Shown: piece after piece, positions 1-64,000 of the stretch
Layout of the letters: every line of letters begins with the position of its first letter
How positions within the stretch are numbered: the first letter of the stretch is position 1
From: Streptomyces sclerotialus
GTDB lineage: Bacteria; Actinomycetota; Actinomycetes; Streptomycetales; Streptomycetaceae
Assembly: GCF_040907265.1 (NCBI RefSeq)
Contig: NZ_JBFOHP010000002.1
Span: 6,634,001 to 6,698,000, forward strand
Direction of reading: 5' to 3'
Length of the DNA: 64,000 nt
Position numbers and translations under genes: made by a program
Notes under the pieces: generated by a model
Seen by the model: only the letters and a program-made list of their open reading frames with translations
Databases searched by the model: none
What the model was told of the DNA's origin: nothing

Positions 1-2
1 GA

Positions 3-707
3 CAAGGCACGCGGCTCACCGAAGCGGGTGAGGCCTTCCTCCCCCACGCACGCGCCTTGGTGCGCTCGGCCCAGCAGGCCACGGCCGCCGCCCGGGCCGC
101 CGCGCGGCCCACCCGGATCACCGTCGGCTACACCGCGGGCCTGATCGTCACCCCGGTGGTGCGGAACCTGCGGCATCAACACCCCGACGCCGATGTACGC
201 ACGCTGCACCTGAAGTGGAACGAGCCGCGCGAGGCCCTGCTCGACCGGCGGGTCGACGCGGCGATCACCCGGCTGCCGCTGCAGAGCGACGGCCTGGACG
301 TGACGGTTCTCTACAACGAGCCGAAGATGCTGCTCGTACCGGTCGGACACCGGCTGGCGGGCAAGGAGTCGGTCACGCTCGACGACATCGAGGGCGAGCC
401 GATCCCCCGCTTCCCGGATCCGGAATGGGACGCGTACTGGCGCATCGACCCGCGGCCGGGAGGCCGCCCCGCACCCGACGGACCCTCGGTCGAGACCATC
501 GAGGACAAGCTCGAATACATAGCCGCCGGGCAGGCCGTGGCCATCATCCCGGCCGCCCTGCACACCGGCGGCAACCGACCCGACCTCACCGCCATCCCGC
601 TGCACGGCGTCGAACCGAGCCACATCGTCGTGGCAACCCGGGCCGCGGACAGCAGCCGACTGGTGGCCGCGTTCCGCATGTCGGCCGTGACTGCCTTAAG
701 CGGTTGA
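3..707 (+). CDS. LysR family transcriptional regulator, 5' truncated by the window edge
   Basis: The reading frame is open from the first bases. It begins inside the end of the LysR winged helix-turn-helix (residues reading GTRLTEAGEAFLPHA, then a linker helix with ARALVRSAQQATAAA) and continues into a periplasmic-binding-protein-like effector domain, IRITVGYTAGL onward. The C-terminal motif YIAAGQAVAIIPAAL is the usual LysR effector-domain segment. About 60 N-terminal residues with most of the DNA-binding helix lie outside the window, as does the divergently placed target gene expected for this family. Effector and target are unknown. The TTG/GTG codons at 57-62 are internal, not the start. 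Confidence 0.9.
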   Translation, partial: QGTRLTEAGEAFLPHARALVRSAQQATAAARAAARPTRITVGYTAGLIVTPVVRNLRHQHPDADVRTLHLKWNEPREALLDRRVDAAITRLPLQSDGLDVTVLYNEPKMLLVPVGHRLAGKESVTLDDIEGEPIPRFPDPEWDAYWRIDPRPGGRPAPDGPSVETIEDKLEYIAAGQAVAIIPAALHTGGNRPDLTAIPLHGVEPSHIVVATRAADSSRLVAAFRMSAVTALSG

Positions 708-881
708 TCACCTCAGAGGCTTGTTGATCCGCTGCAGCTTGCGGCCTTCCTCCATACTCGCCGGCCGGACGAACGCGCTCGCTCGACGTCCCACGACCAC
801 CTCCAAGATCAGGTCCTGAAGCCGGTCTGCTGACCGACGGCAGGCACGTCGATTGTCCGGTCAACAATGTGAGACGAGCCA
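708..881. other. Intergenic region, possible decayed minus-strand ORF
   Basis: This is the gap between two convergent genes. On the minus strand a roughly 49-codon open frame ends at 708 and reads VRPASMEEGRKLQRI near its end. That faintly resembles the N-terminus of IS630-type transposases, but it is too short to assign. Near 830-850 there is an inverted pair, attgt/acaat, flanking ccggtca. No convincing terminator hairpin was found. Confidence 0.2.
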
Positions 882-1715
882 CTAGCGCCCCCACGTCGAC
901 CGCAGCGTCACGCCGTACAGGGTGCGCAGCCTGCGCACCTCCCAGAAGGCCAGGGCGGTGACGGACAGCGGGCCGCCGAGGAGGAAGGGGAGGAAGACCT
1001 CGGGCGGAGCGACCACGTCGGGGCCGTCGACGAGCTGCACGACGAACAGCGACCAGACCAGGAGCGGGGAGAGCACCGGGGGCAGCAGCTCGTGGACGTC
1101 CGCGGTGCGGAAGCACGAGTTGAGGCCCCGGACGGCGGCCACGAGCGTGAAGCAGGCGGCCGAGACCAGTACCACCACGCACACGAGGCCGCCCAGGAGG
1201 AACAGCGCGGCCATGAACAGTCCGGTGAGCAGCGTGCCGACCGTGGTGCCGAAGAAGCCCCCGAAGACATCGTGCGCACCGATCATCGAGGTCGAGACGA
1301 CCTCGCCCCGCAGGACGGCGGACATCAGCCAGACCAGCCCTGCCCCCAGAGGCAGCGCGGCCAGCGCACGGAGCGGGCCGCCTACCCGGCGGGCGTACAT
1401 GCGGCCCAGCGGCTGCCGGGCGGCCAGACAGAACACGGTAACTCCCACCGTGCCGCTCACCAACAGGACACCGCACCCGAAGAGCAGGTTCAGTGCCTGG
1501 TCGAACAGGTAGTCGGCGCGCCCCTCGCGCAGCGGATACGTGAACAGCAGCCACGCCGTCGCCGCCAGCCCCAGCGCCGTACGGGCCACCCGGACCCGTG
1601 CGATCAGCGGGTCCTCGATCCGGTCGGGGCGGGTCGGGGTGGTCAGCGCGGCGGCAGCGGCGAAGGGGCCGGGTATCCCGGAACGGGCCGTACTGATGCG
1701 CTGCCGGACACTCAT
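882..1715 (-). CDS. Polytopic membrane protein of unknown function
   Basis: 277 residues. The ATG at 1715 is preceded by a GGGGGA-type ribosome site. After a charged N-terminus come several hydrophobic segments (around residues 45-60, 75-100, 115-135, 160-190 and 205-225) separated by arginine-rich loops, and a last segment SVTALAFWEVRRLRTL near the C-terminus. This suggests an integral membrane protein with about five or six helices and the bulk of its charge inside. No catalytic motif or recognised domain is visible. It is followed by a convergent LysR gene, so it is probably monocistronic. Longer frames overlapping it in other phases are shadows. Confidence 0.6.
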   Translation of the reverse strand: MSVRQRISTARSGIPGPFAAAAALTTPTRPDRIEDPLIARVRVARTALGLAATAWLLFTYPLREGRADYLFDQALNLLFGCGVLLVSGTVGVTVFCLAARQPLGRMYARRVGGPLRALAALPLGAGLVWLMSAVLRGEVVSTSMIGAHDVFGGFFGTTVGTLLTGLFMAALFLLGGLVCVVVLVSAACFTLVAAVRGLNSCFRTADVHELLPPVLSPLLVWSLFVVQLVDGPDVVAPPEVFLPFLLGGPLSVTALAFWEVRRLRTLYGVTLRSTWGR

Positions 1716-1858
1716 GTGCCATCCCCCTGTTGTGCTCCGCGGCGCCCCCGGCTCCCGTCGGCCCGGGTGCCGTGGCGTGTCTCCCCGTACGCCGCCCGCC
1801 ACCGGTGGGCGACTCGTCACCCTAGACGATCACCGTCCCGTGGGCGCCGGAAGTGTGG

Positions 1859-2943
1859 TCAGAGCAGCGTCAGCTGGGTGGCTCCGGACGCCGCGCCCGT
1901 GGGGCCGGCCGCGTCCGCCGGCCCGGCCTGTGCCGGTACCCGGTGGGCCGGGCGAGGCGTGATGCGGCGGTGCGCCGCGGCGCGTGCGGGGCCGATGCCG
2001 TACTCGGCGGCCAGTTCGTGCACCTGGCGGGTGATCCGCCGCTGGTACCACTTCGGGGCGTACGCGCCGTCCGCGTACAGGCGCTCGTACCGCCGCACCA
2101 GAGGGGGTGGTGCCGCGCCAGCCAGGCCATGAACCATTCGCGGGCGCCCGGCCTGAGGTGCAGCACCAGCGGCGTCACGGAGGACGCGCCGGCCGCCGCG
2201 ACGGCGCGCACGGTGGCGCGCAGCTGGTCGGGGTGGTCGCCCAGGAAGGGGATGACGGGGGCCATCAGGACGCCGCAGCCGATGCCGTGCGCGGTGAGGG
2301 TGCGGACGGTGTCCAGGCGGCGCTCCGGGGACGGTGTGCCGGGCTCCACCGTGCGCCACAGCTCGCGGTCCAGGAAGCCGACCGACATCGAGATGCCGAC
2401 GTCGGTGACCTCGGCCGCCTCGCGCAGCAGGTCCAGGTCGCGGAGGATCAGCGTGCCCTTGGTGAGGATGGAGAACGGGTTCGCGTGGTCGCGGAGGGCG
2501 CCGATGATGCCGGGCATCAGGCGGTACCGGCCCTCGGCCCGCTGGTAGCAGTCGACGTTGGTGCCCATGGCGATGTGCTCGCCGCGCCAGCGTCTTCCGG
2601 ACAGCTCGCGTCTCAGCAGGTCCGGCGCGTTGACCTTGACCACGATCTGGCTGTCGAAGCCGAGCCCGGTGTCCAGGTCGAGGTAGCTGTGGGTGCGCCG
2701 GGCGAAGCAGTACACGCAGGCGTGCGTACAGCCCCGGTAGGGGTTCACCGTCCATTCGAACGGCATACGGGAGGCGCCCGGCACCCGGTTCACGATCGAC
2801 CTGGCTCGTACCTCGTGGAACGTCACTCCGCGGAACTCCGGGGTGTCGATGGTCCGGCTGACCACGTCCGTACCGAAGAGCGCGGGCGTCCGCGGCGGAC
2901 CTGACGGGTCCGCCGAGCCTTCGCTCAAGTTCTCCCAGCGCAT
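1859..2943 (-). CDS. Rv2578c-type radical SAM protein (SPL-like), interrupted by a one-base frameshift
   Basis: Radical SAM enzyme of the actinobacterial Rv2578c family, related to spore photoproduct lyase; the reaction is unknown. The cluster-binding cysteines are in NPYRGCTHACVYCFARRTH near residue 75. The N-terminal 280 residues are read in the frame starting at 2943. From about 2105 the family sequence continues only in another frame (LVRRYERLYADGAYAPKWYQ and on to the stop at 1859). The switch falls in a run of five cytosines (coding strand); six would restore about 361 residues. Uncorrected, the first frame runs on to 1870 with an arginine-rich unrelated tail. Either a real null mutation or a homopolymer sequencing error. 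Confidence 0.8.
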
Positions 2944-3099
2944 CGCGCCTCCTCATGGGTGCTGCGGCCCCCCGCCGAAGATAATAGAACAGGCGTTCCC
3001 TTCGGTGCTGTCAACCCGGATTTGGGCGCGCAGCGCCGGAGTGGTTGGCTTGCCGCACACCGCACCACCAGCAAGCGAGCACCCTGGAGGACAGCACAC

Positions 3100-3543
3100 A
3101 TGGGCCAGGTCGAAGCCACCACCCAGCGCGAGATCGCGGCGGACCCGGAGGACGTCTTCGACGCGCTCGCGGACTACTCCGGCACCCGCCCGAAGCTGCT
3201 GCCCGAGCACTTCAGCGAGTACGAGGTCCGCGAGGGCGGTGACGGCAAGGGCACCCTGGTGCACTGGAAGCTCCAGGCGACCAGCAAGCGCGTGCGGGAC
3301 TGCCTGCTCGACGTCGACGAGCCGACCGACGGGCAGCTGGTCGAGAAGGACCGCAACTCCTCGATGGTCACCACCTGGACCGTCACCCCGGCGGGCGAGC
3401 AGCGCGCCCGGGTCGTCGTCACCACCACCTGGCAGGGCGCGGGCGGCGTCGGCGGCTTCTTCGAGCGGACCTTCGCGCCCAAGGGCCTCGGCCGGATCTA
3501 CGACGCGCTGCTCACCAACCTCGAGGCGCACATGAAGAAGTGA
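3100..3543 (+). CDS. SRPBCC family protein (polyketide cyclase/START-like fold)
   Basis: 147 residues from the ATG at 3100, which has CTGGAGG nine bases upstream; longer in-frame starts lack this site. The sequence fits the helix-grip fold of the SRPBCC superfamily: an N-terminal strand EATTQREIAADPEDVFDAL, a central set of beta strands, and a long C-terminal helix from the KGLGRIYDALLTNLE region. Such proteins bind hydrophobic ligands in a deep pocket or act as cyclases/hydrolases. No signal peptide, so cytosolic. It stands alone between a divergent radical SAM gene and the MFS gene, so the ligand cannot be inferred. Confidence 0.8.
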   Translation: MGQVEATTQREIAADPEDVFDALADYSGTRPKLLPEHFSEYEVREGGDGKGTLVHWKLQATSKRVRDCLLDVDEPTDGQLVEKDRNSSMVTTWTVTPAGEQRARVVVTTTWQGAGGVGGFFERTFAPKGLGRIYDALLTNLEAHMKK

Positions 3544-3813
3544 CGGCGCCCGCCCAGGGGTGAACGGCGCCCGCCGGGGAGCGGGGGCCGGGCTCCGAGC
3601 GCTCACCGGATCGGGTGGTTTCCCACCGCGTCCGCATGACGCGCGCCGCCCGGGGCCGACGGCTTAAAGCCCTGATGAGGGCCCGACGCGGCTCCCCCGT
3701 ACGGCGGTTGACGGCCGATCCCACCCGTACACGCCGTTTCGTCACGCTTGATCGCACTTGTCGCCCGATGCGAGAACAGGGCGCGGCTACAGGCGTGACG
3801 AGGGGAGCAGCAC
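3544..3813. other. Intergenic region upstream of the MFS exporter
   Basis: A 270-base gap. It begins with two direct copies of acggcgcccgcc (3543 onward and about 3564 onward) and contains the short palindrome ggcttaaagcc near 3661. A -35-like ttgatc near 3748 with a poorly matched -10 about 20 bases later could be the exporter promoter. No gene is visible. Confidence 0.3.
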
Positions 3814-6189
3814 GTGCGTGTGACCACCCTGGCGGAGCCGGATGAGGCGTCGGGGCCGGCGTCCGGGAGGACGACGGCCACGGAGGGAGCGGGGCGGTTC
3901 GCGGAGCCCGGCCCCGCCGAGGAGGACCGGCCCGGACCCCGCCGCGTCCGCCTCGCGGCCGTTCTCGGCCTGGGTCCGGCGCTGCTGCTCGCGGCGCTGG
4001 GCCAGACCGTCGTGGCCGTGCCGCTCCCGGAGATCGCCGGCCGGCTGCACGGCGCCGGCCGGATGTCCTGGGTGGTCCCGGCGTACCTCCTGGCCTCGGC
4101 CGTCGCGCTGCCCCTGTTCGGCAGACCCGGTGACCGCTTCGGGCGCAAGCCGGCGCTCCTCCTCGCCCTCCTCGTCTTCGTGGCCGGATCCGCGCTGGCC
4201 GCACGGGCGCACACGGTGGACGGACTGCTCGCCGGCCGCGCCCTCCAGGGCCTCGGCGCCGGCGGGATCATGGGCGGCGTACAGGCGCTGGCCGCGGACA
4301 CCGCGCCGCACCGGGCGCGCGTCCGCGCCCTGGTCCTCACGGGCGCCGGCTACGGCCTCGCCACAGTGGCGGGCCCGCTCGTCGGGGGCCTCCTCGCCGA
4401 ACACGCCTCCTGGCGCTGGTGCTTCGCCGTGAACGTCCCCCTGGGGCTGGCCGCCTTCCTCGTGGTGGCCGTCGCCCTGAAGGCACCCCGGCCCGCCCGC
4501 CGTCCGGGCACCGACCCGGTGGGCGTCCTGCTGCTCGCGCTCTTCTCCGTGTGCGCGCTCCTGCTGGCCTGCTGGGCGGGCACGGAGTACGCCTGGGACT
4601 CGCGCGTCGTCCTCGGTCTCTGCTGCGGCACGCTCGGCAGCGCCCTGCTCCTCGTGGCGGTCGGACACGTCACCGCCGAACCGATCCTGCCGCCGCGCCT
4701 CCTCCGCGACCGTGCCTTTCTCGCCAACGGCGTGGTCGGCGGCGTGACCGGCGCCGCGCTCTTCGGGGCCGTCGTGTACCTCCCGGTCTTCCTCCAGGGC
4801 CCCGGCGCCCCGGCCACCGGGGCCGGGCTGCCGCTGCTCCTGATGGCGGGCGGCATCCTCCTCGGTGCCGCCGTCTCCGGCCGGCTCGCCGGACGCACCG
4901 GGCACCACAAGCTGTTCCCGGTACTGGGCTGCGCGCTGGCCGCCGAGGGTATGTGGCTCCTGTCCCACCTCCAGCCCGACACCGCACGCGCCACGTGCGC
5001 GCTCTGGGCGGGCATCCTCGGCCTCGGTGCCGGCTTCGTCCTGCCGGTCCTCCCCGTCGCCCTGCGGCACGCCGTGCGCCCCGCCGACGGCGCCACCGCC
5101 CTCGCCGCCAGTACGTACGCCCGGCAGCTCGGCGCCGCCGCCGGTACGGCCGTCCTCGGCGCCGTGCTCGCCGGACGCGCCGCGGGCCCGCTCCACGACG
5201 GCTACCCCGCCGCCTACGCGGAGGCCGTGCCCGGCCTCTTCCGTCCTCTCGTGCCCGTGCTCCTCCTCGGGCTCCTGCTTGCCTTCTTCCTCAAGGAGAA
5301 CTCCTCGGTGTCCCACGCTGCCTACTCCCCGCACGGCCCGCAGAGCGCACCCGGCGGGGGCGGCGGCGAGGCCGTCGCGACGGTCCCCGCCGCCCGCACC
5401 GCATCCGCCGCCGCCGACCGGTACGCCCCGGCCGGCGTACCGGTCTGCGGCGCCGTGCGGCATCACGACGGCTCCGCCGTCCCGCGCGCCGCGCTCACCC
5501 TCATCGACGTCGCCGGGCGGCAGATCGGGCGCGGCGCGACCGGTGAGGACGGGCGGTACGCGCTGAGCACCCCGGGCTCCGGGGCGTACGTGCTGATCGC
5601 GTCGGCCGGCGGGCACCAGCCACAGGCCGTCACCGTCACCGTCGGGGACCGGCCGGTCGACCTGGACGTCGTCCTGGGCGGCGCGGGACGGCTCGCGGGC
5701 ACCGTCACCACGGCCGACGGCACGCCCGTACGCGACGCCATGGTGACGCTGACGGACGTGCGCGGCGAGGTGGTGGCGACGACGCGCAGCGGGCGTGAGG
5801 GCGGGTACGTGATCGGCGAGCTGGTGGCGGGGGAGTACACGCTCGCCTCCAGCGCCCCCGCCTTCCGGCCGGCGGCCCTGCCGGTGACCGTCCACGCGTC
5901 CCGTGAGACCCGCCAGGACGTCGAACTGGCGGGCGGCGCCGTGCTGCGCGGCACCGTACGGGCGGGCGGCGGACGGCCCGTCGAGGACGCCCGGGTCACG
6001 CTCCTGGACGCGGGCGGCAACGTGGTGGACACCGCGACCACCGGACCCGACGGCCTGTTCCGCTTCGTGGACATGGCCGCCGGTGAGTACACCGTGGTCG
6101 CCGCGGGCTACCCACCGGTCGCCACGGTCCTCCAGGTCGCGGGCGGCGGCCGCACGGAGCGCGATCTGCAACTGGGGCACGAGGACTGA
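3814..6189 (+). CDS. DHA2-type MFS exporter fused to C-terminal carboxypeptidase-regulatory-like repeats
   Basis: 791 residues; GTG start at 3814 behind AGGGGAG. Residues about 45-490 form a 14-helix drug:H+ antiporter-2 transporter: the helix 2-3 loop motif RPGDRFGRKPALLLAL and the helix 5 motif GPLVGGLLAEHASWRWCFAVN are both present. After the last helix (LLLGLLLAFFLKEN) the chain continues with a linker and three tandem beta-sandwich repeats of about 80 residues (from about 540, 620 and 700). Each carries G..V...G.P...A.VTL.D..G and an E/DG.Y..../AGEYT segment, as in carboxypeptidase regulatory-like or transthyretin-like domains. It probably exports a small hydrophobic compound. The role of the soluble tail is unknown. 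Confidence 0.85.
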   Translation: MRVTTLAEPDEASGPASGRTTATEGAGRFAEPGPAEEDRPGPRRVRLAAVLGLGPALLLAALGQTVVAVPLPEIAGRLHGAGRMSWVVPAYLLASAVALPLFGRPGDRFGRKPALLLALLVFVAGSALAARAHTVDGLLAGRALQGLGAGGIMGGVQALAADTAPHRARVRALVLTGAGYGLATVAGPLVGGLLAEHASWRWCFAVNVPLGLAAFLVVAVALKAPRPARRPGTDPVGVLLLALFSVCALLLACWAGTEYAWDSRVVLGLCCGTLGSALLLVAVGHVTAEPILPPRLLRDRAFLANGVVGGVTGAALFGAVVYLPVFLQGPGAPATGAGLPLLLMAGGILLGAAVSGRLAGRTGHHKLFPVLGCALAAEGMWLLSHLQPDTARATCALWAGILGLGAGFVLPVLPVALRHAVRPADGATALAASTYARQLGAAAGTAVLGAVLAGRAAGPLHDGYPAAYAEAVPGLFRPLVPVLLLGLLLAFFLKENSSVSHAAYSPHGPQSAPGGGGGEAVATVPAARTASAAADRYAPAGVPVCGAVRHHDGSAVPRAALTLIDVAGRQIGRGATGEDGRYALSTPGSGAYVLIASAGGHQPQAVTVTVGDRPVDLDVVLGGAGRLAGTVTTADGTPVRDAMVTLTDVRGEVVATTRSGREGGYVIGELVAGEYTLASSAPAFRPAALPVTVHASRETRQDVELAGGAVLRGTVRAGGGRPVEDARVTLLDAGGNVVDTATTGPDGLFRFVDMAAGEYTVVAAGYPPVATVLQVAGGGRTERDLQLGHED

Positions 6190-6196
6190 CCGCTGG

Positions 6197-6244
6197 GCTC
6201 CGGAGGCACGCCACGGTGAGCCGGACAGGCGCGCCTTCCGGAGC
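6197..6244 (+). terminator. Possible terminator hairpin after the MFS gene
   Basis: gctccggaggc pairs with gccttccggagc across a 25-base loop with one bulged base, starting eight bases after the stop codon. There is no U-tract, as is common in streptomycetes. Confidence 0.35.
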
Positions 6245-6338
6245 GCACGTGCATCAGGGATGCGCACTCGGCGGAAATATGCACCTTCGCGCTTCTGCGG
6301 CCACCGCGCGGCGCTTCTTTCCGCTACGGTCCCGTGCT

Positions 6339-6359
6339 CGTGGACGACGGTCGTCCACG
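6339..6359. promoter_or_regulatory. 21-bp perfect palindrome upstream of the SpoIIE phosphatase gene
   Basis: cgtggacgac-g-gtcgtccacg is a perfect inverted repeat with a single central base, 180 bases before the phosphatase start. It has the form of a dimeric repressor operator. No regulator gene is adjacent, so the binding protein is unknown. Confidence 0.45.
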
Positions 6360-6538
6360 GGGCCGGCGGGAGGTGAGCGGGGGATGGGAAAGACGCGCGT
6401 GCCGTGGAGTAATGCGAGGCAGGACGGTGTTCGCGCCCCGTACCGCACTTCCCGGAATGCGCCCCGCCAGGCAGCGTGTGGCCGTACCGTGGTAGCGGGA
6501 CGCAGATCATGCGGACGCGTACGAAGGAGCAACCGCCC

Positions 6539-9040
6539 ATGGAGCGTGGCCCGTCGCACGGCGACGACATGGTGAGCGCGGCACCAGGGGTGCCCGCGCC
6601 GCGGGGCCCCGAGCCCGGCCGGATTCCCCTGGCCGTCGTCGTGGTCGACGCCCGCGGCCTGGTGTCCCACTGGAGCAGGGGCGCATGCCGGCTCTTCGGT
6701 CCCTCGCGCGAGGAGGCGGTGGGCGCGCCCGCCGTCGACCTGATGCCCGTCTCGGGCGCGCTGGGCTCCGACGAGTGGCGCGGTCCGGACGGTGCCGAGG
6801 ACGGGCACGGCCCCGACCTGGAGTCGGCCCTCGGCGGCGAGACCTCCTACCCGCGGGCCGGGCGGGCCCGTACGGCCGATCCGGAGCGCGGCAGGGTCGA
6901 CATACTGTGGTGGGCGTACCCCCTGGTCGGGCCGGGCGCCGAGCGGCTGCTCGTGCTGGCGGCCGACGCGGGTCGGCTGCACGGCGAGGGCGCGGCGGAC
7001 GAGGGCCGGGAGGGCGAGCGGTTCGCGCCGGCCTTCGCGCTGCACACGGACTTCCCCGGCTCCCAGGAGCTGGCCCGGCGGCTGCCCGAGATCCTGCCGA
7101 GCATGAGCCCGCAGGAGAGCGCCCGGATCGTCTCCCAGGTGCTCGAACTGGGCTATCCCGTACTGGAGATCAGCCAGCAGGAGCGCTTCCCGGTCACGCC
7201 CGACTGGGGCGTGCCCCGGCGGGTGGAGCGGCGGGCACGGCTGCTCCGCGCCGCCTCCGGGGCGGCCGGTGATCCGCAGGCCGCCGCGGCGGCCGCCGCC
7301 GAACTGGAGTCGGATCTGGAGTACGCCGCGGTCCGCGAGCGGCTGGAGTTCCTGAACGAGGTCAGTGGCCGCATCGGCTCCTCCCTCGATCTGGCCCGGA
7401 CGATCCAGGAGGTCAGCGAGGCGGTCGTGCCCCGCTTCACGGACGTCGCGGGGACGTACCTGCGTGAGCAGGTCATCGCGGGTGAGGGCTTCCCCGACGG
7501 CCCGCCGGACACCACGACGATGTGGCATCGCGTCGCCGTGGAGCACAACGACGAGCCGGGCCGCTGGGACGACGTGGTGCCGGTCGGCGAGTCGATGCCG
7601 TTCCCGGCGCACACCCCGTTCTTCCAGTGCATGACCACCGGCGAGCCCGTGCTGATCCCGCGGATCAGCGAGGAGATGGGCAACGCCATCGCCGCGCAGT
7701 TCGAGAAGCGTGACATCAGCCCGCTGATCAACCTGCGCTCCATGCTGGTCGTCCCGCTGAAGGCACGGAACGTCGTCCTGGGCTTCATGATCCTGCTGCG
7801 CCATCCGGAGCGCGCGGAGTTCAACGACATGGACCGGGTCACGGGTGCCGAACTGGCGGCCCGCGCGGGCCTGGTGCTCGACAACGCCCGCATGTACACG
7901 TACCAGGAGAACGTCGCGGAGACGCTCCAGGACAGCATGCTCCCGCACATCGAGCCCCGGATGGCGGGCTGCGACACGGCCACCCGCTATCTGCCCGGCA
8001 CCCGCCTCGGCCGGGTCGGCGGCGACTGGTTCGACACCATCAAGCTGCCCGGTTCCCGTACGGCGCTGGTGGTCGGCGACGTCATGGGACACGGTCTGAA
8101 CTCCGCGGCGATGATGGGCCAGTTGCGGACGGCCGTGCAGACGATGGCCGCCATCGACATGCCGCCCGCGCAGCTGCTCCGCAGTCTGGACGACCTCGCC
8201 CAGCGCCTCGGCGACAACTACCTCGCGACGTGTCTGTACGTCGTCTACGACCCGATCGGGTCCCGGCTGACCATCGCCAACGCCGGGCACATCCCGCCGG
8301 TCGTCGTCCGCGCCGTGGACGGGCGCAGCGAGCTGCTGGACCTGCCGACGGGCGCGCCGATCGGGGTGGGCGGCGTGCCGTTCGACGCGGTGACCGTGCC
8401 CGTCGCGCCCGGTGACCGGCTCGTGCTGTGCACGGACGGCCTGGTGGAGGTGCGCGGCAAGGACATCGGCGTCGGGCTGGCCGCGCTCGCGGAGTCCGCC
8501 GCCCATCCGGCCGCCTCCATGGACGACGCCTGCGACACGATCATCCGGTCGCTGGCGGCCACGCTGAACGCGGGGCGGGGCGGCCGCAAGGACGACGTGG
8601 CGCTGCTGATGGCCCGGCTGAACGGCATCGCGCGTGCGGACGTGGCCGAGTGGCGGCTGCCCATAGCGGCGCGCGAGGTCTCCCGGGCCCGCCGGCTGGT
8701 CCGTGACCAGCTCGCGCGCTGGGGTCTGGAGTCCGCGGCCGATACCGCCGAGATCCTGGTCAGCGAGGTCGTGACCAATGCCGTACGGCACGCCCACTCC
8801 GAGCATGTCGTCCTGCGCCTGGTGCGGACGGACGCGCTGCTCTGCGAGGTGTCGGACGACGACCACAGCCTGCCGCAGCTGCTGAGCGTGCGGGACGAGG
8901 ACGAGTACGGGCGCGGCCTGCGGGTGGTGAGCCGGCTGGCCCGTGAGTGGGGCACGAGCCGGACGGCCACGGGCAAGACGGTGTGGTTCGAGCAGTCGCT
9001 GCCGCAGGCGCGTCCAGTATCACGTTCGAACATCAGGTGA
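6539..9040 (+). CDS. SpoIIE-family PP2C phosphatase with PAS, GAF and anti-sigma-type ATPase domains
   Basis: 833 residues. The ATG at 6539 is favoured because AAGGAG ends ten bases upstream; in-frame ATG 6509 has no good site. Order: PAS-like domain (about 30-120, VVVVDARGLVSHWSRGACRLFG), a linker helix, a GAF domain (about 270-445), a SpoIIE/PP2C serine phosphatase domain (about 460-690: VGGDWFDTIKLPG, VVGDVMGHG, LCTDGLVEVRG), and a C-terminal RsbW-like ATPase (about 700-825, ILVSEVVTNAVRHAHSEH, YGRGLRVVSRLA). Such proteins dephosphorylate anti-anti-sigma factors while the ATPase module may phosphorylate them, so it probably works in a partner-switching stress pathway. It is monocistronic here. 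Confidence 0.9.
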   Translation: MERGPSHGDDMVSAAPGVPAPRGPEPGRIPLAVVVVDARGLVSHWSRGACRLFGPSREEAVGAPAVDLMPVSGALGSDEWRGPDGAEDGHGPDLESALGGETSYPRAGRARTADPERGRVDILWWAYPLVGPGAERLLVLAADAGRLHGEGAADEGREGERFAPAFALHTDFPGSQELARRLPEILPSMSPQESARIVSQVLELGYPVLEISQQERFPVTPDWGVPRRVERRARLLRAASGAAGDPQAAAAAAAELESDLEYAAVRERLEFLNEVSGRIGSSLDLARTIQEVSEAVVPRFTDVAGTYLREQVIAGEGFPDGPPDTTTMWHRVAVEHNDEPGRWDDVVPVGESMPFPAHTPFFQCMTTGEPVLIPRISEEMGNAIAAQFEKRDISPLINLRSMLVVPLKARNVVLGFMILLRHPERAEFNDMDRVTGAELAARAGLVLDNARMYTYQENVAETLQDSMLPHIEPRMAGCDTATRYLPGTRLGRVGGDWFDTIKLPGSRTALVVGDVMGHGLNSAAMMGQLRTAVQTMAAIDMPPAQLLRSLDDLAQRLGDNYLATCLYVVYDPIGSRLTIANAGHIPPVVVRAVDGRSELLDLPTGAPIGVGGVPFDAVTVPVAPGDRLVLCTDGLVEVRGKDIGVGLAALAESAAHPAASMDDACDTIIRSLAATLNAGRGGRKDDVALLMARLNGIARADVAEWRLPIAAREVSRARRLVRDQLARWGLESAADTAEILVSEVVTNAVRHAHSEHVVLRLVRTDALLCEVSDDDHSLPQLLSVRDEDEYGRGLRVVSRLAREWGTSRTATGKTVWFEQSLPQARPVSRSNIR

Positions 9041-9114
9041 AAGAGCGTCCACCACTTCTGAAAGAATCGTTGCCACTCTTGCGGGGTGCCGAGACCGGGC
9101 AGTAGCAATTGGCC

Positions 9115-9840
9115 ATGAGCGCATCGAGCCACGGTCCGACGGCATGGGAAGGCTTCTGGCGCGATGCGCCGGCAGGCGAGGGCGAGGTCTTCTGGGACGC
9201 GGCGCCGGCCCTGGCGGCCGCACGCCACCTCCCGCTCTTCGCCGACCACTTCGACCCGGCGCTGCCGGTGATCGATCTGGGGTGTGGGAACGGTACACAG
9301 ACCCGCTTTTTGGCCGAACGCTATCCGCGCGTGATCGGTGTTGACGTCTCGGCGTCCGCAATTGACCGGGCCCGTCGGGAGGATCCGGCGCAGGTGGCCG
9401 AATACCGCCAGGTGGACGCGGCGGACGCCGCACAGGTGCAGGCGCTGCACGAGGACGTGGGCGAGGCGAACGTCTACGTACGCGGCGTACTGCACCAGTG
9501 CGCACCCGAGGACCGGCCGCGCGTCGTCGCCGGCATCGCCCGTCTCCTCGGCAGACGCGGCCGGGTCTTCCTCGTGGAGCCCTCCGAGGCCGCGAAGGCG
9601 GTTTTGATGTCCCTGGTCCAGCGCCCGGACGGCCCGCCGCCCAAGGTACGCGCCATCTTCTCCCACGGCATCGCGCCCGCCGAGATGCCCGACGGTGCCG
9701 TACCGGACCTGCTGGCCGCACACGGCCTGGAGATGTCCGGCTCCGGCCGCCTCCCCCTGATCACCACCGAGACCGGCTCCGACGGCACCCCCGTCGAGGT
9801 CCCCACCAACTGGCTGCTGGCGGGGCCCCGGGAGGTGTGA
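9115..9840 (+). CDS. Class I SAM-dependent methyltransferase
   Basis: 241 residues from the ATG at 9115; TTG 9109 is an alternative two codons earlier. Motif I of the Rossmann fold, VIDLGCGNGTQTRFLAE, lies around residue 50, followed by the acidic strand-2 end VIGVDVSASAIDRA that binds the SAM ribose. The N-terminal MSASSHGPTAWEGFWRD and the rest suggest a small-molecule methyltransferase of unknown substrate. It is convergent with adenylate kinase, whose stop lies only 15 bases away. Confidence 0.8.
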   Translation: MSASSHGPTAWEGFWRDAPAGEGEVFWDAAPALAAARHLPLFADHFDPALPVIDLGCGNGTQTRFLAERYPRVIGVDVSASAIDRARREDPAQVAEYRQVDAADAAQVQALHEDVGEANVYVRGVLHQCAPEDRPRVVAGIARLLGRRGRVFLVEPSEAAKAVLMSLVQRPDGPPPKVRAIFSHGIAPAEMPDGAVPDLLAAHGLEMSGSGRLPLITTETGSDGTPVEVPTNWLLAGPREV

Positions 9841-9854
9841 GGGCGGTACCGGCT

Positions 9855-10415
9855 TCACGCACGGCCCGCGGCGGCGGCGACGGCGTTCCGTACCCGTTCG
9901 GCGATCTCCGCCACCGTGCCGTCGGCGTCGACCGTCAGGAGCAGGTCCGCGTACGTCGCGAGCAGCGGCGCGGTCTGCCTGCGGTACACCCGCAGCCGGT
10001 TGCGGATGACGTCCTCGGTGTCGTCGGGACGGCCGCGGCCGAGCAGGCGGTCCACCACGACCTCCTCGGCCACGGCGAATTCGAGTACGGCGGTCAGCGC
10101 GGTGCCGTCCGCGGCGAGGAGGTCCGCGAGCACGTCGGCCTGCCGGACGGTGCGCGGGTATCCGTCGAGCAGGAAACCGTCGCGGGCGTCCGGCTCGGCC
10201 AGCCGGCCGCGGACCATGTCGTCGGTCAGCTCGTCGGGGACGAGTTCGCCCGCGTCGAGGTAGCGGCGGGCGGCGCGGCCCAGCCGGGTGTCATCGGCCA
10301 GGTGTTGCCTGAACAGGTCGCCGGTGGAGAGGTGCGGCACGCCGAGCCGTTCGCTGAGCAGGGCGGCCTGGGTGCCTTTGCCCGCACCGGGCGGGCCCAC
10401 GAGGACGAAGCGCAT
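9855..10415 (-). CDS. adk: Adenylate kinase (short form), last gene of the mycofactocin-acs gene string
   Basis: 186 residues. Catalyses AMP + ATP to 2 ADP. The P-loop GPPGAGKGTQ is at residues 7-16, the AMP-binding helix has STGDLFR, the NMP segment FLLDGYPRTVRQAD is present, and the LID region is short (GRGRPDDTEDVIRNRLRVYRR), as in zinc-free short-type kinases. The ATG at 10415 is 45 bases after the acs stop on the same strand. This is unlikely to be the essential housekeeping copy, which in streptomycetes sits in the ribosomal protein cluster after secY. Beside an AMP-forming acetyl-CoA synthetase it probably removes the AMP product. Confidence 0.9.
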   Translation of the reverse strand: MRFVLVGPPGAGKGTQAALLSERLGVPHLSTGDLFRQHLADDTRLGRAARRYLDAGELVPDELTDDMVRGRLAEPDARDGFLLDGYPRTVRQADVLADLLAADGTALTAVLEFAVAEEVVVDRLLGRGRPDDTEDVIRNRLRVYRRQTAPLLATYADLLLTVDADGTVAEIAERVRNAVAAAAGRA

Positions 10416-10460
10416 GGGTGAGGGTGCCTTTCGGGGAGGGGCGGGCGGGGAGCGGACGCG

Positions 10461-12392
<1,932 letters not shown>

Positions 12393-12454
12393 GAGGGGGC
12401 CTCCGGGGGCGGGCGTCGGGACAGGTGATGCGCTCAGGCGAGCGGGGAGTGCGC

Positions 12455-14062
12455 TCAATGTGGCGCGGGGAGGTTGGCGGAAGGTTGGTGCGCGGGGCGC
12501 GCGGCCTGCCGTGACGGGGCTGACCGGCCACCGGCGGGGCGCCGGGCGGGCACGGTGGCGGCCCGTACGATGCGCGGCAGCAGCGGCCCCGCGGTCCGCC
12601 GGCGCAGCGCGCCGCGCCACACGCCCCAGCCGTACGCGAAGTCGTCCAGCCGCCGGACCGCCACGTGCGTCAGCGGATCCAGGCCCGAGGCGGCCCGCCG
12701 GTGGTCGAGCAGCCCCTCGGCCAGCGCGGCGGCGAGCAGTACCCGACGGGCCCGGCGACTCGCCGCGCCGGCCGCCAGCGCCAGCGGCCAGTGGTGCCGG
12801 GTCGCGCAGCGCAGCAGCTGTTCGGCGGTGCCGCGCAGCCCGGCGAGCGTGAGCAGCGCGGCAGCCCGTACCGGCGTGTCGGCGTCCGGCATCCGGCGGG
12901 CCAGCCGCGCCGCGGTCACCCCGGTCAGCGCCACCGCGGCGGCGGCCGGCAGCGGCCGCCCGCGCAGCAGCAGCGCGCAGGCGGCCACCGACCAGGGCGC
13001 GGCGTGCAGCGGCGGCACCTGCCCGGGGTGCCGCAGGGCCAGTTCGGCGGCACCGGTGCCGTACCCGGCGCGCTGCCCGAGCCAACCGCGCAGGCCGGTG
13101 CGGTGGTGGTGGCCCACGGTGGCGCCGGGTACGTACCGCAGCCGCCAGCCCGCCGCGTACAGCCGCATGCAGAGGTCCACGTCCTCGGCGACGCGGAGCC
13201 GGTGGTCGAAGCCGGCGCCGAGCGCGGCCCGCCGCACGACGAGCGTCGCGCTCGGCACGTACGCGAGCGCCGACAGCGGTACGACGGGTCCTTCCCGCGG
13301 GCCCATGTCCAGCGGCGACCTGACGGCTTCGTACCGGTCTAGGACGCCGCGCCGCACGCCGGGGCCCAGGGGCGCCGCGATGATGCGGGGCGCGGCGAGC
13401 GCCACAGCGGGGTCGGCGAACTGGGCCAGCAGCGGTGCCAGCCAGCCCGGTTCGGGCGCCACGTCGGAGTCGAGGAAGGCGAGGTACGGGGTGGTGGCGT
13501 GCCGCAGCCCGGTGTTGCGGGCCGCGGCGGGGCCGAGGTTGCGGGGGTGGCTCAGCAGGGTGGCGCCGTGCCGGGCCGCCGCGCGCGCCAGCGCCGCGGG
13601 CTCCCGCGACCCGTCGTCGACGACGACCACCGGCAGCCGGGCGGTCTGCGGGTCGGCCCGCAGCCGGGCCAGCAACCGGTCCACGAGGCCGGCCCGGCCG
13701 CGGGCGGGGACGACGACGGTGGTGTGCGCGTTCTCCGTACCGTTCTCCGGGCGCGCGGGTACGGCGCCGGCGGGCGGCCGCGGGTGCACCACGCCGGTGT
13801 CCAGCAGCCGCCGGGCGAGCGCCGCCGAGGTCGGGCCGGTCACGGTGAACCGGCCCCCGTCGAGCAGCCGCGCGGCCGTCGGCCCGAGCCGGAGCAGGCG
13901 GGGCGGCGCGCCGCCGAGCAGCAGCCGCCCGTCACGCGAGCGGTGCGCGTCGGCGGCGAGTTCGACGGCGAAGCCGACGGGCAGCCGGGTGTCCCAGGGA
14001 CCCGGCAGGGGGGTGGGGGCAGGCGTCTCGGCCGTCCTGGCCGTCCTGGCCGTGCTGGTCAT
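12455..14062 (-). CDS. mftF: Mycofactocin system glycosyltransferase MftF
   Basis: 535 residues. MftF adds beta-1,4-linked glucose units to (pre)mycofactocin. After an N-terminal extension of about 110 residues that recognises the cofactor, a GT-A family 2 domain follows: TTVVVPARGRAGLVDRLLARL near residue 115, VVVVDDGSREPAAL, NLGPAAARNTGLRH, and the metal motif YLAFLDSDVAPEPGWL. A later VAEDVDLCMRLYAAGWRLRYV carries the catalytic-base region. Hydrophobic helices follow in the C-terminal third. The start ATG overlaps the stop of the SDR gene by four bases (ATGA), showing translational coupling. The tail after residue 500 is low-complexity and arginine/proline-rich. Confidence 0.93.
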   Translation of the reverse strand: MTSTARTARTAETPAPTPLPGPWDTRLPVGFAVELAADAHRSRDGRLLLGGAPPRLLRLGPTAARLLDGGRFTVTGPTSAALARRLLDTGVVHPRPPAGAVPARPENGTENAHTTVVVPARGRAGLVDRLLARLRADPQTARLPVVVVDDGSREPAALARAAARHGATLLSHPRNLGPAAARNTGLRHATTPYLAFLDSDVAPEPGWLAPLLAQFADPAVALAAPRIIAAPLGPGVRRGVLDRYEAVRSPLDMGPREGPVVPLSALAYVPSATLVVRRAALGAGFDHRLRVAEDVDLCMRLYAAGWRLRYVPGATVGHHHRTGLRGWLGQRAGYGTGAAELALRHPGQVPPLHAAPWSVAACALLLRGRPLPAAAAVALTGVTAARLARRMPDADTPVRAAALLTLAGLRGTAEQLLRCATRHHWPLALAAGAASRRARRVLLAAALAEGLLDHRRAASGLDPLTHVAVRRLDDFAYGWGVWRGALRRRTAGPLLPRIVRAATVPARRPAGGRSAPSRQAARPAHQPSANLPAPH

Positions 14063-14850
14063 CCGTTGAAGCCTCCGTCCGCGTGCAGGACCGAGCCGGT
14101 GACGGCCCCGGCCTCGCGGGCGCAGGCCCACGCGACCACCGTGGCTATCTCTTCCGGCGCCAGCACCCGCCCGACCAGCTGGCTCCTGGCCAGGTCGGCG
14201 GTGTCGTCGAGGTGGTAGAGGTCGGCGGTGGCGCGCAGCATGGCGGTGTCGGTGGAGCCCGGGGAGACCGCGACCGCGTTGACGCCGGTGCCCTGGAGGT
14301 CGCAGGCGAGGCCGCGGACCAGGCCCAGCACGGCGTGCTTGGCAGCGCAGTAGCCGCCCAGGCCCCACAGGCCGCGGTGCGCGGCCGCCGAGGCGAGTGC
14401 CACGAACCGGCCGTGCCGGGGCTCGGGCCTGCGCAGCAGCGCGGGCACGGCGGCGCGCGCCAGATTCAGTACGCCGGTGACGTCCACGTCGAAGAGCGTC
14501 CGCCAGTCCGCTTCGGGCTGTTCCCAGACCGGGCCGCCGCCCAGGATGACCGCGGCCGCCGCCACCGCCGCGTCCAGCCCGCCGAACTCCCGCTCGGCCA
14601 GCTCGACGGCACGGCCGAGCGCGCCGGCGTCGCGCACGTCGGCCCGTACGGCGCGTACGTCGGTGAACTCGTCTTCCAGGGCGGCAAGTTGCTGAGGGTT
14701 CGCCAGGGGGTAGGGCACACCGGGGTCGTCCGCGCAGGCGTCGACCGCGACCACCGCCCAGCCCTCGCCCGCCAGTCGCCGTACGACCGCGGCGCCGATG
14801 CCCCGTGCGGCGCCGGTGACCACGGCCACCCGCCGTTCCGGCCGCGTCAT
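14059..14850 (-). CDS. Mycofactocin-coupled SDR family oxidoreductase
   Basis: 263 residues. Classical short-chain dehydrogenase: nucleotide loop VVTGAARGIGAAVVRRLAGEG at residues 9 to 29, catalytic serine in VALASAAAHRGLWGLGGYCAAKHA with Tyr-x-x-x-Lys as YCAAK, and a C-terminal TGSVLHADGGFNG. The insertion after the first beta-alpha-beta unit, typical of the mycofactocin-dependent subgroup, is thought to bury the NAD cofactor so that it is re-oxidised in place by mycofactocin instead of exchanging. It overlaps both neighbours by four bases, so it is made with mftE and mftF. Its substrate is unknown; carveol-type and other secondary alcohols are known for the family. Confidence 0.92.
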   Translation of the reverse strand: MTRPERRVAVVTGAARGIGAAVVRRLAGEGWAVVAVDACADDPGVPYPLANPQQLAALEDEFTDVRAVRADVRDAGALGRAVELAEREFGGLDAAVAAAAVILGGGPVWEQPEADWRTLFDVDVTGVLNLARAAVPALLRRPEPRHGRFVALASAAAHRGLWGLGGYCAAKHAVLGLVRGLACDLQGTGVNAVAVSPGSTDTAMLRATADLYHLDDTADLARSQLVGRVLAPEEIATVVAWACAREAGAVTGSVLHADGGFNG

Positions 14851-15611
14851 CGTGCTCCCTCCGGCACCGCGCCGGGCCGCTGTGCGCGCCGGGAACCCAG
14901 CCGGCCGCCCTCGTCCACCTGCCAGCCGCCCGCGTCCGCCGCCAGCCGCTCGGCCATCCCGGCGAGCAGCCGTTCCCCTTCCGACGCGTGCGCCCCGGCC
15001 GGGTCACCGAGTACGCCCGAGGGGCTGACCGCGCGGACGGAGCTCGCCCTCAGCCGCGGCAGCAGTTGGCCGAGGGGATCGGTGGCCCCGGCGACCGCGC
15101 GGCCGGTGCGTACCGCCTCCGGCCGCAGCCGCAGCATCATCGACGTCTCGGTGCGCCCGGCGTGCGCGTCGGAGCCCGGCGGTACGCACGGCCACCAGGC
15201 GGCGTCCCGGCCCTCGTACCGCAGCCGTGCCACCGCCCGGGACAGCGCCTCGACGTTGCCGCCGTGGCCGTTCACCAGCAGCAGCCGCCCGGCCCAGCGC
15301 AGCAGCGAGCGCCCGAGCTCCAGGACCAGCAGTTCCAGCGCGGCCTGCCCGAGGGAGACCGTGCCGGCGAACCCTTCGTGCTCGCCGCTCGCCCCGTACG
15401 GCTGGACCGGCGCGACCACCACGTCCACCGGGGCTGCCGCGGCCACGAGCCGCGCCGCGGACCGCTCGGCGACGGCGCCCGCCACCGCGGCGTCGGTGTC
15501 CAGCGGCAGGTGCGGGCCGTGCTGCTCGCAGGAGCCGAGGGGGAGGAGTACGAGGGGGCCGCGGTCCGTGAGGTCCGGCCAGGCCAGGCCGGCAAGGTGC
15601 GCGGCCGGCAT
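14847..15611 (-). CDS. mftE: Mycofactocin peptidase MftE (creatininase family)
   Basis: 254 residues. Creatininase-family metalloprotease that cleaves the modified MftA peptide to release the Val-Tyr-derived dipeptide (AHDP). Metal ligands are visible in LGSCEQHGPHLPLDTDAAVA near residue 28 and in LLLVNGHGGNVEALSRAV near residue 113. Its ATG at 15611 lies immediately after the mftD stop (one base between) and its stop overlaps the SDR start. Length and order agree with other mft loci. Confidence 0.95.
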   Translation of the reverse strand: MPAAHLAGLAWPDLTDRGPLVLLPLGSCEQHGPHLPLDTDAAVAGAVAERSAARLVAAAAPVDVVVAPVQPYGASGEHEGFAGTVSLGQAALELLVLELGRSLLRWAGRLLLVNGHGGNVEALSRAVARLRYEGRDAAWWPCVPPGSDAHAGRTETSMMLRLRPEAVRTGRAVAGATDPLGQLLPRLRASSVRAVSPSGVLGDPAGAHASEGERLLAGMAERLAADAGGWQVDEGGRLGSRRAQRPGAVPEGAR

Positions 15612-15612
15612 C

Positions 15613-16785
15613 TCAGACCGCGCCCAGGGTGCGGGTGAAGCCGGGCGGGACCACCACGTCGTCGCGGGTCAGCTCGTGGACGGACGAGCGGCCGAGGCCC
15701 AGCAGGGCGGAGTCGATGCCGCCGCGCAGGATGTCGAGCACGTTCTCCACCCCCGCCTGGCCGTTCGCGGCCAGGCCCCACAGGTAGGCGCGGCCGATCA
15801 TGACGGCCTTCGCGCCGAGCGCCAGCGCCTTGACCACGTCGCTGCCCCGGCGGACACCGCTGTCCAGCAGCACCTCGATCCGGTCGCCCACCGCGTCCGC
15901 GACGGCCGGCAGTACGCGGATCGGGGCCGGGGTGCCGTCGAGGTTGTTGCCGCCGTGGTTGGTCACCGAGATCGCGGTGACCCCGGCGTCCACCGCGCGC
16001 CGGGCATCGTCCACCCGGCAGACGCCCTTGAGCAGGAACGGCCCGTCCCACTGCTCGCGCAGCCAGCGCACGTCCTCCCACGAGGGCGGCGGGGTCTGCA
16101 TCCACTCGCCGTAGGCCCCGAAGAACGTGGGCGCGTCCTGCCCCGGCTCGCTGAGGTTGGGTGTCGTCAGGTCGGGCAGGCTGCGGGACCTGACGAAGTC
16201 ACGCAGCCAGCGCGGGCGCGCGAGCGCCTCCGGGGCGAACCGCGCCATCGCCTTGAGGTCCAGCCGCTCGGGAATCTTCGGGCTGCCCCAGTCCCGGCCG
16301 TGCGAGAAGGACCAGTCGAGCGTGACGATCAGCGCCTTGGCCCCGGCCTCGCGGGCGTGTGCCATCCGCCGGAGCATGGCGTCCCGGGTCCCCATCCAGT
16401 ACATCTGGAAGAACGTCCGCGGGTTGGCCGCGACGACGTCCTCCAGCGGCTTGCTGGCGAAGGAGCTCAGGCCCATCGCCGTGCCGCGGGCCGCGGCCGC
16501 GCGGGCCACGGCCACCTCGCCGTCGGGGTGCACCGCCTGCACACCGGTCGGGGAGATGATCACCGGCAGCGCCAGCTGCTCGCCCAGGACCGTCGTCGCC
16601 ATCTCCCGCTTGGCCGACAGCCCGGCGACGTGCGGGGCGAACCCGAGCTGCGCGAAGGCCGCGGTGTTGTCGTCGTAGGAGACGCCCTTCTCGGAACCGG
16701 CGAGCAACGCGCTGTAGACGGATTTCGGCAGCCGCTTCCTGGCCCTGCGCTGGGCCTCCGCCACCGTCTCGAACCAACCGCTCAT
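15613..16785 (-). CDS. mftD: Pre-mycofactocin synthase MftD (FMN-dependent)
   Basis: 390 residues. Member of the L-lactate dehydrogenase/glycolate oxidase FMN family that deaminates AHDP to pre-mycofactocin, creating the redox-active alpha-keto lactam. The TIM barrel is complete: substrate/FMN segment VIISPTGVQAVHPDGE near residue 95, ISVTNHGGNNLDGTPAPI containing the catalytic histidine region, then LLDSGVRRGSDVVKALALGA and the FMN phosphate loop MIGRAYLWGL. The mftC stop lies 61 bases upstream and mftE follows one base after the stop. Confidence 0.96.
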   Translation of the reverse strand: MSGWFETVAEAQRRARKRLPKSVYSALLAGSEKGVSYDDNTAAFAQLGFAPHVAGLSAKREMATTVLGEQLALPVIISPTGVQAVHPDGEVAVARAAAARGTAMGLSSFASKPLEDVVAANPRTFFQMYWMGTRDAMLRRMAHAREAGAKALIVTLDWSFSHGRDWGSPKIPERLDLKAMARFAPEALARPRWLRDFVRSRSLPDLTTPNLSEPGQDAPTFFGAYGEWMQTPPPSWEDVRWLREQWDGPFLLKGVCRVDDARRAVDAGVTAISVTNHGGNNLDGTPAPIRVLPAVADAVGDRIEVLLDSGVRRGSDVVKALALGAKAVMIGRAYLWGLAANGQAGVENVLDILRGGIDSALLGLGRSSVHELTRDDVVVPPGFTRTLGAV

Positions 16786-16846
16786 GGTCTTCTCTCTTTC
16801 GTCGTCTCTGTTCGGTGTCCGGTCGCGCGACGTGGCGACTGCTCAC

Positions 16847-18085
16847 TCACCGCGGGTCCACGTCGAAGAGCGGGCTGGTGTCGCACGGCTTGGCCGGGAC
16901 GCGTACGGACGGCATGCCCAGGGACACCGGGCGCGGCGTGGGGCTCGTACGGTGCGAGTGGTCCTTGCCCTGCGGCGGCAGCGCCTGCCGGTCGACGGCG
17001 GCCAGCGCGGCGGTGCCGTGGCCCTTGACGCACTCCGGGTCCGGGCCGTCCAGCGGCAGCCCGGTGAAGAACTTCGCGGCCATGCAGCCGCCCTGGCAGA
17101 CGTCGAACGCCGAACAGGACGTGCACGCGCCGGCGGCCTGCTCGCCGCGCAGCCGCGCGAAGAGCGCCGAGGAACGCCACACCTCGTCGAAGCCGCCGGG
17201 CGAGCGGACGTTCCCCGCCTTGAAGGCGTCGTGGAGGGCGAACGGGCAGGCGTACACGTCGCCCACCGGGTCGATCAGGCAGACCACCCGCCCGGCGCCG
17301 CACAGGTTCAGGCCGGGTATCGGCGTCGAGCCGAGCGCGTTGAGGTGGAAGAAGGAGTCGCCGGTCAGCACCTTCTCGCCGTTGGCGACCAGCCACCGGT
17401 ACAGCTCGCGCTGCTGCGCGTCCGTGGGGTGCAGCTCGTCCCACACGTCAGCGCCGCGGCCCGAGGGGCGCAGCCGGGTGAGGCGGAGCTGCGCCCCGAA
17501 CCGGTCGGCGAGGGCGGCGAAGGCGTCGAGCTGCGGGATGTTCTGACGGGTCATCACCACCGAGATCTTGAAGTCGGCGAAGCCGGCCGCCGCCAGGTTC
17601 TCCATCGCGCGCAGCGCCATGTCGTACGAACCGGGCCCGCGTACCGCGTCGTTGACCTCGCGGGTCGCACCGTCCAGGGAGATCTGGACGTCGACGTAGT
17701 CGGTGGCGGCCAGCCGCGCGGCGCGCTCCGGGGTGAGCCGCAGCCCGTTGGTGGAGAACTTCACGCCCACCTGGTGTGCGATCGCGTAGTCCAGCAGTTC
17801 CCAGAAGTCCGGGCGTACGGTCGGCTCGCCGCCGCCGACGTTCACGTAGAACACCTGCATCCGCTGCAGTTCCCGGATCACCGACTTGATCTCGTCGGTG
17901 GTCAGCTCCATCGGGTCCCGCCGGCCCGAGGAGGACAGGCAGTGGGCGCAGGACAGGTTGCACGCGTAGGTCCACTCCCAGGTCAGGCAGATCGGGGCGT
18001 GCAGGCCGCCCTTGAACTGCTCGACCAGGGCCGGGACCGGCCCGTCGTGCGGGGCTTCGGGCGGGGCTTCGTAGAGGGTGGTCAT
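16847..18085 (-). CDS. mftC: Mycofactocin radical SAM maturase MftC
   Basis: 412 residues from ATG 18085; GTG 18088 is one codon longer. Radical SAM/SPASM enzyme that oxidatively decarboxylates the C-terminal tyrosine of MftA and cross-links it to the preceding valine. The 4Fe-4S cysteines are C42, C46 and C49 (YACNLSCAHC), and the SAM-binding GGE is in FYVNVGGGEPTVRPDFWEL. The SPASM region carries further cysteines: LCGAGRVVCLIDPVGDVYAC and CTSCSAFDVCQGGCMA near residues 285-350. A GGAG ribosome site nine bases upstream lies in a stretch of 11-bp repeats. Confidence 0.96.
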   Translation of the reverse strand: MTTLYEAPPEAPHDGPVPALVEQFKGGLHAPICLTWEWTYACNLSCAHCLSSSGRRDPMELTTDEIKSVIRELQRMQVFYVNVGGGEPTVRPDFWELLDYAIAHQVGVKFSTNGLRLTPERAARLAATDYVDVQISLDGATREVNDAVRGPGSYDMALRAMENLAAAGFADFKISVVMTRQNIPQLDAFAALADRFGAQLRLTRLRPSGRGADVWDELHPTDAQQRELYRWLVANGEKVLTGDSFFHLNALGSTPIPGLNLCGAGRVVCLIDPVGDVYACPFALHDAFKAGNVRSPGGFDEVWRSSALFARLRGEQAAGACTSCSAFDVCQGGCMAAKFFTGLPLDGPDPECVKGHGTAALAAVDRQALPPQGKDHSHRTSPTPRPVSLGMPSVRVPAKPCDTSPLFDVDPR

Positions 18086-18096
18086 CACCGGACTCC

Positions 18097-18129
18097 TCTT
18101 CCGCTTCTCTTCCGCTTCTCTTCCGCATC
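18097..18129. repeat. Three tandem 11-bp repeats in the mftB-mftC gap
   Basis: tcttccgcttc occurs at 18097-18107 and 18108-18118, then once more with one change (tcttccgcatc) at 18119-18129. On the coding strand these are purine-rich GAAGCGGAAGA units just upstream of the mftC ribosome site, and they might act as extra ribosome-binding or standby sites. The next few bases also contain ttctgcttctcgtccgcatc, a further decayed copy. Confidence 0.7.
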
Positions 18130-18150
18130 AGGTTCTGCTTCTCGTCCGCA

Positions 18151-18426
18151 TCACTGCGGGATGATCATGTCCGCGGCGGCCAGCGAGGCGAGGGCGCGCA
18201 GGAAGGCGGTGCGCCGCTGCCCGGGGACGCGGTCCAGCGCCTCGGTCACGCTGGGGTGCCGGTCGAGCCCGGTGACGAGCTCGACGAGTTCGGGTGCCTT
18301 CAGGAAGGACAGCCGCCGGTTGCCGAAGTGGTACGCCAGCGCCCCGAACGGCTCGGGGCGCAGTGCGACACTCGGGTTGAGCCGGTAGGGCCGTCCGGCG
18401 TCGAAGGGGCCACAGGGGGAGGGCAC
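18151..18426 (-). CDS. mftB: Mycofactocin peptide chaperone MftB
   Basis: 91 residues, GTG start nine bases after the mftA stop. RiPP recognition element (PqqD-like winged helix) that binds the MftA leader and delivers it to MftC. Visible features are YRLNPSVALRPEPFGALAYH, then NRRLSFLKAPELVELVTGLD, and a C-terminal helical part ending in IIPQ. The matching length and position between mftA and mftC make the assignment secure. Confidence 0.93.
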   Translation of the reverse strand: MPSPCGPFDAGRPYRLNPSVALRPEPFGALAYHFGNRRLSFLKAPELVELVTGLDRHPSVTEALDRVPGQRRTAFLRALASLAAADMIIPQ

Positions 18427-18435
18427 GGCGGTGGC

Positions 18436-18567
18436 CTAGTAGACGCCGCACATGCCGTCGATGGAGACCTCCTCGACGAGGACCTCTTCGACGATGCCGT
18501 CCTCCGCTGCGGTGGCGGGCCGGTCGGCGGCGGTGGCGGGCTCGGTGGTACGGGCGTCCTCGTACAT
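18436..18567 (-). CDS. mftA: Mycofactocin precursor peptide MftA
   Basis: 43 residues. The ribosomal precursor of the redox cofactor mycofactocin. It has an acidic leader, then VEEVLVEEVSIDGMCGVY; the C-terminal IDGMCGVY is the invariant core and the final Val-Tyr becomes the cofactor skeleton. The ATG at 18567 has a GAGAGGA ribosome site eight bases upstream. The frame remains open far upstream, antisense to the dehydrogenase, but that is a shadow. First gene of the minus-strand operon, divergent from the methanol dehydrogenase gene. Confidence 0.96.
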   Translation of the reverse strand: MYEDARTTEPATAADRPATAAEDGIVEEVLVEEVSIDGMCGVY

Positions 18568-18668
18568 CTCAAGTCCTCTCTGGACGGGTGAGTGGGGGAG
18601 CCGTCGGGCTCCTGGAACGACGCTAGGGCGGCGGCCCGTCCCGTCTCGCCGTGCCTTCGGCCGCCGTC

Positions 18669-18690
18669 GCCCCCTCCGATCGGACGGGGC
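18669..18690. promoter_or_regulatory. Palindrome with TCCGATCGGAC core, candidate shared operator
   Basis: Perfect 10-bp core tccgatcgga, extended to 22 bp with one mismatched pair. It lies about 102 bases from mftA and 132 bases from the dehydrogenase start. The same core, TCCGGTCGGAC, occurs at 27376-27393 between the second alcohol dehydrogenase and its divergent regulator. Confidence 0.45.
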
Positions 18691-18745
18691 CCGTGCCCTG
18701 CGTCCGTGCCGTCCGGGCGTCCGGCCGACCGGGATCGCTCCCGCA

Positions 18746-18767
18746 CCGCTTCCGGGGCGGGAAGCGG
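18746..18767. promoter_or_regulatory. Inverted repeat ccgcttcc-N6-ggaagcgg
   Basis: Perfect 8-bp arms with a six-base spacer, just before a tacgtt -10-like element and 55 bases before the dehydrogenase start. Position suits an activator or repressor site, for example for the MnoR-like response regulator encoded at 23876-24586; this link is inference. Confidence 0.4.
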
Positions 18768-18822
18768 GCCCCCTACGTTCGGCCCGTCCGAGCTCCCCAC
18801 CGCGGAGAGGAAACGTGTCCCG

Positions 18823-20115
18823 ATGCAGGTAGACGAACTTCTCAAGCCGTTCCCGATCAAGGAGTTCCACCCGTTCCCGCGGGCGCTGCTGGGCCCCGGA
18901 GCCCACGAGCTGATCGGCCCCGAGGCGAAGAAGCTGGGCTTCCGGCGGGTGCTGGTGATGACCACCGGGCTGCGCGGCAGCGACACCGTGCACAAGATCG
19001 TGGAGTCGATGAAGTACCACGGCCTGGAGGTCGTGGTGTACGACCAGGTCGAGTCCAACCCCAAGGACTACAACGTCATGGACGCCGTGGCGCTGTACCA
19101 GCGGAACAAGTGCGACTCCTTCGTCTCGATCGGCGGCGGCTCCTCGCACGACGCCTGCAAGGGCGCGCGGATCTCGGTGGCCCACGACGGCCGCAGCGTC
19201 AACGAGTTCGAGGGCTTCAACAAGTCGGAGAACCCCAAGAACCCGCCGCACATCGCGGTCTCCACCACCGCCGGCACCGGCTCGGAGACCTCGTGGGCTT
19301 ACGTCATCACCGACACCACGACCGACCCGGAGAACCCGCACAAGTACGTGGCGTTCGACGACGCCTCGGTCGCCACCCTCGCGATCGACGACCCGACGCT
19401 GTACTACGACTGCCCGCTGGACTACACCGCCCAGTGCGGCTTCGACGTCCTCGCGCACGCCTCCGAGCCGTACGTCTCCCGGCTCAACTTCCAGCCCTCG
19501 CTGGGCAACGCGCTGCACTCGATCAAGCTCACCGCGCAGCACCTGCGGCAGGCGGTGTGGAACGGCCAGGACCTGGCCGGGCGCGAGGGCATGATGTACG
19601 CGCAGTACATCGCGGCGCAGGCCTTCAACTCCGGCGGCCTGGGCATCATCCACTCCATCTCGCACGCGGTCAGCGCGTTCTACGACACCCACCACGGGCT
19701 CAACAACGCCATCGCGCTGCCCCGGGTGTGGGCTTTCAACATGCCGGCGCAGTACGAGCGGTTCGCCGACATCGCCGAGGCGATGGGCGTGGACACGCAC
19801 GGCATGACCAAGGTGCGGGCCGCCGAGGCGGCGCTGGAGGCCGGGATCCGGCTGCTCCGCGACGTCGGCATCCCCGAGCGGTTCGTGGACGTCAAGCAGG
19901 ACTCGTATGCCAAGAACCGCCTGGGCCAGGGCCCGACCGCGTACTACGCGAAGGCCTCCGTGATCAGCGGTGACGCCGCCGACGTCGACCGCATCACGCA
20001 CCACGTCCTCGGCGACGCCTGCACCCCGGGCAACGCCAAGGAGTGCACCTTCGACACCGTCCGGCCGGTCGTCGAGCACTGCATGACCGGTGACCTGGAC
20101 GACTTGCTCGGCTGA
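18823..20115 (+). CDS. mno: NDMA-dependent methanol/alcohol dehydrogenase (iron-type, mycofactocin-linked)
   Basis: 430 residues. Group III iron-type alcohol dehydrogenase that keeps NAD(P) bound and oxidises methanol, ethanol and similar alcohols. In vitro the electrons go to N,N-dimethyl-4-nitrosoaniline; in vivo mycofactocin is the acceptor. Cofactor loop SIGGGSSHDACKGAR near residue 100 and VSTTAGTGSETSWAYVITD near residue 145. Metal ligands are expected from DVLAHASEPY and from the histidines in GGLGIIHSISHAVSAFYDTHHGLNN near residues 267-291. The ATG at 18823 has GGAGAGG upstream. It heads a plus-strand operon with moxR, VWA and methyltransferase genes. The symbol follows the Mycobacterium smegmatis homologue. 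Confidence 0.93.
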   Translation: MQVDELLKPFPIKEFHPFPRALLGPGAHELIGPEAKKLGFRRVLVMTTGLRGSDTVHKIVESMKYHGLEVVVYDQVESNPKDYNVMDAVALYQRNKCDSFVSIGGGSSHDACKGARISVAHDGRSVNEFEGFNKSENPKNPPHIAVSTTAGTGSETSWAYVITDTTTDPENPHKYVAFDDASVATLAIDDPTLYYDCPLDYTAQCGFDVLAHASEPYVSRLNFQPSLGNALHSIKLTAQHLRQAVWNGQDLAGREGMMYAQYIAAQAFNSGGLGIIHSISHAVSAFYDTHHGLNNAIALPRVWAFNMPAQYERFADIAEAMGVDTHGMTKVRAAEAALEAGIRLLRDVGIPERFVDVKQDSYAKNRLGQGPTAYYAKASVISGDAADVDRITHHVLGDACTPGNAKECTFDTVRPVVEHCMTGDLDDLLG

Positions 20116-20149
20116 ACCGCAGCCGAGTCCGACCCACAGCCGCGTCGGG

Positions 20150-20174
20150 CGGGGCCGGCCGCACACCGGCCCCG
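20150..20174 (+). terminator. Hairpin between the dehydrogenase and moxR genes
   Basis: cggggccgg pairs perfectly with ccggccccg over a seven-base loop, 35 bases after the stop and 30 before the next start. It may act as a partial terminator or mRNA stabiliser, giving more dehydrogenase than downstream proteins. Confidence 0.5.
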
Positions 20175-20203
20175 TGCCCCGCCCCCGGACGGACGGAGGA
20201 GCC

Positions 20204-21373
20204 GTGCCCGCCACACCCGCCCCCACCGACGAAACACCCACCGACGAAACACCCACCGACGAAACACCCACCGATGAGGCGCTCACCGATGAGGCGCTCA
20301 CCGACACCACCACCGTGTTCGCCTCGGTCGAGGAGGTGACCGAGCGGTTCGCCGCCCACGGTTACATCGCCGATCGGCGCCTGGCCACGACCGTGTTCCT
20401 GCTGTCCCGGCTGGACAAGCCGGTGCTGCTGGAGGGCCCGGCCGGCGTCGGCAAGACCGAGCTCGCCAAGACCCTCGCCGCGGCCACCGGCCGCCGCCTG
20501 CTCCGCCTGCAGTGCTACGAAGGCCAGGACGAGAGCAAGGCGCTGTACGAGTGGGACTACGGCAAGCAGCTGCTCTACACCCAGATGCTGCGCGACAAGA
20601 TCGGCGAGATCACCGCCGACGCACCCGACCTGGCGAGCGCCGTGCAGCGCATCGGCGGGCAGGACAGCGTCTTCTTCTCCGACCGCTTCCTCGCCCCGCG
20701 CCCGCTGCTGGACGCCATCCGCGGCGAGCAGCCCGCCGTGCTGCTGATCGACGAGGTGGACCGCGCGGACGAGGCGCTGGAGGCGGTGCTGCTGGAGTGC
20801 CTGGCGGAGTTCCAGGTCTCGGTGCCGGAGATCGGTACGTACACCGCGAAGGTCCCGCCGTACGTCGTGCTCACCTCCAACAACACCCGCGACCTGTCCG
20901 CCGCGCTCAAGCGCCGCTGCCTGCACCTCTTCCTGGACTACCCGGACGCGGAACGGGAGCTGGCGATCCTGCGGTCCAAGGAGACCGGGCTGCCGGAGGC
21001 CGCGGTGCGCCGGCTGGTGGAGGTCGTGCGCGGGCTGCGCGAGCTGGACCTGCGCAAGAGCCCCAGCATCTCCGAGACCGTCGACTGGGCCCGCACCCTC
21101 GCCGTCCTCGGTGTCGAGGAGCTGGACGCCCAGGTGCTCGCCGAGACTGCGAACGTGGTCCTGAAGTACGAGCGTGACATGGACCGGGCGCTGGAGGTGC
21201 TGCCCCGGCTCGTCGACCCGAACGCGGAGCTGCCCGTACCGGACGATCACCACAACGGACACGGACACGGACACGGACACGGCCACGGCCACGGACACGG
21301 CCACCACCATGACCACGACAGCTCCGGCCAGGGCGCCCGCGCCTTTTCCGCGATCACCCGCCGCAAGGCGTGA
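20204..21373 (+). CDS. MoxR-family AAA+ ATPase with repetitive N-terminus and His-rich C-terminus
   Basis: 389 residues from the GTG at 20204, right behind GGAGGAG. MoxR ATPases act with VWA proteins as chaperones that insert metals or mature metallo-dehydrogenases. Walker A is in LLEGPAGVGKTELAKTLAAA near residue 85, Walker B in AVLLIDEVDRADEALE, sensor 1 in YVVLTSNNTRDLS. The N-terminus is made of five TDExx pentapeptides encoded by 15-bp repeats. The C-terminus carries a run of Gly-His pairs followed by HHHDHD (about residues 348-370), a likely metal-binding tail. It lies between the dehydrogenase and the VWA gene. Confidence 0.9.
   Translation: MPATPAPTDETPTDETPTDETPTDEALTDEALTDTTTVFASVEEVTERFAAHGYIADRRLATTVFLLSRLDKPVLLEGPAGVGKTELAKTLAAATGRRLLRLQCYEGQDESKALYEWDYGKQLLYTQMLRDKIGEITADAPDLASAVQRIGGQDSVFFSDRFLAPRPLLDAIRGEQPAVLLIDEVDRADEALEAVLLECLAEFQVSVPEIGTYTAKVPPYVVLTSNNTRDLSAALKRRCLHLFLDYPDAERELAILRSKETGLPEAAVRRLVEVVRGLRELDLRKSPSISETVDWARTLAVLGVEELDAQVLAETANVVLKYERDMDRALEVLPRLVDPNAELPVPDDHHNGHGHGHGHGHGHGHGHHHDHDSSGQGARAFSAITRRKA
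20225..20299 (+). repeat. Five 15-bp coding repeats (TDETP/TDEAL)
   Basis: accgacgaaacaccc occurs three times in tandem (20225-20269), followed by two copies of accgatgaggcgctc (20270-20299). Each unit encodes one acidic pentapeptide at the N-terminus of the MoxR protein. Copy number may vary between strains. Confidence 0.85.
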
Positions 21374-21385
21374 GGGGGCGGTGAC

Positions 21386-22924
21386 GTGGAGAGCGGCCTG
21401 CACCGGTTCGTGCGCATCCTGCGCCTGTACGGCCTGCGGGTGTCGGTGTCGGAGGCGATGGACGCGATGCGCTGCGCGGCCCAGCCCGGCGTGCTGGCCG
21501 ACCGGGAGACGCTGCGCGAGGCGCTGCGGCTGGCGCTGGTGAAGGACCGGCGGGACGACGCGGTGTTCGACGAGCTGTTCACCGCGTTCTTCTCGCTGCG
21601 CCCGCTCGGCGAACGGGACGACGGGCACGGGCACACCCATGAGCACGACGACCTCACCGACACCGGAGCCCTGGAGTCCTTCACCGTCTCCGAGGAGCCC
21701 TCGGAGACCCCGCAGCAGGGGCACAGCCACGGCAAGCCGGCCGACATCCGGGACTACTTCGACCAGCGTGACCTGGCCGAGCAGTACAACCTCCACCAGG
21801 AGGCCAACAAGATCGACCTGGCGTCGATGACGGACGAGATCGTGCTGTCCAAGGACGGCGCGCGGGCGGGCGGTGAGGACGTGCCCTCCGTGCAGCTGGA
21901 GACCGAGCGGCTGCACGGCGCGGGCATCCCCGGCGAGCTGTCCGCCGCGACCGGCCACCGGATCGACACCGAACTGTCGGTCGCCCAGCAGGACGCCCTC
22001 CTCGGGTGGCTCGCGACCGGTGACGACACGGACGACCTGGACCGGGAGGCGCTGGACGCGCTGCGCCGCCGTCTCGCAGGCACCCTCGACAACCTTCCCG
22101 AGCTGCTGAAACGCCACCTCGACCGGCTCGCCGAGCTGGAGTCGGCCGCCGTGGAGACCCGGATCGCCGAGCAGGTACGGGCCGAGCGCGTCGACGAGGA
22201 CGAGCGGGCCGAACTGGAGGAGGCGCTGCGCCGGGTGGCGCGGTCCCTGCACGGCGCGCTGACCAGCCGGAAGCGCCCGACCCCGCGCGGCCGGGTGCAC
22301 CCGGGCCGCACGATGCGCCGGAACATGCGGTACGACGGCGTACCGTTCCGCCCGGTCACCGTCACCCGCGCCGAGGACAAGCCGCGCCTCGTCGTCCTCG
22401 CCGACGTCTCGCTCTCCGTACGGTCCACCGCCCGCTTCACCCTGCACCTCGTGCACGGCCTGCAGTCGCTCTTCGCGCAGGTGCGGACCTTCGCCTTCGT
22501 CGACGAACCGACCGAGATCACCGAGCTGTTCGCCGAGCACCCGCTGGAGCGCGCGCTCGGCCTGGTCTTCGACGGCCTCCCGGCCGGCGGCCTGCTCGAC
22601 ACCGACGCCAACTCCGACTACGGCCGCGCCTTCGACCTGCTCCTGGCGGACCACGGCGGCGCCTTCAACCGCCGCACCACGTTCCTCGTACTCGGCGACG
22701 GCCGCGGCAACGGCAACGACCCGGGCATCGACGCCTTCGCCGAGCTGACCCGCCGCGTCCGGCAGACCCTGTGGCTCACCCCCGAGCCGCGCTACTCCTG
22801 GGGCCTGGGCGCGTGCGACCTGCCGCGGTACGCGGAGTTCTGCGACCGCGTGCAGGTCGTCGGCGACCTCGCCGGGCTGCGGCGCACGGCCGACCGCATC
22901 GCGGCGGAGGTGACGGGCCGGTGA
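21386..22924 (+). CDS. VWA (CoxE-like) protein with His-rich segment
   Basis: 512 residues, GTG start 13 bases after the moxR stop, with GAGGGGG upstream. The C-terminal third is a von Willebrand A domain with a MIDAS motif, LVVLADVSLSVRSTARF (D-x-S-x-S), near residue 335, and DLLLADHGGAFNRRTTFLVLGDGRG later. The N-terminal part resembles CoxE. A His/Asp-rich stretch, DDGHGHTHEHDD, is at about residues 74-85. With the MoxR ATPase it probably forms a maturation or metal-insertion complex for the adjacent dehydrogenase. The stop overlaps the next start by four bases (GTGA). Confidence 0.88.
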   Translation: MESGLHRFVRILRLYGLRVSVSEAMDAMRCAAQPGVLADRETLREALRLALVKDRRDDAVFDELFTAFFSLRPLGERDDGHGHTHEHDDLTDTGALESFTVSEEPSETPQQGHSHGKPADIRDYFDQRDLAEQYNLHQEANKIDLASMTDEIVLSKDGARAGGEDVPSVQLETERLHGAGIPGELSAATGHRIDTELSVAQQDALLGWLATGDDTDDLDREALDALRRRLAGTLDNLPELLKRHLDRLAELESAAVETRIAEQVRAERVDEDERAELEEALRRVARSLHGALTSRKRPTPRGRVHPGRTMRRNMRYDGVPFRPVTVTRAEDKPRLVVLADVSLSVRSTARFTLHLVHGLQSLFAQVRTFAFVDEPTEITELFAEHPLERALGLVFDGLPAGGLLDTDANSDYGRAFDLLLADHGGAFNRRTTFLVLGDGRGNGNDPGIDAFAELTRRVRQTLWLTPEPRYSWGLGACDLPRYAEFCDRVQVVGDLAGLRRTADRIAAEVTGR

Positions 22925-23856
22925 CCGCGCCCGACCGGCTCCGGCTCGCCGCCACCGCCATCGACCCGCTCGCCCCGCACCGCCCTGGCCACTACGCCGA
23001 CCATCTGGTCAGCGTGGTCCGCGCGGGCACCCGCGAGAATGCCGGCGCCCCGGAACCCCCGGTCGTACGGACGGACCATTTCTGCTTGCGCCGCCGTGCC
23101 CACCGGATCGAGGTGACCCACCGGATCGCCCCGGAAGCGCTCGACAACGATCTGGCCGGGCTGCTCGCCGGGGAGCTGTTCGCGCCCGGCTGGCTGTCCG
23201 GGCCCGACGTCTTCGAGCGGGTCTTCACGGGGGTGGTGCGCTCCTGCGTGGACGGCCCGGTCCGCTCCTGGAGCCGGTTCTACGACAACACCCTGGCCCG
23301 CATCCGCGCCTGCTGGGAGGCGGCGGAGCCCGCCGGGCACTCCTCGATCGCCGGGTTCACGCCGGTCTACCGCCGCACCCTGGACCTGGTGCCGCCCGGC
23401 ACCGTCCTGGACCTCGGCGCCTGCTTCGGCTTCCTCGCCCTGCTGCTCGTCGGACGGCGGCCGCGGGACACGCACACCGTCCTCGCCTCCGACGTGTCAC
23501 CCGGCACGATGCGGCTGCTCGAAGCGGTCGCGGAGGCCCGCGGGACGCCGTTGCGCACCCTCGCCTGCGACGCCGCGCGGGTGCCGCTCCCGGACCGCTC
23601 CGTGGACACCGTCACCGCCATCCACCTGCTGGAACATCTCGACCCTCGGCACGGCACCGCGGTCGTGACCGAAGCCCTGCGGCTGGCCCGGCGGCGGGTG
23701 GTGATCGCGGTGCCGTACGAGGACGAGCCGACCGCGGCGTACGGGCACGTCCGCAGCTTCGACCGGGACCAGCTCACCGCGCTCGGCCGGGCCACCGGGC
23801 GCCCTTTCACCGTCACGGACTTCCACGGCGGCTGGCTGGTGCTCGATCCGGCCTGA
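22921..23856 (+). CDS. mftM: Probable mycofactocin oligosaccharide methyltransferase MftM
   Basis: 311 residues, GTG at 22921 coupled to the VWA gene. The C-terminal half is a SAM-dependent methyltransferase: motif I TVLDLGACFGFLALLLV near residue 160, ASDVSPGTMRLLEAVAE, then DTVTAIHLLEHLDPRHGTAV and the post-motif region. The N-terminal 140 residues (HYADHLVSVVRAGTREN onward) are unlike generic methyltransferases. MftM methylates the second glucose of the mycofactocin glycan in mycobacteria, and its gene there lies beside the same dehydrogenase and two-component genes. The assignment rests on context and overall look, so it is probable and not certain. Confidence 0.75.
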   Translation: MTAPDRLRLAATAIDPLAPHRPGHYADHLVSVVRAGTRENAGAPEPPVVRTDHFCLRRRAHRIEVTHRIAPEALDNDLAGLLAGELFAPGWLSGPDVFERVFTGVVRSCVDGPVRSWSRFYDNTLARIRACWEAAEPAGHSSIAGFTPVYRRTLDLVPPGTVLDLGACFGFLALLLVGRRPRDTHTVLASDVSPGTMRLLEAVAEARGTPLRTLACDAARVPLPDRSVDTVTAIHLLEHLDPRHGTAVVTEALRLARRRVVIAVPYEDEPTAAYGHVRSFDRDQLTALGRATGRPFTVTDFHGGWLVLDPA

Positions 23857-23875
23857 GCACAGCGGGCGGGCCCCG

Positions 23876-24586
23876 TCAGATCACACCCATCTTGCTCGCC
23901 TCGTACACCGCCTCGGCCCGGCTCGCCGCGTCCAGCTTCCGCATGATGTTGCGGACGTGGAACTTCACCGTGGTCTCGGAGATGTAGAGCCGGGTGCCGA
24001 TGTCGCGGTTGCTCAGCCCCCGGGCGAGCAGTTCCAGCACCCGCAGTTCCCGCTCGGTGAAGACCGGCCGGTCGGCCGGCGGCCGCATGGACCGCACCAT
24101 CGCGGCCGCCGAGCGGGAGTCGAAGGCGCTCTCGTTGCGGGCCACGGCCCGGATGGAGCGCAGCAGTTCGGTGGTGTCCACGTCCTTGACCACATAGCCG
24201 CGCGCGCCGTGCTGGATCGCGCCCACCACCAGCGCGTCGTCGAGGAAGGTGGTGAGGACGAGGACCGCGAGGCCCGGATGGCGCTCGGTGAGCCGCGCGC
24301 ACAGCTCCAGGCCCTCCGCGTCGGCCCCGGTGGACAGCTTCAGGTCCAGCAGCACGATGTCGGGGCCGGTGCGCTCGGTGACGGCGACGGCCTCCGCCGC
24401 CGTGCTGGCCTCCCCGACGATCTCCAAATCCGGCTCCCGCTCCAGGATGGAGCGCAGCCCCTGCCGGACGATCGCGTGGTCGTCGACGAGGACGACCCGC
24501 ACCCGTGCGGTGGCCTCGGCGGCCGCGGCGGCCGGCGCGTCGGACGTGCGCTGCTCTGTGGTCATCGGGGTCGTCTCACTGGTCAT
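23876..24586 (-). CDS. NarL/LuxR-type response regulator, MnoR/MadR-like
   Basis: 236 residues from ATG 24586, which has GGAGGA upstream and overlaps the kinase stop; ATG 24607 is less likely. Receiver domain: VRVVLVDDHAIVRQGLRSIL at about 30-49, phospho-acceptor Asp in GPDIVLLDLKLSTG, and the switch lysine in GYVVKDVDT. C-terminal LuxR helix-turn-helix: FTERELRVLELLARGLSNRD through SETTVKFHVRNIMRKL. The MnoSR system of Mycobacterium smegmatis, encoded in the same context, controls mno and mft genes, so this regulator probably activates mftA, the NDMA-linked dehydrogenase and the second alcohol dehydrogenase. Convergent with mftM. Confidence 0.88.
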   Translation of the reverse strand: MTSETTPMTTEQRTSDAPAAAAAEATARVRVVLVDDHAIVRQGLRSILEREPDLEIVGEASTAAEAVAVTERTGPDIVLLDLKLSTGADAEGLELCARLTERHPGLAVLVLTTFLDDALVVGAIQHGARGYVVKDVDTTELLRSIRAVARNESAFDSRSAAAMVRSMRPPADRPVFTERELRVLELLARGLSNRDIGTRLYISETTVKFHVRNIMRKLDAASRAEAVYEASKMGVI

Positions 24587-26021
24587 CGGGGTCCTCCGGA
24601 TCGGCACGGACCGGCAGCGGAATCTCCACCCGCAGCTGGATGCCGCCCAGCCGCGCCCGCCGGATGGACAGGGCGCCGCCCAGTTCCTCGGCCCTGGCCA
24701 GCATGTTGGCCAGCCCGCGGTGGCGGCCCGACAGGTCGGCGGCCCGGCACAGCCGCAGCGCCCGCCGGAGCTGCGCCGGGTCGCCGGTACCGTCGTCCGA
24801 CACGCTCAGCACGACGGTGTCCGGGCGGTATCCCAGATGGATCACGGCCCGGCCGGCCCCGCCGTGCGCCGCCGCGTTGAACAGCGCCTCGCCGGCCAGC
24901 CGCAGGAGTGACTGCTCGGCATGCGGTGGCAGTGGCACGGGACTGCCCGCCACCCGTACGCGCACCTCCAGCTCGGACCGGAGATGGACCGACGACAGGC
25001 GTTCCAGCATCACCGGGAGCGGTCCCGGCGGCTCGTCGGAGGTGTGGTGCAGCGCGTAGATCGCGGCCCGCAGCTGTTCCACGGCCTGCCGGTTGAGGTC
25101 CTTGGCGGCCGAGAGCCGGTCGGCGACATCCGCCACCGGGCCGCCCAGCGCGGCCAGTTCGGCCCGGCACACCTCCATCGTCATGCCCGCGCTGAGCACG
25201 TACTGCGTGACGCTGTCGTGCAACTCCCGGGCGATGCGGTGGCGTTCGTCGTCCAGCGCCTGCCGCTGCATCGCCTCGACCAGCCGCGCCTGCGTCTCCG
25301 CCAGCTCGGCGCTGCGTGCCGCGAGGTCCTTCGCCTGCCGGGCGGCGGCCTCGGAGAGCTGTTCCGTACGGCCGCGCAGCCGGGTCGCGGAGTGGAAGAG
25401 GTAGGAGTTGTGCAGTGCGACGGCCGCCTGGTTCGCGAGGACGCGCAGGATCGCCAGGTCGGTGTCGGCCACTTCGAGCCCACTGCCGGGCTGTGCCGCG
25501 ATGCCGCCCACCGGCTCGTCGTCCAGCGTCATCGGGGCCCGCACCCAGCCGTCGCCGCCGCCCGCCGCCTCCGCCTCCCACGGCCGGGTCCGCAGCACCA
25601 CCAGGTGCGCGCGTACGTCGGCGGGCAGCCTGGTCTCGTCGTCGATCAGCACGTCGTCGGCGAGCAGCAGGAACCGCGGCCGGGCGGCGCGCAGCGCACC
25701 GTCCGCCACCGCCAGCAGCAGCCGGCGCGCCTGAAGGTGCTCGGCCGCTGCCCGTACCACCGCCTCGACCAGCGCCCGCGGGCCTTCGGCCGTACGGACC
25801 AGGGCGCGGGAGATGCCGTCCAGCGCCTCCACGGCCCGCTCCAGGCGTTCGGTGGAGCGGACGTACGCCGGGTAGAAGGACCGTTTTCCCGAGCGCAGAC
25901 CTGTGAGCGCGCCCAGATCCGTCCCGGCGCCTGGACCCTGACGGGTATCCGTCCCGGCGCCCGGCCGCTGACCTGCATCCGTCCCGACACCTGTTCCTGG
26001 TCCCTGACCTGCGTAGTTCAT
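24576..26021 (-). CDS. GAF-domain sensor histidine kinase, MnoS/MadS-like
   Basis: 481 residues, no transmembrane segments, so a cytosolic sensor. A Gly/Thr/Asp-rich N-terminus with three imperfect repeats (GTDAGQRPGAGTDTRQGPGA) precedes a GAF domain (about 75-220), a coiled coil, the HisKA_3 box with the phospho-histidine in RHRIARELHDSVTQYVLSAG near residue 275, and an HATPase domain with GEALFNAAAHG, DDGTGDP and GRHRGLANMLARAEELGG. It overlaps the response regulator by 11 bases. The N-terminal repeats come from a DNA repeat at about 25915-25990. It probably senses an alcohol or aldehyde; the ligand is unknown. Confidence 0.9.
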   Translation of the reverse strand: MNYAGQGPGTGVGTDAGQRPGAGTDTRQGPGAGTDLGALTGLRSGKRSFYPAYVRSTERLERAVEALDGISRALVRTAEGPRALVEAVVRAAAEHLQARRLLLAVADGALRAARPRFLLLADDVLIDDETRLPADVRAHLVVLRTRPWEAEAAGGGDGWVRAPMTLDDEPVGGIAAQPGSGLEVADTDLAILRVLANQAAVALHNSYLFHSATRLRGRTEQLSEAAARQAKDLAARSAELAETQARLVEAMQRQALDDERHRIARELHDSVTQYVLSAGMTMEVCRAELAALGGPVADVADRLSAAKDLNRQAVEQLRAAIYALHHTSDEPPGPLPVMLERLSSVHLRSELEVRVRVAGSPVPLPPHAEQSLLRLAGEALFNAAAHGGAGRAVIHLGYRPDTVVLSVSDDGTGDPAQLRRALRLCRAADLSGRHRGLANMLARAEELGGALSIRRARLGGIQLRVEIPLPVRADPEDPDDQ

Positions 26022-26031
26022 CGCGACCGCC

Positions 26032-27231
26032 TCACAGCGCCGCGCGGAAGAGCGCCTCGATGTCCTGCGCCCCGGCGTCCCGCGGATTGGTGGCCAGGCA
26101 GGCGTCCTTGAGCGTGGTCCTGGCCAGCCGCGGCAGATCGGTCTCGGCGACGCCGAGGCTGGCCAGGCCCTTCGGCACGCCCACGTCGTCCGCGAGCGCC
26201 CGGACCCGTTCGGCCAGCGCCAGTGCCGCTTCCTCCGGCGGTACCCCGTCGGTGGGCAGTCCGGCCGCTTCCGCCAGCGCGACGAAGCGGTCCGGGCGGG
26301 CCGCCGCGTTGAAGCGGATCACATGCGGCAGCAGCACGCCGTTGACCACGCCGTGCGGTGCGTCCAGCAGGCCGCCGACCTGGTGGCTCATCGCATGCGT
26401 CGCGCCCAGGATCGCGTTGGTGAAGGCCATCCCCGCCTCCAGCGAGCCCTGCGCCATCGCCAGCCGCGGGCTGACCTCTTTGGGCCGTACCTGTGTGCCC
26501 ACCAGGTGGCCGGTGATCAGCTGGACGGCGTGCAGCGCGAGGGTGTCGGTGAGCGGATTGTGCGCCCGGGAGACGAACGACTCGATGGCGTGCGTGAGGG
26601 CGTCCAGGCCGGTCGCGGCGTTCAGCCAGTCCGGCATGGTGGTCAGCAGCCGCGGATCGATCAGCGAGATCTCCGGCACCAGCGTCCGGCTGATGATCGT
26701 GATCTTCACCTGCTCCGCGGTGTCCGTGATCACCGCGAACTGTGAGACGTCCGCGCCCGTACCGGACGTGGACGGCACCATCACCGTCGGCGGGATCGGC
26801 AGCCCCACCAGGTCCACGCCCTCGAAGTCCAGGATCCGGCCGCCGTTGCTGGCGAGGATCGCCACGCCCTTCGCCGCGTCGATGCACGACCCGCCGCCCA
26901 GCGCGATGATCACATCGCTGCCGCTCTCCGCGTAGCACTGGAAACCGGCCTCCACCTCGTGGTCCTTCGGGTTCGGCGTCACCGCGTGCCACACCACGGG
27001 GCGCAGCCCCACCTGCCGCAGATGACCGACCGCCTCGTCCACCCAGCCCGCCTCGATCAGGCCCGGGTCCGTGACGAGGAACGGGCGGCGGCCTCCGATA
27101 CGCAGCGCGCAGTGGCCCAGCTCCGCCAGCGAACCGGGCCCGAACACGACCTCGGGCGCATGGAACTTGGCCAGTTGTGCGGGGGCCGCTTCCGTACCGC
27201 CGGCCGTCACGGTGCCGTTCGACAGCGGCAT
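26032..27231 (-). CDS. Iron-containing alcohol dehydrogenase, 1,3-propanediol dehydrogenase-like
   Basis: 399 residues; ATG 27231 with AGGAGG seven bases upstream. Group III dehydrogenase fold: DVIIALGGGSCIDAAKGVAI near residue 100, VPSTSGTGADVSQFAVITDT near 145. The metal ligands are in NAATGLDALTHAIESFVS (Asp-x3-His) and in LGATHAMSHQVGGLLDAPHG. It reads directly into the kinase gene (10-base gap), so alcohol dehydrogenase, sensor and regulator form one operon. In Mycobacterium smegmatis the matching gene was annotated as a 1,3-propanediol dehydrogenase under the same two-component control. Whether it is NAD-exchanging or mycofactocin-linked cannot be told from sequence. Confidence 0.9.
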   Translation of the reverse strand: MPLSNGTVTAGGTEAAPAQLAKFHAPEVVFGPGSLAELGHCALRIGGRRPFLVTDPGLIEAGWVDEAVGHLRQVGLRPVVWHAVTPNPKDHEVEAGFQCYAESGSDVIIALGGGSCIDAAKGVAILASNGGRILDFEGVDLVGLPIPPTVMVPSTSGTGADVSQFAVITDTAEQVKITIISRTLVPEISLIDPRLLTTMPDWLNAATGLDALTHAIESFVSRAHNPLTDTLALHAVQLITGHLVGTQVRPKEVSPRLAMAQGSLEAGMAFTNAILGATHAMSHQVGGLLDAPHGVVNGVLLPHVIRFNAAARPDRFVALAEAAGLPTDGVPPEEAALALAERVRALADDVGVPKGLASLGVAETDLPRLARTTLKDACLATNPRDAGAQDIEALFRAAL

Positions 27232-27375
27232 GCACCCTCCTGGAATGGGGGTCTGTGCTCCGGGCGCGGAGCGCAGTATTTTTACGGTTCACCGATCAAT
27301 AACACCCTCGTCACATGCGCACAACGCTAGAGGCGGCGGGGGTGGGCGCAATACCGTCCACCGGGACGGGGAGAT

Positions 27376-27393
27376 CCTGTCCGGTCGGACAGG
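27376..27393. promoter_or_regulatory. Palindrome cctgtccg-gt-cggacagg, candidate shared operator
   Basis: Perfect 8-bp arms around two central bases. The core TCCGGTCGGAC matches the one between mftA and the dehydrogenase (18669-18690) except for one base. It sits 145 bases from the alcohol dehydrogenase start and 98 from the GAF-regulator start, similar to the distances at the other site. Confidence 0.5.
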
Positions 27394-27428
27394 TGCGCTA
27401 CGGAAGCTGCCGGGGGACGATTATTGGT

Positions 27429-27480
27429 TGACCCTGCTGGAGACGACAAGGTCGATGACCCTGCTGAAGACGACAACGTT
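27429..27480. repeat. Tandem 25-bp direct repeat, period 27
   Basis: tgaccctgctggagacgaca begins at 27429 and tgaccctgctgaagacgaca at 27456, each continuing five more bases with few changes. Two helical-phase-related copies directly upstream of the regulator start suggest a binding array for that regulator or an AcoR-like activator site. Confidence 0.65.
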
Positions 27481-27491
27481 CGGGAACGCCC

Positions 27492-28748
27492 ATGTCAGCA
27501 GTGCGGAGTGACCTCCGGCAGCGCAGAGCCGCGCTGGAGAACGAATGGTCCCGCTGGGTCCCGGAGCTGCGGACGGCCCGGCGGGCGGTGGACGGGAAGG
27601 CACCGCTGCGCCGCGAGGTGACCGAGTCCTGGGTCCGCTCGCTGCATACGGTGGACCCCGGCGTCGGCAGCGCCCCGGTCACCGACGGCGGTGAGGTACG
27701 GCCCCGGTGGGCGGAGTCGCCGCTGCGGCGGCCGGTCGACGACCTCGCCGACGAGCTGAACAGCATCGCCGACGACGCCGGATTCGTCGCCGGCGTCACG
27801 GACGAGTCCGGCACCCTCCTGTGGACCTGCGGCGGCCGCGTCATGCGGCGGCGCGCCGAGCGGGTCAACTTCGCGCCCGGCGGCCGCTGGGACGAGCAGG
27901 CCATGGGCACCAACGCCCTCTCCCTCGCGCTGCGCACCGGCCGTCCCAGCGCCGTCTTCTCCGCCGAGCACCTGGTCGCCGCGCTGCACGGCTGGGCCTG
28001 CTACTGCGCCCCGATCCACGCCCCCGACGGCCGCATCCTCGGTGTCCTGGACCTGTCGACGACCTGGGACCGCTCGCACCCGCTCGCCATGTCCACCGTC
28101 CGCACCCTGGTCTCCACCATCGAGACCCGGCTCCGCGCCGACCTCGGTGAGCGACGGCGAAGCGGTACGGCGGCGACCGGCGCGTCCGGCGTCCGGCTGA
28201 CCTGTCTCGGTACGGAGGAGGCCGTACGCGGCGGCGCCCGAATGCGGCTGCGCCCCCGCCAGCTGGAGATCCTCACCCTGCTCGCGCTGGAGCCGGCGGG
28301 GTACACCCCGGAGCGGCTGCGGGACGCGCTGTACGGCGAACGCCCGGTGACCGCCTCGACGTTCAAGGCGGAGGTGTCCCACCTGCGGCGCGCCCTCGGC
28401 GGCGCGGTCGCCACCCGCAGATACGCGCTGACCACGCCCGTCGCCTGCGACGCCGCCGAGGTGCTGCGGGCGCTGGCGGCGGGCGACCTGGACGGGGCGC
28501 TGTCCCGGTACAGAGGCCCGCTGCTGCCGCAGTCCGAGGCGCCGGGCATCGTCGCCTGGCGCGAGCACCTGGAGGTCGCGGTGCGCGAGGCGGTGCTGGC
28601 CAGCGCCGTACCGGAACACGCGCTCGACTACGGAGCGCGCGCCCCGCACGACGCCGAGATCCACCAGCACGCGCTCTGTGTCCTGCCACCGGGCGACCCC
28701 CGCCGGGCCCTCGCGGCGGGCCGCCTGAGCACCGCGCTGCGCGACTGA
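27492..28748 (+). CDS. GAF-domain transcriptional regulator with C-terminal BTAD-like winged helix
   Basis: 418 residues; ATG 27492 (GTG 27501 is an alternative, neither has a strong ribosome site). Residues about 40-215 match the N-terminal part of AcoR-type activators, with the GAF region [17 protein letters not shown] and [20 protein letters not shown]. The usual sigma-54 AAA domain is absent; instead the protein ends in a winged-helix/BTAD-like part ([18 protein letters not shown], then [19 protein letters not shown]). It lies just upstream of aldehyde dehydrogenase, which it probably activates in response to an aldehyde or alcohol. Its last codons are part of a 20-bp direct repeat running into the intergenic region. 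Confidence 0.8.
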
Positions 28749-28770
28749 ACACCGCGCTGCGCGGCTGACA
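28727..28770. repeat. 20-bp direct repeat at the end of the GAF-regulator gene
   Basis: caccgcgctgcgcgactga at 28730 recurs with one change (caccgcgctgcgcggctga) at 28750. The first copy encodes the last residues (STALRD) and the stop; the second is outside the gene. It looks like a recent short tandem duplication of the gene end. Confidence 0.6.
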
Positions 28771-28848
28771 CACCGCGCCAACCTTTCGCCAACCTCACGG
28801 GGTGAGAGTGGGCCGCACCCCGTACCCGTACTCCCGAGGAGCGCCACA

Positions 28849-30366
28849 ATGGTGTACGCGCAGCCCGGCACAGAAGGCAGCGTCGTCAGCTTCGAGCAGC
28901 GTTACGACAATTTCATCGGCGGCGACTGGGTCGCGCCGGTGAAGGGCCAGTACTTCGACAACCCCTCACCGGTGGACGGCCGGACGTTCACGCAGGTCGC
29001 GCGGTCCACCGCGGCCGACGTCGAGCTCGCGCTGGACGCCGCGCACGCGGCCGCGCCGAAGTGGAGCCGCACCTCCACCACGGAGCGCGCCAACCTCCTC
29101 AACAAGATCGCCGATCGCATCGAGGAGCACCTCGAAAAGCTCGCGGTCGCCGAGACCTGGGAGAACGGCAAGCCGGTCCGCGAGACGCTGGCCGCCGACC
29201 TGCCGCTGGCCGTGGACCACTTCCGCTACTTCGCGGGCGCCGTACGCGGCCAGGAGGGCTCGATCTCCGAGATCGACGCCGACACCGTCGCGTACCACTT
29301 CCACGAGCCGCTCGGCGTCGTCGGCCAGATCATCCCGTGGAACTTCCCGCTGCTGATGGCCACCTGGAAGCTCGCTCCCGCGCTGGCGGCCGGCAACTGC
29401 GTGGTCATCAAGCCCGCCGAGCAGACCCCGGCCAGCATCCTGGTCCTCATCGACCTGATCGCCGACCTGCTGCCGCCGGGCGTGGTCAACGTCGTCAACG
29501 GCTTCGGCGTGGAGGCCGGCAAGCCGCTGGCGTCCAGCCCGCGGATCGCCAAGGTCGCGTTCACCGGCGAGACCACCACGGGCCGCCTGATCATGCAGTA
29601 CGCCAGCGAGAACATCATCCCCGTCACGCTGGAGCTGGGCGGCAAGAGCCCGAACATCTTCCTGCCCGACGTCATGGCCGCCGACGACGACTTCCTGGAC
29701 AAGGCCGTCGAGGGCTTCGTGATGTTCGCACTCAACCAGGGCGAGGTGTGCACCTGCCCGTCCCGGGCGCTCATCCACGCCTCGATCTACGACGAGTTCA
29801 TGGCCCGCGCCGTCGAGCGGACGAAGGCGATCACCAGCGGCAGCCCGCTGGACCCGGCGACCATGATCGGCGCGCAGGCCAGCAACGACCAGTTCGAGAA
29901 GATCCTCTCCTACATCGACATCGGCAAGAAGGAGGGCGCCGAGCTGGTCACGGGCGGTGCCTCCCGGACCGTCGAGGGCTACGAGGGCGGTTACTACATC
30001 GAGCCGACGATCTTCCGCGGCACCAACGACATGCGGATCTTCCAGGAGGAGATCTTCGGCCCGGTCGTCTCGGTGACCACGTACGACTCGGTCGACGAAG
30101 CCCTGAAGATCGCCAACGACACGCTCTACGGCCTCGGCGCCGGCGTGTGGACCCGCGACGGCAACACCGCCTACCGCCTCGGCCGCGAGATCAAGGCCGG
30201 CCGGGTGTGGACCAACTGCTACCACGCCTACCCCGCGCACGCGGCGTTCGGCGGCTACAAGAACTCCGGCATCGGCCGGGAGAACCACAAGATGATGCTC
30301 GACCACTATCAGCAGACCAAGAACCTGCTGGTCAGCTACTCGGCGAAGAAGCTCGGGTTCTTCTGA
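28849..30366 (+). CDS. NAD(P)-dependent aldehyde dehydrogenase (ExaC/AcoD type)
   Basis: 505 residues; ATG 28849 after CCCGAGGAGCGCC. Oxidises acetaldehyde and related aldehydes to acids. Signature elements: [19 protein letters not shown] and the lysine in [10 protein letters not shown] for NAD binding, catalytic Glu in [17 protein letters not shown] near residue 263, catalytic Cys in [18 protein letters not shown] near residue 302, and [14 protein letters not shown]. Translationally coupled to the DUF779 gene (stop and start overlap). Physiologically it links the alcohol dehydrogenases of this region to acetyl-CoA synthetase. Confidence 0.95.
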
Positions 30367-30770
30367 TGGGGACCCGCACCCGACGTGTCGAACTGACGCC
30401 GGCCGCCGAGGATCTGGTGTGCCGGCTGACGGAGACGCACGGTCCGGTGATGTTCCACCAGTCCGGCGGCTGCTGCGACGGCAGCGCCCCGATGTGCTAC
30501 CCGCGCGGTGAGTTCAAGGTCGGGGCCGCCGACGTCCTCCTCGGCCACGTCTCCGAGGACGTGCCGTTCTGGATGAGCGCCGACCAGTTCGCCTACTGGC
30601 AGCACACCCACCTCACCGTCGACGTCGTACCGGGCAGGGGCAGCGGCTTCTCGCTGGAGGCCCCCGAGGGGGTCCGCTTCCTCATCCGCTCCCGGCTGCT
30701 CACCGACGGGGAACTGGCCCGCATCGAGGCCGAGCCGCCGCTCCCCACGGGTGCCGACACCGCCGGTTGA
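30366..30770 (+). CDS. DUF779 domain protein
   Basis: 134 residues, ATG overlapping the aldehyde dehydrogenase stop (TGATG). The domain carries a conserved cysteine-rich patch, MFHQSGGCCDGSAPMCYPRG near residues 29-48, suggestive of metal or redox-cofactor binding. Genes of this family commonly follow ExaC-type aldehyde dehydrogenases, so a role in dehydrogenase maturation, protection or aldehyde handling is likely, but the function is not established. Confidence 0.9.
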   Translation: MGTRTRRVELTPAAEDLVCRLTETHGPVMFHQSGGCCDGSAPMCYPRGEFKVGAADVLLGHVSEDVPFWMSADQFAYWQHTHLTVDVVPGRGSGFSLEAPEGVRFLIRSRLLTDGELARIEAEPPLPTGADTAG

Positions 30771-30781
30771 GGCCTTCGGGT

Positions 30782-30829
30782 ACGGCCCGGGGCGCGGGCG
30801 GCCGTCGAGCCGTCCGCGCCCCGGGCCGT
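30782..30829. terminator. Strong bidirectional hairpin terminator
   Basis: A 20-bp stem (one G-U/mismatch position) around the eight-base loop ccgtcgag, in the 66-base gap between convergent DUF779 and Lrp genes. It is G+C-rich with no U-tract, the usual form in this kind of genome, and serves both directions. Confidence 0.8.
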
Positions 30830-30836
30830 CCGGTGG

Positions 30837-31289
30837 TCACGCCGGGAGCGGCCGCTCGTACACCACGTGCTTCATCACGAGGGTGGAGCTGAGCCGCTGC
30901 ACGCCCGGGAGCGTGGCCAGCTTCTCGTCGTAGAGCCGCTGGAAGGCCGGCAGGTCGGTGCTGACGATGCGCAGCAGGTAGTCGGGGTCGCCGAAGAGGC
31001 GCTGCGCCTGCAGCACCTGAGGGATGTCCGCGACGGCCTCCTCGAAGGCGGAGACGGTGCTGCGGTCCTCCTGGCGCATGGTCACGAAGACCAGCGCCTC
31101 GAACTTCAGCCCGACCGCCTCGGCGTCCACGACCGCGCGGTAGCCGCGGATCGCGCCGCTGCGCTCCAGCTCACGCAGCCGGCGGTGGCACGGCGAGAGG
31201 CTGAGCCCGACCCGCGCCGCCAGCTCCGTGACCGTGAGCCGGCCGTCCTCCTGGAGCTCCGCAAGAATTGTCCGGTCCAAGTCGTCCAT
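30837..31289 (-). CDS. Lrp/AsnC family transcriptional regulator
   Basis: 150 residues from ATG 31289 (AAGGA upstream). N-terminal helix-turn-helix: MDDLDRTILAELQEDGRLTV then LAARVGLSLSPCHRRLRELE. C-terminal RAM ligand-binding domain from about residue 65 (LKFEALVFVTM onward, with GDPDYLLRIVSTDLPAFQRL). It is divergent from a LysE-type exporter gene 122 bases away, the standard arrangement in which an Lrp-type activator controls amino-acid export; the ligand is probably an amino acid. Confidence 0.92.
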   Translation of the reverse strand: MDDLDRTILAELQEDGRLTVTELAARVGLSLSPCHRRLRELERSGAIRGYRAVVDAEAVGLKFEALVFVTMRQEDRSTVSAFEEAVADIPQVLQAQRLFGDPDYLLRIVSTDLPAFQRLYDEKLATLPGVQRLSSTLVMKHVVYERPLPA

Positions 31290-31411
31290 GGGGAAAATCC
31301 TTCCACAGATGGCTACCGGGACGACACTGTCGGGGAACACTTTCCGGTCTCTCGCGACTAATCTCCCTCTCTGCCGCCGTCCGCACAGAGAGAACCAGCG
31401 AGAACCACGTC

Positions 31412-32056
31412 ATGGCTGCCAGTTCCATAGCCGCCTTCTGGGCGGTGTCCGTCCTCCTCGTCCTCGTGCCGGGCGCGGACTGGGCGTACGCCATCACCGC
31501 CGGCCTCCGCGACCGGTCCGTCCTCCCGGCGGTCGGCGGCCTGATGCTCGGCTACGTGGGGCTCACCCTCGTGGTCGTCGCCGGTGTGGCAGCCGTGGTC
31601 GCGGACAACCCTCCGGTGCTCACCACCCTGACGGTGCTCGGCGCCCTGTACCTGATCTGGCTCGGGGTCACGACCCTGGCCCGGCCCGCGGCACCCGCGG
31701 CACCCGCGTCGGCCGACCCGGCCGAGGTGCCGGCCGGTGCGGCGCCCGGGGCGCGGATCCTCAAGGGCGCCGGCATCAGCGGCCTCAACCCCAAGGCGCT
31801 GCTGCTCTACATCGCCCTGCTCCCGCAGTTCGCCGCCGCCCACACGGGCGGCAGCAGCTGGCCCCTGGCGGCCCAGATCGGCGTGCTGGGCCTGGTGCAC
31901 ATGGCCAACTGCGGCGCGGTCTACACGGGCGTCGGCGTACTGGCCCGCACCGTGCTGCGCGCCCGGCCCGTCGTCGCCCGCGCGGTCACCCGCCTCTCCG
32001 GCGCCGCCATGATCGTGATCGGCGCACTGCTGCTCGTGGAGCGGCTGCTCCCCTGA
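31412..32056 (+). CDS. LysE/RhtB family amino-acid exporter
   Basis: 214 residues from ATG 31412. Six hydrophobic helices; helix 1 holds the family motif VLVPGADWAYAITAGLRDRS and helix 4 begins at GISGLNPKALLLYIALLPQF, both typical of LysE translocators. A Pro/Ala-rich loop, APAAPASADPAEVPAGAAPG, lies between helices 3 and 4. The divergent Lrp-type gene is the likely regulator. Substrate not predictable beyond an amino acid. It converges on the tyrosine phosphatase gene with only three bases between. Confidence 0.9.
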   Translation: MAASSIAAFWAVSVLLVLVPGADWAYAITAGLRDRSVLPAVGGLMLGYVGLTLVVVAGVAAVVADNPPVLTTLTVLGALYLIWLGVTTLARPAAPAAPASADPAEVPAGAAPGARILKGAGISGLNPKALLLYIALLPQFAAAHTGGSSWPLAAQIGVLGLVHMANCGAVYTGVGVLARTVLRARPVVARAVTRLSGAAMIVIGALLLVERLLP

Positions 32057-32059
32057 GCC

Positions 32060-32491
32060 TCAGCCGGCGAAGCGGCGGACGTACCACCGCTGCCACGGCG
32101 TTTCGACGGCGTGCCGGTCGTAGTGGCGGCGCACGAACTCCACCGCCCGGTCCGCCGGTACGCCGTCCAGCACGGCGAGACAGGCCAGGGCCGTGCCCGT
32201 GCGGCCGCGGCCCCCGTCGCAGGCGACCTCGACCCGCTCGGCACCGGCCCGGTCCCACGCCTCACCGAGCGCCGCACGTGCCTGAGCACGGTCGCTGGGC
32301 AGCCAGAAGTCCGGCCAGCGCAGCCACCGGGACTCCCAGGGCAGCTCCGGTGGCCGCTTGCCGAGCAGATAGATGCCGTACGCGGGCGACGGCCCGGCGG
32401 GCAGCGGCCGGCGCAGCCCCCGGCCGCGCACCAGCCGCCCGGAGGGCAGGCGCAGCACGCCCGCGTCGGTGTGCTCCCAGGTTCCGGTCAC
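32060..32491 (-). CDS. Protein-tyrosine/dual-specificity phosphatase family protein
   Basis: 143 residues from GTG 32491. The signature C-x5-R loop is in VEVACDGGRGRTGTALACLA near residues 90-109, with the usual histidine before the cysteine replaced by Ala (VACDGG). This variation occurs in actinobacterial members. The N-terminus, GTWEHTDAGVLRLPSGRLVRG, and the C-terminal RRHYDRHAVETPWQRWYVRR also fit. No clear ribosome site, so the start is uncertain. Substrate unknown. Confidence 0.75.
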   Translation of the reverse strand: MTGTWEHTDAGVLRLPSGRLVRGRGLRRPLPAGPSPAYGIYLLGKRPPELPWESRWLRWPDFWLPSDRAQARAALGEAWDRAGAERVEVACDGGRGRTGTALACLAVLDGVPADRAVEFVRRHYDRHAVETPWQRWYVRRFAG

Positions 32492-32794
32492 ACCATCACG
32501 GTACCGAGGAGCACCGTCCGTCGGCCGCGTTCCCGTCGCCCGGTACCGGATTGGCCGCTCCGTGCCACGGCACCTCGCTGCCGGTCTTCCGGCCGGTGAC
32601 CGCCGTACCGGCAGGGCAGAGTGGTGCACACCCCGAAGAACTGCGGTACCTGGCAGGCCACCTCGTGACGGCCGGGCCGACCGCGCCCGAGGTGACCGCC
32701 GGCACCCGGCCGCACCCGCCCCCCTGCGCGTGGACGTGCTGACCCCTTGCGTGCTCACCGCATCGCCGACGCAACTGTGCCTGGAGGACACCGT

Positions 32795-34018
32795 ATGACC
32801 ACCATCCCCCGAACCACTGCCCCCAAGAGCCCGATGGCGGGCCGGCTGGGCGGCGTGCAGAGCTCCCCCGTGCGGGACCTGCTCGCGCTCATCGACCGGC
32901 CCGAGGTGATCTCCTTCGCGGGCGGCCTGCCCTCGCCCGAACTCTTCGACCTCGACGGGCTCCGGCGGTCCTTCCACGACGTCCTCTCGCCGGCCACGGG
33001 ACGCCGCGCCCTGCAGTACTCGCCGACCGAGGGCGATCCGGCACTGCGCGGCCTGCTCGCCCGCCGGCTGACCGTGCGCGGCCTTCCGTCCACGGCCGAC
33101 GACCTGCTGGTGACCACCGGCTCCCAGCAGGCCATCTCCCTCGTCGCGACCGCCCTCCTGGAGCCCGGTGACGTCGTCCTGGTCGAGGAGCCCACCTACC
33201 TCGCCGCACTCCAGTGCTTCCGGCTGGCCGGCGCCACCGTCGTGCCGGTCCGCAGCGACGAGGACGGCCTCGACCCGGCCGCCCTGCGGGAGGCCGTCGA
33301 GCGGCACCGGCCCACGCTGCTCTACCTGGTGCCGACCTTCGCCAACCCGACCGGCCGCACCCTGACCGGCGAACGGCGCCGCGAGGTGGCCGGGCTCGCC
33401 CACGAGCACGGGTTCTGGATCCTGGAGGACGATCCCTACGGCGAGCTGCGCTACCGGGGCGAGGCCCTGCCGCCGCTCAGCGCGTACCCGGGCGGCCAGG
33501 AGAACTCGGTCCACCTGGGCAGCTTCTCCAAGATCGGCGCGCCCGGCCTGCGCCTCGGCTGGCTGCGCGCCCCCGGGGAACTGCTGCGCGCCCTCACCAT
33601 CACCAAGCAGGCCACGGACCTGCACACCTCCACCGTCGACCAGGCCGCGGTGGCGCACTACCTGGCCGGGACCGACCTCGACGCCCGGGTGCGCACCCTC
33701 CGGGACACCTACCTGCCGCGCCGCGACGCCATGACGAAGGCCCTCGCCGAGGTCACGCCGCCCGGCACCACCTGGAGCGACCCCGACGGCGGCATGTTCC
33801 TCTGGGTGCGGCTGCCCGAAGGCACGGACAGCGCCGCACTGTTGCGGACGGCGCTCCGGCACGACGTGGCCTTCGTGCCCGGCGCCGCCTTCTACCCCGG
33901 CGAGCCCGACCGTGCGACGCTGCGCCTCTCCTTCAGCAGCTACCCACCGGAGGGCATCGCCGAGGGGATGCGCCGCTTCGGCGCGGCGCTGGCCGAAGCG
34001 CCTTCGGGTGCGCGCTGA
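32795..34018 (+). CDS. PLP-dependent aminotransferase, MocR/LysN-like without DNA-binding domain
   Basis: 407 residues; ATG 32795 with GGAGGA seven bases upstream. Fold-type I aminotransferase, resembling 2-aminoadipate/branched-chain aminotransferases: ISFAGGLPSPELFD near residue 35, YSPTEGDPALRGLLARRL, VPTFANPTGRTL, ILEDDPYGELRY (PLP-ring aspartate), and the Schiff-base lysine in LGSFSKIGAPGLRLGWLRAP near residue 245. The final arginine that binds the substrate carboxylate is in LRLSFSSYP. Monocistronic. Confidence 0.9.
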   Translation: MTTIPRTTAPKSPMAGRLGGVQSSPVRDLLALIDRPEVISFAGGLPSPELFDLDGLRRSFHDVLSPATGRRALQYSPTEGDPALRGLLARRLTVRGLPSTADDLLVTTGSQQAISLVATALLEPGDVVLVEEPTYLAALQCFRLAGATVVPVRSDEDGLDPAALREAVERHRPTLLYLVPTFANPTGRTLTGERRREVAGLAHEHGFWILEDDPYGELRYRGEALPPLSAYPGGQENSVHLGSFSKIGAPGLRLGWLRAPGELLRALTITKQATDLHTSTVDQAAVAHYLAGTDLDARVRTLRDTYLPRRDAMTKALAEVTPPGTTWSDPDGGMFLWVRLPEGTDSAALLRTALRHDVAFVPGAAFYPGEPDRATLRLSFSSYPPEGIAEGMRRFGAALAEAPSGAR

Positions 34019-34040
34019 CCCGCCGCCCGTACGGTCCGGC

Positions 34041-35105
34041 TCAGTCGAGCAGTCCCTGCAGCACCGCCTCGACCCCGGCCTGGAAGCGGCTCTTCGCCCC
34101 GAGCCGCGCCATCAGATCGGCCGTCAGCCGCCGCAGCGTCCGGAGGGAGATGCCGAGTTCGCGCGCCACCGCCTCGTCCTTGCGCCCCGCGGCCAGCAGC
34201 CGCAGCGTGGCACGGTGCTGCGGGGTGAGCTCGGTGCCTCCGCCGCCCGGACCGAAGCTCCCCAGCGGCGTCGCGGTCGCCCAGAACATCGTGAAGACCT
34301 TGGTCAGAAGGGATGTCAGCTCCTCGCCCCTGACCACCATCATGGTGTCCGGGACGTCCATGTGCAGCGCCGGTACCAGCGCCTGCACCCGGTCGACGAC
34401 CACCAGGCGGAACGGCAGGGCGGTGGCGAGACGCACCTGCGCACCGGCCGCCCGAAGGTCCTCCAGGTGGGCGGTCGTCTGCGCGAGCCGGGTCATCGGG
34501 TGCAGGTGCATGCTGCGTACGATCACCCCGCGCTCCAGGAGCTTGCGGTAGCGGCGGGTGCGGAAGTCCAGGTCCTCCGTGGGCAGTACCCGCCCCGGAT
34601 GCATGGCGAGGACTTCGGACGAGGCCGTGTCCACGATGTCGTTGAGCATCGAGGTGATCCGCTCGTCCCCGGTGACGAGGTCCAGGCCGGGGCCTGCCGC
34701 CCGGGCCAGCTGGAGGGGCAGGAACGCCTCGCGCAACTCCCTGATCTGCCCGTGCACGTCGCGGATCCGCTCCGCGAGCCGGCCGGTCAGCTCGTCCTCG
34801 GCGGCGAGCAGCCGCAGCAGCGCCGCCTCGGGGGCGGTCGCCCGTGGGGCCGTGCGCTGCTCCTCGGAGTGCCGCAGCAGACCGAGGCGCAGCAGCTCCT
34901 CCTGGGCCTCTGCCACCTCGTCGGCGGTCATGCCGAGCTGCTCGCAGACCTCCTGCGGGGTCCAGCGGTCGTGTGCGGAGACGTAACGGAAAAGACGGAG
35001 TGAATGGGGAAGCACCGGCGCTCGCCAAGGTAGGGAAGGGGAAGCCGCAGCACTCTGGTACCCGCGTGCCGCGGAGGCGGCGCGCCGCGACCCGAGAGGG
35101 GACAT
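34041..35105 (-). CDS. LuxR-type helix-turn-helix regulator with TrmB/PLD-like middle domain
   Basis: 354 residues from ATG 35105 (GTG 35111 is possible). Region about 35-90 is a TrmB-like winged helix (SLRLFRYVSAHDRWTPQEVC). The middle, about 150-260, resembles the phospholipase-D-like effector domain found in such regulators (EVLAMHPGRVLPTEDLDFRT). The C-terminus has a LuxR helix-turn-helix, LTPQHRATLRLLAAGRKDEA then ELGISLRTLRRLTADLMARL. This architecture is common near antibiotic-response and unknown loci in Streptomyces. It converges on the aminotransferase gene and is divergent from the peptidase operon, which it may control. Confidence 0.8.
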   Translation of the reverse strand: MSPLGSRRAASAARGYQSAAASPSLPWRAPVLPHSLRLFRYVSAHDRWTPQEVCEQLGMTADEVAEAQEELLRLGLLRHSEEQRTAPRATAPEAALLRLLAAEDELTGRLAERIRDVHGQIRELREAFLPLQLARAAGPGLDLVTGDERITSMLNDIVDTASSEVLAMHPGRVLPTEDLDFRTRRYRKLLERGVIVRSMHLHPMTRLAQTTAHLEDLRAAGAQVRLATALPFRLVVVDRVQALVPALHMDVPDTMMVVRGEELTSLLTKVFTMFWATATPLGSFGPGGGGTELTPQHRATLRLLAAGRKDEAVARELGISLRTLRRLTADLMARLGAKSRFQAGVEAVLQGLLD

Positions 35106-35299
35106 CGTCACCGCAGGTCACGACCTCGCCGACGGGTCCGGGCACTGCTCCTCCCGCTTCTTCGGTGGACTGGACCTCAGGAGTTTTCCACAGGCATGGC
35201 CCGGGCGGATCGCCTCGCGTAACGTGACGAGGTGTGAAGATCCCCGCGCCGTGCGGGGGTCGTCGGCGTCAGGCCCGTGACCTGCGATAGGACTGGTGC

Positions 35300-36136
35300 A
35301 TGGTGAAGATCCTCATCTCTGCGGACATGGAGGGCGCCACCGGCGTGACCTGGCCTGCGGACGTGCTGCCGGGGGCGAGCCAGTGGGAGCGCTGCCGTCA
35401 CCTGTTCACCTCCGACGTCAATGCGGCGATCGCCGGGTTCTTCGACGGCGGTGCCGACGAGGTGCTCGTGAACGAGGCGCACTGGACGATGCGCAATCTG
35501 CTCCTGGAGAAGCTGGACGAGCGGGCGCAGCTGCTGACCGGGAAGCACAAGTCGCTGAGCATGGTCGAGGGCGTGCAGCACGGCGACGTGGACGGCATAG
35601 CCTTCGTCGGCTATCACACCGGCGCCGGCACGGAAGGCGTGCTGGCGCACACCTACCTCGCCAATTCGATCACGGGCGTCTGGGTCGACGGCACCCCGGC
35701 GAGCGAGGGCTACCTGAACTCCCTCGTGGTCGCCGAGTACGGCGTCCCGGTGGTGCTGGTGACCGGCGACGACCGGACGTGCGCCGACGCGAAGGGGTAC
35801 GCACCCGACGCGCGGGGCATCGCAGTCAAGGACTACGTGTCGCGGTACGCGGCGGTGTGCCGCCCGCCGGCCCGCACCGCCGCCGACATCAGGGCGGGGG
35901 CCAGGGAAGCGGCGGCGCTGGCGCGGCGGCACGAGCCCGTGCGACGCGGCCCGTTCACCGTCGAGGTGGAGTTCGACGCCGAGCACCTCGTGGGCGCCGC
36001 CACGGTCGTGCCGGGCGTGGAGCGCAGCGGCACCCGCCGCGTCCGTTACGAGAGCCCGACCATGTACGAAGGTATCCGCTGCTTCAAAGCGGTCACCACC
36101 CTCGTCTCGTCCGCCGTTGAGGAGCAGTATGGCTGA
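35300..36136 (+). CDS. M55 family D-aminopeptidase (DppA-like)
   Basis: 278 residues, full length for the family. Self-compartmentalising zinc aminopeptidase that cuts D-Ala dipeptides. Metal ligands are visible in KILISADMEGATGV (Asp and Glu at residues 9 and 11) and FVGYHTGAGTEGVLAHTY near residue 105, and catalytic-region residues in VLVNEAHWTMRN. First gene of a four-peptidase string; its stop overlaps the M20 gene start by eight bases. It probably acts in recycling of peptidoglycan-derived or other D-amino-acid peptides. Confidence 0.93.
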   Translation: MVKILISADMEGATGVTWPADVLPGASQWERCRHLFTSDVNAAIAGFFDGGADEVLVNEAHWTMRNLLLEKLDERAQLLTGKHKSLSMVEGVQHGDVDGIAFVGYHTGAGTEGVLAHTYLANSITGVWVDGTPASEGYLNSLVVAEYGVPVVLVTGDDRTCADAKGYAPDARGIAVKDYVSRYAAVCRPPARTAADIRAGAREAAALARRHEPVRRGPFTVEVEFDAEHLVGAATVVPGVERSGTRRVRYESPTMYEGIRCFKAVTTLVSSAVEEQYG

Positions 36137-37541
36137 GCAGATGACCGATGAGGCGGAGCTGATCGACGGCGAAAGAACCGCGCCGGCCGCCCGGCCGGAC
36201 AGTGCCGTCGACGACCTGGCGCTGGAGGAGGTGGTCCGCTTCACCTCGGAGCTGATCCGGATCGACACCACCAACCGGGGCGGCGGGGACTGCCGGGAGC
36301 GGCCGGCCGCCGAGTACGTCGCGGCGCGGCTGGCGGAGGCGGGTATCGAGCCCATCCTGCTGGAGCGCAGCCCCGGCCGGACGAATGTGGTGGCCCGCAT
36401 CGAGGGCACCGACCGGTGCGCCGACGCGCTGCTGGTCCACGGCCATCTGGACGTGGTGCCCGCCGCGCCGCACGACTGGAGCGTGCACCCCTTCTCCGGC
36501 GAGGTCCGGGACGGCGTGGTCTGGGGCCGCGGCGCGATCGACATGAAGAACATGGACGCGATGGTGCTGGCAGCGGTGCGGGCCTGGGCGCGGTCCGGGG
36601 TCCGCCCCCGGCGGGACATCGTGCTCGCCTTCACCGCCGACGAGGAGGCCAGCGCCGAGGACGGCTCCGGCTTCCTCGCCGACGCGCACCCCGGCCTCTT
36701 CGAGGGCTGTACGGAAGGCATCAGCGAGTCCGGCGCCTTCACCTTCCACGCGAACGACGGTCTCCAGCTGTACCCGATCGCGGCGGGGGAGCGCGGCACG
36801 GCCTGGCTGAAGCTCACCGCGAACGGCAAGGCGGGCCACGGCTCCAAGGTGAACCGCAGCAACGCCGTGAGCCGGCTCGCCGCCGCCGTCGCCCGCATCG
36901 GCGCACACGAATGGCCGGTGCGGCTCACCCCCACCGTCCGCGCCGCGCTGAGCGAGCTGGCCGCGCTGCACGGGGTCGAGGCCCGGCTGGACGCCACCGA
37001 CCCGCACGCCCTCGCGCGGGACGTCGACGCGCTGCTGGCCGCCCTCGGGCCGGCCGCCGACCTGGTCGCGCCGACGGTGCGCAACAGCGCCAACCCGACG
37101 ATGCTGGACGCCGGTTACAAGGTCAACGTCATCCCGGGGAGTGCCACGGCCTTCGTGGACGGGCGGGTGCTGCCCGGCGGCGAAGAGGAGTTCCGCGCCA
37201 CGCTCGACCGGCTCACCGGGCCGGACGTGGCGTGGGAGTTCCACCACGGAGAGGTGGCACTGGAGGCCCCGGTGGACGGGCCGACGTACGCCGCGATGCG
37301 GGCCTCGGTCGAGCGCTTCGACCCGCAGGCCAAGGTCGTGCCGTACTGCATGTCGGGCGGCACGGACGCCAAGCAGTTCTCCCGGCTGGGCATCAGGGGG
37401 TACGGCTTCTCGCCGCTGAAGCTGCCCGAGGGCTTCGACTACCAGGCGCTCTTCCACGGCGTCGACGAGCGGGTGCCGGTGGAGGCGCTGCACTTCGGGG
37501 TGCGGGTGCTGGACGACTTCATGGTGCACAGCAGGGGATGA
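36129..37541 (+). CDS. M20/M25/M40 family metallo-hydrolase
   Basis: 470 residues from ATG 36129, with AGGAG upstream inside the end of the M55 gene. Zinc-dependent exo-/carboxypeptidase or deacylase. The metal-site sequence is complete: LLVHGHLDVVPA, GRGAIDMKNMDAM, AFTADEEASAEDGSGF, SESGAF and a late His in ALFHGVDERVP. The dimerisation (lid) domain lies at about 230-350. Coupled to the M55 gene and followed 62 bases later by the S9 gene. Confidence 0.93.
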   Translation: MAEQMTDEAELIDGERTAPAARPDSAVDDLALEEVVRFTSELIRIDTTNRGGGDCRERPAAEYVAARLAEAGIEPILLERSPGRTNVVARIEGTDRCADALLVHGHLDVVPAAPHDWSVHPFSGEVRDGVVWGRGAIDMKNMDAMVLAAVRAWARSGVRPRRDIVLAFTADEEASAEDGSGFLADAHPGLFEGCTEGISESGAFTFHANDGLQLYPIAAGERGTAWLKLTANGKAGHGSKVNRSNAVSRLAAAVARIGAHEWPVRLTPTVRAALSELAALHGVEARLDATDPHALARDVDALLAALGPAADLVAPTVRNSANPTMLDAGYKVNVIPGSATAFVDGRVLPGGEEEFRATLDRLTGPDVAWEFHHGEVALEAPVDGPTYAAMRASVERFDPQAKVVPYCMSGGTDAKQFSRLGIRGYGFSPLKLPEGFDYQALFHGVDERVPVEALHFGVRVLDDFMVHSRG

Positions 37542-37603
37542 GCGCGCGCGGGAGCGGCCCGCCGCGCGCTGCCGGAGACGAACGGACTGAGAGGAACACC
37601 GCC

Positions 37604-39605
37604 ATGGTGACCACGGCGCCCTACGGGACCTGGCCGTCACCCATCGACGCCCGCCTGGTGGCCGCCCACGACGGCCGTCCGGAGTACCTCGGCGTGGTGG
37701 GTGAGGAGGTCTGGTGGACCGCGCCGCGGCCCGAGGAGGGCGGCCGCCGCGCGCTGGTCCGGCGCCGTCCGGAGGGCGCCGAGGAGTCGGTGCTGCCACC
37801 GCCGTGGAACGTCCGCAGCCGGGTCATCGAGTACGGCGGCCAGCCCTGGGCCGGTGCCCAGGACGCGCAGGGCGCGCCGCTCCTCGTCTTCGTCCACTTC
37901 GCCGACCAGCGGCTGTACGCGTACGCGCCGGACGGGGGCGGCGAGCCCCGGCCGCTCACCCCGCTCTCCGCCGTGGGCGGCGGCCTGCGGTGGGCGGACC
38001 CGGTGGTGCTGCCGGACCGCGGTGAGGTCTGGTGCGTACTGGAGGAGTTCACCGGCGAGGGCCCTTCGGACGTGCGTCGGCTGATCGCCGCCGTGCCGCT
38101 GGACGGCTCGGCGGCGCAGGACCGCGCGGCCGTGCGCGAGCTGAGCGACGACCGGCACCGCTTCGTCACGGGCCCGCGGCTCTCCCCGGACGGCCGCCGC
38201 GTCGCCTGGATCGCCTGGGACCACCCGCAGATGCCGTGGGACGGCACGGTCGTGATGCACGCGGAGATCACCGAGGGCGGTGGCTTCACCGGCATCCGGC
38301 CCCTCGTGGGCGGCACCGACGAGTCCGTCGCGCAGATCGAGTGGGCCGCCGACGGTTCACTGCTGTTCGTGTCCGACCCCGCCGGCTGGTGGGAGCTGCA
38401 GCGCATGCATCCCGACGCGGTGGACGGCGGGGCCGCTTCGGCGACCCGGCTGTGTCCGGGGCGACGGGAGGAGTTCGGCGGGCCGCTGTGGAAGATCGGC
38501 CACCGCTGGTTCCTGCCGCTGGCCGACGGCACCGTCGCGGTGCTCCACGGCCACGGCACCACCGCGCTGGGCATCCTCGACCCGGTCAGCGGCGAGCTGG
38601 TCGACGCGGTGGGGCCGTGGACCGAGTGGGCGCCCTCGCTCGCCGCGCACGGCAGCCGGGTCATCGGCATCGCCGCGAGCCCGCGCAGCGCGTACGAGAT
38701 CGTGGAACTGGACACGGTGACGGGCCGCGCGCGGGTGATAGCGGCCCGGCACACCGACGTGCTGGACCCGGCGTACTACCCCGAGCCGCAGGAGCGCACG
38801 TTCACCGGCCCGGACGGCCGGGAGATCCACGCCCACGTCTACCCGCCGCACAGCCCCACGCACACCGCGCCGGACGGCGAGCCGGCGCCCTTCGTGGTGT
38901 GGGCGCACGGCGGCCCGACCGGCCACGCCCCGCTCGTCCTGGACCTGGAGATCGCCTACTTCACCTCGCGCGGCTTCGGCGTCGCGGAGGTCAACTACGG
39001 CGGCTCGACGGGGTACGGCAGGGAGTACCGCGAGCGGCTGCGCGAGCAGTGGGGCGTGGTGGACGTCGAGGACTGCGCCGCGGTCGCCCGGGCGCTGGCC
39101 GACGAGGGCACCGCCGACCGCTCCCGGCTCGCCGTCCGCGGCGGCAGCGCCGGCGGCTGGACCACCGCCGCGTCGCTGGCCGGTACGGACCTCTACGCCT
39201 GCGGCACGATCAGCTACCCGGTGCTGGACCTGGCGGGCTGGGCCGGCGGGGGAGACCCACGACTTCGAGTCGCGGTACCTGGAGTCGCTGGTCGGCCCCG
39301 CGGCCGAGGTCCCCGACCGGTACCGGGACCGTTCGCCGCTGCACCAGGCCGACCGGATCTCCGTGCCGTTCCTGCTGCTCCAGGGCCTGGACGATGTGAT
39401 CTGCCCGCCCGCGCAGGCCGAGCGGTTCCTCGCCGAGGTGGCCCGCTGCGGCATCCCGCACGCCTGTCTGACGTTCGAGGGGGAGGGGCACGGCTTCCGC
39501 CGGGACGAGACCATCGTCCGCGCCGTCGAGGCCGAACTCTCGCTGTACGCGCAGACCTTCGGCATCGCGCGTACGGACGTGCCGATGCTGGAGCTGGGCA
39601 AGTGA
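37604..39605 (+). pseudogene. S9 family prolyl oligopeptidase, disrupted by a +1 frameshift
   Basis: The reading frame from ATG 37604 (AGAGGA eight bases upstream) encodes a beta-propeller (about 1-390) and the first half of an alpha/beta-hydrolase domain with nucleophile Ser in LAVRGGSAGGWTTAAS near residue 512. After the codons for AGWAGG at about 39250 the family sequence moves to another frame, ETHDFESRYLESLVGP onward, containing the catalytic Asp (QGLDDVICPP) and His (GEGHGFRRDE) and ending at 39605. The switch lies in five guanines at 39248-39252; four would restore a 666-residue protein. Unless this is a sequencing error, the product lacks two catalytic residues. Confidence 0.85.
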
Positions 39606-39690
39606 CCGTAGCCGAGCGAGTGGCTGGGCAAGTGACCGTAGCCGAGCGAGTGGCTGGGCATGTGACCGGTCCCGGGCGAGCGCGGGGCGG
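39592..39690 (+). repeat. Two perfect 30-bp tandem repeats plus partial copies
   Basis: The 30-base unit at 39601-39630 is repeated exactly at 39631-39660. The bases before 39601 (ctgggca) and after 39660 (tgtgaccgg...cgggcgagcg) are decayed partial copies. The array begins in the last codons of the S9 gene and fills the gap to the S66 gene. Each unit contains agtgaccgtagccgagcgag. Confidence 0.85.
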
Positions 39691-39711
39691 GCGCGCGGGA
39701 GAGGGGCCGCG

Positions 39712-40650
39712 GTGACCGTGCGTCCCGCGGCCAGGCCGCCGCGGCTGCGCCCCGGGGACCGGGTGGCCGTGGTCGCGCCCAGCGGCCCGGTCGCCCCCGA
39801 GCGGCTGGACGCGGGTCTGGACATCCTGCGCGGCTGGGACCTCGACCCGGTCCTGTCGCCCCATGTGGGCACCGGCCACCCCGGGCTGCCTCACCTCGCG
39901 GCGCCGGACGAGTGCCGCGCCCGTGATCTCCAGGACGCCTGGTGCGACCCCGGGACGGCCGCGGTCTTCGCGGCGCGCGGCGGGTACGGCGCCCAGCGCA
40001 TGGTCGACCTGCTGGACTGGGCGGCGGTCCGGGCGGCGCGGCCCAAGCCGCTGATCGGGTTCAGCGATGTGACGGTGGTGCACGAGGCGTTCGCGCTGCG
40101 CGCCGGGGTGGCGACGCTGCACGGCCCCGCGGTGGCTGGCGAGGTCTTCCTCAAGGACGAGCCGACCCGCGAGCACCTGCGGCGCACGCTCTTCACCCCC
40201 GGGGACACGGCCGTGACGACCCTGGCACCCGGCACGGCGCGCACGCTCTTCCCCGGGCGGGCGCACGGCGTCACCTTCGGTGGCTGCCTGGCGCTGCTGG
40301 CGAGCGAGGTGGGCACCCCGGCCGCCCGCCAGGACGCGGCCGGCGGCCTCCTGCTGCTGGAGGACGTGGGGGAGCAGCCGTACTCCGTCGACCGGGCGCT
40401 GACCCAGTTGCTGCGCTCCGGCACGCTGGCCGGCGTCGCCGGGGTCGTGCTCGGTTCCTGGGCGCGCTGCGGTCCGTACGACCGGATCCGCGCGGTGCTG
40501 GCGGACCGGCTGGGCGGGCTCGGGGTGCCGGTCGTCGAGGAGTTCGGGTTCGGGCACGGCGACTCGGCGCTCACGGTGCCGCTGGGCGTGCCGGCCACCC
40601 TGGACGCGGACGCGGGCACCCTGACGTTCGACGTGCCGCCGCTGCTCTGA
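39712..40650 (+). CDS. S66 family LD-carboxypeptidase
   Basis: 312 residues, GTG 39712. Serine peptidase related to LdcA/MccF that removes the terminal D-residue from murein tetrapeptides or cleaves peptide-nucleotide antibiotics. N-terminal RLRPGDRVAVVAPSGPVAPE, nucleophile region AARGGYGAQRMVDLLDW then GFSDVTVVHEAF, and the Glu/His part in GGCLALLASEVG, LLLEDVGEQPYSVDRAL and GFGHGDSALTVPLG. Last of the peptidase string; with the M55 gene it points to D-amino-acid peptide or peptidoglycan turnover. Confidence 0.93.
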   Translation: MTVRPAARPPRLRPGDRVAVVAPSGPVAPERLDAGLDILRGWDLDPVLSPHVGTGHPGLPHLAAPDECRARDLQDAWCDPGTAAVFAARGGYGAQRMVDLLDWAAVRAARPKPLIGFSDVTVVHEAFALRAGVATLHGPAVAGEVFLKDEPTREHLRRTLFTPGDTAVTTLAPGTARTLFPGRAHGVTFGGCLALLASEVGTPAARQDAAGGLLLLEDVGEQPYSVDRALTQLLRSGTLAGVAGVVLGSWARCGPYDRIRAVLADRLGGLGVPVVEEFGFGHGDSALTVPLGVPATLDADAGTLTFDVPPLL

Positions 40651-40716
40651 CGAACCGGTCAACGACCGTGCGACCGGCCGTAGCTGACGCGCCGGTAAGA
40701 AGTTGTGTCGACTCCG

Positions 40717-40746
40717 TTGACATGTTCAAAACGCATGCCGGACCAT
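40717..40746 (+). promoter_or_regulatory. Promoter-like element before the secreted hydrolase gene
   Basis: A perfect -35 hexamer TTGACA at 40717-40722 is followed after 18 bases by gaccat (40741-40746), a weak -10. The stretch between is A+T-rich for this genome. The gene starts 50 bases downstream. Confidence 0.4.
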
Positions 40747-40796
40747 GAGCGCGCCGTACTGACTGGTAGGTATGGCGTGTCCCTGTGGAGGTCAGC

Positions 40797-42620
40797 GTGT
40801 ACCGAGCAGTGTCCCGCCCCGTTCTGCGTACATCACTCGCCCTGTTGGCCGCGGTCTCCCTGGCGGCCCCGCTCGCGCTCGCCGGCCCGGCAGCGGCCGC
40901 CGACCCCTTCGACGTCACCGCCGTGAAGCTGACCGTGCGGGCCGGTGACCGCGACTGCACGGTCGACGCCGACCTGTACCGTCCGGCAGGCGTCGACGCG
41001 GCGCACCCAGCCCCCGCGATCCTGACCACCAACGGCTTCGGCGGCAACAAGGTGGACGGCTCGACCGCCGCCACGGCCCGGGCGTTCGCCGCCCGCGGCT
41101 ACGTCGCGCTCTCCTACTCGGGCCTCGGCTTCGGGAAGTCCGGCTGCCCGATCTCGCTCGACGACCCGACGATCGACGGCAAGGCCGCCGGCCGGCTCAT
41201 CGACTTCCTCGCCGGCACCCGCACCGCCGACGACGGCACCCGCGTCGACTACGTCACCAAAGAAGGCGCGGACGGGACGAAGGCCACCGACCCGCGCGTC
41301 GGAATGATCGGCGGCTCGTACGGCGGCGCCATCCAGATGGCCACCGCGGCCGTCGACGACCGCGTGGACGCGCTCGTGCCGATGATCACCTGGAACGACC
41401 TGGCGTACGCGCTGGACCCCAACAACGCCGACCAGCCCGCGGGCAGCGTCAGCAACGACGTCCCCGGTGTCTACAAGAAGCAGTGGACGAACGGCTTCTT
41501 CCTGATCGGCGAGGCGCAGGGGCTGCTCAATCCGAGCCTGGACCCGTCCCGGCTCGGCGGCGCCGGCTGTCTGCACTTCGTCGCGAAGGCCTGCGAGACC
41601 AAGCGCCTGCTGGACTCGGGGCGTTACCCCGCCGACAGGACGAAGCGGATGCTCGACTACGCGCGCAGCGTCAGCCCGGTCTCGTACCTGAAGGACGTGA
41701 AGGCGCCGACCCTGCTGGTGCAGGGCCAGGCGGACAGCCTGTTCAACCTCAACGAGGCGGCGGCCACGTACCGGACGCTGAAGGCGCAGGGCACCGAGAC
41801 CAAGATGATCTGGCAGTCCTGGGGTCACAGCGGCGGCATGACCGACCCGGCGTCCGGCGAACTGAACCTCGCCGAGGGCAATCTGGAGACGAGCTACGTC
41901 GGGCAGCGCATCCTCGCCTGGTTCGACCGCTACCTCCAGCACAGGAAGGGCATCGACACGGGGCCCGCGTTCGCCTACTACCGCGACTGGATGCCCGCCG
42001 GGCAGACGTACGGCACGTCGGCCGCCTTCCCCGCGAGCGGCGACTCCTGGAAGCTGTACCTGTCCGGCGACGGCAAGCTCGTCGACGACCGTGCGAAGGT
42101 GGCGCGCGGCAGCCGTGAGTACCGCAACCGGCTGCTGCCCACCAGTCATTCGGAGAGCCAGCTCGCGGGTCTCCTCGGTCTGCCGGACCCCGCTCCGTAC
42201 GACATCAGGGGCACGTACCTGGACTGGACCTCGGAGCCGGTCGAGGGCGGGCCCGTCGACGTGGTGGGCGCCCCGAAGGCCACCCTCGAGGTCGTCTCAC
42301 CGCGTACGGAGAAGGTGCAGGACTCCGGTGACGCCGCCGACAAGCTGGTCCTCTTCGCCAAGCTGTACGACGTCGCGCCGGACGGGTCCAAGACGCTGGT
42401 GCACCGGCTGGTGGCGCCCGCGCGGGTGCCGGACGTGACCCGTCCCTTCACCGTCGAGCTGCCGGCCGTCGTGCACCGCTACCAGCCCGGCCACCGCCTG
42501 CGGTTCGTCATCGCGGCGAGCGACACGGCGTACTACGGCAACCGGGGCGTCAAGCCGGTGACCGTCGTCAGCGCGCCGGACGACACGGGCACGGTCGAAC
42601 TCCCGCTGGCGGGGCGGTAG
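40797..42620 (+). CDS. Secreted CocE/NonD family alpha/beta-hydrolase (X-Pro dipeptidyl-peptidase-like)
   Basis: 607 residues from GTG 40797, five bases after GGAGG; GTG 40785 would put the ribosome site inside the gene. A signal peptide is clear: RTSLALLAAVSLAAPLALAG with an AAAA-type cleavage site near residue 35. Catalytic Ser in GMIGGSYGGAIQMATAA near residue 180, Asp in LLVQGQADSLFNLNEAA, His in QSWGHSGGMTD. The C-terminal jelly-roll domain typical of CocE/PepX (DVVGAPKATLEVVS to the end) is complete. An exported esterase or peptidase of unknown substrate. Confidence 0.88.
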   Translation: MYRAVSRPVLRTSLALLAAVSLAAPLALAGPAAAADPFDVTAVKLTVRAGDRDCTVDADLYRPAGVDAAHPAPAILTTNGFGGNKVDGSTAATARAFAARGYVALSYSGLGFGKSGCPISLDDPTIDGKAAGRLIDFLAGTRTADDGTRVDYVTKEGADGTKATDPRVGMIGGSYGGAIQMATAAVDDRVDALVPMITWNDLAYALDPNNADQPAGSVSNDVPGVYKKQWTNGFFLIGEAQGLLNPSLDPSRLGGAGCLHFVAKACETKRLLDSGRYPADRTKRMLDYARSVSPVSYLKDVKAPTLLVQGQADSLFNLNEAAATYRTLKAQGTETKMIWQSWGHSGGMTDPASGELNLAEGNLETSYVGQRILAWFDRYLQHRKGIDTGPAFAYYRDWMPAGQTYGTSAAFPASGDSWKLYLSGDGKLVDDRAKVARGSREYRNRLLPTSHSESQLAGLLGLPDPAPYDIRGTYLDWTSEPVEGGPVDVVGAPKATLEVVSPRTEKVQDSGDAADKLVLFAKLYDVAPDGSKTLVHRLVAPARVPDVTRPFTVELPAVVHRYQPGHRLRFVIAASDTAYYGNRGVKPVTVVSAPDDTGTVELPLAGR

Positions 42621-42636
42621 CCGGGCGCGGGGCCCG

Positions 42637-42837
42637 TCAGTCCTTCACCGTGATCGCGCCCACCGGGCAGGCCCGGGCCGCCTCGTGGACGAGCGGGTCG
42701 GCGGGCGCGTCGGCGGCGCGCGGCACCAGCGCGCTGAAGCCGTCGTCGTCCTGCGTGAAGGTGTCGGGCGCGGTGAGGGCGCACTGGCCCGCGCCGATGC
42801 AGACGCTCGTGTCGATGTCGATGTACGGGTTCGGCAT
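42637..42837 (-). CDS. 3Fe-4S-type ferredoxin, P450 partner
   Basis: 66 residues; ATG 42837 with GAGGGA upstream. Small ferredoxin with cysteines C13 and C19 (VCIGAGQCALTAP) and C57 followed by Pro (RACPVGAI), the three-cysteine pattern of P450-associated 3Fe-4S ferredoxins. It lies 117 bases downstream of the cytochrome P450 gene on the same strand and probably passes electrons to it. Confidence 0.92.
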   Translation of the reverse strand: MPNPYIDIDTSVCIGAGQCALTAPDTFTQDDDGFSALVPRAADAPADPLVHEAARACPVGAITVKD

Positions 42838-42954
42838 GGTGGCTTCCCTCGGTCCGTAGGGGGGCTGCTGCGGAGGAGCCGGCCCGGCGCGGTGGGAGGT
42901 GCTGCCGTGTCGGGGACGGGGCCGGCCGTGGTGCGGTGAGCGGTGTACCAACTG

Positions 42955-44178
42955 CTACCAGGCGACGGGGAGTTCCACCATGCCCTGGATGGTGTCGCCG
43001 GGCTTGAACGGGATGTCCTCGGCCGGGGCCGCGAGGCGGAGGCCGGGGAACCGGGCGAAGAGCGAGTGCAGCGCGATCTCCAGTTCGGCACGGGCGAGGT
43101 TCTGTCCGAGGCACTGGTGGATGCCGAAACCGAACGCGACGTGGTGCCGCGCGGAGCGGTCCCAGTCCAGCTCGTCCGGCGACGCGTACGCCGCGGCGTC
43201 ACGGTTGATCAGTGAGGTGGACAGGACCACGCCCTCACCGGCCTTGACGGTCACCCCGCCGATCTCGATGTCCGCGGTCGCCACCCGCAGCATCCCGTCC
43301 GCGATGGAGAGGTAGCGCAGCAGCTCCTCGACCGCGGTCGGCATGAGCGACGGGTCCGCGCGCAGCGCCGCCAGCTTCTCGGGCTGCTGGAGCAGCGTGA
43401 ACGTGCCCAGCGAGATCATGTTGGCGGTCGTCTCGTGCCCGGCGATCAGCAGGATCATCGCCATGCCCACCAGCTCGTCGCGCGGCAGCTCGCCGGTGCG
43501 CAGCCGGTCGGCGATCAGCTCGTCCAGCAGCCCGTCGCCCGGTTCGGCCTCCTTCCGGGTGATCAGTTCGCCGAAGTAGGCCTCCAGGTCGTCCAGGGCC
43601 TTACGCGAGTCGTCCGCGGTCGGCCCGCGCAGCAGCCGCCGCGACGCGGCCTCGAAGAACTCGTGGTCGGCGTACGGGACACCGAGGAGCTCGCAGATGA
43701 CCATGGACGGCACCGGCAGCGCGAACGCGGTGACCAGCTCGGCCGGCTGCCCGGCAGTCGCCATGTCGTCCAGCAGGCGGTCGACGATCTGCTGGATGCG
43801 CGGGCGCATCGCCGCGATCCGCTTCAGGCCGAAGCTGGGGATCAGCATGCGCCGCTGGACGTTGTGCTCGGGGTCGTCCACCCCGAGGAGCGTGGCGCGG
43901 CTCTTGCGGTCCTCGTCGCGCAGCCCTTCGAACCGGGCGCTGGGGACCGGGAAGTCGGGGTTCAGCCGGTCGGACGACAGCCGCTGGTCGGTGAGCAGGG
44001 CGCGTGCCTCGGCGTGCCCTGTCACAACCCACACCTCCCGTCCGTCGTAGAGGTGGACACGGGAGAGCGGCCCCTGCTCGCGCAGGGGCGCGTAGGCGGT
44101 GGGCGGGTGGTAGGGACAGGTGCGGTCCTGCGGGAACGCGACGGTTCCCGGCACCGCTTCCGATATGGCTTCCGACAC
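42955..44178 (-). CDS. Cytochrome P450 (CYP105-like)
   Basis: 407 residues, GTG 44178 behind CGGAGGT. Soluble bacterial P450. I-helix oxygen-binding motif LLIAGHETTANMISLG near residue 245, ExxR of the K-helix as VEELLRYLS, and haem loop FGFGIHQCLGQNLARAE with Cys356. The N-terminal FPQDRTCPYHPPTAYAPLRE and overall look suit the CYP105 group that hydroxylates secondary metabolites and xenobiotics. Together with the ferredoxin it forms a redox pair. The substrate is unknown; no biosynthetic cluster is adjacent. Confidence 0.92.
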   Translation of the reverse strand: MSEAISEAVPGTVAFPQDRTCPYHPPTAYAPLREQGPLSRVHLYDGREVWVVTGHAEARALLTDQRLSSDRLNPDFPVPSARFEGLRDEDRKSRATLLGVDDPEHNVQRRMLIPSFGLKRIAAMRPRIQQIVDRLLDDMATAGQPAELVTAFALPVPSMVICELLGVPYADHEFFEAASRRLLRGPTADDSRKALDDLEAYFGELITRKEAEPGDGLLDELIADRLRTGELPRDELVGMAMILLIAGHETTANMISLGTFTLLQQPEKLAALRADPSLMPTAVEELLRYLSIADGMLRVATADIEIGGVTVKAGEGVVLSTSLINRDAAAYASPDELDWDRSARHHVAFGFGIHQCLGQNLARAELEIALHSLFARFPGLRLAAPAEDIPFKPGDTIQGMVELPVAW

Positions 44179-44509
44179 GGCGTACCTCCGGTGCGCTAAC
44201 TCGGTTGTGCCTTTCTCATTTCACGTCTTGTCAGGAGAAATCACTACGCCAAGTTCGGCCAAGCCGTCGCTTACTGACACGAGTTTCCGGAGTGTCTGCT
44301 AGAGGGACGCTGAGCAGGGCGTACGGGGCGGAGTGCGGGGGTGTGGCGCCTGCCGGGTGGGACCGCTGTGCCCGACTGACCCCGTCCGCCCGGTCCGTGC
44401 CTGGCCGAGAAGTGCCGGGTGCGGGGGAACGCTTCGCGCCGATCCGGCTCCGGCCACCGTCCCGATCAGTGCCCTTCCCGCGAATGGCACTCAGTGCCAC
44501 ACTGGCCGG
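44179..44509. promoter_or_regulatory. Divergent region between P450 and CoA-transferase genes
   Basis: A 331-base gap with an A+T-rich stretch at about 44205-44260 (ctttctcatttcacgtcttg and following), probably the P450 promoter on the minus strand, and a 15-bp perfect palindrome close to the CoA-transferase start. No coding frame was recognised. Confidence 0.4.
44485..44499. promoter_or_regulatory. Palindromic operator TGGCACT-C-AGTGCCA
   Basis: A perfect 7-1-7 inverted repeat ending 10 bases before the CoA-transferase start codon, where a bound repressor would block transcription or translation initiation. The half-site resembles the CIRCE half-site, but the spacing is not that of CIRCE. 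The regulator is unknown. Confidence 0.5.
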
Positions 44510-45913
44510 ATGGACGACGACACGGGGCACCGAGCGGACGCGACGGCCCTGGTCTGGGCCGCGCTCGGCGGCGAGGCCGGACTGGCCGGGCGGGTGCGCC
44601 ACGGCGGTGCGCGGGGGCTGCTGCCGGCGCGGCTGCCGGTCATGGACCTGGCCGGAGCGGCCGTCGCGGGGTGCGCACTGGCCGGCGCCGAGCTCGCCGC
44701 GGCCCGCACCGGTGGTGCGCTGCCGGCCGTACGGGTCGACGACGGCGCCGTGGCCACCGCCTTCCTCAGCGAGCGGCACCTGCGGATCGACGGCCGGGCA
44801 CCCGCGTCGTTCGCGCCGCTCTCCGGCTTCTGGCGCACCGCCGACGGCCACGTGCGCACCCACGCCAACTATCCGCACCACCGCGACCGGCTGCTCGCGG
44901 CCCTCGGCCTGCCGGACACCGCCGGGCCCGAAACGCTCGCCGCCGAACTGGCCGGTCGTGGCGCGGCGGAGACCGAGGAGACGGTGTACGCGGCGGGCGG
45001 CCTCGCCGTGGCCGTGCGGGCCCCGGAGGAGTGGTCCGGCCACCCGCAGGGCGCGGCCGTGGCCCGGCAGCCGCTGCTCACCCTCGACAGGATCGGCGCC
45101 GGCACGCCACCGGTCCGGCCGCCGGGCCTGGCCGGCGGCCCGCTGCTGCCCGCCGCCGGGCTGCGGGTGCTGGACCTGACACGGGTGATCGCCGGGCCGG
45201 TCGCCACCCGTACGCTCGCGCTGCTCGGCGCCGACGTGCTGCGTCTTGACGCACCGGGCCTGCCGGAGAGCCGGGAGGCGCACGCCGACACCGGTTTCGG
45301 GAAGCGCTCCGCCGTACTGGACCTGGGTTCGCGGGCGGGGCGCGGGACGTTCGAGGAGCTGCTGTCGGCCGCGGACGTGGTGGTCACCGGCTACCGGCCG
45401 GGCGCCCTGGACCGCTTCGGGCTGGCCCCCGAAGCGCTCGCCGAGCGCCGCCCCGGCATCGTCGTCGCGAGGCTGTCCGCCTGGGGCGACCACGGCCCCT
45501 GGGGCGCCCGCCGCGGCTTCGACAGCCTCGTCCAGGCCGCCACCGGCATCGCCGTGACCGAGGCGGCGGCCGACGGCACCCCCGGCGCGCTGCCCGCGCA
45601 GGCGCTGGACCACGCCACCGGCTACCTGCTCGCCGCCGCCGTGCTGCGGGCGCTCACCGAACGGTCCCGTACGGGCGGTGCACGGCTGGCCACGCTGGCA
45701 CTCACCCGGACCGCGGCGCTGCTCACCGACGTCCTGCCGCGGCGCGTCCCCGCCCCCGCCGACGCGTACGACCCGGCCGTGCGGCTCGCCGAGTGCGACA
45801 GCCCCGCGGGCCGCCTGCGGCACGCGCTGCCACCCGTCTCCTTCGACGGCGGACCGGTCAACTGGGCCCGGCCGCCCGGGGAGTGGGGCGCGGACGCACC
45901 CGCGTGGTGGTGA
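44510..45913 (+). CDS. CaiB/BaiF-type (class III) CoA transferase family protein
   Basis: 467 residues from ATG 44510. The C-terminal half shows the family fold: LRVLDLTRVIAGPVATRTLA near residue 225, GADVLRLDAP, FGKRSAVLDL, and ADVVVTGYRPGALDRFGLAP. The catalytic Asp region lies in the RRGFDSLVQAATGIAVTEA part. The N-terminal 200 residues form the other half of a duplicated, single-chain arrangement and are poorly conserved. Acyl donor and acceptor are unknown. The operator-like palindrome just upstream suggests dedicated repression. Confidence 0.85.
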   Translation: MDDDTGHRADATALVWAALGGEAGLAGRVRHGGARGLLPARLPVMDLAGAAVAGCALAGAELAAARTGGALPAVRVDDGAVATAFLSERHLRIDGRAPASFAPLSGFWRTADGHVRTHANYPHHRDRLLAALGLPDTAGPETLAAELAGRGAAETEETVYAAGGLAVAVRAPEEWSGHPQGAAVARQPLLTLDRIGAGTPPVRPPGLAGGPLLPAAGLRVLDLTRVIAGPVATRTLALLGADVLRLDAPGLPESREAHADTGFGKRSAVLDLGSRAGRGTFEELLSAADVVVTGYRPGALDRFGLAPEALAERRPGIVVARLSAWGDHGPWGARRGFDSLVQAATGIAVTEAAADGTPGALPAQALDHATGYLLAAAVLRALTERSRTGGARLATLALTRTAALLTDVLPRRVPAPADAYDPAVRLAECDSPAGRLRHALPPVSFDGGPVNWARPPGEWGADAPAWW

Positions 45914-45970
45914 GGACAGGACCTTCCGGGGCACGGGGTGCCTCGTACACCCGGCCGATATCATCCGACG

Positions 45971-46555
45971 ATGGCCGACGACCGACGTTCCGCTGCCGGT
46001 ACCGCACCGGAGTCCGACCTCTACCTCGCGCGCGGTCCGCGCGTGGGCATCCGGCCGTTCCGGTCCGAGGACCGGGCGGAGTTCACCGCACGGGCGCGGG
46101 AGAGCACCGGGCTGCACCGGCCCTGGCTCTTCCCGCCCGCCGACGAGGCCGCCTACGACGCCTACCTCGACCGGCTCCGGGAGCCGCAGCGCGAGGGCTT
46201 CCTGATCTGCGAGCTCGCCGACGGCCGGATCGCGGGCTACCTCACCATCAACAACATCGTGCACGGCGGCTTCCGCTGCGGCGCCGCCGGTTACGGAGCC
46301 TTCGCGCACGCGGCGGGCCGCGGGCTGATGAGCGAGGGTCTCCAGCTGGTCCTGGGGTACGCCTTCGGGCCGCTCGGGCTGCACCGCATCGAGGTCAACG
46401 TCCAGCCGGAGAACACCGCGTCGATCGCGCTCGCCCGGCGCAACGGCTTCCGGAAGGAGGGCTACTCGCCCGACTTCCTCTTCGTCGACGGCGCCTGGCG
46501 GGACCATGAGCGCTGGGCGATCACCAGCGAGATGGACCGTCCTCGAGTGCCGTGA
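45971..46555 (+). CDS. GNAT acetyltransferase, RimJ/RimL-like
   Basis: 194 residues from ATG 45971; GTG 45938 is possible. Acetyl-CoA-dependent acyltransferase of the ribosomal-protein N-acetyltransferase group. The acetyl-CoA loop region is AAGRGLMSEGLQLVLGYAFG, followed by LHRIEVNVQPENTASIALAR and RNGFRKEGYSPDFLF, typical of RimJ-type enzymes. No ribosome site is obvious. It is 57 bases downstream of the CoA-transferase gene and could be co-transcribed with it. Confidence 0.85.
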   Translation: MADDRRSAAGTAPESDLYLARGPRVGIRPFRSEDRAEFTARARESTGLHRPWLFPPADEAAYDAYLDRLREPQREGFLICELADGRIAGYLTINNIVHGGFRCGAAGYGAFAHAAGRGLMSEGLQLVLGYAFGPLGLHRIEVNVQPENTASIALARRNGFRKEGYSPDFLFVDGAWRDHERWAITSEMDRPRVP

Positions 46556-46579
46556 TCCGCCCATCGCCGGCCCGCCTCC

Positions 46580-46915
46580 TCAGCGCCGCCGCCGGTTGAC
46601 CTTCATGGTGTCCATGTCCGTGGCCGAGGACCGCAGGTCGCGCCAGCCGTACCCGGCAGCGCGCAGCGCCTCCTCGGCCTTCTCCTCGGCGAGCGCGGCG
46701 GCCATCTCCTCGCCGTCCGCCGCGTCCGAGACGACGACGTACCGGTACGTGAAGGACGACAGCGGGGTGTCGTAGGCGAGCGAGCCCTCCGGGGTGAACC
46801 GCACCTGTGCCAGGCCGTGGTCCCCGGCCGCCGCCAGCAGCCGGGCCCGCGCCTCCTCGGTCAGCCCGTCCCACTTGCCGCGCACGATCACACGGTAGGT
46901 GTGCTCGGTGACCAT
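46580..46915 (-). CDS. DUF6204-like small protein
   Basis: 111 residues from ATG 46915. The sequence TEHTYRVIVRGKWDGLTEEA, then LAYDTPLSSFTYRYVV, is a small alpha/beta domain recurring in streptomycetes under an unknown-function name. No signal peptide, metal site or catalytic motif is evident. Convergent with the acetyltransferase gene and divergent from the DUF5107 gene. Function unknown. Confidence 0.7.
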   Translation of the reverse strand: MVTEHTYRVIVRGKWDGLTEEARARLLAAAGDHGLAQVRFTPEGSLAYDTPLSSFTYRYVVVSDAADGEEMAAALAEEKAEEALRAAGYGWRDLRSSATDMDTMKVNRRRR

Positions 46916-47122
46916 CCCTCGTCCTCGCCTTCGCCGGGCCTGCCCCGCACGTCTCGTACGGTGTACGAGTTCAGCATCCATCATCCCCGGACGGCTTGTC
47001 GCGCGAATTCTTCTCGCGCAACGCTGACCGGAGGCCGCCCTGTTCAGGGCGGCCGTGAGAAGGTTCCATGGTCACCAGACGGCCGCCGCGACCGGGGCGG
47101 CCCGCTCCGACTGCGAGGCGCT

Positions 47123-49189
47123 GTGGCCACGAGCGTGCGACGCACCACCCTCACCCTGCCCGCCGCTGCCCTGGGCCCGGACAATCCGCTGCCCGCGCTG
47201 GCCGGCCCCCGCGACGTGCACCGCGTCACCGTCCCCCAGGACGCGGGCCTGCCCGCCGACATGGCCCGGCAGCTCGGGTACCGCCCGCTGGACTCGCTGC
47301 TCCCCGTACGCCGCCGGGACGGCTACGGCCGGCACCGCACACCCACCGACCTCGACGCGCTGGTCATCGAGAACGACCGGCTGCGCGCCACCGTCCTGCC
47401 GGGCCTCGGCGGCCGCGTCCACTCGCTGCACCACAAGCCCACCGGACGCGAACTGCTCTACCGCAACCCCGTGTTCCAGCCCGCCGACTTCGCGCTCAAC
47501 GGCGCGTGGTTCTCCGGCGGCATCGAATGGAACATCGGCGCGACCGGACACACCACGCTCTCCTGCGCTCCCGTCCACGCCGCACGCGTGCCGGCGCCGG
47601 ACGGCGGGGAGATGCTGCGCCTGTGGGAGTGGGAGCGCCTGCGCGACCTGCCCTTCCAGGTCGACCTCTGGCTGCCGGACGGATCCGACTTTCTGTATGT
47701 GGGCGTTCGCATACAGAATCCCCACCACCACACCGCACCCGTCTACTGGTGGTCCAACATCGCCGTCCCCGAGGACGCGGGGACCCGCGTCCTCGCCCCC
47801 GCCGACGAGGCGTGGCACTTCGGATACGAGCGCACGCTGCGCCGCGTCCCGGTCCCCGAGTCCGGCGGCGTCGACCGCACGTACCCGCTGCGCAGCGAGT
47901 ACCCCGCCGACTACTTCTACGAGATCGCGGCGGCGGAGCGGCGGTGGATCGCCTCCCTCGACGCCGGCGGCCACGGCCTCGTGCACACCTCCACCGACAC
48001 CCTGCGCGGCCGGAAGCTCTTCCTCTGGGGCGCGGGCCGGGCCGGCCGGCACTGGCAGGAGTGGCTGACCGAGCCGGGCACCTCCGGATACGCCGAGATC
48101 CAGGCCGGACCGGCGCGCACCCAGCTGGAGTACGTACCCCTCGAAGCCGGGGCGGAGTTCGCGTGGCTGGAGGCGTACGGGCCGCTGGCCGCCGACCCGC
48201 GCACGGTGCACGGGGCGGACTGGAGCGCGGCCCGTGGTGCGGTCGCCGACCGTCTCGAAGCGGTACTGCCGCGCGCCGCCGTGGACGCCGCGTACGCCGC
48301 CTGGCGCCCGTACGCCGACCTCGACCCGAAGGAGCGGCTGGCCACCGGGTCCGGGTGGGGCGCGCTGGAGGTGGCCCGCGCCGGGTACGACCTGCCGGGC
48401 CTGCCCTTCACCGAGGACACCCTGGGCGCGGAACAGGAGCCGTGGCGGGAGCTGCTGCGGACCGGGGACCTGCCCGACGAGCCGGGCGTACCGGGTCCGT
48501 CGCTGGTCGCACCGGCCTGGCGCGATCTCCTGGAGTCCGCGCGGCCCGGCCCCACCACCGACTTCCACCTCGGCGTCGCCCAGTGGCACGCGGGCGACCG
48601 TGCCCAGGCCGTCCGCAGCTGGGAGCGCGCGCTGGCCGCCGGCCGGAGCTGCTGGCCGCTGTACTGCCTGGCGGTGGCCGAGGCCGCGGCGGGGGAGACG
48701 GGCCGGGCGGCCCAGCGGTACGCCGAGGCCGTCGCGTGCGCGGACGAACAGGCCGGCCGGGCGGAACGCGCGGCGACGGGGGACGGCGCGGACAGGGAGG
48801 CGGCCCGGCGGGCCCGTTCCTGGCTCCCGGTGCTGCCCGCGCTGGCCAGGGAGGCGGTGCCCGCCCTGATCGCGGCGGGCCGCGCCGACGAAGCGGCGGC
48901 CGTCCTCGCCCGGCTGCGCCCCGAGGACCGTGTCCGCGGCCGCTTCCGGCTGCTCACTGCGCAGGTCCGGCTCGCGCAAGGGGACGTGACCGGCGCCCGC
49001 GCGGTCTTCGACGACGGCCTCGAGGTCGCGGACCTCCGCGAGGGCGACGAGACGCTCAGCGACACCTGGTACGCCATCGCCGAACGGCTCGTCGCGGGGG
49101 AGGGGCGGATCACGGACGAGGTGCGGGCCCGGGCGCGGACGGAGCATCCCCTCCCGGAGCGGTACGAGTACCGGATGCGGCCCGCCTGA
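47123..49189 (+). CDS. DUF5107 / TPR protein, probable sugar-binding
   Basis: 688 residues; GTG 47123 chosen (GTG 47135 possible). The N-terminal two-thirds is a galactose-mutarotase-like beta-sandwich of the DUF5107 family: NDRLRATVLPGLGGRVHSLH near residue 90, GGIEWNIGATGHT, PVYWWSNIAVPEDAGTRVLA. The C-terminal part holds TPR-like helical repeats (DFHLGVAQWHAGDRAQAVRS, LYCLAVAEAAAGETGRAAQR). Such proteins are linked to carbohydrate uptake or breakdown. No signal peptide, so cytosolic. Monocistronic. Confidence 0.85.
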   Translation: MATSVRRTTLTLPAAALGPDNPLPALAGPRDVHRVTVPQDAGLPADMARQLGYRPLDSLLPVRRRDGYGRHRTPTDLDALVIENDRLRATVLPGLGGRVHSLHHKPTGRELLYRNPVFQPADFALNGAWFSGGIEWNIGATGHTTLSCAPVHAARVPAPDGGEMLRLWEWERLRDLPFQVDLWLPDGSDFLYVGVRIQNPHHHTAPVYWWSNIAVPEDAGTRVLAPADEAWHFGYERTLRRVPVPESGGVDRTYPLRSEYPADYFYEIAAAERRWIASLDAGGHGLVHTSTDTLRGRKLFLWGAGRAGRHWQEWLTEPGTSGYAEIQAGPARTQLEYVPLEAGAEFAWLEAYGPLAADPRTVHGADWSAARGAVADRLEAVLPRAAVDAAYAAWRPYADLDPKERLATGSGWGALEVARAGYDLPGLPFTEDTLGAEQEPWRELLRTGDLPDEPGVPGPSLVAPAWRDLLESARPGPTTDFHLGVAQWHAGDRAQAVRSWERALAAGRSCWPLYCLAVAEAAAGETGRAAQRYAEAVACADEQAGRAERAATGDGADREAARRARSWLPVLPALAREAVPALIAAGRADEAAAVLARLRPEDRVRGRFRLLTAQVRLAQGDVTGARAVFDDGLEVADLREGDETLSDTWYAIAERLVAGEGRITDEVRARARTEHPLPERYEYRMRPA

Positions 49190-49268
49190 GCGCCCGCCCC
49201 CGGGCCGGGACCTCACCCGTACGCGCGCCGGACGGAATGATCAGCGGCCGCCGCTCGTTCACCGGGAC

Positions 49269-50198
49269 ATGAAGGCAATCACCAGCAGCAGCTACGGCGA
49301 CCCCGACGTCCTCGAACTCACCGACCAGCCGGACCCGAAGGTGGCGCCCGACTCGGTCCTGATCCGGGTGAAGGCGGCCGGCGTCAACCCGGTCGACTGG
49401 AAGATCCTCGCCGGTTACCTCGACCCGATCATGCACGTGCACTTCCCGCTGACCCCCGGCTGGGACGTGGCGGGCGTCGTCGAGGCGGTCGGCATGGACG
49501 CCACCGAGTACCAGGTCGGCGACGAGGTGATGGGGTACGTGCGCAAGGACGAGGTGCAGCACGGCACCTTCGCCGAGCTGGTCGCCGCGCCGGTGCGCAC
49601 CCTCGCGCGCAAGCCGGCGGCGCTGGACTGGCAGCAGGCGGCCGGCGTGCCGCTGGCCGGGCTCACGGCGTACCAGGCCCTGAAGCGGCTCGGCGTGGGC
49701 AGCGGCGACACGGTGCTGGTGCACGCGGCGGCGGGCGGCGTCGGCGCGTTCGCCGTGCAGATCGCGGTGGCCTGGGGCGCCCGCGTCATCGGCACGGCGG
49801 GCGAGCACAACCACGACTTCCTGCGCTCGCTGGGCGCCGAGCCGGTGACGTACGGCGACGGCCTCGCCGACCGGGTGCGCGCGCTGGCTCCCGGCGGCGT
49901 GGACGCGGCGGCCGACTTCGTCGGCGGCGAGGCGGTCGACGTCTCCCAGCAGGTGCTCAAGGACCCGAAGCGGGTGGCGTCGGTCGTCGACAACGAGGTC
50001 GTCGGCAAGGGCGGCCACCTGGTGTGGGTGCGGCCCGACAGCGCCGACCTCACCGCGCTCGCCGAGCTCGCCGACGCCGGCAAGCTCACCGTCAACATCG
50101 ACACGGCACTTCCGCTGGCGCAGGCCGCCGAGGCCTTCCGCCGCAGTCAGTCGGGCCGTGCCCGCGGCAAGATCGTGCTCGACCTCTCCCTCTCCTGA
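49269..50198 (+). CDS. Zinc-independent NADP-dependent oxidoreductase (quinone oxidoreductase-like)
   Basis: 309 residues. Medium-chain dehydrogenase/reductase without the structural zinc cysteines: KAITSSSYGDPDVLEL at the start, AAGVNPVDWKILAGY, PGWDVAGVVEAVG, then VLVHAAAGGVGAFAVQIAVA (cofactor glycine loop) near residue 150 and RGKIVLDL at the end. Probably reduces quinones or enones with NADPH. No operon partners. Confidence 0.9.
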   Translation: MKAITSSSYGDPDVLELTDQPDPKVAPDSVLIRVKAAGVNPVDWKILAGYLDPIMHVHFPLTPGWDVAGVVEAVGMDATEYQVGDEVMGYVRKDEVQHGTFAELVAAPVRTLARKPAALDWQQAAGVPLAGLTAYQALKRLGVGSGDTVLVHAAAGGVGAFAVQIAVAWGARVIGTAGEHNHDFLRSLGAEPVTYGDGLADRVRALAPGGVDAAADFVGGEAVDVSQQVLKDPKRVASVVDNEVVGKGGHLVWVRPDSADLTALAELADAGKLTVNIDTALPLAQAAEAFRRSQSGRARGKIVLDLSLS

Positions 50199-50204
50199 CC
50201 GCCG

Positions 50205-50558
50205 TCAGCTGATCGCCACCCGGTCCACGTACTCGAAGATCGAGCCGTCCGGGTGGCGGGCGACCATGTTGCGGCCGGCGGAGCCGGCCAGGGGACCCGC
50301 GATGACCTGGCCGCCCACCGCCTTCAGGTCGTCCACGGCCTGGTCCACGTTGGTCACCGCGATCGTCGCGGTGATCTTGCGTAGTACGGACAGCTCCGCC
50401 TCGGGGCCGCTCATCAGGAAGAAGCAGCCGACCGCGGCGACGGCGACGCCACCGCGCTGGAAGCGCTGCGCCTCTGCGCCCGTCAGCCGCTCGTACACGG
50501 GGATCGCGGCATCGAGGTCGTCGACGCACACGCGCAGTGAGGTTCCCAGAATGTCCAT
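50205..50558 (-). CDS. VOC/glyoxalase-fold protein
   Basis: 117 residues. Two beta-alpha-beta-beta-beta units: LRVCVDDLDAAIPVYERLTG and ATIAVTNVDQAVDDLKAVGG, with RHPDGSIFEYVDRV at the end. A vicinal-oxygen-chelate fold as in glyoxalase or antibiotic-resistance proteins; the metal ligands are only partly conserved (a Glu in the last motif). It converges on the oxidoreductase gene with a six-base gap. Confidence 0.88.
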   Translation of the reverse strand: MDILGTSLRVCVDDLDAAIPVYERLTGAEAQRFQRGGVAVAAVGCFFLMSGPEAELSVLRKITATIAVTNVDQAVDDLKAVGGQVIAGPLAGSAGRNMVARHPDGSIFEYVDRVAIS

Positions 50559-50633
50559 GGGGAGGAGCCTAGTTGTCCCGGCGTGACGACGCGATCATCC
50601 GAAGGGATCGCCGGACGGACCTCCAGAGAGTCC

Positions 50634-51449
50634 TCACACGCGGCACAGGATCTCGCTGTGCAGCACGCCGAACCAGCCGTCCTCCCGGGTCCCCCACTCC
50701 CGCCAGGCGGCGCTGATCGCTTCCAGTTCCGCCCGCGTCGCGTGCCCGCCCCCGGTCGCCCGGTCCGCGTAGGACGAGGCCAGGGTGCGGTCCGCCCACA
50801 GGCCGCTCCACCAGGCCCGTTCCTCGTCGGTCGCGTAGCACCAGGCGCTCGCGGAGGAGGTGACCGCGTCCGGTGCGAAGCCGGCCGCGAGCGCCCAGGC
50901 GCGCAGCCGGCGCCCGGCGTCCGGTTCGCCGCCGTTGGCGCGCGCCACGCGCCGGTACAGGTCCAGCCACTCGTCCATGCCCGGGACCGCCGGGTGCCAG
51001 GTCATCGTGGCGTAGTCGCTGTCGCGCACGGCGACGATGCCGCCCGGTGCGGTGACCCGGCGCATCTCGCGCAGCGCCTGTACGGGGTCGCCGACGTGTT
51101 GCAGTACCTGGTGGGCGTGGACGACGCAGAAGGTGTCGTCCGGGTAGTCCAGTGCGTGGACGTCGCCGACCGCGAAGTGGACGTTGGCCAGGCCGCGTTC
51201 GTCCGCCACCGCCCGGGCCTGCTCCAGCACGCCCGGCGCGTGCTCCAGGCCGGTCACCGAGCCTTCCGGCACCAGGGCCGCCAGGTCGGCGGTGATGGTG
51301 CCGGGGCCGCAGCCGACGTCCAGGACCTTCATGTGCGGCTTCAGCGAGTCCAGCAGGTAAGCGGCGGAGTTGGCGGCGGTGCGCCAGGTGTGTGAGCGCA
51401 GTACGGACTCGTGGTGGCCGTGGGTGTAGACGGCGGACTCCTGCGACAT
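50634..51449 (-). CDS. UbiE/MenG-like SAM-dependent methyltransferase
   Basis: 271 residues from ATG 51449. Motif I MKVLDVGCGPGTITADLAAL near residue 40, VTGLEHAPGVLEQARAVADE, the acidic motif FAVGDVHALDYPDDTFCVVH, and LREMRRVTAPGGIVAVRDSD, the UbiE-type post-I region. It probably methylates a small molecule. Upstream is an 18-bp operator-like inverted repeat (51529-51546). Confidence 0.9.
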   Translation of the reverse strand: MSQESAVYTHGHHESVLRSHTWRTAANSAAYLLDSLKPHMKVLDVGCGPGTITADLAALVPEGSVTGLEHAPGVLEQARAVADERGLANVHFAVGDVHALDYPDDTFCVVHAHQVLQHVGDPVQALREMRRVTAPGGIVAVRDSDYATMTWHPAVPGMDEWLDLYRRVARANGGEPDAGRRLRAWALAAGFAPDAVTSSASAWCYATDEERAWWSGLWADRTLASSYADRATGGGHATRAELEAISAAWREWGTREDGWFGVLHSEILCRV

Positions 51450-51476
51450 GGCTGCTCCTTCGCATGCTCGGTGCGG

Positions 51477-51500
51477 GCACGGTGCGCTTCCGCACCGTGC
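51477..51500 (-). terminator. Perfect 10-bp hairpin with CTTC tetraloop
   Basis: gcacggtgcg-cttc-cgcaccgtgc, 68 bases beyond the stop of the minus-strand PAP2/kinase gene and 28 bases before the next start. It suits a terminator for the upstream gene or an attenuator in the leader of the methyltransferase gene. Confidence 0.55.
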
Positions 51501-51528
51501 TCCGTACCGTACGTCGCTATCTCGGAGT

Positions 51529-51546
51529 ATGAGAGTCCCGTCTCAT
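51529..51546 (-). promoter_or_regulatory. Operator-like inverted repeat ATGAGA-N6-TCTCAT
   Basis: Perfect 6-bp arms in an A+T-rich patch; on the minus strand it overlaps a catact -10-like hexamer before the methyltransferase gene. Consistent with a repressor site on its promoter. Confidence 0.4.
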
Positions 51547-51567
51547 TATTCGAGCGGGTGGGGAGGT

Positions 51568-53106
51568 TCAGTCGGGGAGCAGGCGGTAGACGATCAGTGC
51601 TTCGTTCTCCTTGTCGAACGCCAACTCCGGCGATGCGGGCGCCACTTCGCCGTCGTAGGCGAGGTCGGTGCCGGGCGCGAGGCCGCCGATCCGCAGCGTC
51701 CGCAGCCGGGCCTCGCTCAGTACGGGGGAGTGCTTCAGCGCACCCGTCAGCGCCGCGGTGAGCAGCCGGGTGCGGGCCAGCCGGCCGCCGTGCACCATCC
51801 GTACGTCCAGCACGCCGTCCGCCAGGTCGTGCCGCCGTACCGGCGCCGAACCCAGCCCCCGGTAGGCGCAGTTGCCGACGAACAGGGTCCACAGCTCGCG
51901 GCGCCTGCCGTTGATCTCCACGGTCACCGGCGCCGCGGTCCGCAGCACCTGCCAGGCCGCCAGCACCCCGGCCGGCCAGGCGCCGATCTTCCCGGCCCAC
52001 TCCTCCCTGATCCGCACCAGCTCCGGATAGGCGCCGATGGAGAAGGTGTTGAGGAAGTACGTCGACTCCTGCCCCGAGCCCAGCCGGAACCGCGCCAGGT
52101 CCACCGCCACCGCCTCGCCGGTCTCCACCGCCCGGGCCGCCTCGGCGATCGTCTCCACGCCCAGGTCGTACGCGAAGTGGTTGTGGGTGCCGCCCGGCAG
52201 CACCGCGAGCGGCACGCCGTGCCGCTTGGCGACCGTGGCCGCGGCGTTGATCGTGCCGTCCCCGCCCAGCACGCCGAGCGCACCCCCGCGCTCGGCGGCC
52301 CGCTCGGCCGACACCTGGAGCGCCTTGTCCAGCGGCACCGCGCCCTGATGGCCGCACTCGGTCACCTCGGCCCGCGGCAGCACGTCATGGATGACCTGGG
52401 CCTGGTCGCTGTGCGCGCCGGTGCGCTGGCCCGAACCCTGGTTGGTGACGACGTACAGCCCGTCGCCGTCCGGCAGCGCGGGCGCGTCGGCCCGCGGCCT
52501 GGCGGGCGGCGCCATCTGGGCCCGGGTCGGCGCGAACCCGCGGACCGCGAACGCCGCGCCCGCGCCCAGCGCCGCGCCCGCCAGCACGTCGCCCGGGTAG
52601 TGGACACCGGTGTAGACCCGGGAGAAGGCGACAGCGGCGGCGACCGGCGCCACCGTCAGCCCCCACCACTTGTTCTCGAACGCCACACCGGTCGCGAACG
52701 CCACGGCGGAGGCGGCGTGTCCCGACGGGAAGGAGGTCGTGAAGGGCTGCCGGGCGAGCTGCCGTATCACCGGCACCGCGTCCAGCAGCGGCCGCTCCCG
52801 CCGTACCGAGCGCTTGCCCAGGGTGTTCACGGTCAGGGACGCGACCGCCAGCGAGGCGACGCCGCGCAGCGCGGCCCGGCGCGCGGGCCGGCCGCCGCAC
52901 GCCGCGGCGGCGGCCGCCGACCCCAGCCACAGCAGGCCGTGGTCGGCGGCCCGGCTCAGCTTCGGCAGTACCCGATCGGCGCCGGGCCAGTGCCGGGTGG
53001 CGACCCCGTTGAACGTCTTGTGGTCCCAGGTGCTCAGTACAGTGCGCATGAGCCACATGTACCCCAGGGGGACCACCGCAGACGGCAGCGGTCCCGGACG
53101 CGTCAT
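51568..53106 (-). CDS. Bifunctional PAP2 phosphatase / diacylglycerol (lipid) kinase
   Basis: 512 residues. N-terminal PAP2 domain with the full signature: GKRSVRRERPLLDA, SFPSGHAASAVAFATG near residue 120, and SRVYTGVHYPGDVLAG. C-terminal lipid-kinase domain from about 230: VLGGDGTINAAATVAKRHGV, VLPGGTHNHFAYDLGV, and the DLADGVLDVRM region. Some membrane-associated helices in the PAP2 part. The two opposed activities suggest control of phosphatidate/diacylglycerol or polyprenyl-phosphate levels. The start ATG overlaps the CBS gene stop by four bases (coupled), so a SigB/F-like promoter before the CBS gene would drive both. Confidence 0.92.
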   Translation of the reverse strand: MTRPGPLPSAVVPLGYMWLMRTVLSTWDHKTFNGVATRHWPGADRVLPKLSRAADHGLLWLGSAAAAAACGGRPARRAALRGVASLAVASLTVNTLGKRSVRRERPLLDAVPVIRQLARQPFTTSFPSGHAASAVAFATGVAFENKWWGLTVAPVAAAVAFSRVYTGVHYPGDVLAGAALGAGAAFAVRGFAPTRAQMAPPARPRADAPALPDGDGLYVVTNQGSGQRTGAHSDQAQVIHDVLPRAEVTECGHQGAVPLDKALQVSAERAAERGGALGVLGGDGTINAAATVAKRHGVPLAVLPGGTHNHFAYDLGVETIAEAARAVETGEAVAVDLARFRLGSGQESTYFLNTFSIGAYPELVRIREEWAGKIGAWPAGVLAAWQVLRTAAPVTVEINGRRRELWTLFVGNCAYRGLGSAPVRRHDLADGVLDVRMVHGGRLARTRLLTAALTGALKHSPVLSEARLRTLRIGGLAPGTDLAYDGEVAPASPELAFDKENEALIVYRLLPD

Positions 53107-53537
53107 CGCCGGTCCGGCGCCCCGTCCGGTGCGGCGCGGCTGATGTCCGCCAGCGCGGAGTCCGGGTCCCGCTCACGGGCCAGGTCGCCGATGCTCACCA
53201 TGCCCACCGGAGCACCGTCCCGGACGACCGGCAGCCGCCGTACCGCGTTCCTGCGCAGCAGCGTCACCGCGGCCGAAACCGGTTCCTCCGGACCGACGGT
53301 GACCGGTTCCGGAGTGCACACCGAGTGACAGGGCACGCTCAGCGGATCCACCCCGTCCGCCACCGCGCGCAGCACGATGTCCCGGTCGGTGACCACGCCC
53401 ACCAGCTTGCCGTCCTCCGCGACCAGGACGTCACCGATGTCGTGTGCGCGCATGAGCTGCGCCGCTTCCACGAGCGACGCGTCGGGATGCACCGCGGTCA
53501 CGGCCGGCGTCATGACTTCCCGTACCAACTGTGCCAT
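53103..53537 (-). CDS. Two-CBS-domain protein
   Basis: 144 residues from ATG 53537. Tandem CBS motifs: VREVMTPAVTAVHPDASLVEAAQLMRAHD and GKLVGVVTDRDIVLRAV, then the second from CHSVCTPEPVTVGPEEPVSA to DGAPVGMVSIGDL. Binds adenosyl nucleotides to sense energy state. It belongs to a group often induced by stress in streptomycetes. An exact GNNT-N15-GGGTAC match lies 66 bases upstream. Confidence 0.92.
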   Translation of the reverse strand: MAQLVREVMTPAVTAVHPDASLVEAAQLMRAHDIGDVLVAEDGKLVGVVTDRDIVLRAVADGVDPLSVPCHSVCTPEPVTVGPEEPVSAAVTLLRRNAVRRLPVVRDGAPVGMVSIGDLARERDPDSALADISRAAPDGAPDRR

Positions 53538-53602
53538 TGCCTGATCGCCTTCTTCCTTCTCCTGCACCCATGGCCGGCCTCCTGCGGGGGATGCTGGAGG
53601 CT

Positions 53603-53627
53603 GTACCCGGGAGGCCCCCCGCCATGC
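53603..53627 (-). promoter_or_regulatory. SigB/F-like promoter before the CBS-PAP2 operon
   Basis: On the minus strand GCAT (53627-53624) is followed by 15 bases and GGGTAC (53608-53603), an exact match to the streptomycete SigB-type consensus GNNT-N14-16-GGGTAC/T. It lies 66 bases upstream of the CBS start. Confidence 0.55.
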
Positions 53628-54115
53628 CCGCCGCGTGGTTCGATGGCCGGATGATCAGACCACGGACCGCGGCGGACCTTCCCGAGCTGGTACGCGTGCT
53701 GCGCGCGGTGCATGTGCACAGTGGATATCCGTACACCTGGCCGGCCGATCCGGCCGGCTGGCTGACCCCTGACGGACTGACCGGGGCGTGGGTCGCCGAG
53801 GACGGGCAGGGCCGCGTCGTCGGCCATGCGGCGCTGCGCGGGCGCGAGGTGAGCCGGCTCTACGTCTCCCCGGCGGCGCGCGGTCAGGGCCTGGGCGGCC
53901 GGCTGCTGCGGTCGGTGACGGCCGCGGCGGCCGCGGCATCCGGCGGGCTGCCGCCGGTACTGGCCGTGCACACCGCCGACACGGCCGCGACAGCGCTGTA
54001 CGAGCGGCAGGGCTGGCTGCCCGTCCGCAGCGAACAGCAGGACTGGGGCGGGCCGGCGCCGGTCACGGTCCGGTACTACGAAGCGCCCGTGGCCGGACTC
54101 CGGACGGACGGCTGA
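53624..54115 (+). CDS. GNAT family acetyltransferase
   Basis: 163 residues from ATG 53624 (GGAGG eight bases upstream); ATG 53651 gives the more usual MIRPRTAADLPELV beginning. Acetyl-CoA loop VSRLYVSPAARGQGLGGRLL near residue 93, then VLAVHTADTAATALYERQGW, the C-terminal motif that packs on the cofactor. Substrate unknown. Divergent from the CBS gene, whose promoter overlaps this start. Confidence 0.85.
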   Translation: MPAAWFDGRMIRPRTAADLPELVRVLRAVHVHSGYPYTWPADPAGWLTPDGLTGAWVAEDGQGRVVGHAALRGREVSRLYVSPAARGQGLGGRLLRSVTAAAAAASGGLPPVLAVHTADTAATALYERQGWLPVRSEQQDWGGPAPVTVRYYEAPVAGLRTDG

Positions 54116-54431
54116 ACCGGCTGGGGCCGGCGCAGGAGGCGCCGTTGGCGGTTCTTCGTACCGGGCGGGGGGTGTGGGAAAACGGTGAGCGGTAACCACT
54201 GCGGGGAGTACGGCCGGTCGGGGGGCCGGCCGGGGGCGGATGTACGGCGCGCACGGCGAACTGTCTTCGCCTGACCGTGTTTACGGGCAGGGGGGCCGGG
54301 CACGCGACTAACCGTGCTTCGGACCGGAGGCACGCCCGCGGAAGTCGTGTGACTGATGACGGGCGCGCCTGTACCGGCAGCGCTTCCGCGGGTCGACGGA
54401 CTCTGAGTCGACGGATCAGGGAGCCCAGACC
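54116..54431. other. Intergenic region before the sigma-factor gene
   Basis: A 316-base gap. It contains a SigB/F-like promoter (54279-54303), a direct repeat gtcgacgga near 54392 and 54410, and a GGGA ribosome site just before the sigma gene. No coding frame was recognised. Confidence 0.5.
54279..54303 (+). promoter_or_regulatory. SigB/F-like promoter, possibly autoregulatory
   Basis: GTTT-N15-GGGCAC, one mismatch from GNNT-N14-16-GGGTAC, 129 bases upstream of the SigB/F-type sigma gene. The same 15-base spacing is found at the other two candidates in this region, suggesting the sigma factor transcribes its own gene. Confidence 0.5.
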
Positions 54432-55394
54432 ATGCCCATGACATCCCAGGCCGAAGAACAGCACACGACCATAGAACGCACCGAGCAGCGCGGCGCCCGC
54501 CGGCGAAGCGAGCAGGCACCGAGCCGGCCGCCCGGCAAACCGGCCCACCGCAGCAAGCCGCGCCGGGCCTCGGCAGGCAAACCTCCCCCCGGCGTCCGGC
54601 AGCGCGGCCGCCATTCCCACCACGACGCACCCGACACCGCGGGGGACTTCCAGCGGCTGGTCTCCATGCCGGACGGCCCCGAGCGCGAGGAGCTGCGGGG
54701 ACGCGTCGTCTGCGCCTGGCTCCCCATGTCCGAACGGCTCGCGCTGCGGTTCCGCAACCGCGGCGAGGCCGCCGAGGACCTCCAGCAGGTCGCGGCGCTC
54801 GGCCTGGTCAAGGCGGTGGACCGGTACGACCCCGAGCGTGGCTGCGCCTTCGAGAGCTTCGCCGTGCCGACCATCGTCGGCGAGGTCAAGCGCCACTTCC
54901 GCGACCACATGTGGGGACTGCACGTACCCCGCCGGGTGCAGGAGCTGCGCAACCGCGTCCGTGCCGCGCGGCAGGAACTGACCCGCAGCGTGGACGACCG
55001 CGGGCCCACCCCCGAGGAGATCGCCGACCACACCGGCATGTCCCTGGAGGAGGTGCTGCTCGGCAGCCAGGCGCTGGAGAGCTTCACCACGCTGTCCCTG
55101 GACGCCGAACTGCCCGGCGCCGACGACGGCTACTCACTGGCCGACACGCTCGGCTCCCCCGAGTCCGGCTTCGACCTCGTGCTGGACCGTGAGGCGGTCA
55201 AGCCCAAGCTCCGCAAACTGCCGGAGCGGGAGCGGGAGATCCTCTACATGCGGTTCTTCTGCGACATGACGCAGAGCCGGATCGCGGACCGGCTCGGCAT
55301 CTCCCAGATGCACGTCTCGCGGATCATCAGCCGGACCTGCCGCCGCCTCGCCGACCAGGTCGGCGCGCGGCAGAGCGAGTACGCGGCATCCTGA
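54432..55394 (+). CDS. SigB/SigF/SigG-family RNA polymerase sigma factor
   Basis: 320 residues; ATG 54432. The first 70 residues are a basic, disordered extension. Region 2: LRFRNRGEAAEDLQQVAALG and RYDPERGCAFESFAVPTIVG, with VKRHFRDHMWGLHVPRRVQE at 2.4-3.0. Region 3 from EEIADHTGMSLEEV, and region 4 with LPEREREILYMRFFCDMTQS and a helix-turn-helix, DRLGISQMHVSRIISR. Group 3 factor for stress and differentiation genes. No anti-sigma gene is adjacent; control may come from unlinked RsbW-like proteins, such as the ATP-binding protein at 62136 or the ATPase of the SpoIIE protein (speculative). Confidence 0.95.
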   Translation: MPMTSQAEEQHTTIERTEQRGARRRSEQAPSRPPGKPAHRSKPRRASAGKPPPGVRQRGRHSHHDAPDTAGDFQRLVSMPDGPEREELRGRVVCAWLPMSERLALRFRNRGEAAEDLQQVAALGLVKAVDRYDPERGCAFESFAVPTIVGEVKRHFRDHMWGLHVPRRVQELRNRVRAARQELTRSVDDRGPTPEEIADHTGMSLEEVLLGSQALESFTTLSLDAELPGADDGYSLADTLGSPESGFDLVLDREAVKPKLRKLPEREREILYMRFFCDMTQSRIADRLGISQMHVSRIISRTCRRLADQVGARQSEYAAS

Positions 55395-55407
55395 CCGCGG
55401 CGCCCGG

Positions 55408-55424
55408 CCGGCCCTCAGGGCCGG
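55408..55424. terminator. Short hairpin between convergent genes
   Basis: ccggccc-tca-gggccgg, a 7-bp stem whose loop is the stop codon of the minus-strand PAS/GAF gene. Placed between two convergent genes, it could stop transcription in either direction. Confidence 0.4.
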
Positions 55425-56737
55425 TCGTCGCGCAGCGCCAGCCCCAGGTGACGCGACAACCGGTCGACGACACCGGCCTCCGCGAGACTGAACGCGCGCC
55501 GGGCGCCCGTACGGAAGAGCGTCAGCACACCCCGTACGGGACCGCCCGGCTCGCGCAGCGGTACGCACAGCAGCGACGTGACGGCGGCGCGCGCCAGCAG
55601 CGGTGCGCCCTCCGGGTCGTGCCCGAAGGCCGCCATGTCGTCGGGCCGCACCTGGAGGGCCGAGCTGCCGGTCCGCGCGGTGTCCTCGGCGAGCGGACAG
55701 CCCGCGGGGTCCTGCCCGGCCAGGGCCGCCGTGAGGTCGTCGCTGTCCTCCGGACCGAGGACCAGCGCGCGGCGCAGCACGGGGGGCGCGTGCCCGTCCG
55801 TTTCCGAGTCCGCTCCGGCTGCCGCCTCGTCCAGGACCACCCAGTCGGCGAACCGGCCGTTCAGCTCCCGCACCGCCCGCTCCACCGCGGCCGGCGGACG
55901 GCCGGCGTCCGGCGCCGCGCCCGCCGGACCGGACAGCAGCGCGGTGGTCGTGTCGTCCAGCAGGTCCATCAGCTCGGCGCCCTGTGTCACCTCCGCGAGG
56001 TGCGCGCGCGGGACGGGCCGGGGCGTGTCCGGCAGCCGCCGGGCCGACGGCGCGGCGCGCTGCGCGGGCGGTGCCGGGTGGCCGCCGCGACGCTGTTCCG
56101 TACGGTCCTCCCGCTGTTCGTCCTCGCGCCACATCCCGTTAAGTGACGGTATTTCGCGCGTCGGAAAAGCACCGCCTCCCGTGTGGAAGACGGTGAGGAC
56201 GGCGGTGCCGGGCTCCTGCGGCGGGCGCAGCGCCGTCATCGTCGCCCGCAGCGGCTCGCCGGGCCCGTCCGGCGTCCGCAGCAGCCGGACGACCATGCTG
56301 CGGTCGCCCTCGTTCCGGGCCACCGCGGCGACCTGCGACCGGAAGGCGGCCCGGACCTCGGGAGCCAGGGAACCGGTGAGCGGACGCCCGGTGGCGTACC
56401 CCGCGCGCATCCCGAAGAGGATGGTCCCGGCGAAGTTCAGCCGCCGTACCACCGTGTCCGGGTCCAGCAGCGCGACCACGCACGGCGTCCGCTGGAACAG
56501 CGCCCGCAGCAGCTGCTGCTCCTCCGTCCCCGCACGCGAGCCGTTCTGGCGGCCGGCCGCTGCCAGCCCCTCGTACCGCGGCAGCAGCACGTCGACGACG
56601 TGCTGCAGCTCGAAAAGGGCAGCGTCCAGCGTGGACTGCTGCTCGTGCGACGGAAGCGTGCGCGCGCTCCGCAGCTCCTCCACCCGCTTGCGGAAGTCCG
56701 CGAGCTCTCCGCCAGCTGACTGTTCTACCCCGGCCAT
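55415..56737 (-). CDS. PAS and GAF domain sensory protein
   Basis: 440 residues from ATG 56737 (GTG 56743 possible). An N-terminal coiled coil (about 10-60), a PAS domain (about 80-200: RTPCVVALLDPDTVVRRLNF), a basic linker, and a C-terminal GAF domain (about 275-440, with LLDDTTTALLSGPAG and SLLCVPLREPGGPVRGVLTL). No output domain (phosphatase, kinase or DNA-binding) is present, so it may signal through protein contact. Divergent from the GAF-ANTAR gene. Confidence 0.8.
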   Translation of the reverse strand: MAGVEQSAGGELADFRKRVEELRSARTLPSHEQQSTLDAALFELQHVVDVLLPRYEGLAAAGRQNGSRAGTEEQQLLRALFQRTPCVVALLDPDTVVRRLNFAGTILFGMRAGYATGRPLTGSLAPEVRAAFRSQVAAVARNEGDRSMVVRLLRTPDGPGEPLRATMTALRPPQEPGTAVLTVFHTGGGAFPTREIPSLNGMWREDEQREDRTEQRRGGHPAPPAQRAAPSARRLPDTPRPVPRAHLAEVTQGAELMDLLDDTTTALLSGPAGAAPDAGRPPAAVERAVRELNGRFADWVVLDEAAAGADSETDGHAPPVLRRALVLGPEDSDDLTAALAGQDPAGCPLAEDTARTGSSALQVRPDDMAAFGHDPEGAPLLARAAVTSLLCVPLREPGGPVRGVLTLFRTGARRAFSLAEAGVVDRLSRHLGLALRDDRP

Positions 56738-56881
56738 GTCCACACCGTATCCGGACCGGCCGGTACCGGCTCCGCCCGGAACCCATCACGTCCGGAAGAC
56801 GTACGCTCGGGAAACGAGGGGCGGGTGGGCCGGTCCTCGGCGCTCGCCCTCCGAACGGCGGGACACCGGCGTGATACCGGC

Positions 56882-56906
56882 GTTTCCGTGCCCTCCCGGA
56901 GGGAAT
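56882..56906 (+). promoter_or_regulatory. SigB/F-like promoter before the GAF-ANTAR gene
   Basis: GTTT-N15-GGGAAT, with the same spacing as the elements at 54279 and 53603; the -10 fits the wider GGGWAW form. The ANTAR gene starts 105 bases downstream. Confidence 0.5.
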
Positions 56907-57010
56907 CCGACCCCCTACGGGCCGGGCCCCCGACATATGCGGGGACGGCCGCGGCGCAGCACGCATGCTGCGCCGCTCGCTCGACGCACCGACCGAGGGA
57001 ATGACTAGCA

Positions 57011-57745
57011 ATGGCGACCCACACCCTCTGCCCGGTGGACGAATCCGGCGACCCGCAGGTCTCGTCCGCCCGGAGCCTGGCGAACCTCGCGGACGTGGCC
57101 GCGCGGTGCACCCCGGACAGCTGCGGCGCCACGGCCACCGTCACCACCGGCGAGGCGGCGGCCGACCCGCCCGCCGCCGTCACCCACCCCGACCTGTCCT
57201 CACTGGTCAGCGTCCAGTGGGAGACCGGCGAAGGGCCCATCCAGGCCGCCCTCACCTCCGGGCGGCCCGTCGCCTCCGGAGACCTGCTGCACGACGACCG
57301 CTGGCCCGCCTACCGCGCCGAGGCGCTGGAGGCCGGCGTACGCTCCAGCACCACCCTGCCGTACCTCCGCGACGGAATGGCGGTCACCGTCACCGTCTAC
57401 GGCTTCCGGCCCGGCCTGACCGCCGACACCGGAGACTGCGCGACCGCGGCGCTCGGCGACCTCGCCGCCACCGGGCTGGCCCGCGACCGCAACTACCGCC
57501 GGGCACTGGCCGAGGTCGGCCGGCTGGACGCCGCGCTGCGCTCCCGCCCCGTCGTGGACCAGGCCTGCGGAATCATGATGTACGTCCTGGGCTGCGACGC
57601 GGAGGAGGCGTTCGGCATGCTGCGCCGGCTCTCCCAGCGCACCAACCGCAAGCTGCACGACCTGGCCGCCGCCGTCGTGGAGACGCGCGGCCGCGGCCTG
57701 GAACGGGAGCTGCGCGTCCTGCGGGAGAAGGACGGCCGGCGCTGA
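57011..57745 (+). CDS. GAF and ANTAR domain protein (RNA-binding antiterminator type)
   Basis: 244 residues. GAF domain at about 15-155 (VQWETGEGPIQAALTSGRPV, YLRDGMAVTVTVYGF). ANTAR domain at about 170-235: ALRSRPVVDQACGIMMYVLG, DAEEAFGMLRRLSQRTNRKL and DLAAAVVE. ANTAR proteins bind paired RNA hairpins to prevent termination; here binding would be controlled by the GAF ligand. A stable hairpin lies 67 bases after the stop. Confidence 0.9.
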   Translation: MATHTLCPVDESGDPQVSSARSLANLADVAARCTPDSCGATATVTTGEAAADPPAAVTHPDLSSLVSVQWETGEGPIQAALTSGRPVASGDLLHDDRWPAYRAEALEAGVRSSTTLPYLRDGMAVTVTVYGFRPGLTADTGDCATAALGDLAATGLARDRNYRRALAEVGRLDAALRSRPVVDQACGIMMYVLGCDAEEAFGMLRRLSQRTNRKLHDLAAAVVETRGRGLERELRVLREKDGRR

Positions 57746-57811
57746 CGGCAGGCCCGCGCCCCGGGCGGTGACGTGTCCTCCCGCCCGGCACCCCCGTGAT
57801 CTGCGAGGGTG

Positions 57812-57842
57812 GTCGGGGCCCGTGCACCGCGCGGGCCCCGAC
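57812..57842 (+). terminator. Perfect 11-bp hairpin between ANTAR and aminotransferase-like genes
   Basis: gtcggggcccg pairs fully with cgggccccgac over a nine-base loop, 28 bases before the next start. It can act as a terminator after the ANTAR gene, or as a regulated attenuator in the leader of the next gene. Confidence 0.6.
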
Positions 57843-57869
57843 GACCTGCCGTGGAGAGTGGAGGTACGG

Positions 57870-59084
57870 ATGCAGCCGAGCGCCCCGGAGCCGCGCCCGG
57901 ATCCGGATCCGCCCATGGGACTGCCCGTCCTCCCGGAACTGGCCGCGCACCTCGCCGCCGCCGCGGACCGCACCGTGCCCGAACCGCCCGGCGGCGCCCG
58001 GCCGCTGCGCGCCGCGGCCTGCGGCTACTTCGAGCGCCGCGGCCTGGGGACCGCCGCCGACCGCGTACTGGCCGGGCCCGGCGCGCCCGCCCTGCTGCTC
58101 GCGCTGCTCGCCGCGGCCGGCGGTGACGTCGTGCTGCCGCGGCCGTGCGCCGCGTGGTACGCGCCGCAGGCCCGGCTGCTGGGCCGCGCCGTGCACCCGG
58201 CGCCGGTACCGGCCGAGTCCGGCGGCGTACCGGACCCGTTCACCCTCCTGGAGGCCGTGCACCGGGCCCGGGACGCGGGCGGCGACCCGCGGGTGCTGCT
58301 GCTGTCCGTGGCCGACGACCCCACCGGTACCTGCCCGCCGCCCGAGCAGCTGCACGAGGTGTGCGAGGCGGCGGCCGACGAGGGGCTGTGGATCGTCAGC
58401 GACGAGACCCGCCGCGACCTGCTGCACGATCCGCACGACACGGTGGTGCTGAGTCCTGGCGAGATGCTGCCCGGCAGCGTCGTGGTCCTCGCCGACCTGC
58501 GGGCCACGCTCGTACCGGCCTCCTGGCCCGCCGCGCTCGCCCGGTTTCCCGCCACCGGCCCCGGCGAGGCGCTGTGCGCCGCCACGCTCGACGCGCTGGC
58601 CGGGCTCGCGACCCCGCTGCCGGGGCCGCTCGCCGCCGCCGTCGGCCATGCGCTCGCCGAGCCGGCCGCCGTCCGCGAGCGCACCGCGGCGGCGGCCCGG
58701 CTGCACGGCCGGCTCGCCGCCGGACTGCACCGCACGCTCACCGCCGCCGGAGCCGTGTGCCGGCCGCCGCACGCCGGGAGCCACCTGTACGCCGACCTCG
58801 AACCGCTGCGTCCCGTGTTCGCCGCCCACGGCGTGACGGGACCCGCCGCGCTGGAACGGGCGCTGGCTCCCTGGGCGGCCCGCGGGGGCCACCGCTTCGG
58901 CGACGACCCCAAGGCGCTGCGCGTCCGGCTGAGCACGGAAGCGCTGCTCGCCGCGGACGGTGACCGCCGACGGCGCCTGCTGGCCGCCCCGGACCCGCTC
59001 GAAGTGTCCGACGTGGCCGACTCGTTGCGGGAGCTGGGCGCCGCGCTGAGGCCGGGGGAGGGGTCTGCCACGGGCGGCGGGTGA
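57870..59084 (+). CDS. Aminotransferase class I/II-fold protein lacking the catalytic lysine
   Basis: 404 residues; ATG 57870 behind GGAGG. Overall shape and motifs follow fold-type I PLP enzymes: VVLPRPCAAWYAPQARLLGR, SVADDPTGTCPPPEQL (the NPTG position reads DPTG), and WIVSDETRRDL at the PLP-aspartate site. The place of the Schiff-base lysine (S-x-S-K) reads VVVLADLRATLVPASW, with no lysine. The whole protein has just one Lys, near the C-terminus in DDPKALRVRLS. It is therefore unlikely to be a working aminotransferase. The final 25 codons are the first copy of a roughly 130-bp repeat that continues beyond the gene. Confidence 0.8.
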   Translation: MQPSAPEPRPDPDPPMGLPVLPELAAHLAAAADRTVPEPPGGARPLRAAACGYFERRGLGTAADRVLAGPGAPALLLALLAAAGGDVVLPRPCAAWYAPQARLLGRAVHPAPVPAESGGVPDPFTLLEAVHRARDAGGDPRVLLLSVADDPTGTCPPPEQLHEVCEAAADEGLWIVSDETRRDLLHDPHDTVVLSPGEMLPGSVVVLADLRATLVPASWPAALARFPATGPGEALCAATLDALAGLATPLPGPLAAAVGHALAEPAAVRERTAAAARLHGRLAAGLHRTLTAAGAVCRPPHAGSHLYADLEPLRPVFAAHGVTGPAALERALAPWAARGGHRFGDDPKALRVRLSTEALLAADGDRRRRLLAAPDPLEVSDVADSLRELGAALRPGEGSATGGG

Positions 59085-59395
59085 CACGCTGTCGGGCCCG
59101 ATGCACGAGCATCGTCGTCCGGTGACGCGCGTCAGGTCGACGTGGCCGAGTCGTGGTGGGAGCTGGGCGCGGCATCGAGGCCGGGGGGAGGGGGCCGCAA
59201 CGGGCGGCGGGTGACGCGCCGTCGAGCCCGGTGCACGAGCATCGTCGTCCGGTGGTGCGCGTCAGGTCGACGTGGCCGAGTCGTGGTGGGAGCTGGGCGC
59301 GGCATCGAGGCCGGGGTGGAGGGGGCCGCAACGGGCGGCGGGTGACACGCCGTCGGGCCCGATGCACGAGCATCGTCGTCAGGCGGGTGACGCAC
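59009..59395 (+). repeat. Three tandem 129-130-bp repeats, first copy inside the gene end
   Basis: Copies begin at 59009, 59138 and 59268, each with cgacgtggccga followed by gggagctgggcgc, later gggcggcgggtga (the stop codon in copy 1) and gcacgagcatcgtcgtc. Copies 2 and 3 are more alike than either is to copy 1. Copy 3 is cut short near 59380-59395, and a short remnant (cgtcgtccggcggtgcgcgtcag) follows at about 59419. No gene lies in 59085-59436 beyond this array. Confidence 0.85.
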
Positions 59396-59436
59396 CGACA
59401 GGACGGTACGCCCGCCTCGTCGTCCGGCGGTGCGCG

Positions 59437-60129
59437 TCAGAGCGACCGGTCGTGCGGCCGCGGGATCCGGCGGATCCGGCGCCAGAGTGCCGGTGCCGCG
59501 CTCAGCAGGACCGTCAGGCCCACCGCCGCGGCCACGCCCTGCCACGGCTCACTGAAGAGCGAGCCGCCCAGTATGCCGATGAGCTGGTACGTCGCCGCCC
59601 AGGCCAGGCAGGCCGGCAGGTCGCCGCGGGCGAACCAGCGGACCGGCAGCTTCGCCAGCAGGCACGCCAGCATGATCGGGATGCGCCCGGCCGGCACCAG
59701 CCGGGACAGCACGAGCACCAGGACGCCGTGCTCGTCCAGCCGGGCCTGGGCCTGCGCGAGCCGCTCCGGCGCCGACCGCTCGCGCAGCCGCTCCAGCCAG
59801 CGCGAGCCGTTCTTCGACCGCACCCCACGCGCCCCCAGCCAGTACAGCCCCATGTCGCCGAGGAACGCGGCGGCCGACGCGATAAGGAAGACCAGCAGTA
59901 GCGAGAACGGCGCGGTGTGGTGGAAGGCGACCGCAGCGGCGGAGCTGACCAGTGCGCCCGTCGGGACCACCGGCACCAGCGAGCCGAGGACCACCAGGAC
60001 GAAGAGGGAGGGGTAACCGGCCGCCTGCTGGGTGGTCTCCGGCGGCACCAGAGCCGCCAGCTGGTCGGTCAACTGCGGTGCTTGGGAGGCGAGTTCAGTG
60101 AGCGCACCGGCCGCCGGGCGGACGTTCAC
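59437..60129 (-). CDS. DedA/VTT family membrane protein
   Basis: 230 residues, GTG 60129. Four or five hydrophobic helices; re-entrant/VTT elements in LFVLVVLGSLVPVVPTGALV, AFLGDMGLYWLGARGVR, and VLVLSRLVPAGRIPIMLACL with the conserved basic/Pro/Gly motif. DedA proteins are putative lipid (undecaprenyl-phosphate or phospholipid) scramblases or flippases. Its start overlaps the metallo-hydrolase stop (GTGA), so the two are coupled. Confidence 0.88.
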   Translation of the reverse strand: MNVRPAAGALTELASQAPQLTDQLAALVPPETTQQAAGYPSLFVLVVLGSLVPVVPTGALVSSAAAVAFHHTAPFSLLLVFLIASAAAFLGDMGLYWLGARGVRSKNGSRWLERLRERSAPERLAQAQARLDEHGVLVLVLSRLVPAGRIPIMLACLLAKLPVRWFARGDLPACLAWAATYQLIGILGGSLFSEPWQGVAAAVGLTVLLSAAPALWRRIRRIPRPHDRSL

Positions 60130-60908
60130 CGGCCTGCCGCCAGCCGTACGTGCGCCCCGTGCTGCAGCTGATGCACCGTCACCTCGGGAGCCAGCAGCGC
60201 CGACTGCCGTACGAACTCCTGCCCCGGCGCGTGGAATTCGTGCGGCCGCACCGCGTCCATGCCGATCGGCCAGTACGTGCCGTAGTGCACCGGCACCGCG
60301 TCGCGCGGCGCGAGCCGGGCCGCCGCCACCGCGGCGCGGTGCGCGTCCAGGTGCCCGTGCCCGAGGAACGGACCCCAGCCGCCCACCGGCAGCAGCGCCA
60401 CGTCACACTTCCCGACCTCGTCCGCCATCCCGTCGAAGAGCCCGGTGTCCCCCGCGAAGTACGTCGTGGCCGAGCCCCGGACCACATAGCCCAGCGCCGG
60501 GACGCGGTGCGGCCCGTACGGCAGCCGCCGCCCGTCGTGCTCGGCGCGCACCGCCCGCACGGTCAGCTCGCCGACCACCGTCTCCTCGCCGACGCCGAGC
60601 TCCGTCACGGGCAGCCCGCGCGCGGCCGCGGTGCGGCGCAGCCCCGGCAGCGCGTCCTGCGCGCCGCGCGGCACGATCAGCCGGGTGCCGGGCGCGAGCC
60701 GGGCCAGCGAGGGCAGGTGGAGGTGGTCGGAGTGCAGGTGGGAGATGAGGACGGCGTCGGCCGTCGCCGCGCGGCCGTCCGGTACGGCGCCGCGCCGCCG
60801 CCGCAGGTGGGCCAGGCGCCGGACGAAGAGCGGGTCGGTCAGCAGCCGGGTGCCGGAGTCCTCGACCGTCGTGGTGGCATGCCCCCACCAGGTGACCTCC
60901 ACCGACAC
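60126..60908 (-). CDS. MBL-fold metallo-hydrolase (UlaG-like)
   Basis: 260 residues, GTG 60908. Metallo-beta-lactamase fold with ISHLHSDHLHLPSLA (H-x-H-x-D-H) near residue 57, ATTYFAGDTGLFDGMADEVG, and HYGTYWPIG at the end of the active site. Resembles UlaG/ComA-type lactonases and N-acylphosphatidylethanolamine hydrolases. Coupled to the DedA gene, which hints at a lipid or cell-envelope substrate. Confidence 0.9.
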   Translation of the reverse strand: MSVEVTWWGHATTTVEDSGTRLLTDPLFVRRLAHLRRRRGAVPDGRAATADAVLISHLHSDHLHLPSLARLAPGTRLIVPRGAQDALPGLRRTAAARGLPVTELGVGEETVVGELTVRAVRAEHDGRRLPYGPHRVPALGYVVRGSATTYFAGDTGLFDGMADEVGKCDVALLPVGGWGPFLGHGHLDAHRAAVAAARLAPRDAVPVHYGTYWPIGMDAVRPHEFHAPGQEFVRQSALLAPEVTVHQLQHGAHVRLAAGR

Positions 60909-60977
60909 CTATGACCTCCGTACGCTCCGTGCGCGCGCGGCGGCTGCCGCGCCCGCTCCCGAGCGTACGCCTTACGG

Positions 60978-61217
60978 TCAGCGACGAGCCGCGAAGGCTA
61001 TGAAGGCCGCCCAGGCGTCCGGCCCGGCCCCGAGGGACGGCCCCTCGGGGTCCTTGGAGTCCCGGACGTGGACAGTGGCCGGCGCGAGGGCGACCTCGAC
61101 GCAGTCACCTCCAGAGGAGTCGCTGTACGAGCTCTTGCGCCACGTATAGGCGACCTCGACGCACTCGCCGCCCGTGGAGTCGCTGTAGCTGCTCTTGAAC
61201 CACTTCAGGTCGCTCAT
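60978..61217 (-). CDS. DUF397 domain protein with duplicated motif
   Basis: 79 residues. Carries two copies of the DUF397 opening motif, WFKSSYSDSTGGECVEVAY and WRKSSYSDSSGGDCVEVAL, then the usual VHVRDSKDPEGPSLGAGPDA. The ATG overlaps the stop of the Xre-DUF5753 gene (four bases). Xre-DUF397 pairs in Streptomyces have been described as toxin-antitoxin-like modules and as developmental switches, with DUF397 as the effector. Confidence 0.92.
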   Translation of the reverse strand: MSDLKWFKSSYSDSTGGECVEVAYTWRKSSYSDSSGGDCVEVALAPATVHVRDSKDPEGPSLGAGPDAWAAFIAFAARR

Positions 61218-62032
61218 AGCTCATCCCTCAACTGCTCGATCAGCTTCACAGAGTCCTCCGGCCGGAGGGCCTGGCGCCCGATCATGGCATAGCGCCGCGT
61301 CAGTACTCCGACGTCTTCCGGGCGCGATACCAGAGTGCTCTGCCCCTCCACTTCCGTGTAGACCAGGGTCGTGGGCTCCGAGGTCTCGATCACCGTCATG
61401 GGGCCCGGGAGCCCTGCGTGCTCGCCCTCGCTCATCGGCATCACCTGGAGCGCGACATTGGGACGCTGAGCGCACTCGATGAGGTGCTCATACTGGCGCC
61501 GCATGATGTCCAGGCCGCCGAGCCGCCGCCGCAGAGCGGCCTCCTCGTGAATGATGCTGATGCAGCACATCGGTTTGCGGTCGAGGAGCGCCCAGCGCTC
61601 CATCCGTGCCCTTGCCAGATCCTCGATCTCCTCCTCTTCCAGTGGCGGGAAGGCGCAGCCCAGCAGCGCACGCGTGTACTCCTCGGTCTGGAGCAGTCCG
61701 TGGATCAGCTGCGTGCAGTACGAGGACAGGCTCAGCGCCTGCTGCTCCAGCTGCACCACGCCCCGGAAATGCTCCGGATACCGCTCCAACCGCAGGTACT
61801 TCGCCGCCGCGAGGATCACCCCGCCCGCTTCCAGCGCCTCCTCCGCCCGTTCCAGGAACTCGTCCGTCGCGGGTTTCGCGCACGTCTCCACCGCGCTCAC
61901 CGCCGCGCCCGTGTAGCTCATCAGCGTGCCCAGCTCGGTCTGTGACAGGCCGCGGGCCGTGCGCAGGAGGCGGAGCACCTCCGCGAGGTACTGCTGTGCC
62001 GGGCTCACGGCCTTCTTCTTCGGCTGCCCCAT
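61214..62032 (-). CDS. Xre helix-turn-helix regulator with DUF5753 domain
   Basis: 272 residues from ATG 62032 (GAGGGGG nine bases upstream). Helix-turn-helix at about 15-70: AEVLRLLRTARGLSQTELGT and YTGAAVSAVETCAKPATDEF. DUF5753 from about 95: YCTQLIHGLLQTEEYTRALL, MERWALLDRKPMCCISIIHE, and GPMTVIETSEPTTLVYTEVE. Probably represses its own promoter and neutralises the coupled DUF397 protein. Divergent from an ATP-binding protein gene, the typical triad. Confidence 0.9.
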   Translation of the reverse strand: MGQPKKKAVSPAQQYLAEVLRLLRTARGLSQTELGTLMSYTGAAVSAVETCAKPATDEFLERAEEALEAGGVILAAAKYLRLERYPEHFRGVVQLEQQALSLSSYCTQLIHGLLQTEEYTRALLGCAFPPLEEEEIEDLARARMERWALLDRKPMCCISIIHEEAALRRRLGGLDIMRRQYEHLIECAQRPNVALQVMPMSEGEHAGLPGPMTVIETSEPTTLVYTEVEGQSTLVSRPEDVGVLTRRYAMIGRQALRPEDSVKLIEQLRDEL

Positions 62033-62097
62033 TGCAGCCACCCCCTCGATGTGCCGCTCAACGTGCTTCAACAGTCGGTCAACGCTCGACGCGAAAC

Positions 62098-62131
62098 CAC
62101 TACCGAGCGTAGTGACTGCCACTGACAGTGG
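62098..62131. promoter_or_regulatory. Two adjacent palindromes in the Xre/ATP-binding divergent region
   Basis: cactac-cgagc-gtagtg (62098-62114) is followed by ccact-gac-agtgg (62119-62131), ending just before the start of the ATP-binding gene. Probable binding sites of the Xre regulator on the shared control region. Confidence 0.5.
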
Positions 62132-62135
62132 ACCC

Positions 62136-62540
62136 ATGAATGCGCAAAGTCATCCCGGTCACCCCTGGCGGCGAACGTTCACGTCCGTACCGCGGTCCGT
62201 CGGTGCGGCCCGCCGGGCCGTCCGCGGGGCGCTGCTCGCGCACGGCGTCGCGCCGGACACGGCCGACACGGTCGTCCTCGTCGTCTCGGAGCTGGCGGCC
62301 AACGCCGTCCGGCACGGCCGCGTTCCCGGCCGGCTCTTCGAGGTCCGGATCGGGCTGGACGGCGAGAAGGAGATCACCGTGGAGGTGTCGGACGCGGGGG
62401 AGACGTACCCGGTCCTCGGGGAAGCCGACGCGGAGGCCGAGACCGGGCGCGGCCTCGTGCTCGTCGCGGCGCTGGCCGCCGCCTGGGGCGTGCGGGACCG
62501 GCAGATCGGCAAGACGGTCTGGGCGCGGGTCGGCCGTTAG
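62136..62540 (+). CDS. RsbW-like ATP-binding protein (anti-sigma type)
   Basis: 134 residues from ATG 62136. HATPase_c_2 fold: LVVSELAANAVRHGRVPG (N-box, about residue 50) and TGRGLVLVAALAAAWGVRD (G-box). Serine-kinase/anti-sigma homologues bind sigma factors or anti-anti-sigma proteins. Such single-domain ATPases are often next to Xre-DUF397 genes in Streptomyces. Its stop overlaps the convergent acetyltransferase gene by a few bases. Confidence 0.9.
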   Translation: MNAQSHPGHPWRRTFTSVPRSVGAARRAVRGALLAHGVAPDTADTVVLVVSELAANAVRHGRVPGRLFEVRIGLDGEKEITVEVSDAGETYPVLGEADAEAETGRGLVLVAALAAAWGVRDRQIGKTVWARVGR

Positions 62541-63133
62541 CTGTCAGCCGTGCCGGAGCCACCCGTACCGCTGACGTCGGCCGACCGCGGAGCCGGCCGG
62601 CCGACGGCGGAGCCGGGCGCGTCGATGACGTACACCCGGACCGCCCGGCCGCACGTCGGGTCCACCGTCTCGCGGTACGGGCGCATGCCCAGCTTCCGCA
62701 TGATCCGTTCGGACGCTTCGTTGCCGCGCTGCGCGATGCTGATGATCCGCTCCAGGCCGCGCTCGCGGAACCCGTAGTCCAGCGCGGCCCGTGCCGCCTC
62801 CGTGGCGATGCCGCGTCCCCAGTACGGCCGCCCCAGCCGCCAGCCGATCTCCACGGCGGGCAGCACCTCCGGCAGGAAGTGCGGTACGGACAGGCCGGTG
62901 AACCCCGCCAGCTCCCCCGAATCCCGCAGCTCAACGGCGAACAGCCCGAAGCCCTCGATGTCCCACTCCTGCTCCCAGGCGGAGATCCCGGACGCGGTCT
63001 GCGTCAGGCTGCGCGTCGCGCCGCTCCCGATCCAGCGCATCACTTCGGGATCGGCGTTCACGGCCGCCATCGGCTCAAGGTCCCCGGGGAGCCAGCGGCG
63101 CAGTGCAAGCCGCTGCGTATGCAAAGTGATCAC
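62537..63133 (-). CDS. GNAT acetyltransferase, RimJ/RimL-like
   Basis: 198 residues, GTG 63133. N-terminus LHTQRLALRRWLPGDLEPMA typical of RimJ/L-like enzymes, acetyl-CoA site around LGRPYWGRGIATEAARAALD near residue 100, and ERIISIAQRGNEASERIMRK. The last 30 residues (VIDAPGSAVGRPAPRSADVS onward) are low-complexity. Substrate unknown. Confidence 0.88.
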   Translation of the reverse strand: MITLHTQRLALRRWLPGDLEPMAAVNADPEVMRWIGSGATRSLTQTASGISAWEQEWDIEGFGLFAVELRDSGELAGFTGLSVPHFLPEVLPAVEIGWRLGRPYWGRGIATEAARAALDYGFRERGLERIISIAQRGNEASERIMRKLGMRPYRETVDPTCGRAVRVYVIDAPGSAVGRPAPRSADVSGTGGSGTADS

Positions 63134-63359
63134 GCCTCATCCTGCCAAATCCACGCATCGGACCGCCGGGCGGAAACACTTCCCGAGGCTGCCCGCGAGG
63201 CCGCCCGCTCTGCCGTCACCGTCCTCATGCCCGATGCGCACCCGTGCCGTAACGCCGCGATCCGGTCTCTCCGGGCGGTGTGGCACGCTGAGGCGCGTAC
63301 CGGACACCGGTACCGGACATCGGCTGCGCCGGACATCGGCGAGGAAAGGTGAGTGCGGA

Positions 63360-64000
63360 GTGCGGCGACCCCGGTGGCGGAGCGCGGGCAGCGGCCTGCT
63401 GCGGATGATCGCGGTCTGGGCGGTCTCGACCGTCGCCATGCTCGTGCTCGCCGGTGCGCTGCCCGACTTCCGGCTGCAGTCCGCCGACGGTGACAGCGCC
63501 ACCCGCATCGCGATCACCGCGGCACTCGCCGCCGGCGCCTACGGCCTGCTCGGCGCCCTGGTGTGGCCGCTGCTCGTCCGGACCCTGCTGCTGGTGCCCG
63601 CGCTCGTGCTCGGCCTGCTGGTCTTCGCGCTCAACGGCTCCCTGCTGCTGGTCGCGCTCTGGCTGATCCCCGACGGACGCGGCGCCGCCTCCCCGGAGAC
63701 CGCGGTGGTGGTCGCCGCCGTGATGTCCGCCGTCTCCTCCGCGACCGGCGCGGCCCTCGCCGTCGGGGACGACGACGCCTACCGCCGGCGGCTGGCCCGG
63801 CTCGCCCTCCGGCGCCGCAGGCCGGTGGTGCAGGACCCGGCGGGCGCCCCGGCCGGCACCCTCTTCCTCCAGCTCGACGGCGTCGGGCACGACGTGCTCG
63901 CCGACGCGCTGGCGGGCCCCGACCCCGTCATGCCCACCGTCGCGGCCTGGGCCGGTACGACCCACACGCTCACCCCCTGGCGCACCGACTGGTCCAGCCA
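63360..64000 (+). CDS. Phage-holin-like membrane protein with alkaline-phosphatase-superfamily domain, 3' truncated
   Basis: At least 213 residues before the window ends. GTG 63360 is ten bases after GAGGAAAGG. Four hydrophobic segments: MIAVWAVSTVAMLVLAG, IAITAALAAGAYGLLGALVW, LLLVPALVLGLLVFALNG, and AVVVAAVMSAVSSATGAALA. After these comes a soluble domain beginning LFLQLDGVGHDVLADALAG and TVAAWAGTTHTLTPWRTDW, which looks like the start of a nucleotide pyrophosphatase/phosphodiesterase-like domain. Such phage-holin-family/phosphodiesterase fusions occur in streptomycetes. The metal-binding remainder is out of view. Confidence 0.8.
   Translation, partial: MRRPRWRSAGSGLLRMIAVWAVSTVAMLVLAGALPDFRLQSADGDSATRIAITAALAAGAYGLLGALVWPLLVRTLLLVPALVLGLLVFALNGSLLLVALWLIPDGRGAASPETAVVVAAVMSAVSSATGAALAVGDDDAYRRRLARLALRRRRPVVQDPAGAPAGTLFLQLDGVGHDVLADALAGPDPVMPTVAAWAGTTHTLTPWRTDWSS

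Follow-up and report, generated by a model that had tools for sequence, protein, structure and literature searches.

Gene content of the island

The window, by which we mean the whole 64-kb stretch of DNA analysed, belongs to a Streptomyces genome of 8.28 Mb (G000) and harbours an island for mycofactocin (mft) synthesis and alcohol oxidation; to the left of the island, a 7.4-kb stretch shares ~90% identity with Streptomyces niger NRRL B-3857. On the minus strand, mftA, mftB, mftC, mftD, mftE, the gene of a mycofactocin-coupled SDR and mftF are followed by acs and adk, while mno, madB, madC and mftM diverge from mftA on the plus strand. Beyond mftM lie madR, madS and adh2 on the minus strand, and then the genes of a GAF regulator, an ExaC-type aldehyde dehydrogenase (aldh) and a DUF779 protein on the plus strand. 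The genes are given below with their model scores in bits.

9855..10415, minus strand: adk, short-lid adenylate kinase, 186 aa; NF001381 223.9 (cut-off 187)
10461..12392, minus strand: acs, AMP-forming acetyl-CoA synthetase, 643 aa; TIGR02188 928.5 (cut-off 724.95)
12455..14062, minus strand: mftF, glycosyltransferase, start picked by inspection; TIGR03965 479.3 (cut-off 280)
14059..14850, minus strand: mycofactocin-coupled SDR oxidoreductase; TIGR04504 385.8 (cut-off 250), NF040491 369.6 (cut-off 265)
14847..15611, minus strand: mftE, peptidase; TIGR03964 321.5 (cut-off 172)
15613..16785, minus strand: mftD, pre-mycofactocin synthase; TIGR03966 718.3 (cut-off 470.85)
16847..18088, minus strand: mftC, radical SAM maturase; TIGR03962 638.6 (cut-off 265)
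18151..18426, minus strand: mftB, peptide chaperone; TIGR03967 103.9 (cut-off 33)
18436..18567, minus strand: mftA, mycofactocin precursor, 43 aa, C-terminal end VEEVSIDGMCGVY from the translation; TIGR03969 45.7 (cut-off 25)
18823..20115, plus strand: mno, NDMA-dependent methanol/alcohol dehydrogenase; TIGR04266 685.1 (cut-off 625)
20090..21373, plus strand: madB, AAA ATPase, given as the open frame, with the true start probably further in; NF047784 381.8 (under the cut-off of 475)
21386..22924, plus strand: madC, VWA-domain protein; NF047783 277.3 (under the cut-off of 600)
22921..23856, plus strand: mftM, mycofactocin oligosaccharide methyltransferase, start by analogy with the relative L068; NF041255 365.5 (cut-off 200)
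23876..24607, minus strand: madR, MnoR-type response regulator, given as the open frame, with the match from residue 36; NF047785 350.7 (cut-off 300)
24576..26021, minus strand: madS, MnoS-type sensor kinase; NF047786 614.3 (cut-off 500)
26032..27231, minus strand: adh2, second Fe-dependent alcohol dehydrogenase-like protein; PF00465/PF25137 (Pfam cut-off passed), best NCBIfam match ErcA 470.1 (under the cut-off of 550)
27492..28748, plus strand: GAF-domain transcriptional regulator; only PF01590 above cut-off, DhaR model far under its cut-off
28849..30366, plus strand: aldehyde dehydrogenase of the ExaC (acetaldehyde) type; NF050026 972.5 (cut-off 900)
30363..30770, plus strand: DUF779 protein; PF05610 163.1

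The gene set that an earlier note had named for this DNA was recovered in full by NCBIfam and Pfam matches, at or near the positions it gave; madB, madC, mftM and the genes of the GAF-domain regulator and the DUF779 protein went unnamed there. MftA, with a C-terminus of the ...GVY kind and accompanied by MftB and MftC, together with MftD, MftE and MftF above their curated cut-offs, identifies a mycofactocin cluster, and the combination of an NDMA-type dehydrogenase with MadS and MadR identifies an Mno/Mad operon. MadB and MadC find their own families as the best NCBIfam match, yet both fail the curated cut-offs. In the 64-kb window, an Rfam scan returned no match and ARAGORN returned no tRNA.

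The earlier note had also reported mftR and mftG to be absent from the window, and indeed neither occurs among the window genes scanned with NCBIfam (part of them at E <= 1e-40, with a few genes covered by Pfam only or left unscanned). Its description of the island as complete is too strong, because no MftG exceeds the cut-off anywhere in the genome: the best match to TIGR03970 in G000 reaches 329.8 of 387.45 bits and lies 1.4 Mb away. Three comparison genomes (G454, G558 and G255, the last one of the same genus) pass this model within about 5 kb of mftC, and none of the 21 island or sister genomes does so at all. The second MftG model, TIGR04542, matched nothing, the control included, and is uninformative. 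Membership of the mycofactocin cluster stands, since MftG is not a defining gene; the accessible text of PMC11778925 describes it as common and not universal (75%). Sub-threshold GMC proteins could provide the electron exit, and the finding raises the question of where mycofactocin electrons go in islands with no recognised MftG.

Each part of the island is already known from other systems. The mftABCDEF cluster of mycobacteria, Rhodococcus and others has the six core genes, the coupled SDR and mftM in common with the window. The present island differs in that its genome has no MftG above the cut-off and the scanned window genes include no MftR; it also terminates in acs-adk and has a promoter region in common with mno. 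The Mycobacterium smegmatis mno operon (MSMEG_6242-6236, comprising mno, MSMEG_6239, mnoS and mnoR in the accessible text of PMC11303327) shares mno, a second Fe-dependent alcohol dehydrogenase and MadS/MadR, which we equate with MnoS/MnoR by position and not by sequence comparison. The gene of an ExaC-type acetaldehyde dehydrogenase adjoins that of a DUF779 protein both in the window and in Saccharopolyspora elongata (see below), and a similar regulator-aldh pair follows mftF in Rhodococcus loci.

The acs-adk pair and its distribution

Sequence comparison assigned both terminal genes to specific enzyme families. Acs exceeds the cut-off of the AcsA model (928.5 versus 724.95 bits), is alignable to solved acetyl-CoA synthetases over almost its full length, WWQTETG and PKTRSGKIM included, and scores 596.3 against the propionate-CoA ligase model (cut-off 955). 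The two motifs are present in all 12 Acs relatives checked, of which three carry the exact YTSGTTGKPKG string; the equivalog score and motifs together identify an AcsA-type acetate-CoA ligase. Likewise, Adk can be aligned end to end with the solved short adenylate kinase 1p4s, and its four motifs are intact in 12 of 12 relatives, which with the family score identifies an adenylate kinase. A second acs above the cut-off, 69% identical to the island copy, lies elsewhere in the genome, and a longer adk at 3.83 Mb encodes a protein 46% identical to the island Adk overall and 58% over the first 128 residues, ruling out that the short adk is the sole adk of the genome. By these comparisons, the island acs and adk are paralogs apart from the housekeeping copies, second members of the same enzyme families, with Adk of the short-lid type and the other adk of the genome longer. 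Across five comparisons, dN/dS was 0.17-0.41 for adk and 0.20-0.25 for acs, resembling the mft genes, with adk above acs in the three more distant pairs; the ratios indicate that the pair is under purifying selection.

The same assignments bear on the substrate. A unit that mainly serves another alcohol (methanol, 1-propanol or 1,3-propanediol), with Acs activating the matching acid or handling a side flow only, appears unlikely to us: methanol carbon has no entry through Acs, the enzyme passes the acetate model and fails the propionate one, and the aldehyde dehydrogenase exceeds the cut-off of ExaC, a model for acetaldehyde. What speaks for it is that the Mno family is named for methanol and that, in the accessible text of PMC11303327, Mno/MnoSR of M. 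smegmatis also serves methanol and 1,3-propanediol. We prefer ethanol as the main substrate of the unit.

The gaps between mftF and acs (62 bp) and between acs and adk (45 bp) are short. A terminator scan found no terminator-like site on the operon strand, both gaps included, which is weak evidence because shuffled sequences give only 1.4 on both strands; a scan of both strands for sigma-70-type promoters was also negative (0.1 expected). Neither gap differs in folding from shuffled sequences (z 0.75 and 0.77), and strong folding is seen downstream of adk (z -2.36), where a hairpin has an uncertain role as terminator since it reaches into the end of a convergent methyltransferase gene. Such an arrangement would suit a single transcription unit from mftA to adk, with acs and adk reached by read-through. 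Among relatives, adk lies downstream of acs on the same strand in all 13 loci holding both, and 0.5-0.85 kb separates the two genes in 7 of 13 (rows in which the single strain behind L068 and L176 counts twice and the window is left out); in L069 this space contains a frame with a short-chain dehydrogenase match.

The distribution of the pair was examined at mft loci. Within the genus, mftC was detected in 28 of 392 genomes, and within the class in 113 of 394; 18 window proteins were compared with 128 stretches, namely the 28 genus places (the window's own excluded) and 100 of the 113 further class places, several of them short at contig ends; the mftA result was disregarded. With thresholds of at least 60% identity for acs and at least 50% for adk after mftF, three of the 128 stretches carried both genes, all three with mno. 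A search with MftF in named genomes added 10 loci with both genes among the best 80 of 321 relatives. Counting L068 and L176 once, acs and adk occur together in 13 of 22 distinct mno-mft loci (window included), while neither was found at any of 186 mft loci devoid of mno in the stretches examined, some of which are short and whose species may recur between both sets. Twelve distinct Streptomyces islands, the window among them, have acs-adk after mftF, with adk identities of 64-92%. The earlier note knew of no other mft operon with this ending; the synteny comparison reveals 11 further Streptomyces islands that share it, so the pair is not unique to the window.

The pair is not invariably attached to the mft genes. 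In Actinomadura madurae, acs-adk is kept at 2.9 kb from mftF with aldh between them on the other strand. The stretches of L186 and L187 stop 460 and 140 bp past mftF, and both genomes hold acs and adk together on another contig. In the mno-mft island of Streptomyces sp. GC420 (L182), acs was not found in the 3.7 kb after mftF, and the assembly contains no short adk; the pair is also missing at the loci of Thermocatellispora (L180), two Saccharopolyspora (L189 and L190), L098, L117 and L120. Since some mno-mft islands do without it, the pair is dispensable. Taken together, the comparisons indicate that a family of mft islands has acs-adk as a conserved component, and that this component is restricted to loci with mno.

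Short adk genes occur in 6 of the 392 genomes of the genus (E <= 1e-48), four at the mft island and two elsewhere (G157 and G267), among unrelated genes. A 26-row Adk tree places the two orphans together with the 15 copies from islands, that of Actinomadura among them, in a single group with support of 94/95, just under the starred level; the short-type Adk of Saccharopolyspora and the long-lid enzymes fall outside it. Independent use of the orphan genes is unlikely, and they are more readily seen as remnants because they nest within the island clade, albeit with modest support. It could be argued that acs and adk are mere neighbours of the mft genes, an acetate-scavenging pair of general use that came to lie behind mftF with its own promoter, and the detached pair of Actinomadura, the islands that lack it and the two orphan adks would agree with this. 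We consider such a chance arrangement distinctly improbable in view of the linkage kept across the 12 diverged Streptomyces islands, the absence of the pair from the 186 mno-less mft loci examined, the probable remnant nature of the orphans and the 62-bp mftF-acs gap with no terminator-like site.

A further pairing was sought among 16 additional adk-like loci (L280-L295; up to 1.5 kb on each side). One of them, in Saccharopolyspora elongata, has the row ExaC-type aldh, DUF779, adk and acs, apparently a second adk-acs-aldh pairing. The stretch stops within acs, and the 62 residues compared are 50% identical. The adk of this row encodes the lid domain (ADK_lid) and falls among the long-lid enzymes, where its long branch is of unsure placement; the genome has a short adk elsewhere too. 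A weak resemblance to an AMP-ligase at L293, 38% across 103 residues, was not counted as a pairing. That the island Adk serves a purpose other than handling AMP from Acs, such as adenylate balance in alcohol stress or another nucleotide substrate, is very unlikely: its function is predicted from sequence and its dN/dS exceeds that of acs in the more distant pairs, but the kinase motifs are intact, adk follows acs wherever both occur, and a different adk type adjoins acs and aldh in S. elongata.

A candidate MadR/MnoR operator in two divergent promoter regions

The mftA-mno spaces of the window and of 20 relatives contain a palindrome near CCCTGTCCGATCGGACAGGG, which is weak in L117 and L184 and doubled in many relatives, usually at a spacing of 51-54 bp; in the window it is single. 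After training on mftA-mno spaces other than those of the window and its two nearest kin, a weight matrix located two sites in the window (no strand assigned):

18670..18689: candidate MadR/MnoR operator 1, in the mftA-mno space; weight-matrix score 23.1
27375..27394: candidate MadR/MnoR operator 2, in the space between adh2 and the regulator-aldh genes; weight-matrix score 27.7

Nothing else in the 64 kb scores above 6.8, and a set of 60 simulated sequences peaks at 19.6. The adh2-regulator space, which holds the site at 27375, was never part of the training, and the palindrome recurs there in all three other genomes with this space that were examined (L260, L262 and L263). Within the 8.28 Mb of the genome, no third place lies at 0-1 mismatch to the pattern of the two sites, which both match by construction; at up to 3 mismatches, 375 matches on both strands compare with 219 for a reversed control. 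A locus scoring trained on sites of Streptomyces and the nearest island kin gave at least 15 at 24 of 24 loci with mno/mad genes versus 5 of 184 without, and all seven held-out mno/mad loci, which gave no training sites (L098, L117, L120, L136, L146, L189 and L190), reached this score. Between the end of mftF and adk, no operator was detected in the window (best score -1.4) or in nine relatives (best 9.2), nor in the acs-adk stretch of Actinomadura madurae (best 5.8). With the conserved palindrome in both divergent promoter regions and none before acs or adk, mft-acs-adk and mno therefore probably share one MadR/MnoR operator.

The position of the site also recalls that of a known one. Operator 1 lies 133 bp from mno; for M. 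smegmatis, the accessible text of PMC11303327 gives a distance of 137 bp between mno and the MnoR site upstream of it. As described there, that site is single-copy, whereas the window has a second site between adh2 and aldh and its first site also faces mft-acs-adk. We regard the palindrome as a candidate MnoR-type site by its position and conservation; it would tie exaC-DUF779 of the window to mft and mno. The proposal in the earlier note, that the string takes ethanol-type alcohols to acetyl-CoA as one unit with adk recruited to remove AMP, is thus only partly upheld. Conservation, restriction to mno loci, purifying selection, paralogs separate from the housekeeping copies and a promoter region with a recurring candidate operator favour it, and it is tempered by the mno-mft islands that lack the pair.

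A proposed alcohol-to-acetyl-CoA regulon

Our findings suggest that this soil bacterium switches on its genes for a rare redox cofactor, for alcohol and acetaldehyde oxidation and for acetate activation together, in response to alcohols such as ethanol. We estimate a probability of roughly 70% that the island constitutes one alcohol-induced regulon under MadRS (MnoSR) control, which would carry ethanol through to acetyl-CoA and recycle the resulting AMP itself. In this reading, operator identity, co-transcription, induction, substrate and electron exit are proposals built on the observed gene content and order, conservation, separate paralogs and shared palindrome. In the presence of alcohol, MadR would bind the candidate operators at 18670 and 27375 in both divergent promoter regions and turn on mno-madB-madC-mftM, mftA-F with the SDR gene and, by read-through, acs and adk, as well as adh2-madS-madR and regulator-aldh-DUF779. 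MftA-F and MftM would then yield methylated mycofactocin, which would accept electrons from the tightly bound NAD of Mno while the dehydrogenase turns short alcohols, ethanol among them, into the aldehyde. Acetaldehyde would be oxidised to acetate by the ExaC-type enzyme, Acs would form acetyl-CoA, AMP and PPi from acetate, and the dedicated Adk would convert AMP and ATP to 2 ADP, preventing a loss of adenylate when flux is high. Established reaction chemistry covers these last steps, from acetaldehyde through acetate to acetyl-CoA and on to the recycling of AMP by Adk.

Several observations in M. smegmatis, taken from the accessible portions of the respective papers, provide a background for this regulon. 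Both mft and MSMEG_6242 (Mno) are required for growth on ethanol (PMC6529628), mnoSR mutants are impaired on ethanol and 1,3-propanediol (PMC11303327), and cells growing on ethanol spill acetate into the medium (PMC11778925). By analogy, we infer that a co-induced Acs-Adk pair would counter such a spill.

As far as our literature searches reach, the acs-adk extension, cofactor synthesis beside an mno-type operator and the repeated acs-adk-aldh pairing are new. The accessible text of the 2011 survey of mft clusters (PMC3023750) does not contain 'adenylate', 'kinase' or 'acetyl-CoA', and a search for mycofactocin with 'acetyl-CoA synthetase' or 'adenylate kinase' found no paper, other wordings and most subscription journals being outside its reach. 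For the streptomycete/Actinomadura lineage, we consider it an even bet that MadRS took over cofactor production, with one operator for mycofactocin biosynthesis and the dehydrogenase, that the cofactor operon was extended with acetate activation and an AMP-recycling kinase, and that the adk-acs-aldh pairing arose at least twice, in the short-lid islands and in the long-lid S. elongata.

Outside mycobacteria, the proposed regulon would offer a bounded, testable route from alcohol to acetyl-CoA that relies on a cofactor derived from a peptide, and genomic grounds for regarding adenylate kinase as an enzyme dedicated to one pathway. If true, the repeated pairing suggests that AMP-forming acetate activation is genuinely limited by AMP removal when alcohol is consumed rapidly.

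Pairing and isolated copies of adk

The comparison locus L294 of Saccharopolyspora elongata, which lies on a different contig from that of the mft locus, appears to be a second adk-acs pairing, with the following genes in a row:

L294:1-2506, ExaC-type aldh, DUF779, a lid-containing adk and the beginning of acs

Short adk copies of the island type were also found among unrelated neighbours in L256 (genome G157; a permease) and L257 (genome G267; beta-lactamase-fold and FMO-like genes), and these copies are possibly remnants.

The space between acs and adk

The two genes are separated by approximately 50 bp in the window and its nearest kin, whereas in locus L069 an SDR-like reading frame, the only such frame compared with family libraries, occupies this space:

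L069:16956-17630, SDR-like reading frame

Similar frames were identified in L179 and L185 (217–228 aa across the three loci), while in L181 and L192 a similar frame is contained in longer frames.

The window outside the island and further mft loci

Outside the island, one radical SAM protein scored above the cut-off:

Window 1870-2943, Rv2578c-family radical SAM protein, not part of the island

One genome of the genus, G117, carries two mft loci, with the island on an 8.7-Mb contig (C1, at 8.30 Mb) and the other locus, accompanied by an SDR, on a 343-kb contig (C2, at 0.11 Mb). In Rhodococcus loci (e.g. L196, L197 and L199-L202), the genes after mftF encode a regulator with ~35% identity and an aldehyde dehydrogenase with ~75%, and the link between aldh and mft therefore extends beyond the island.
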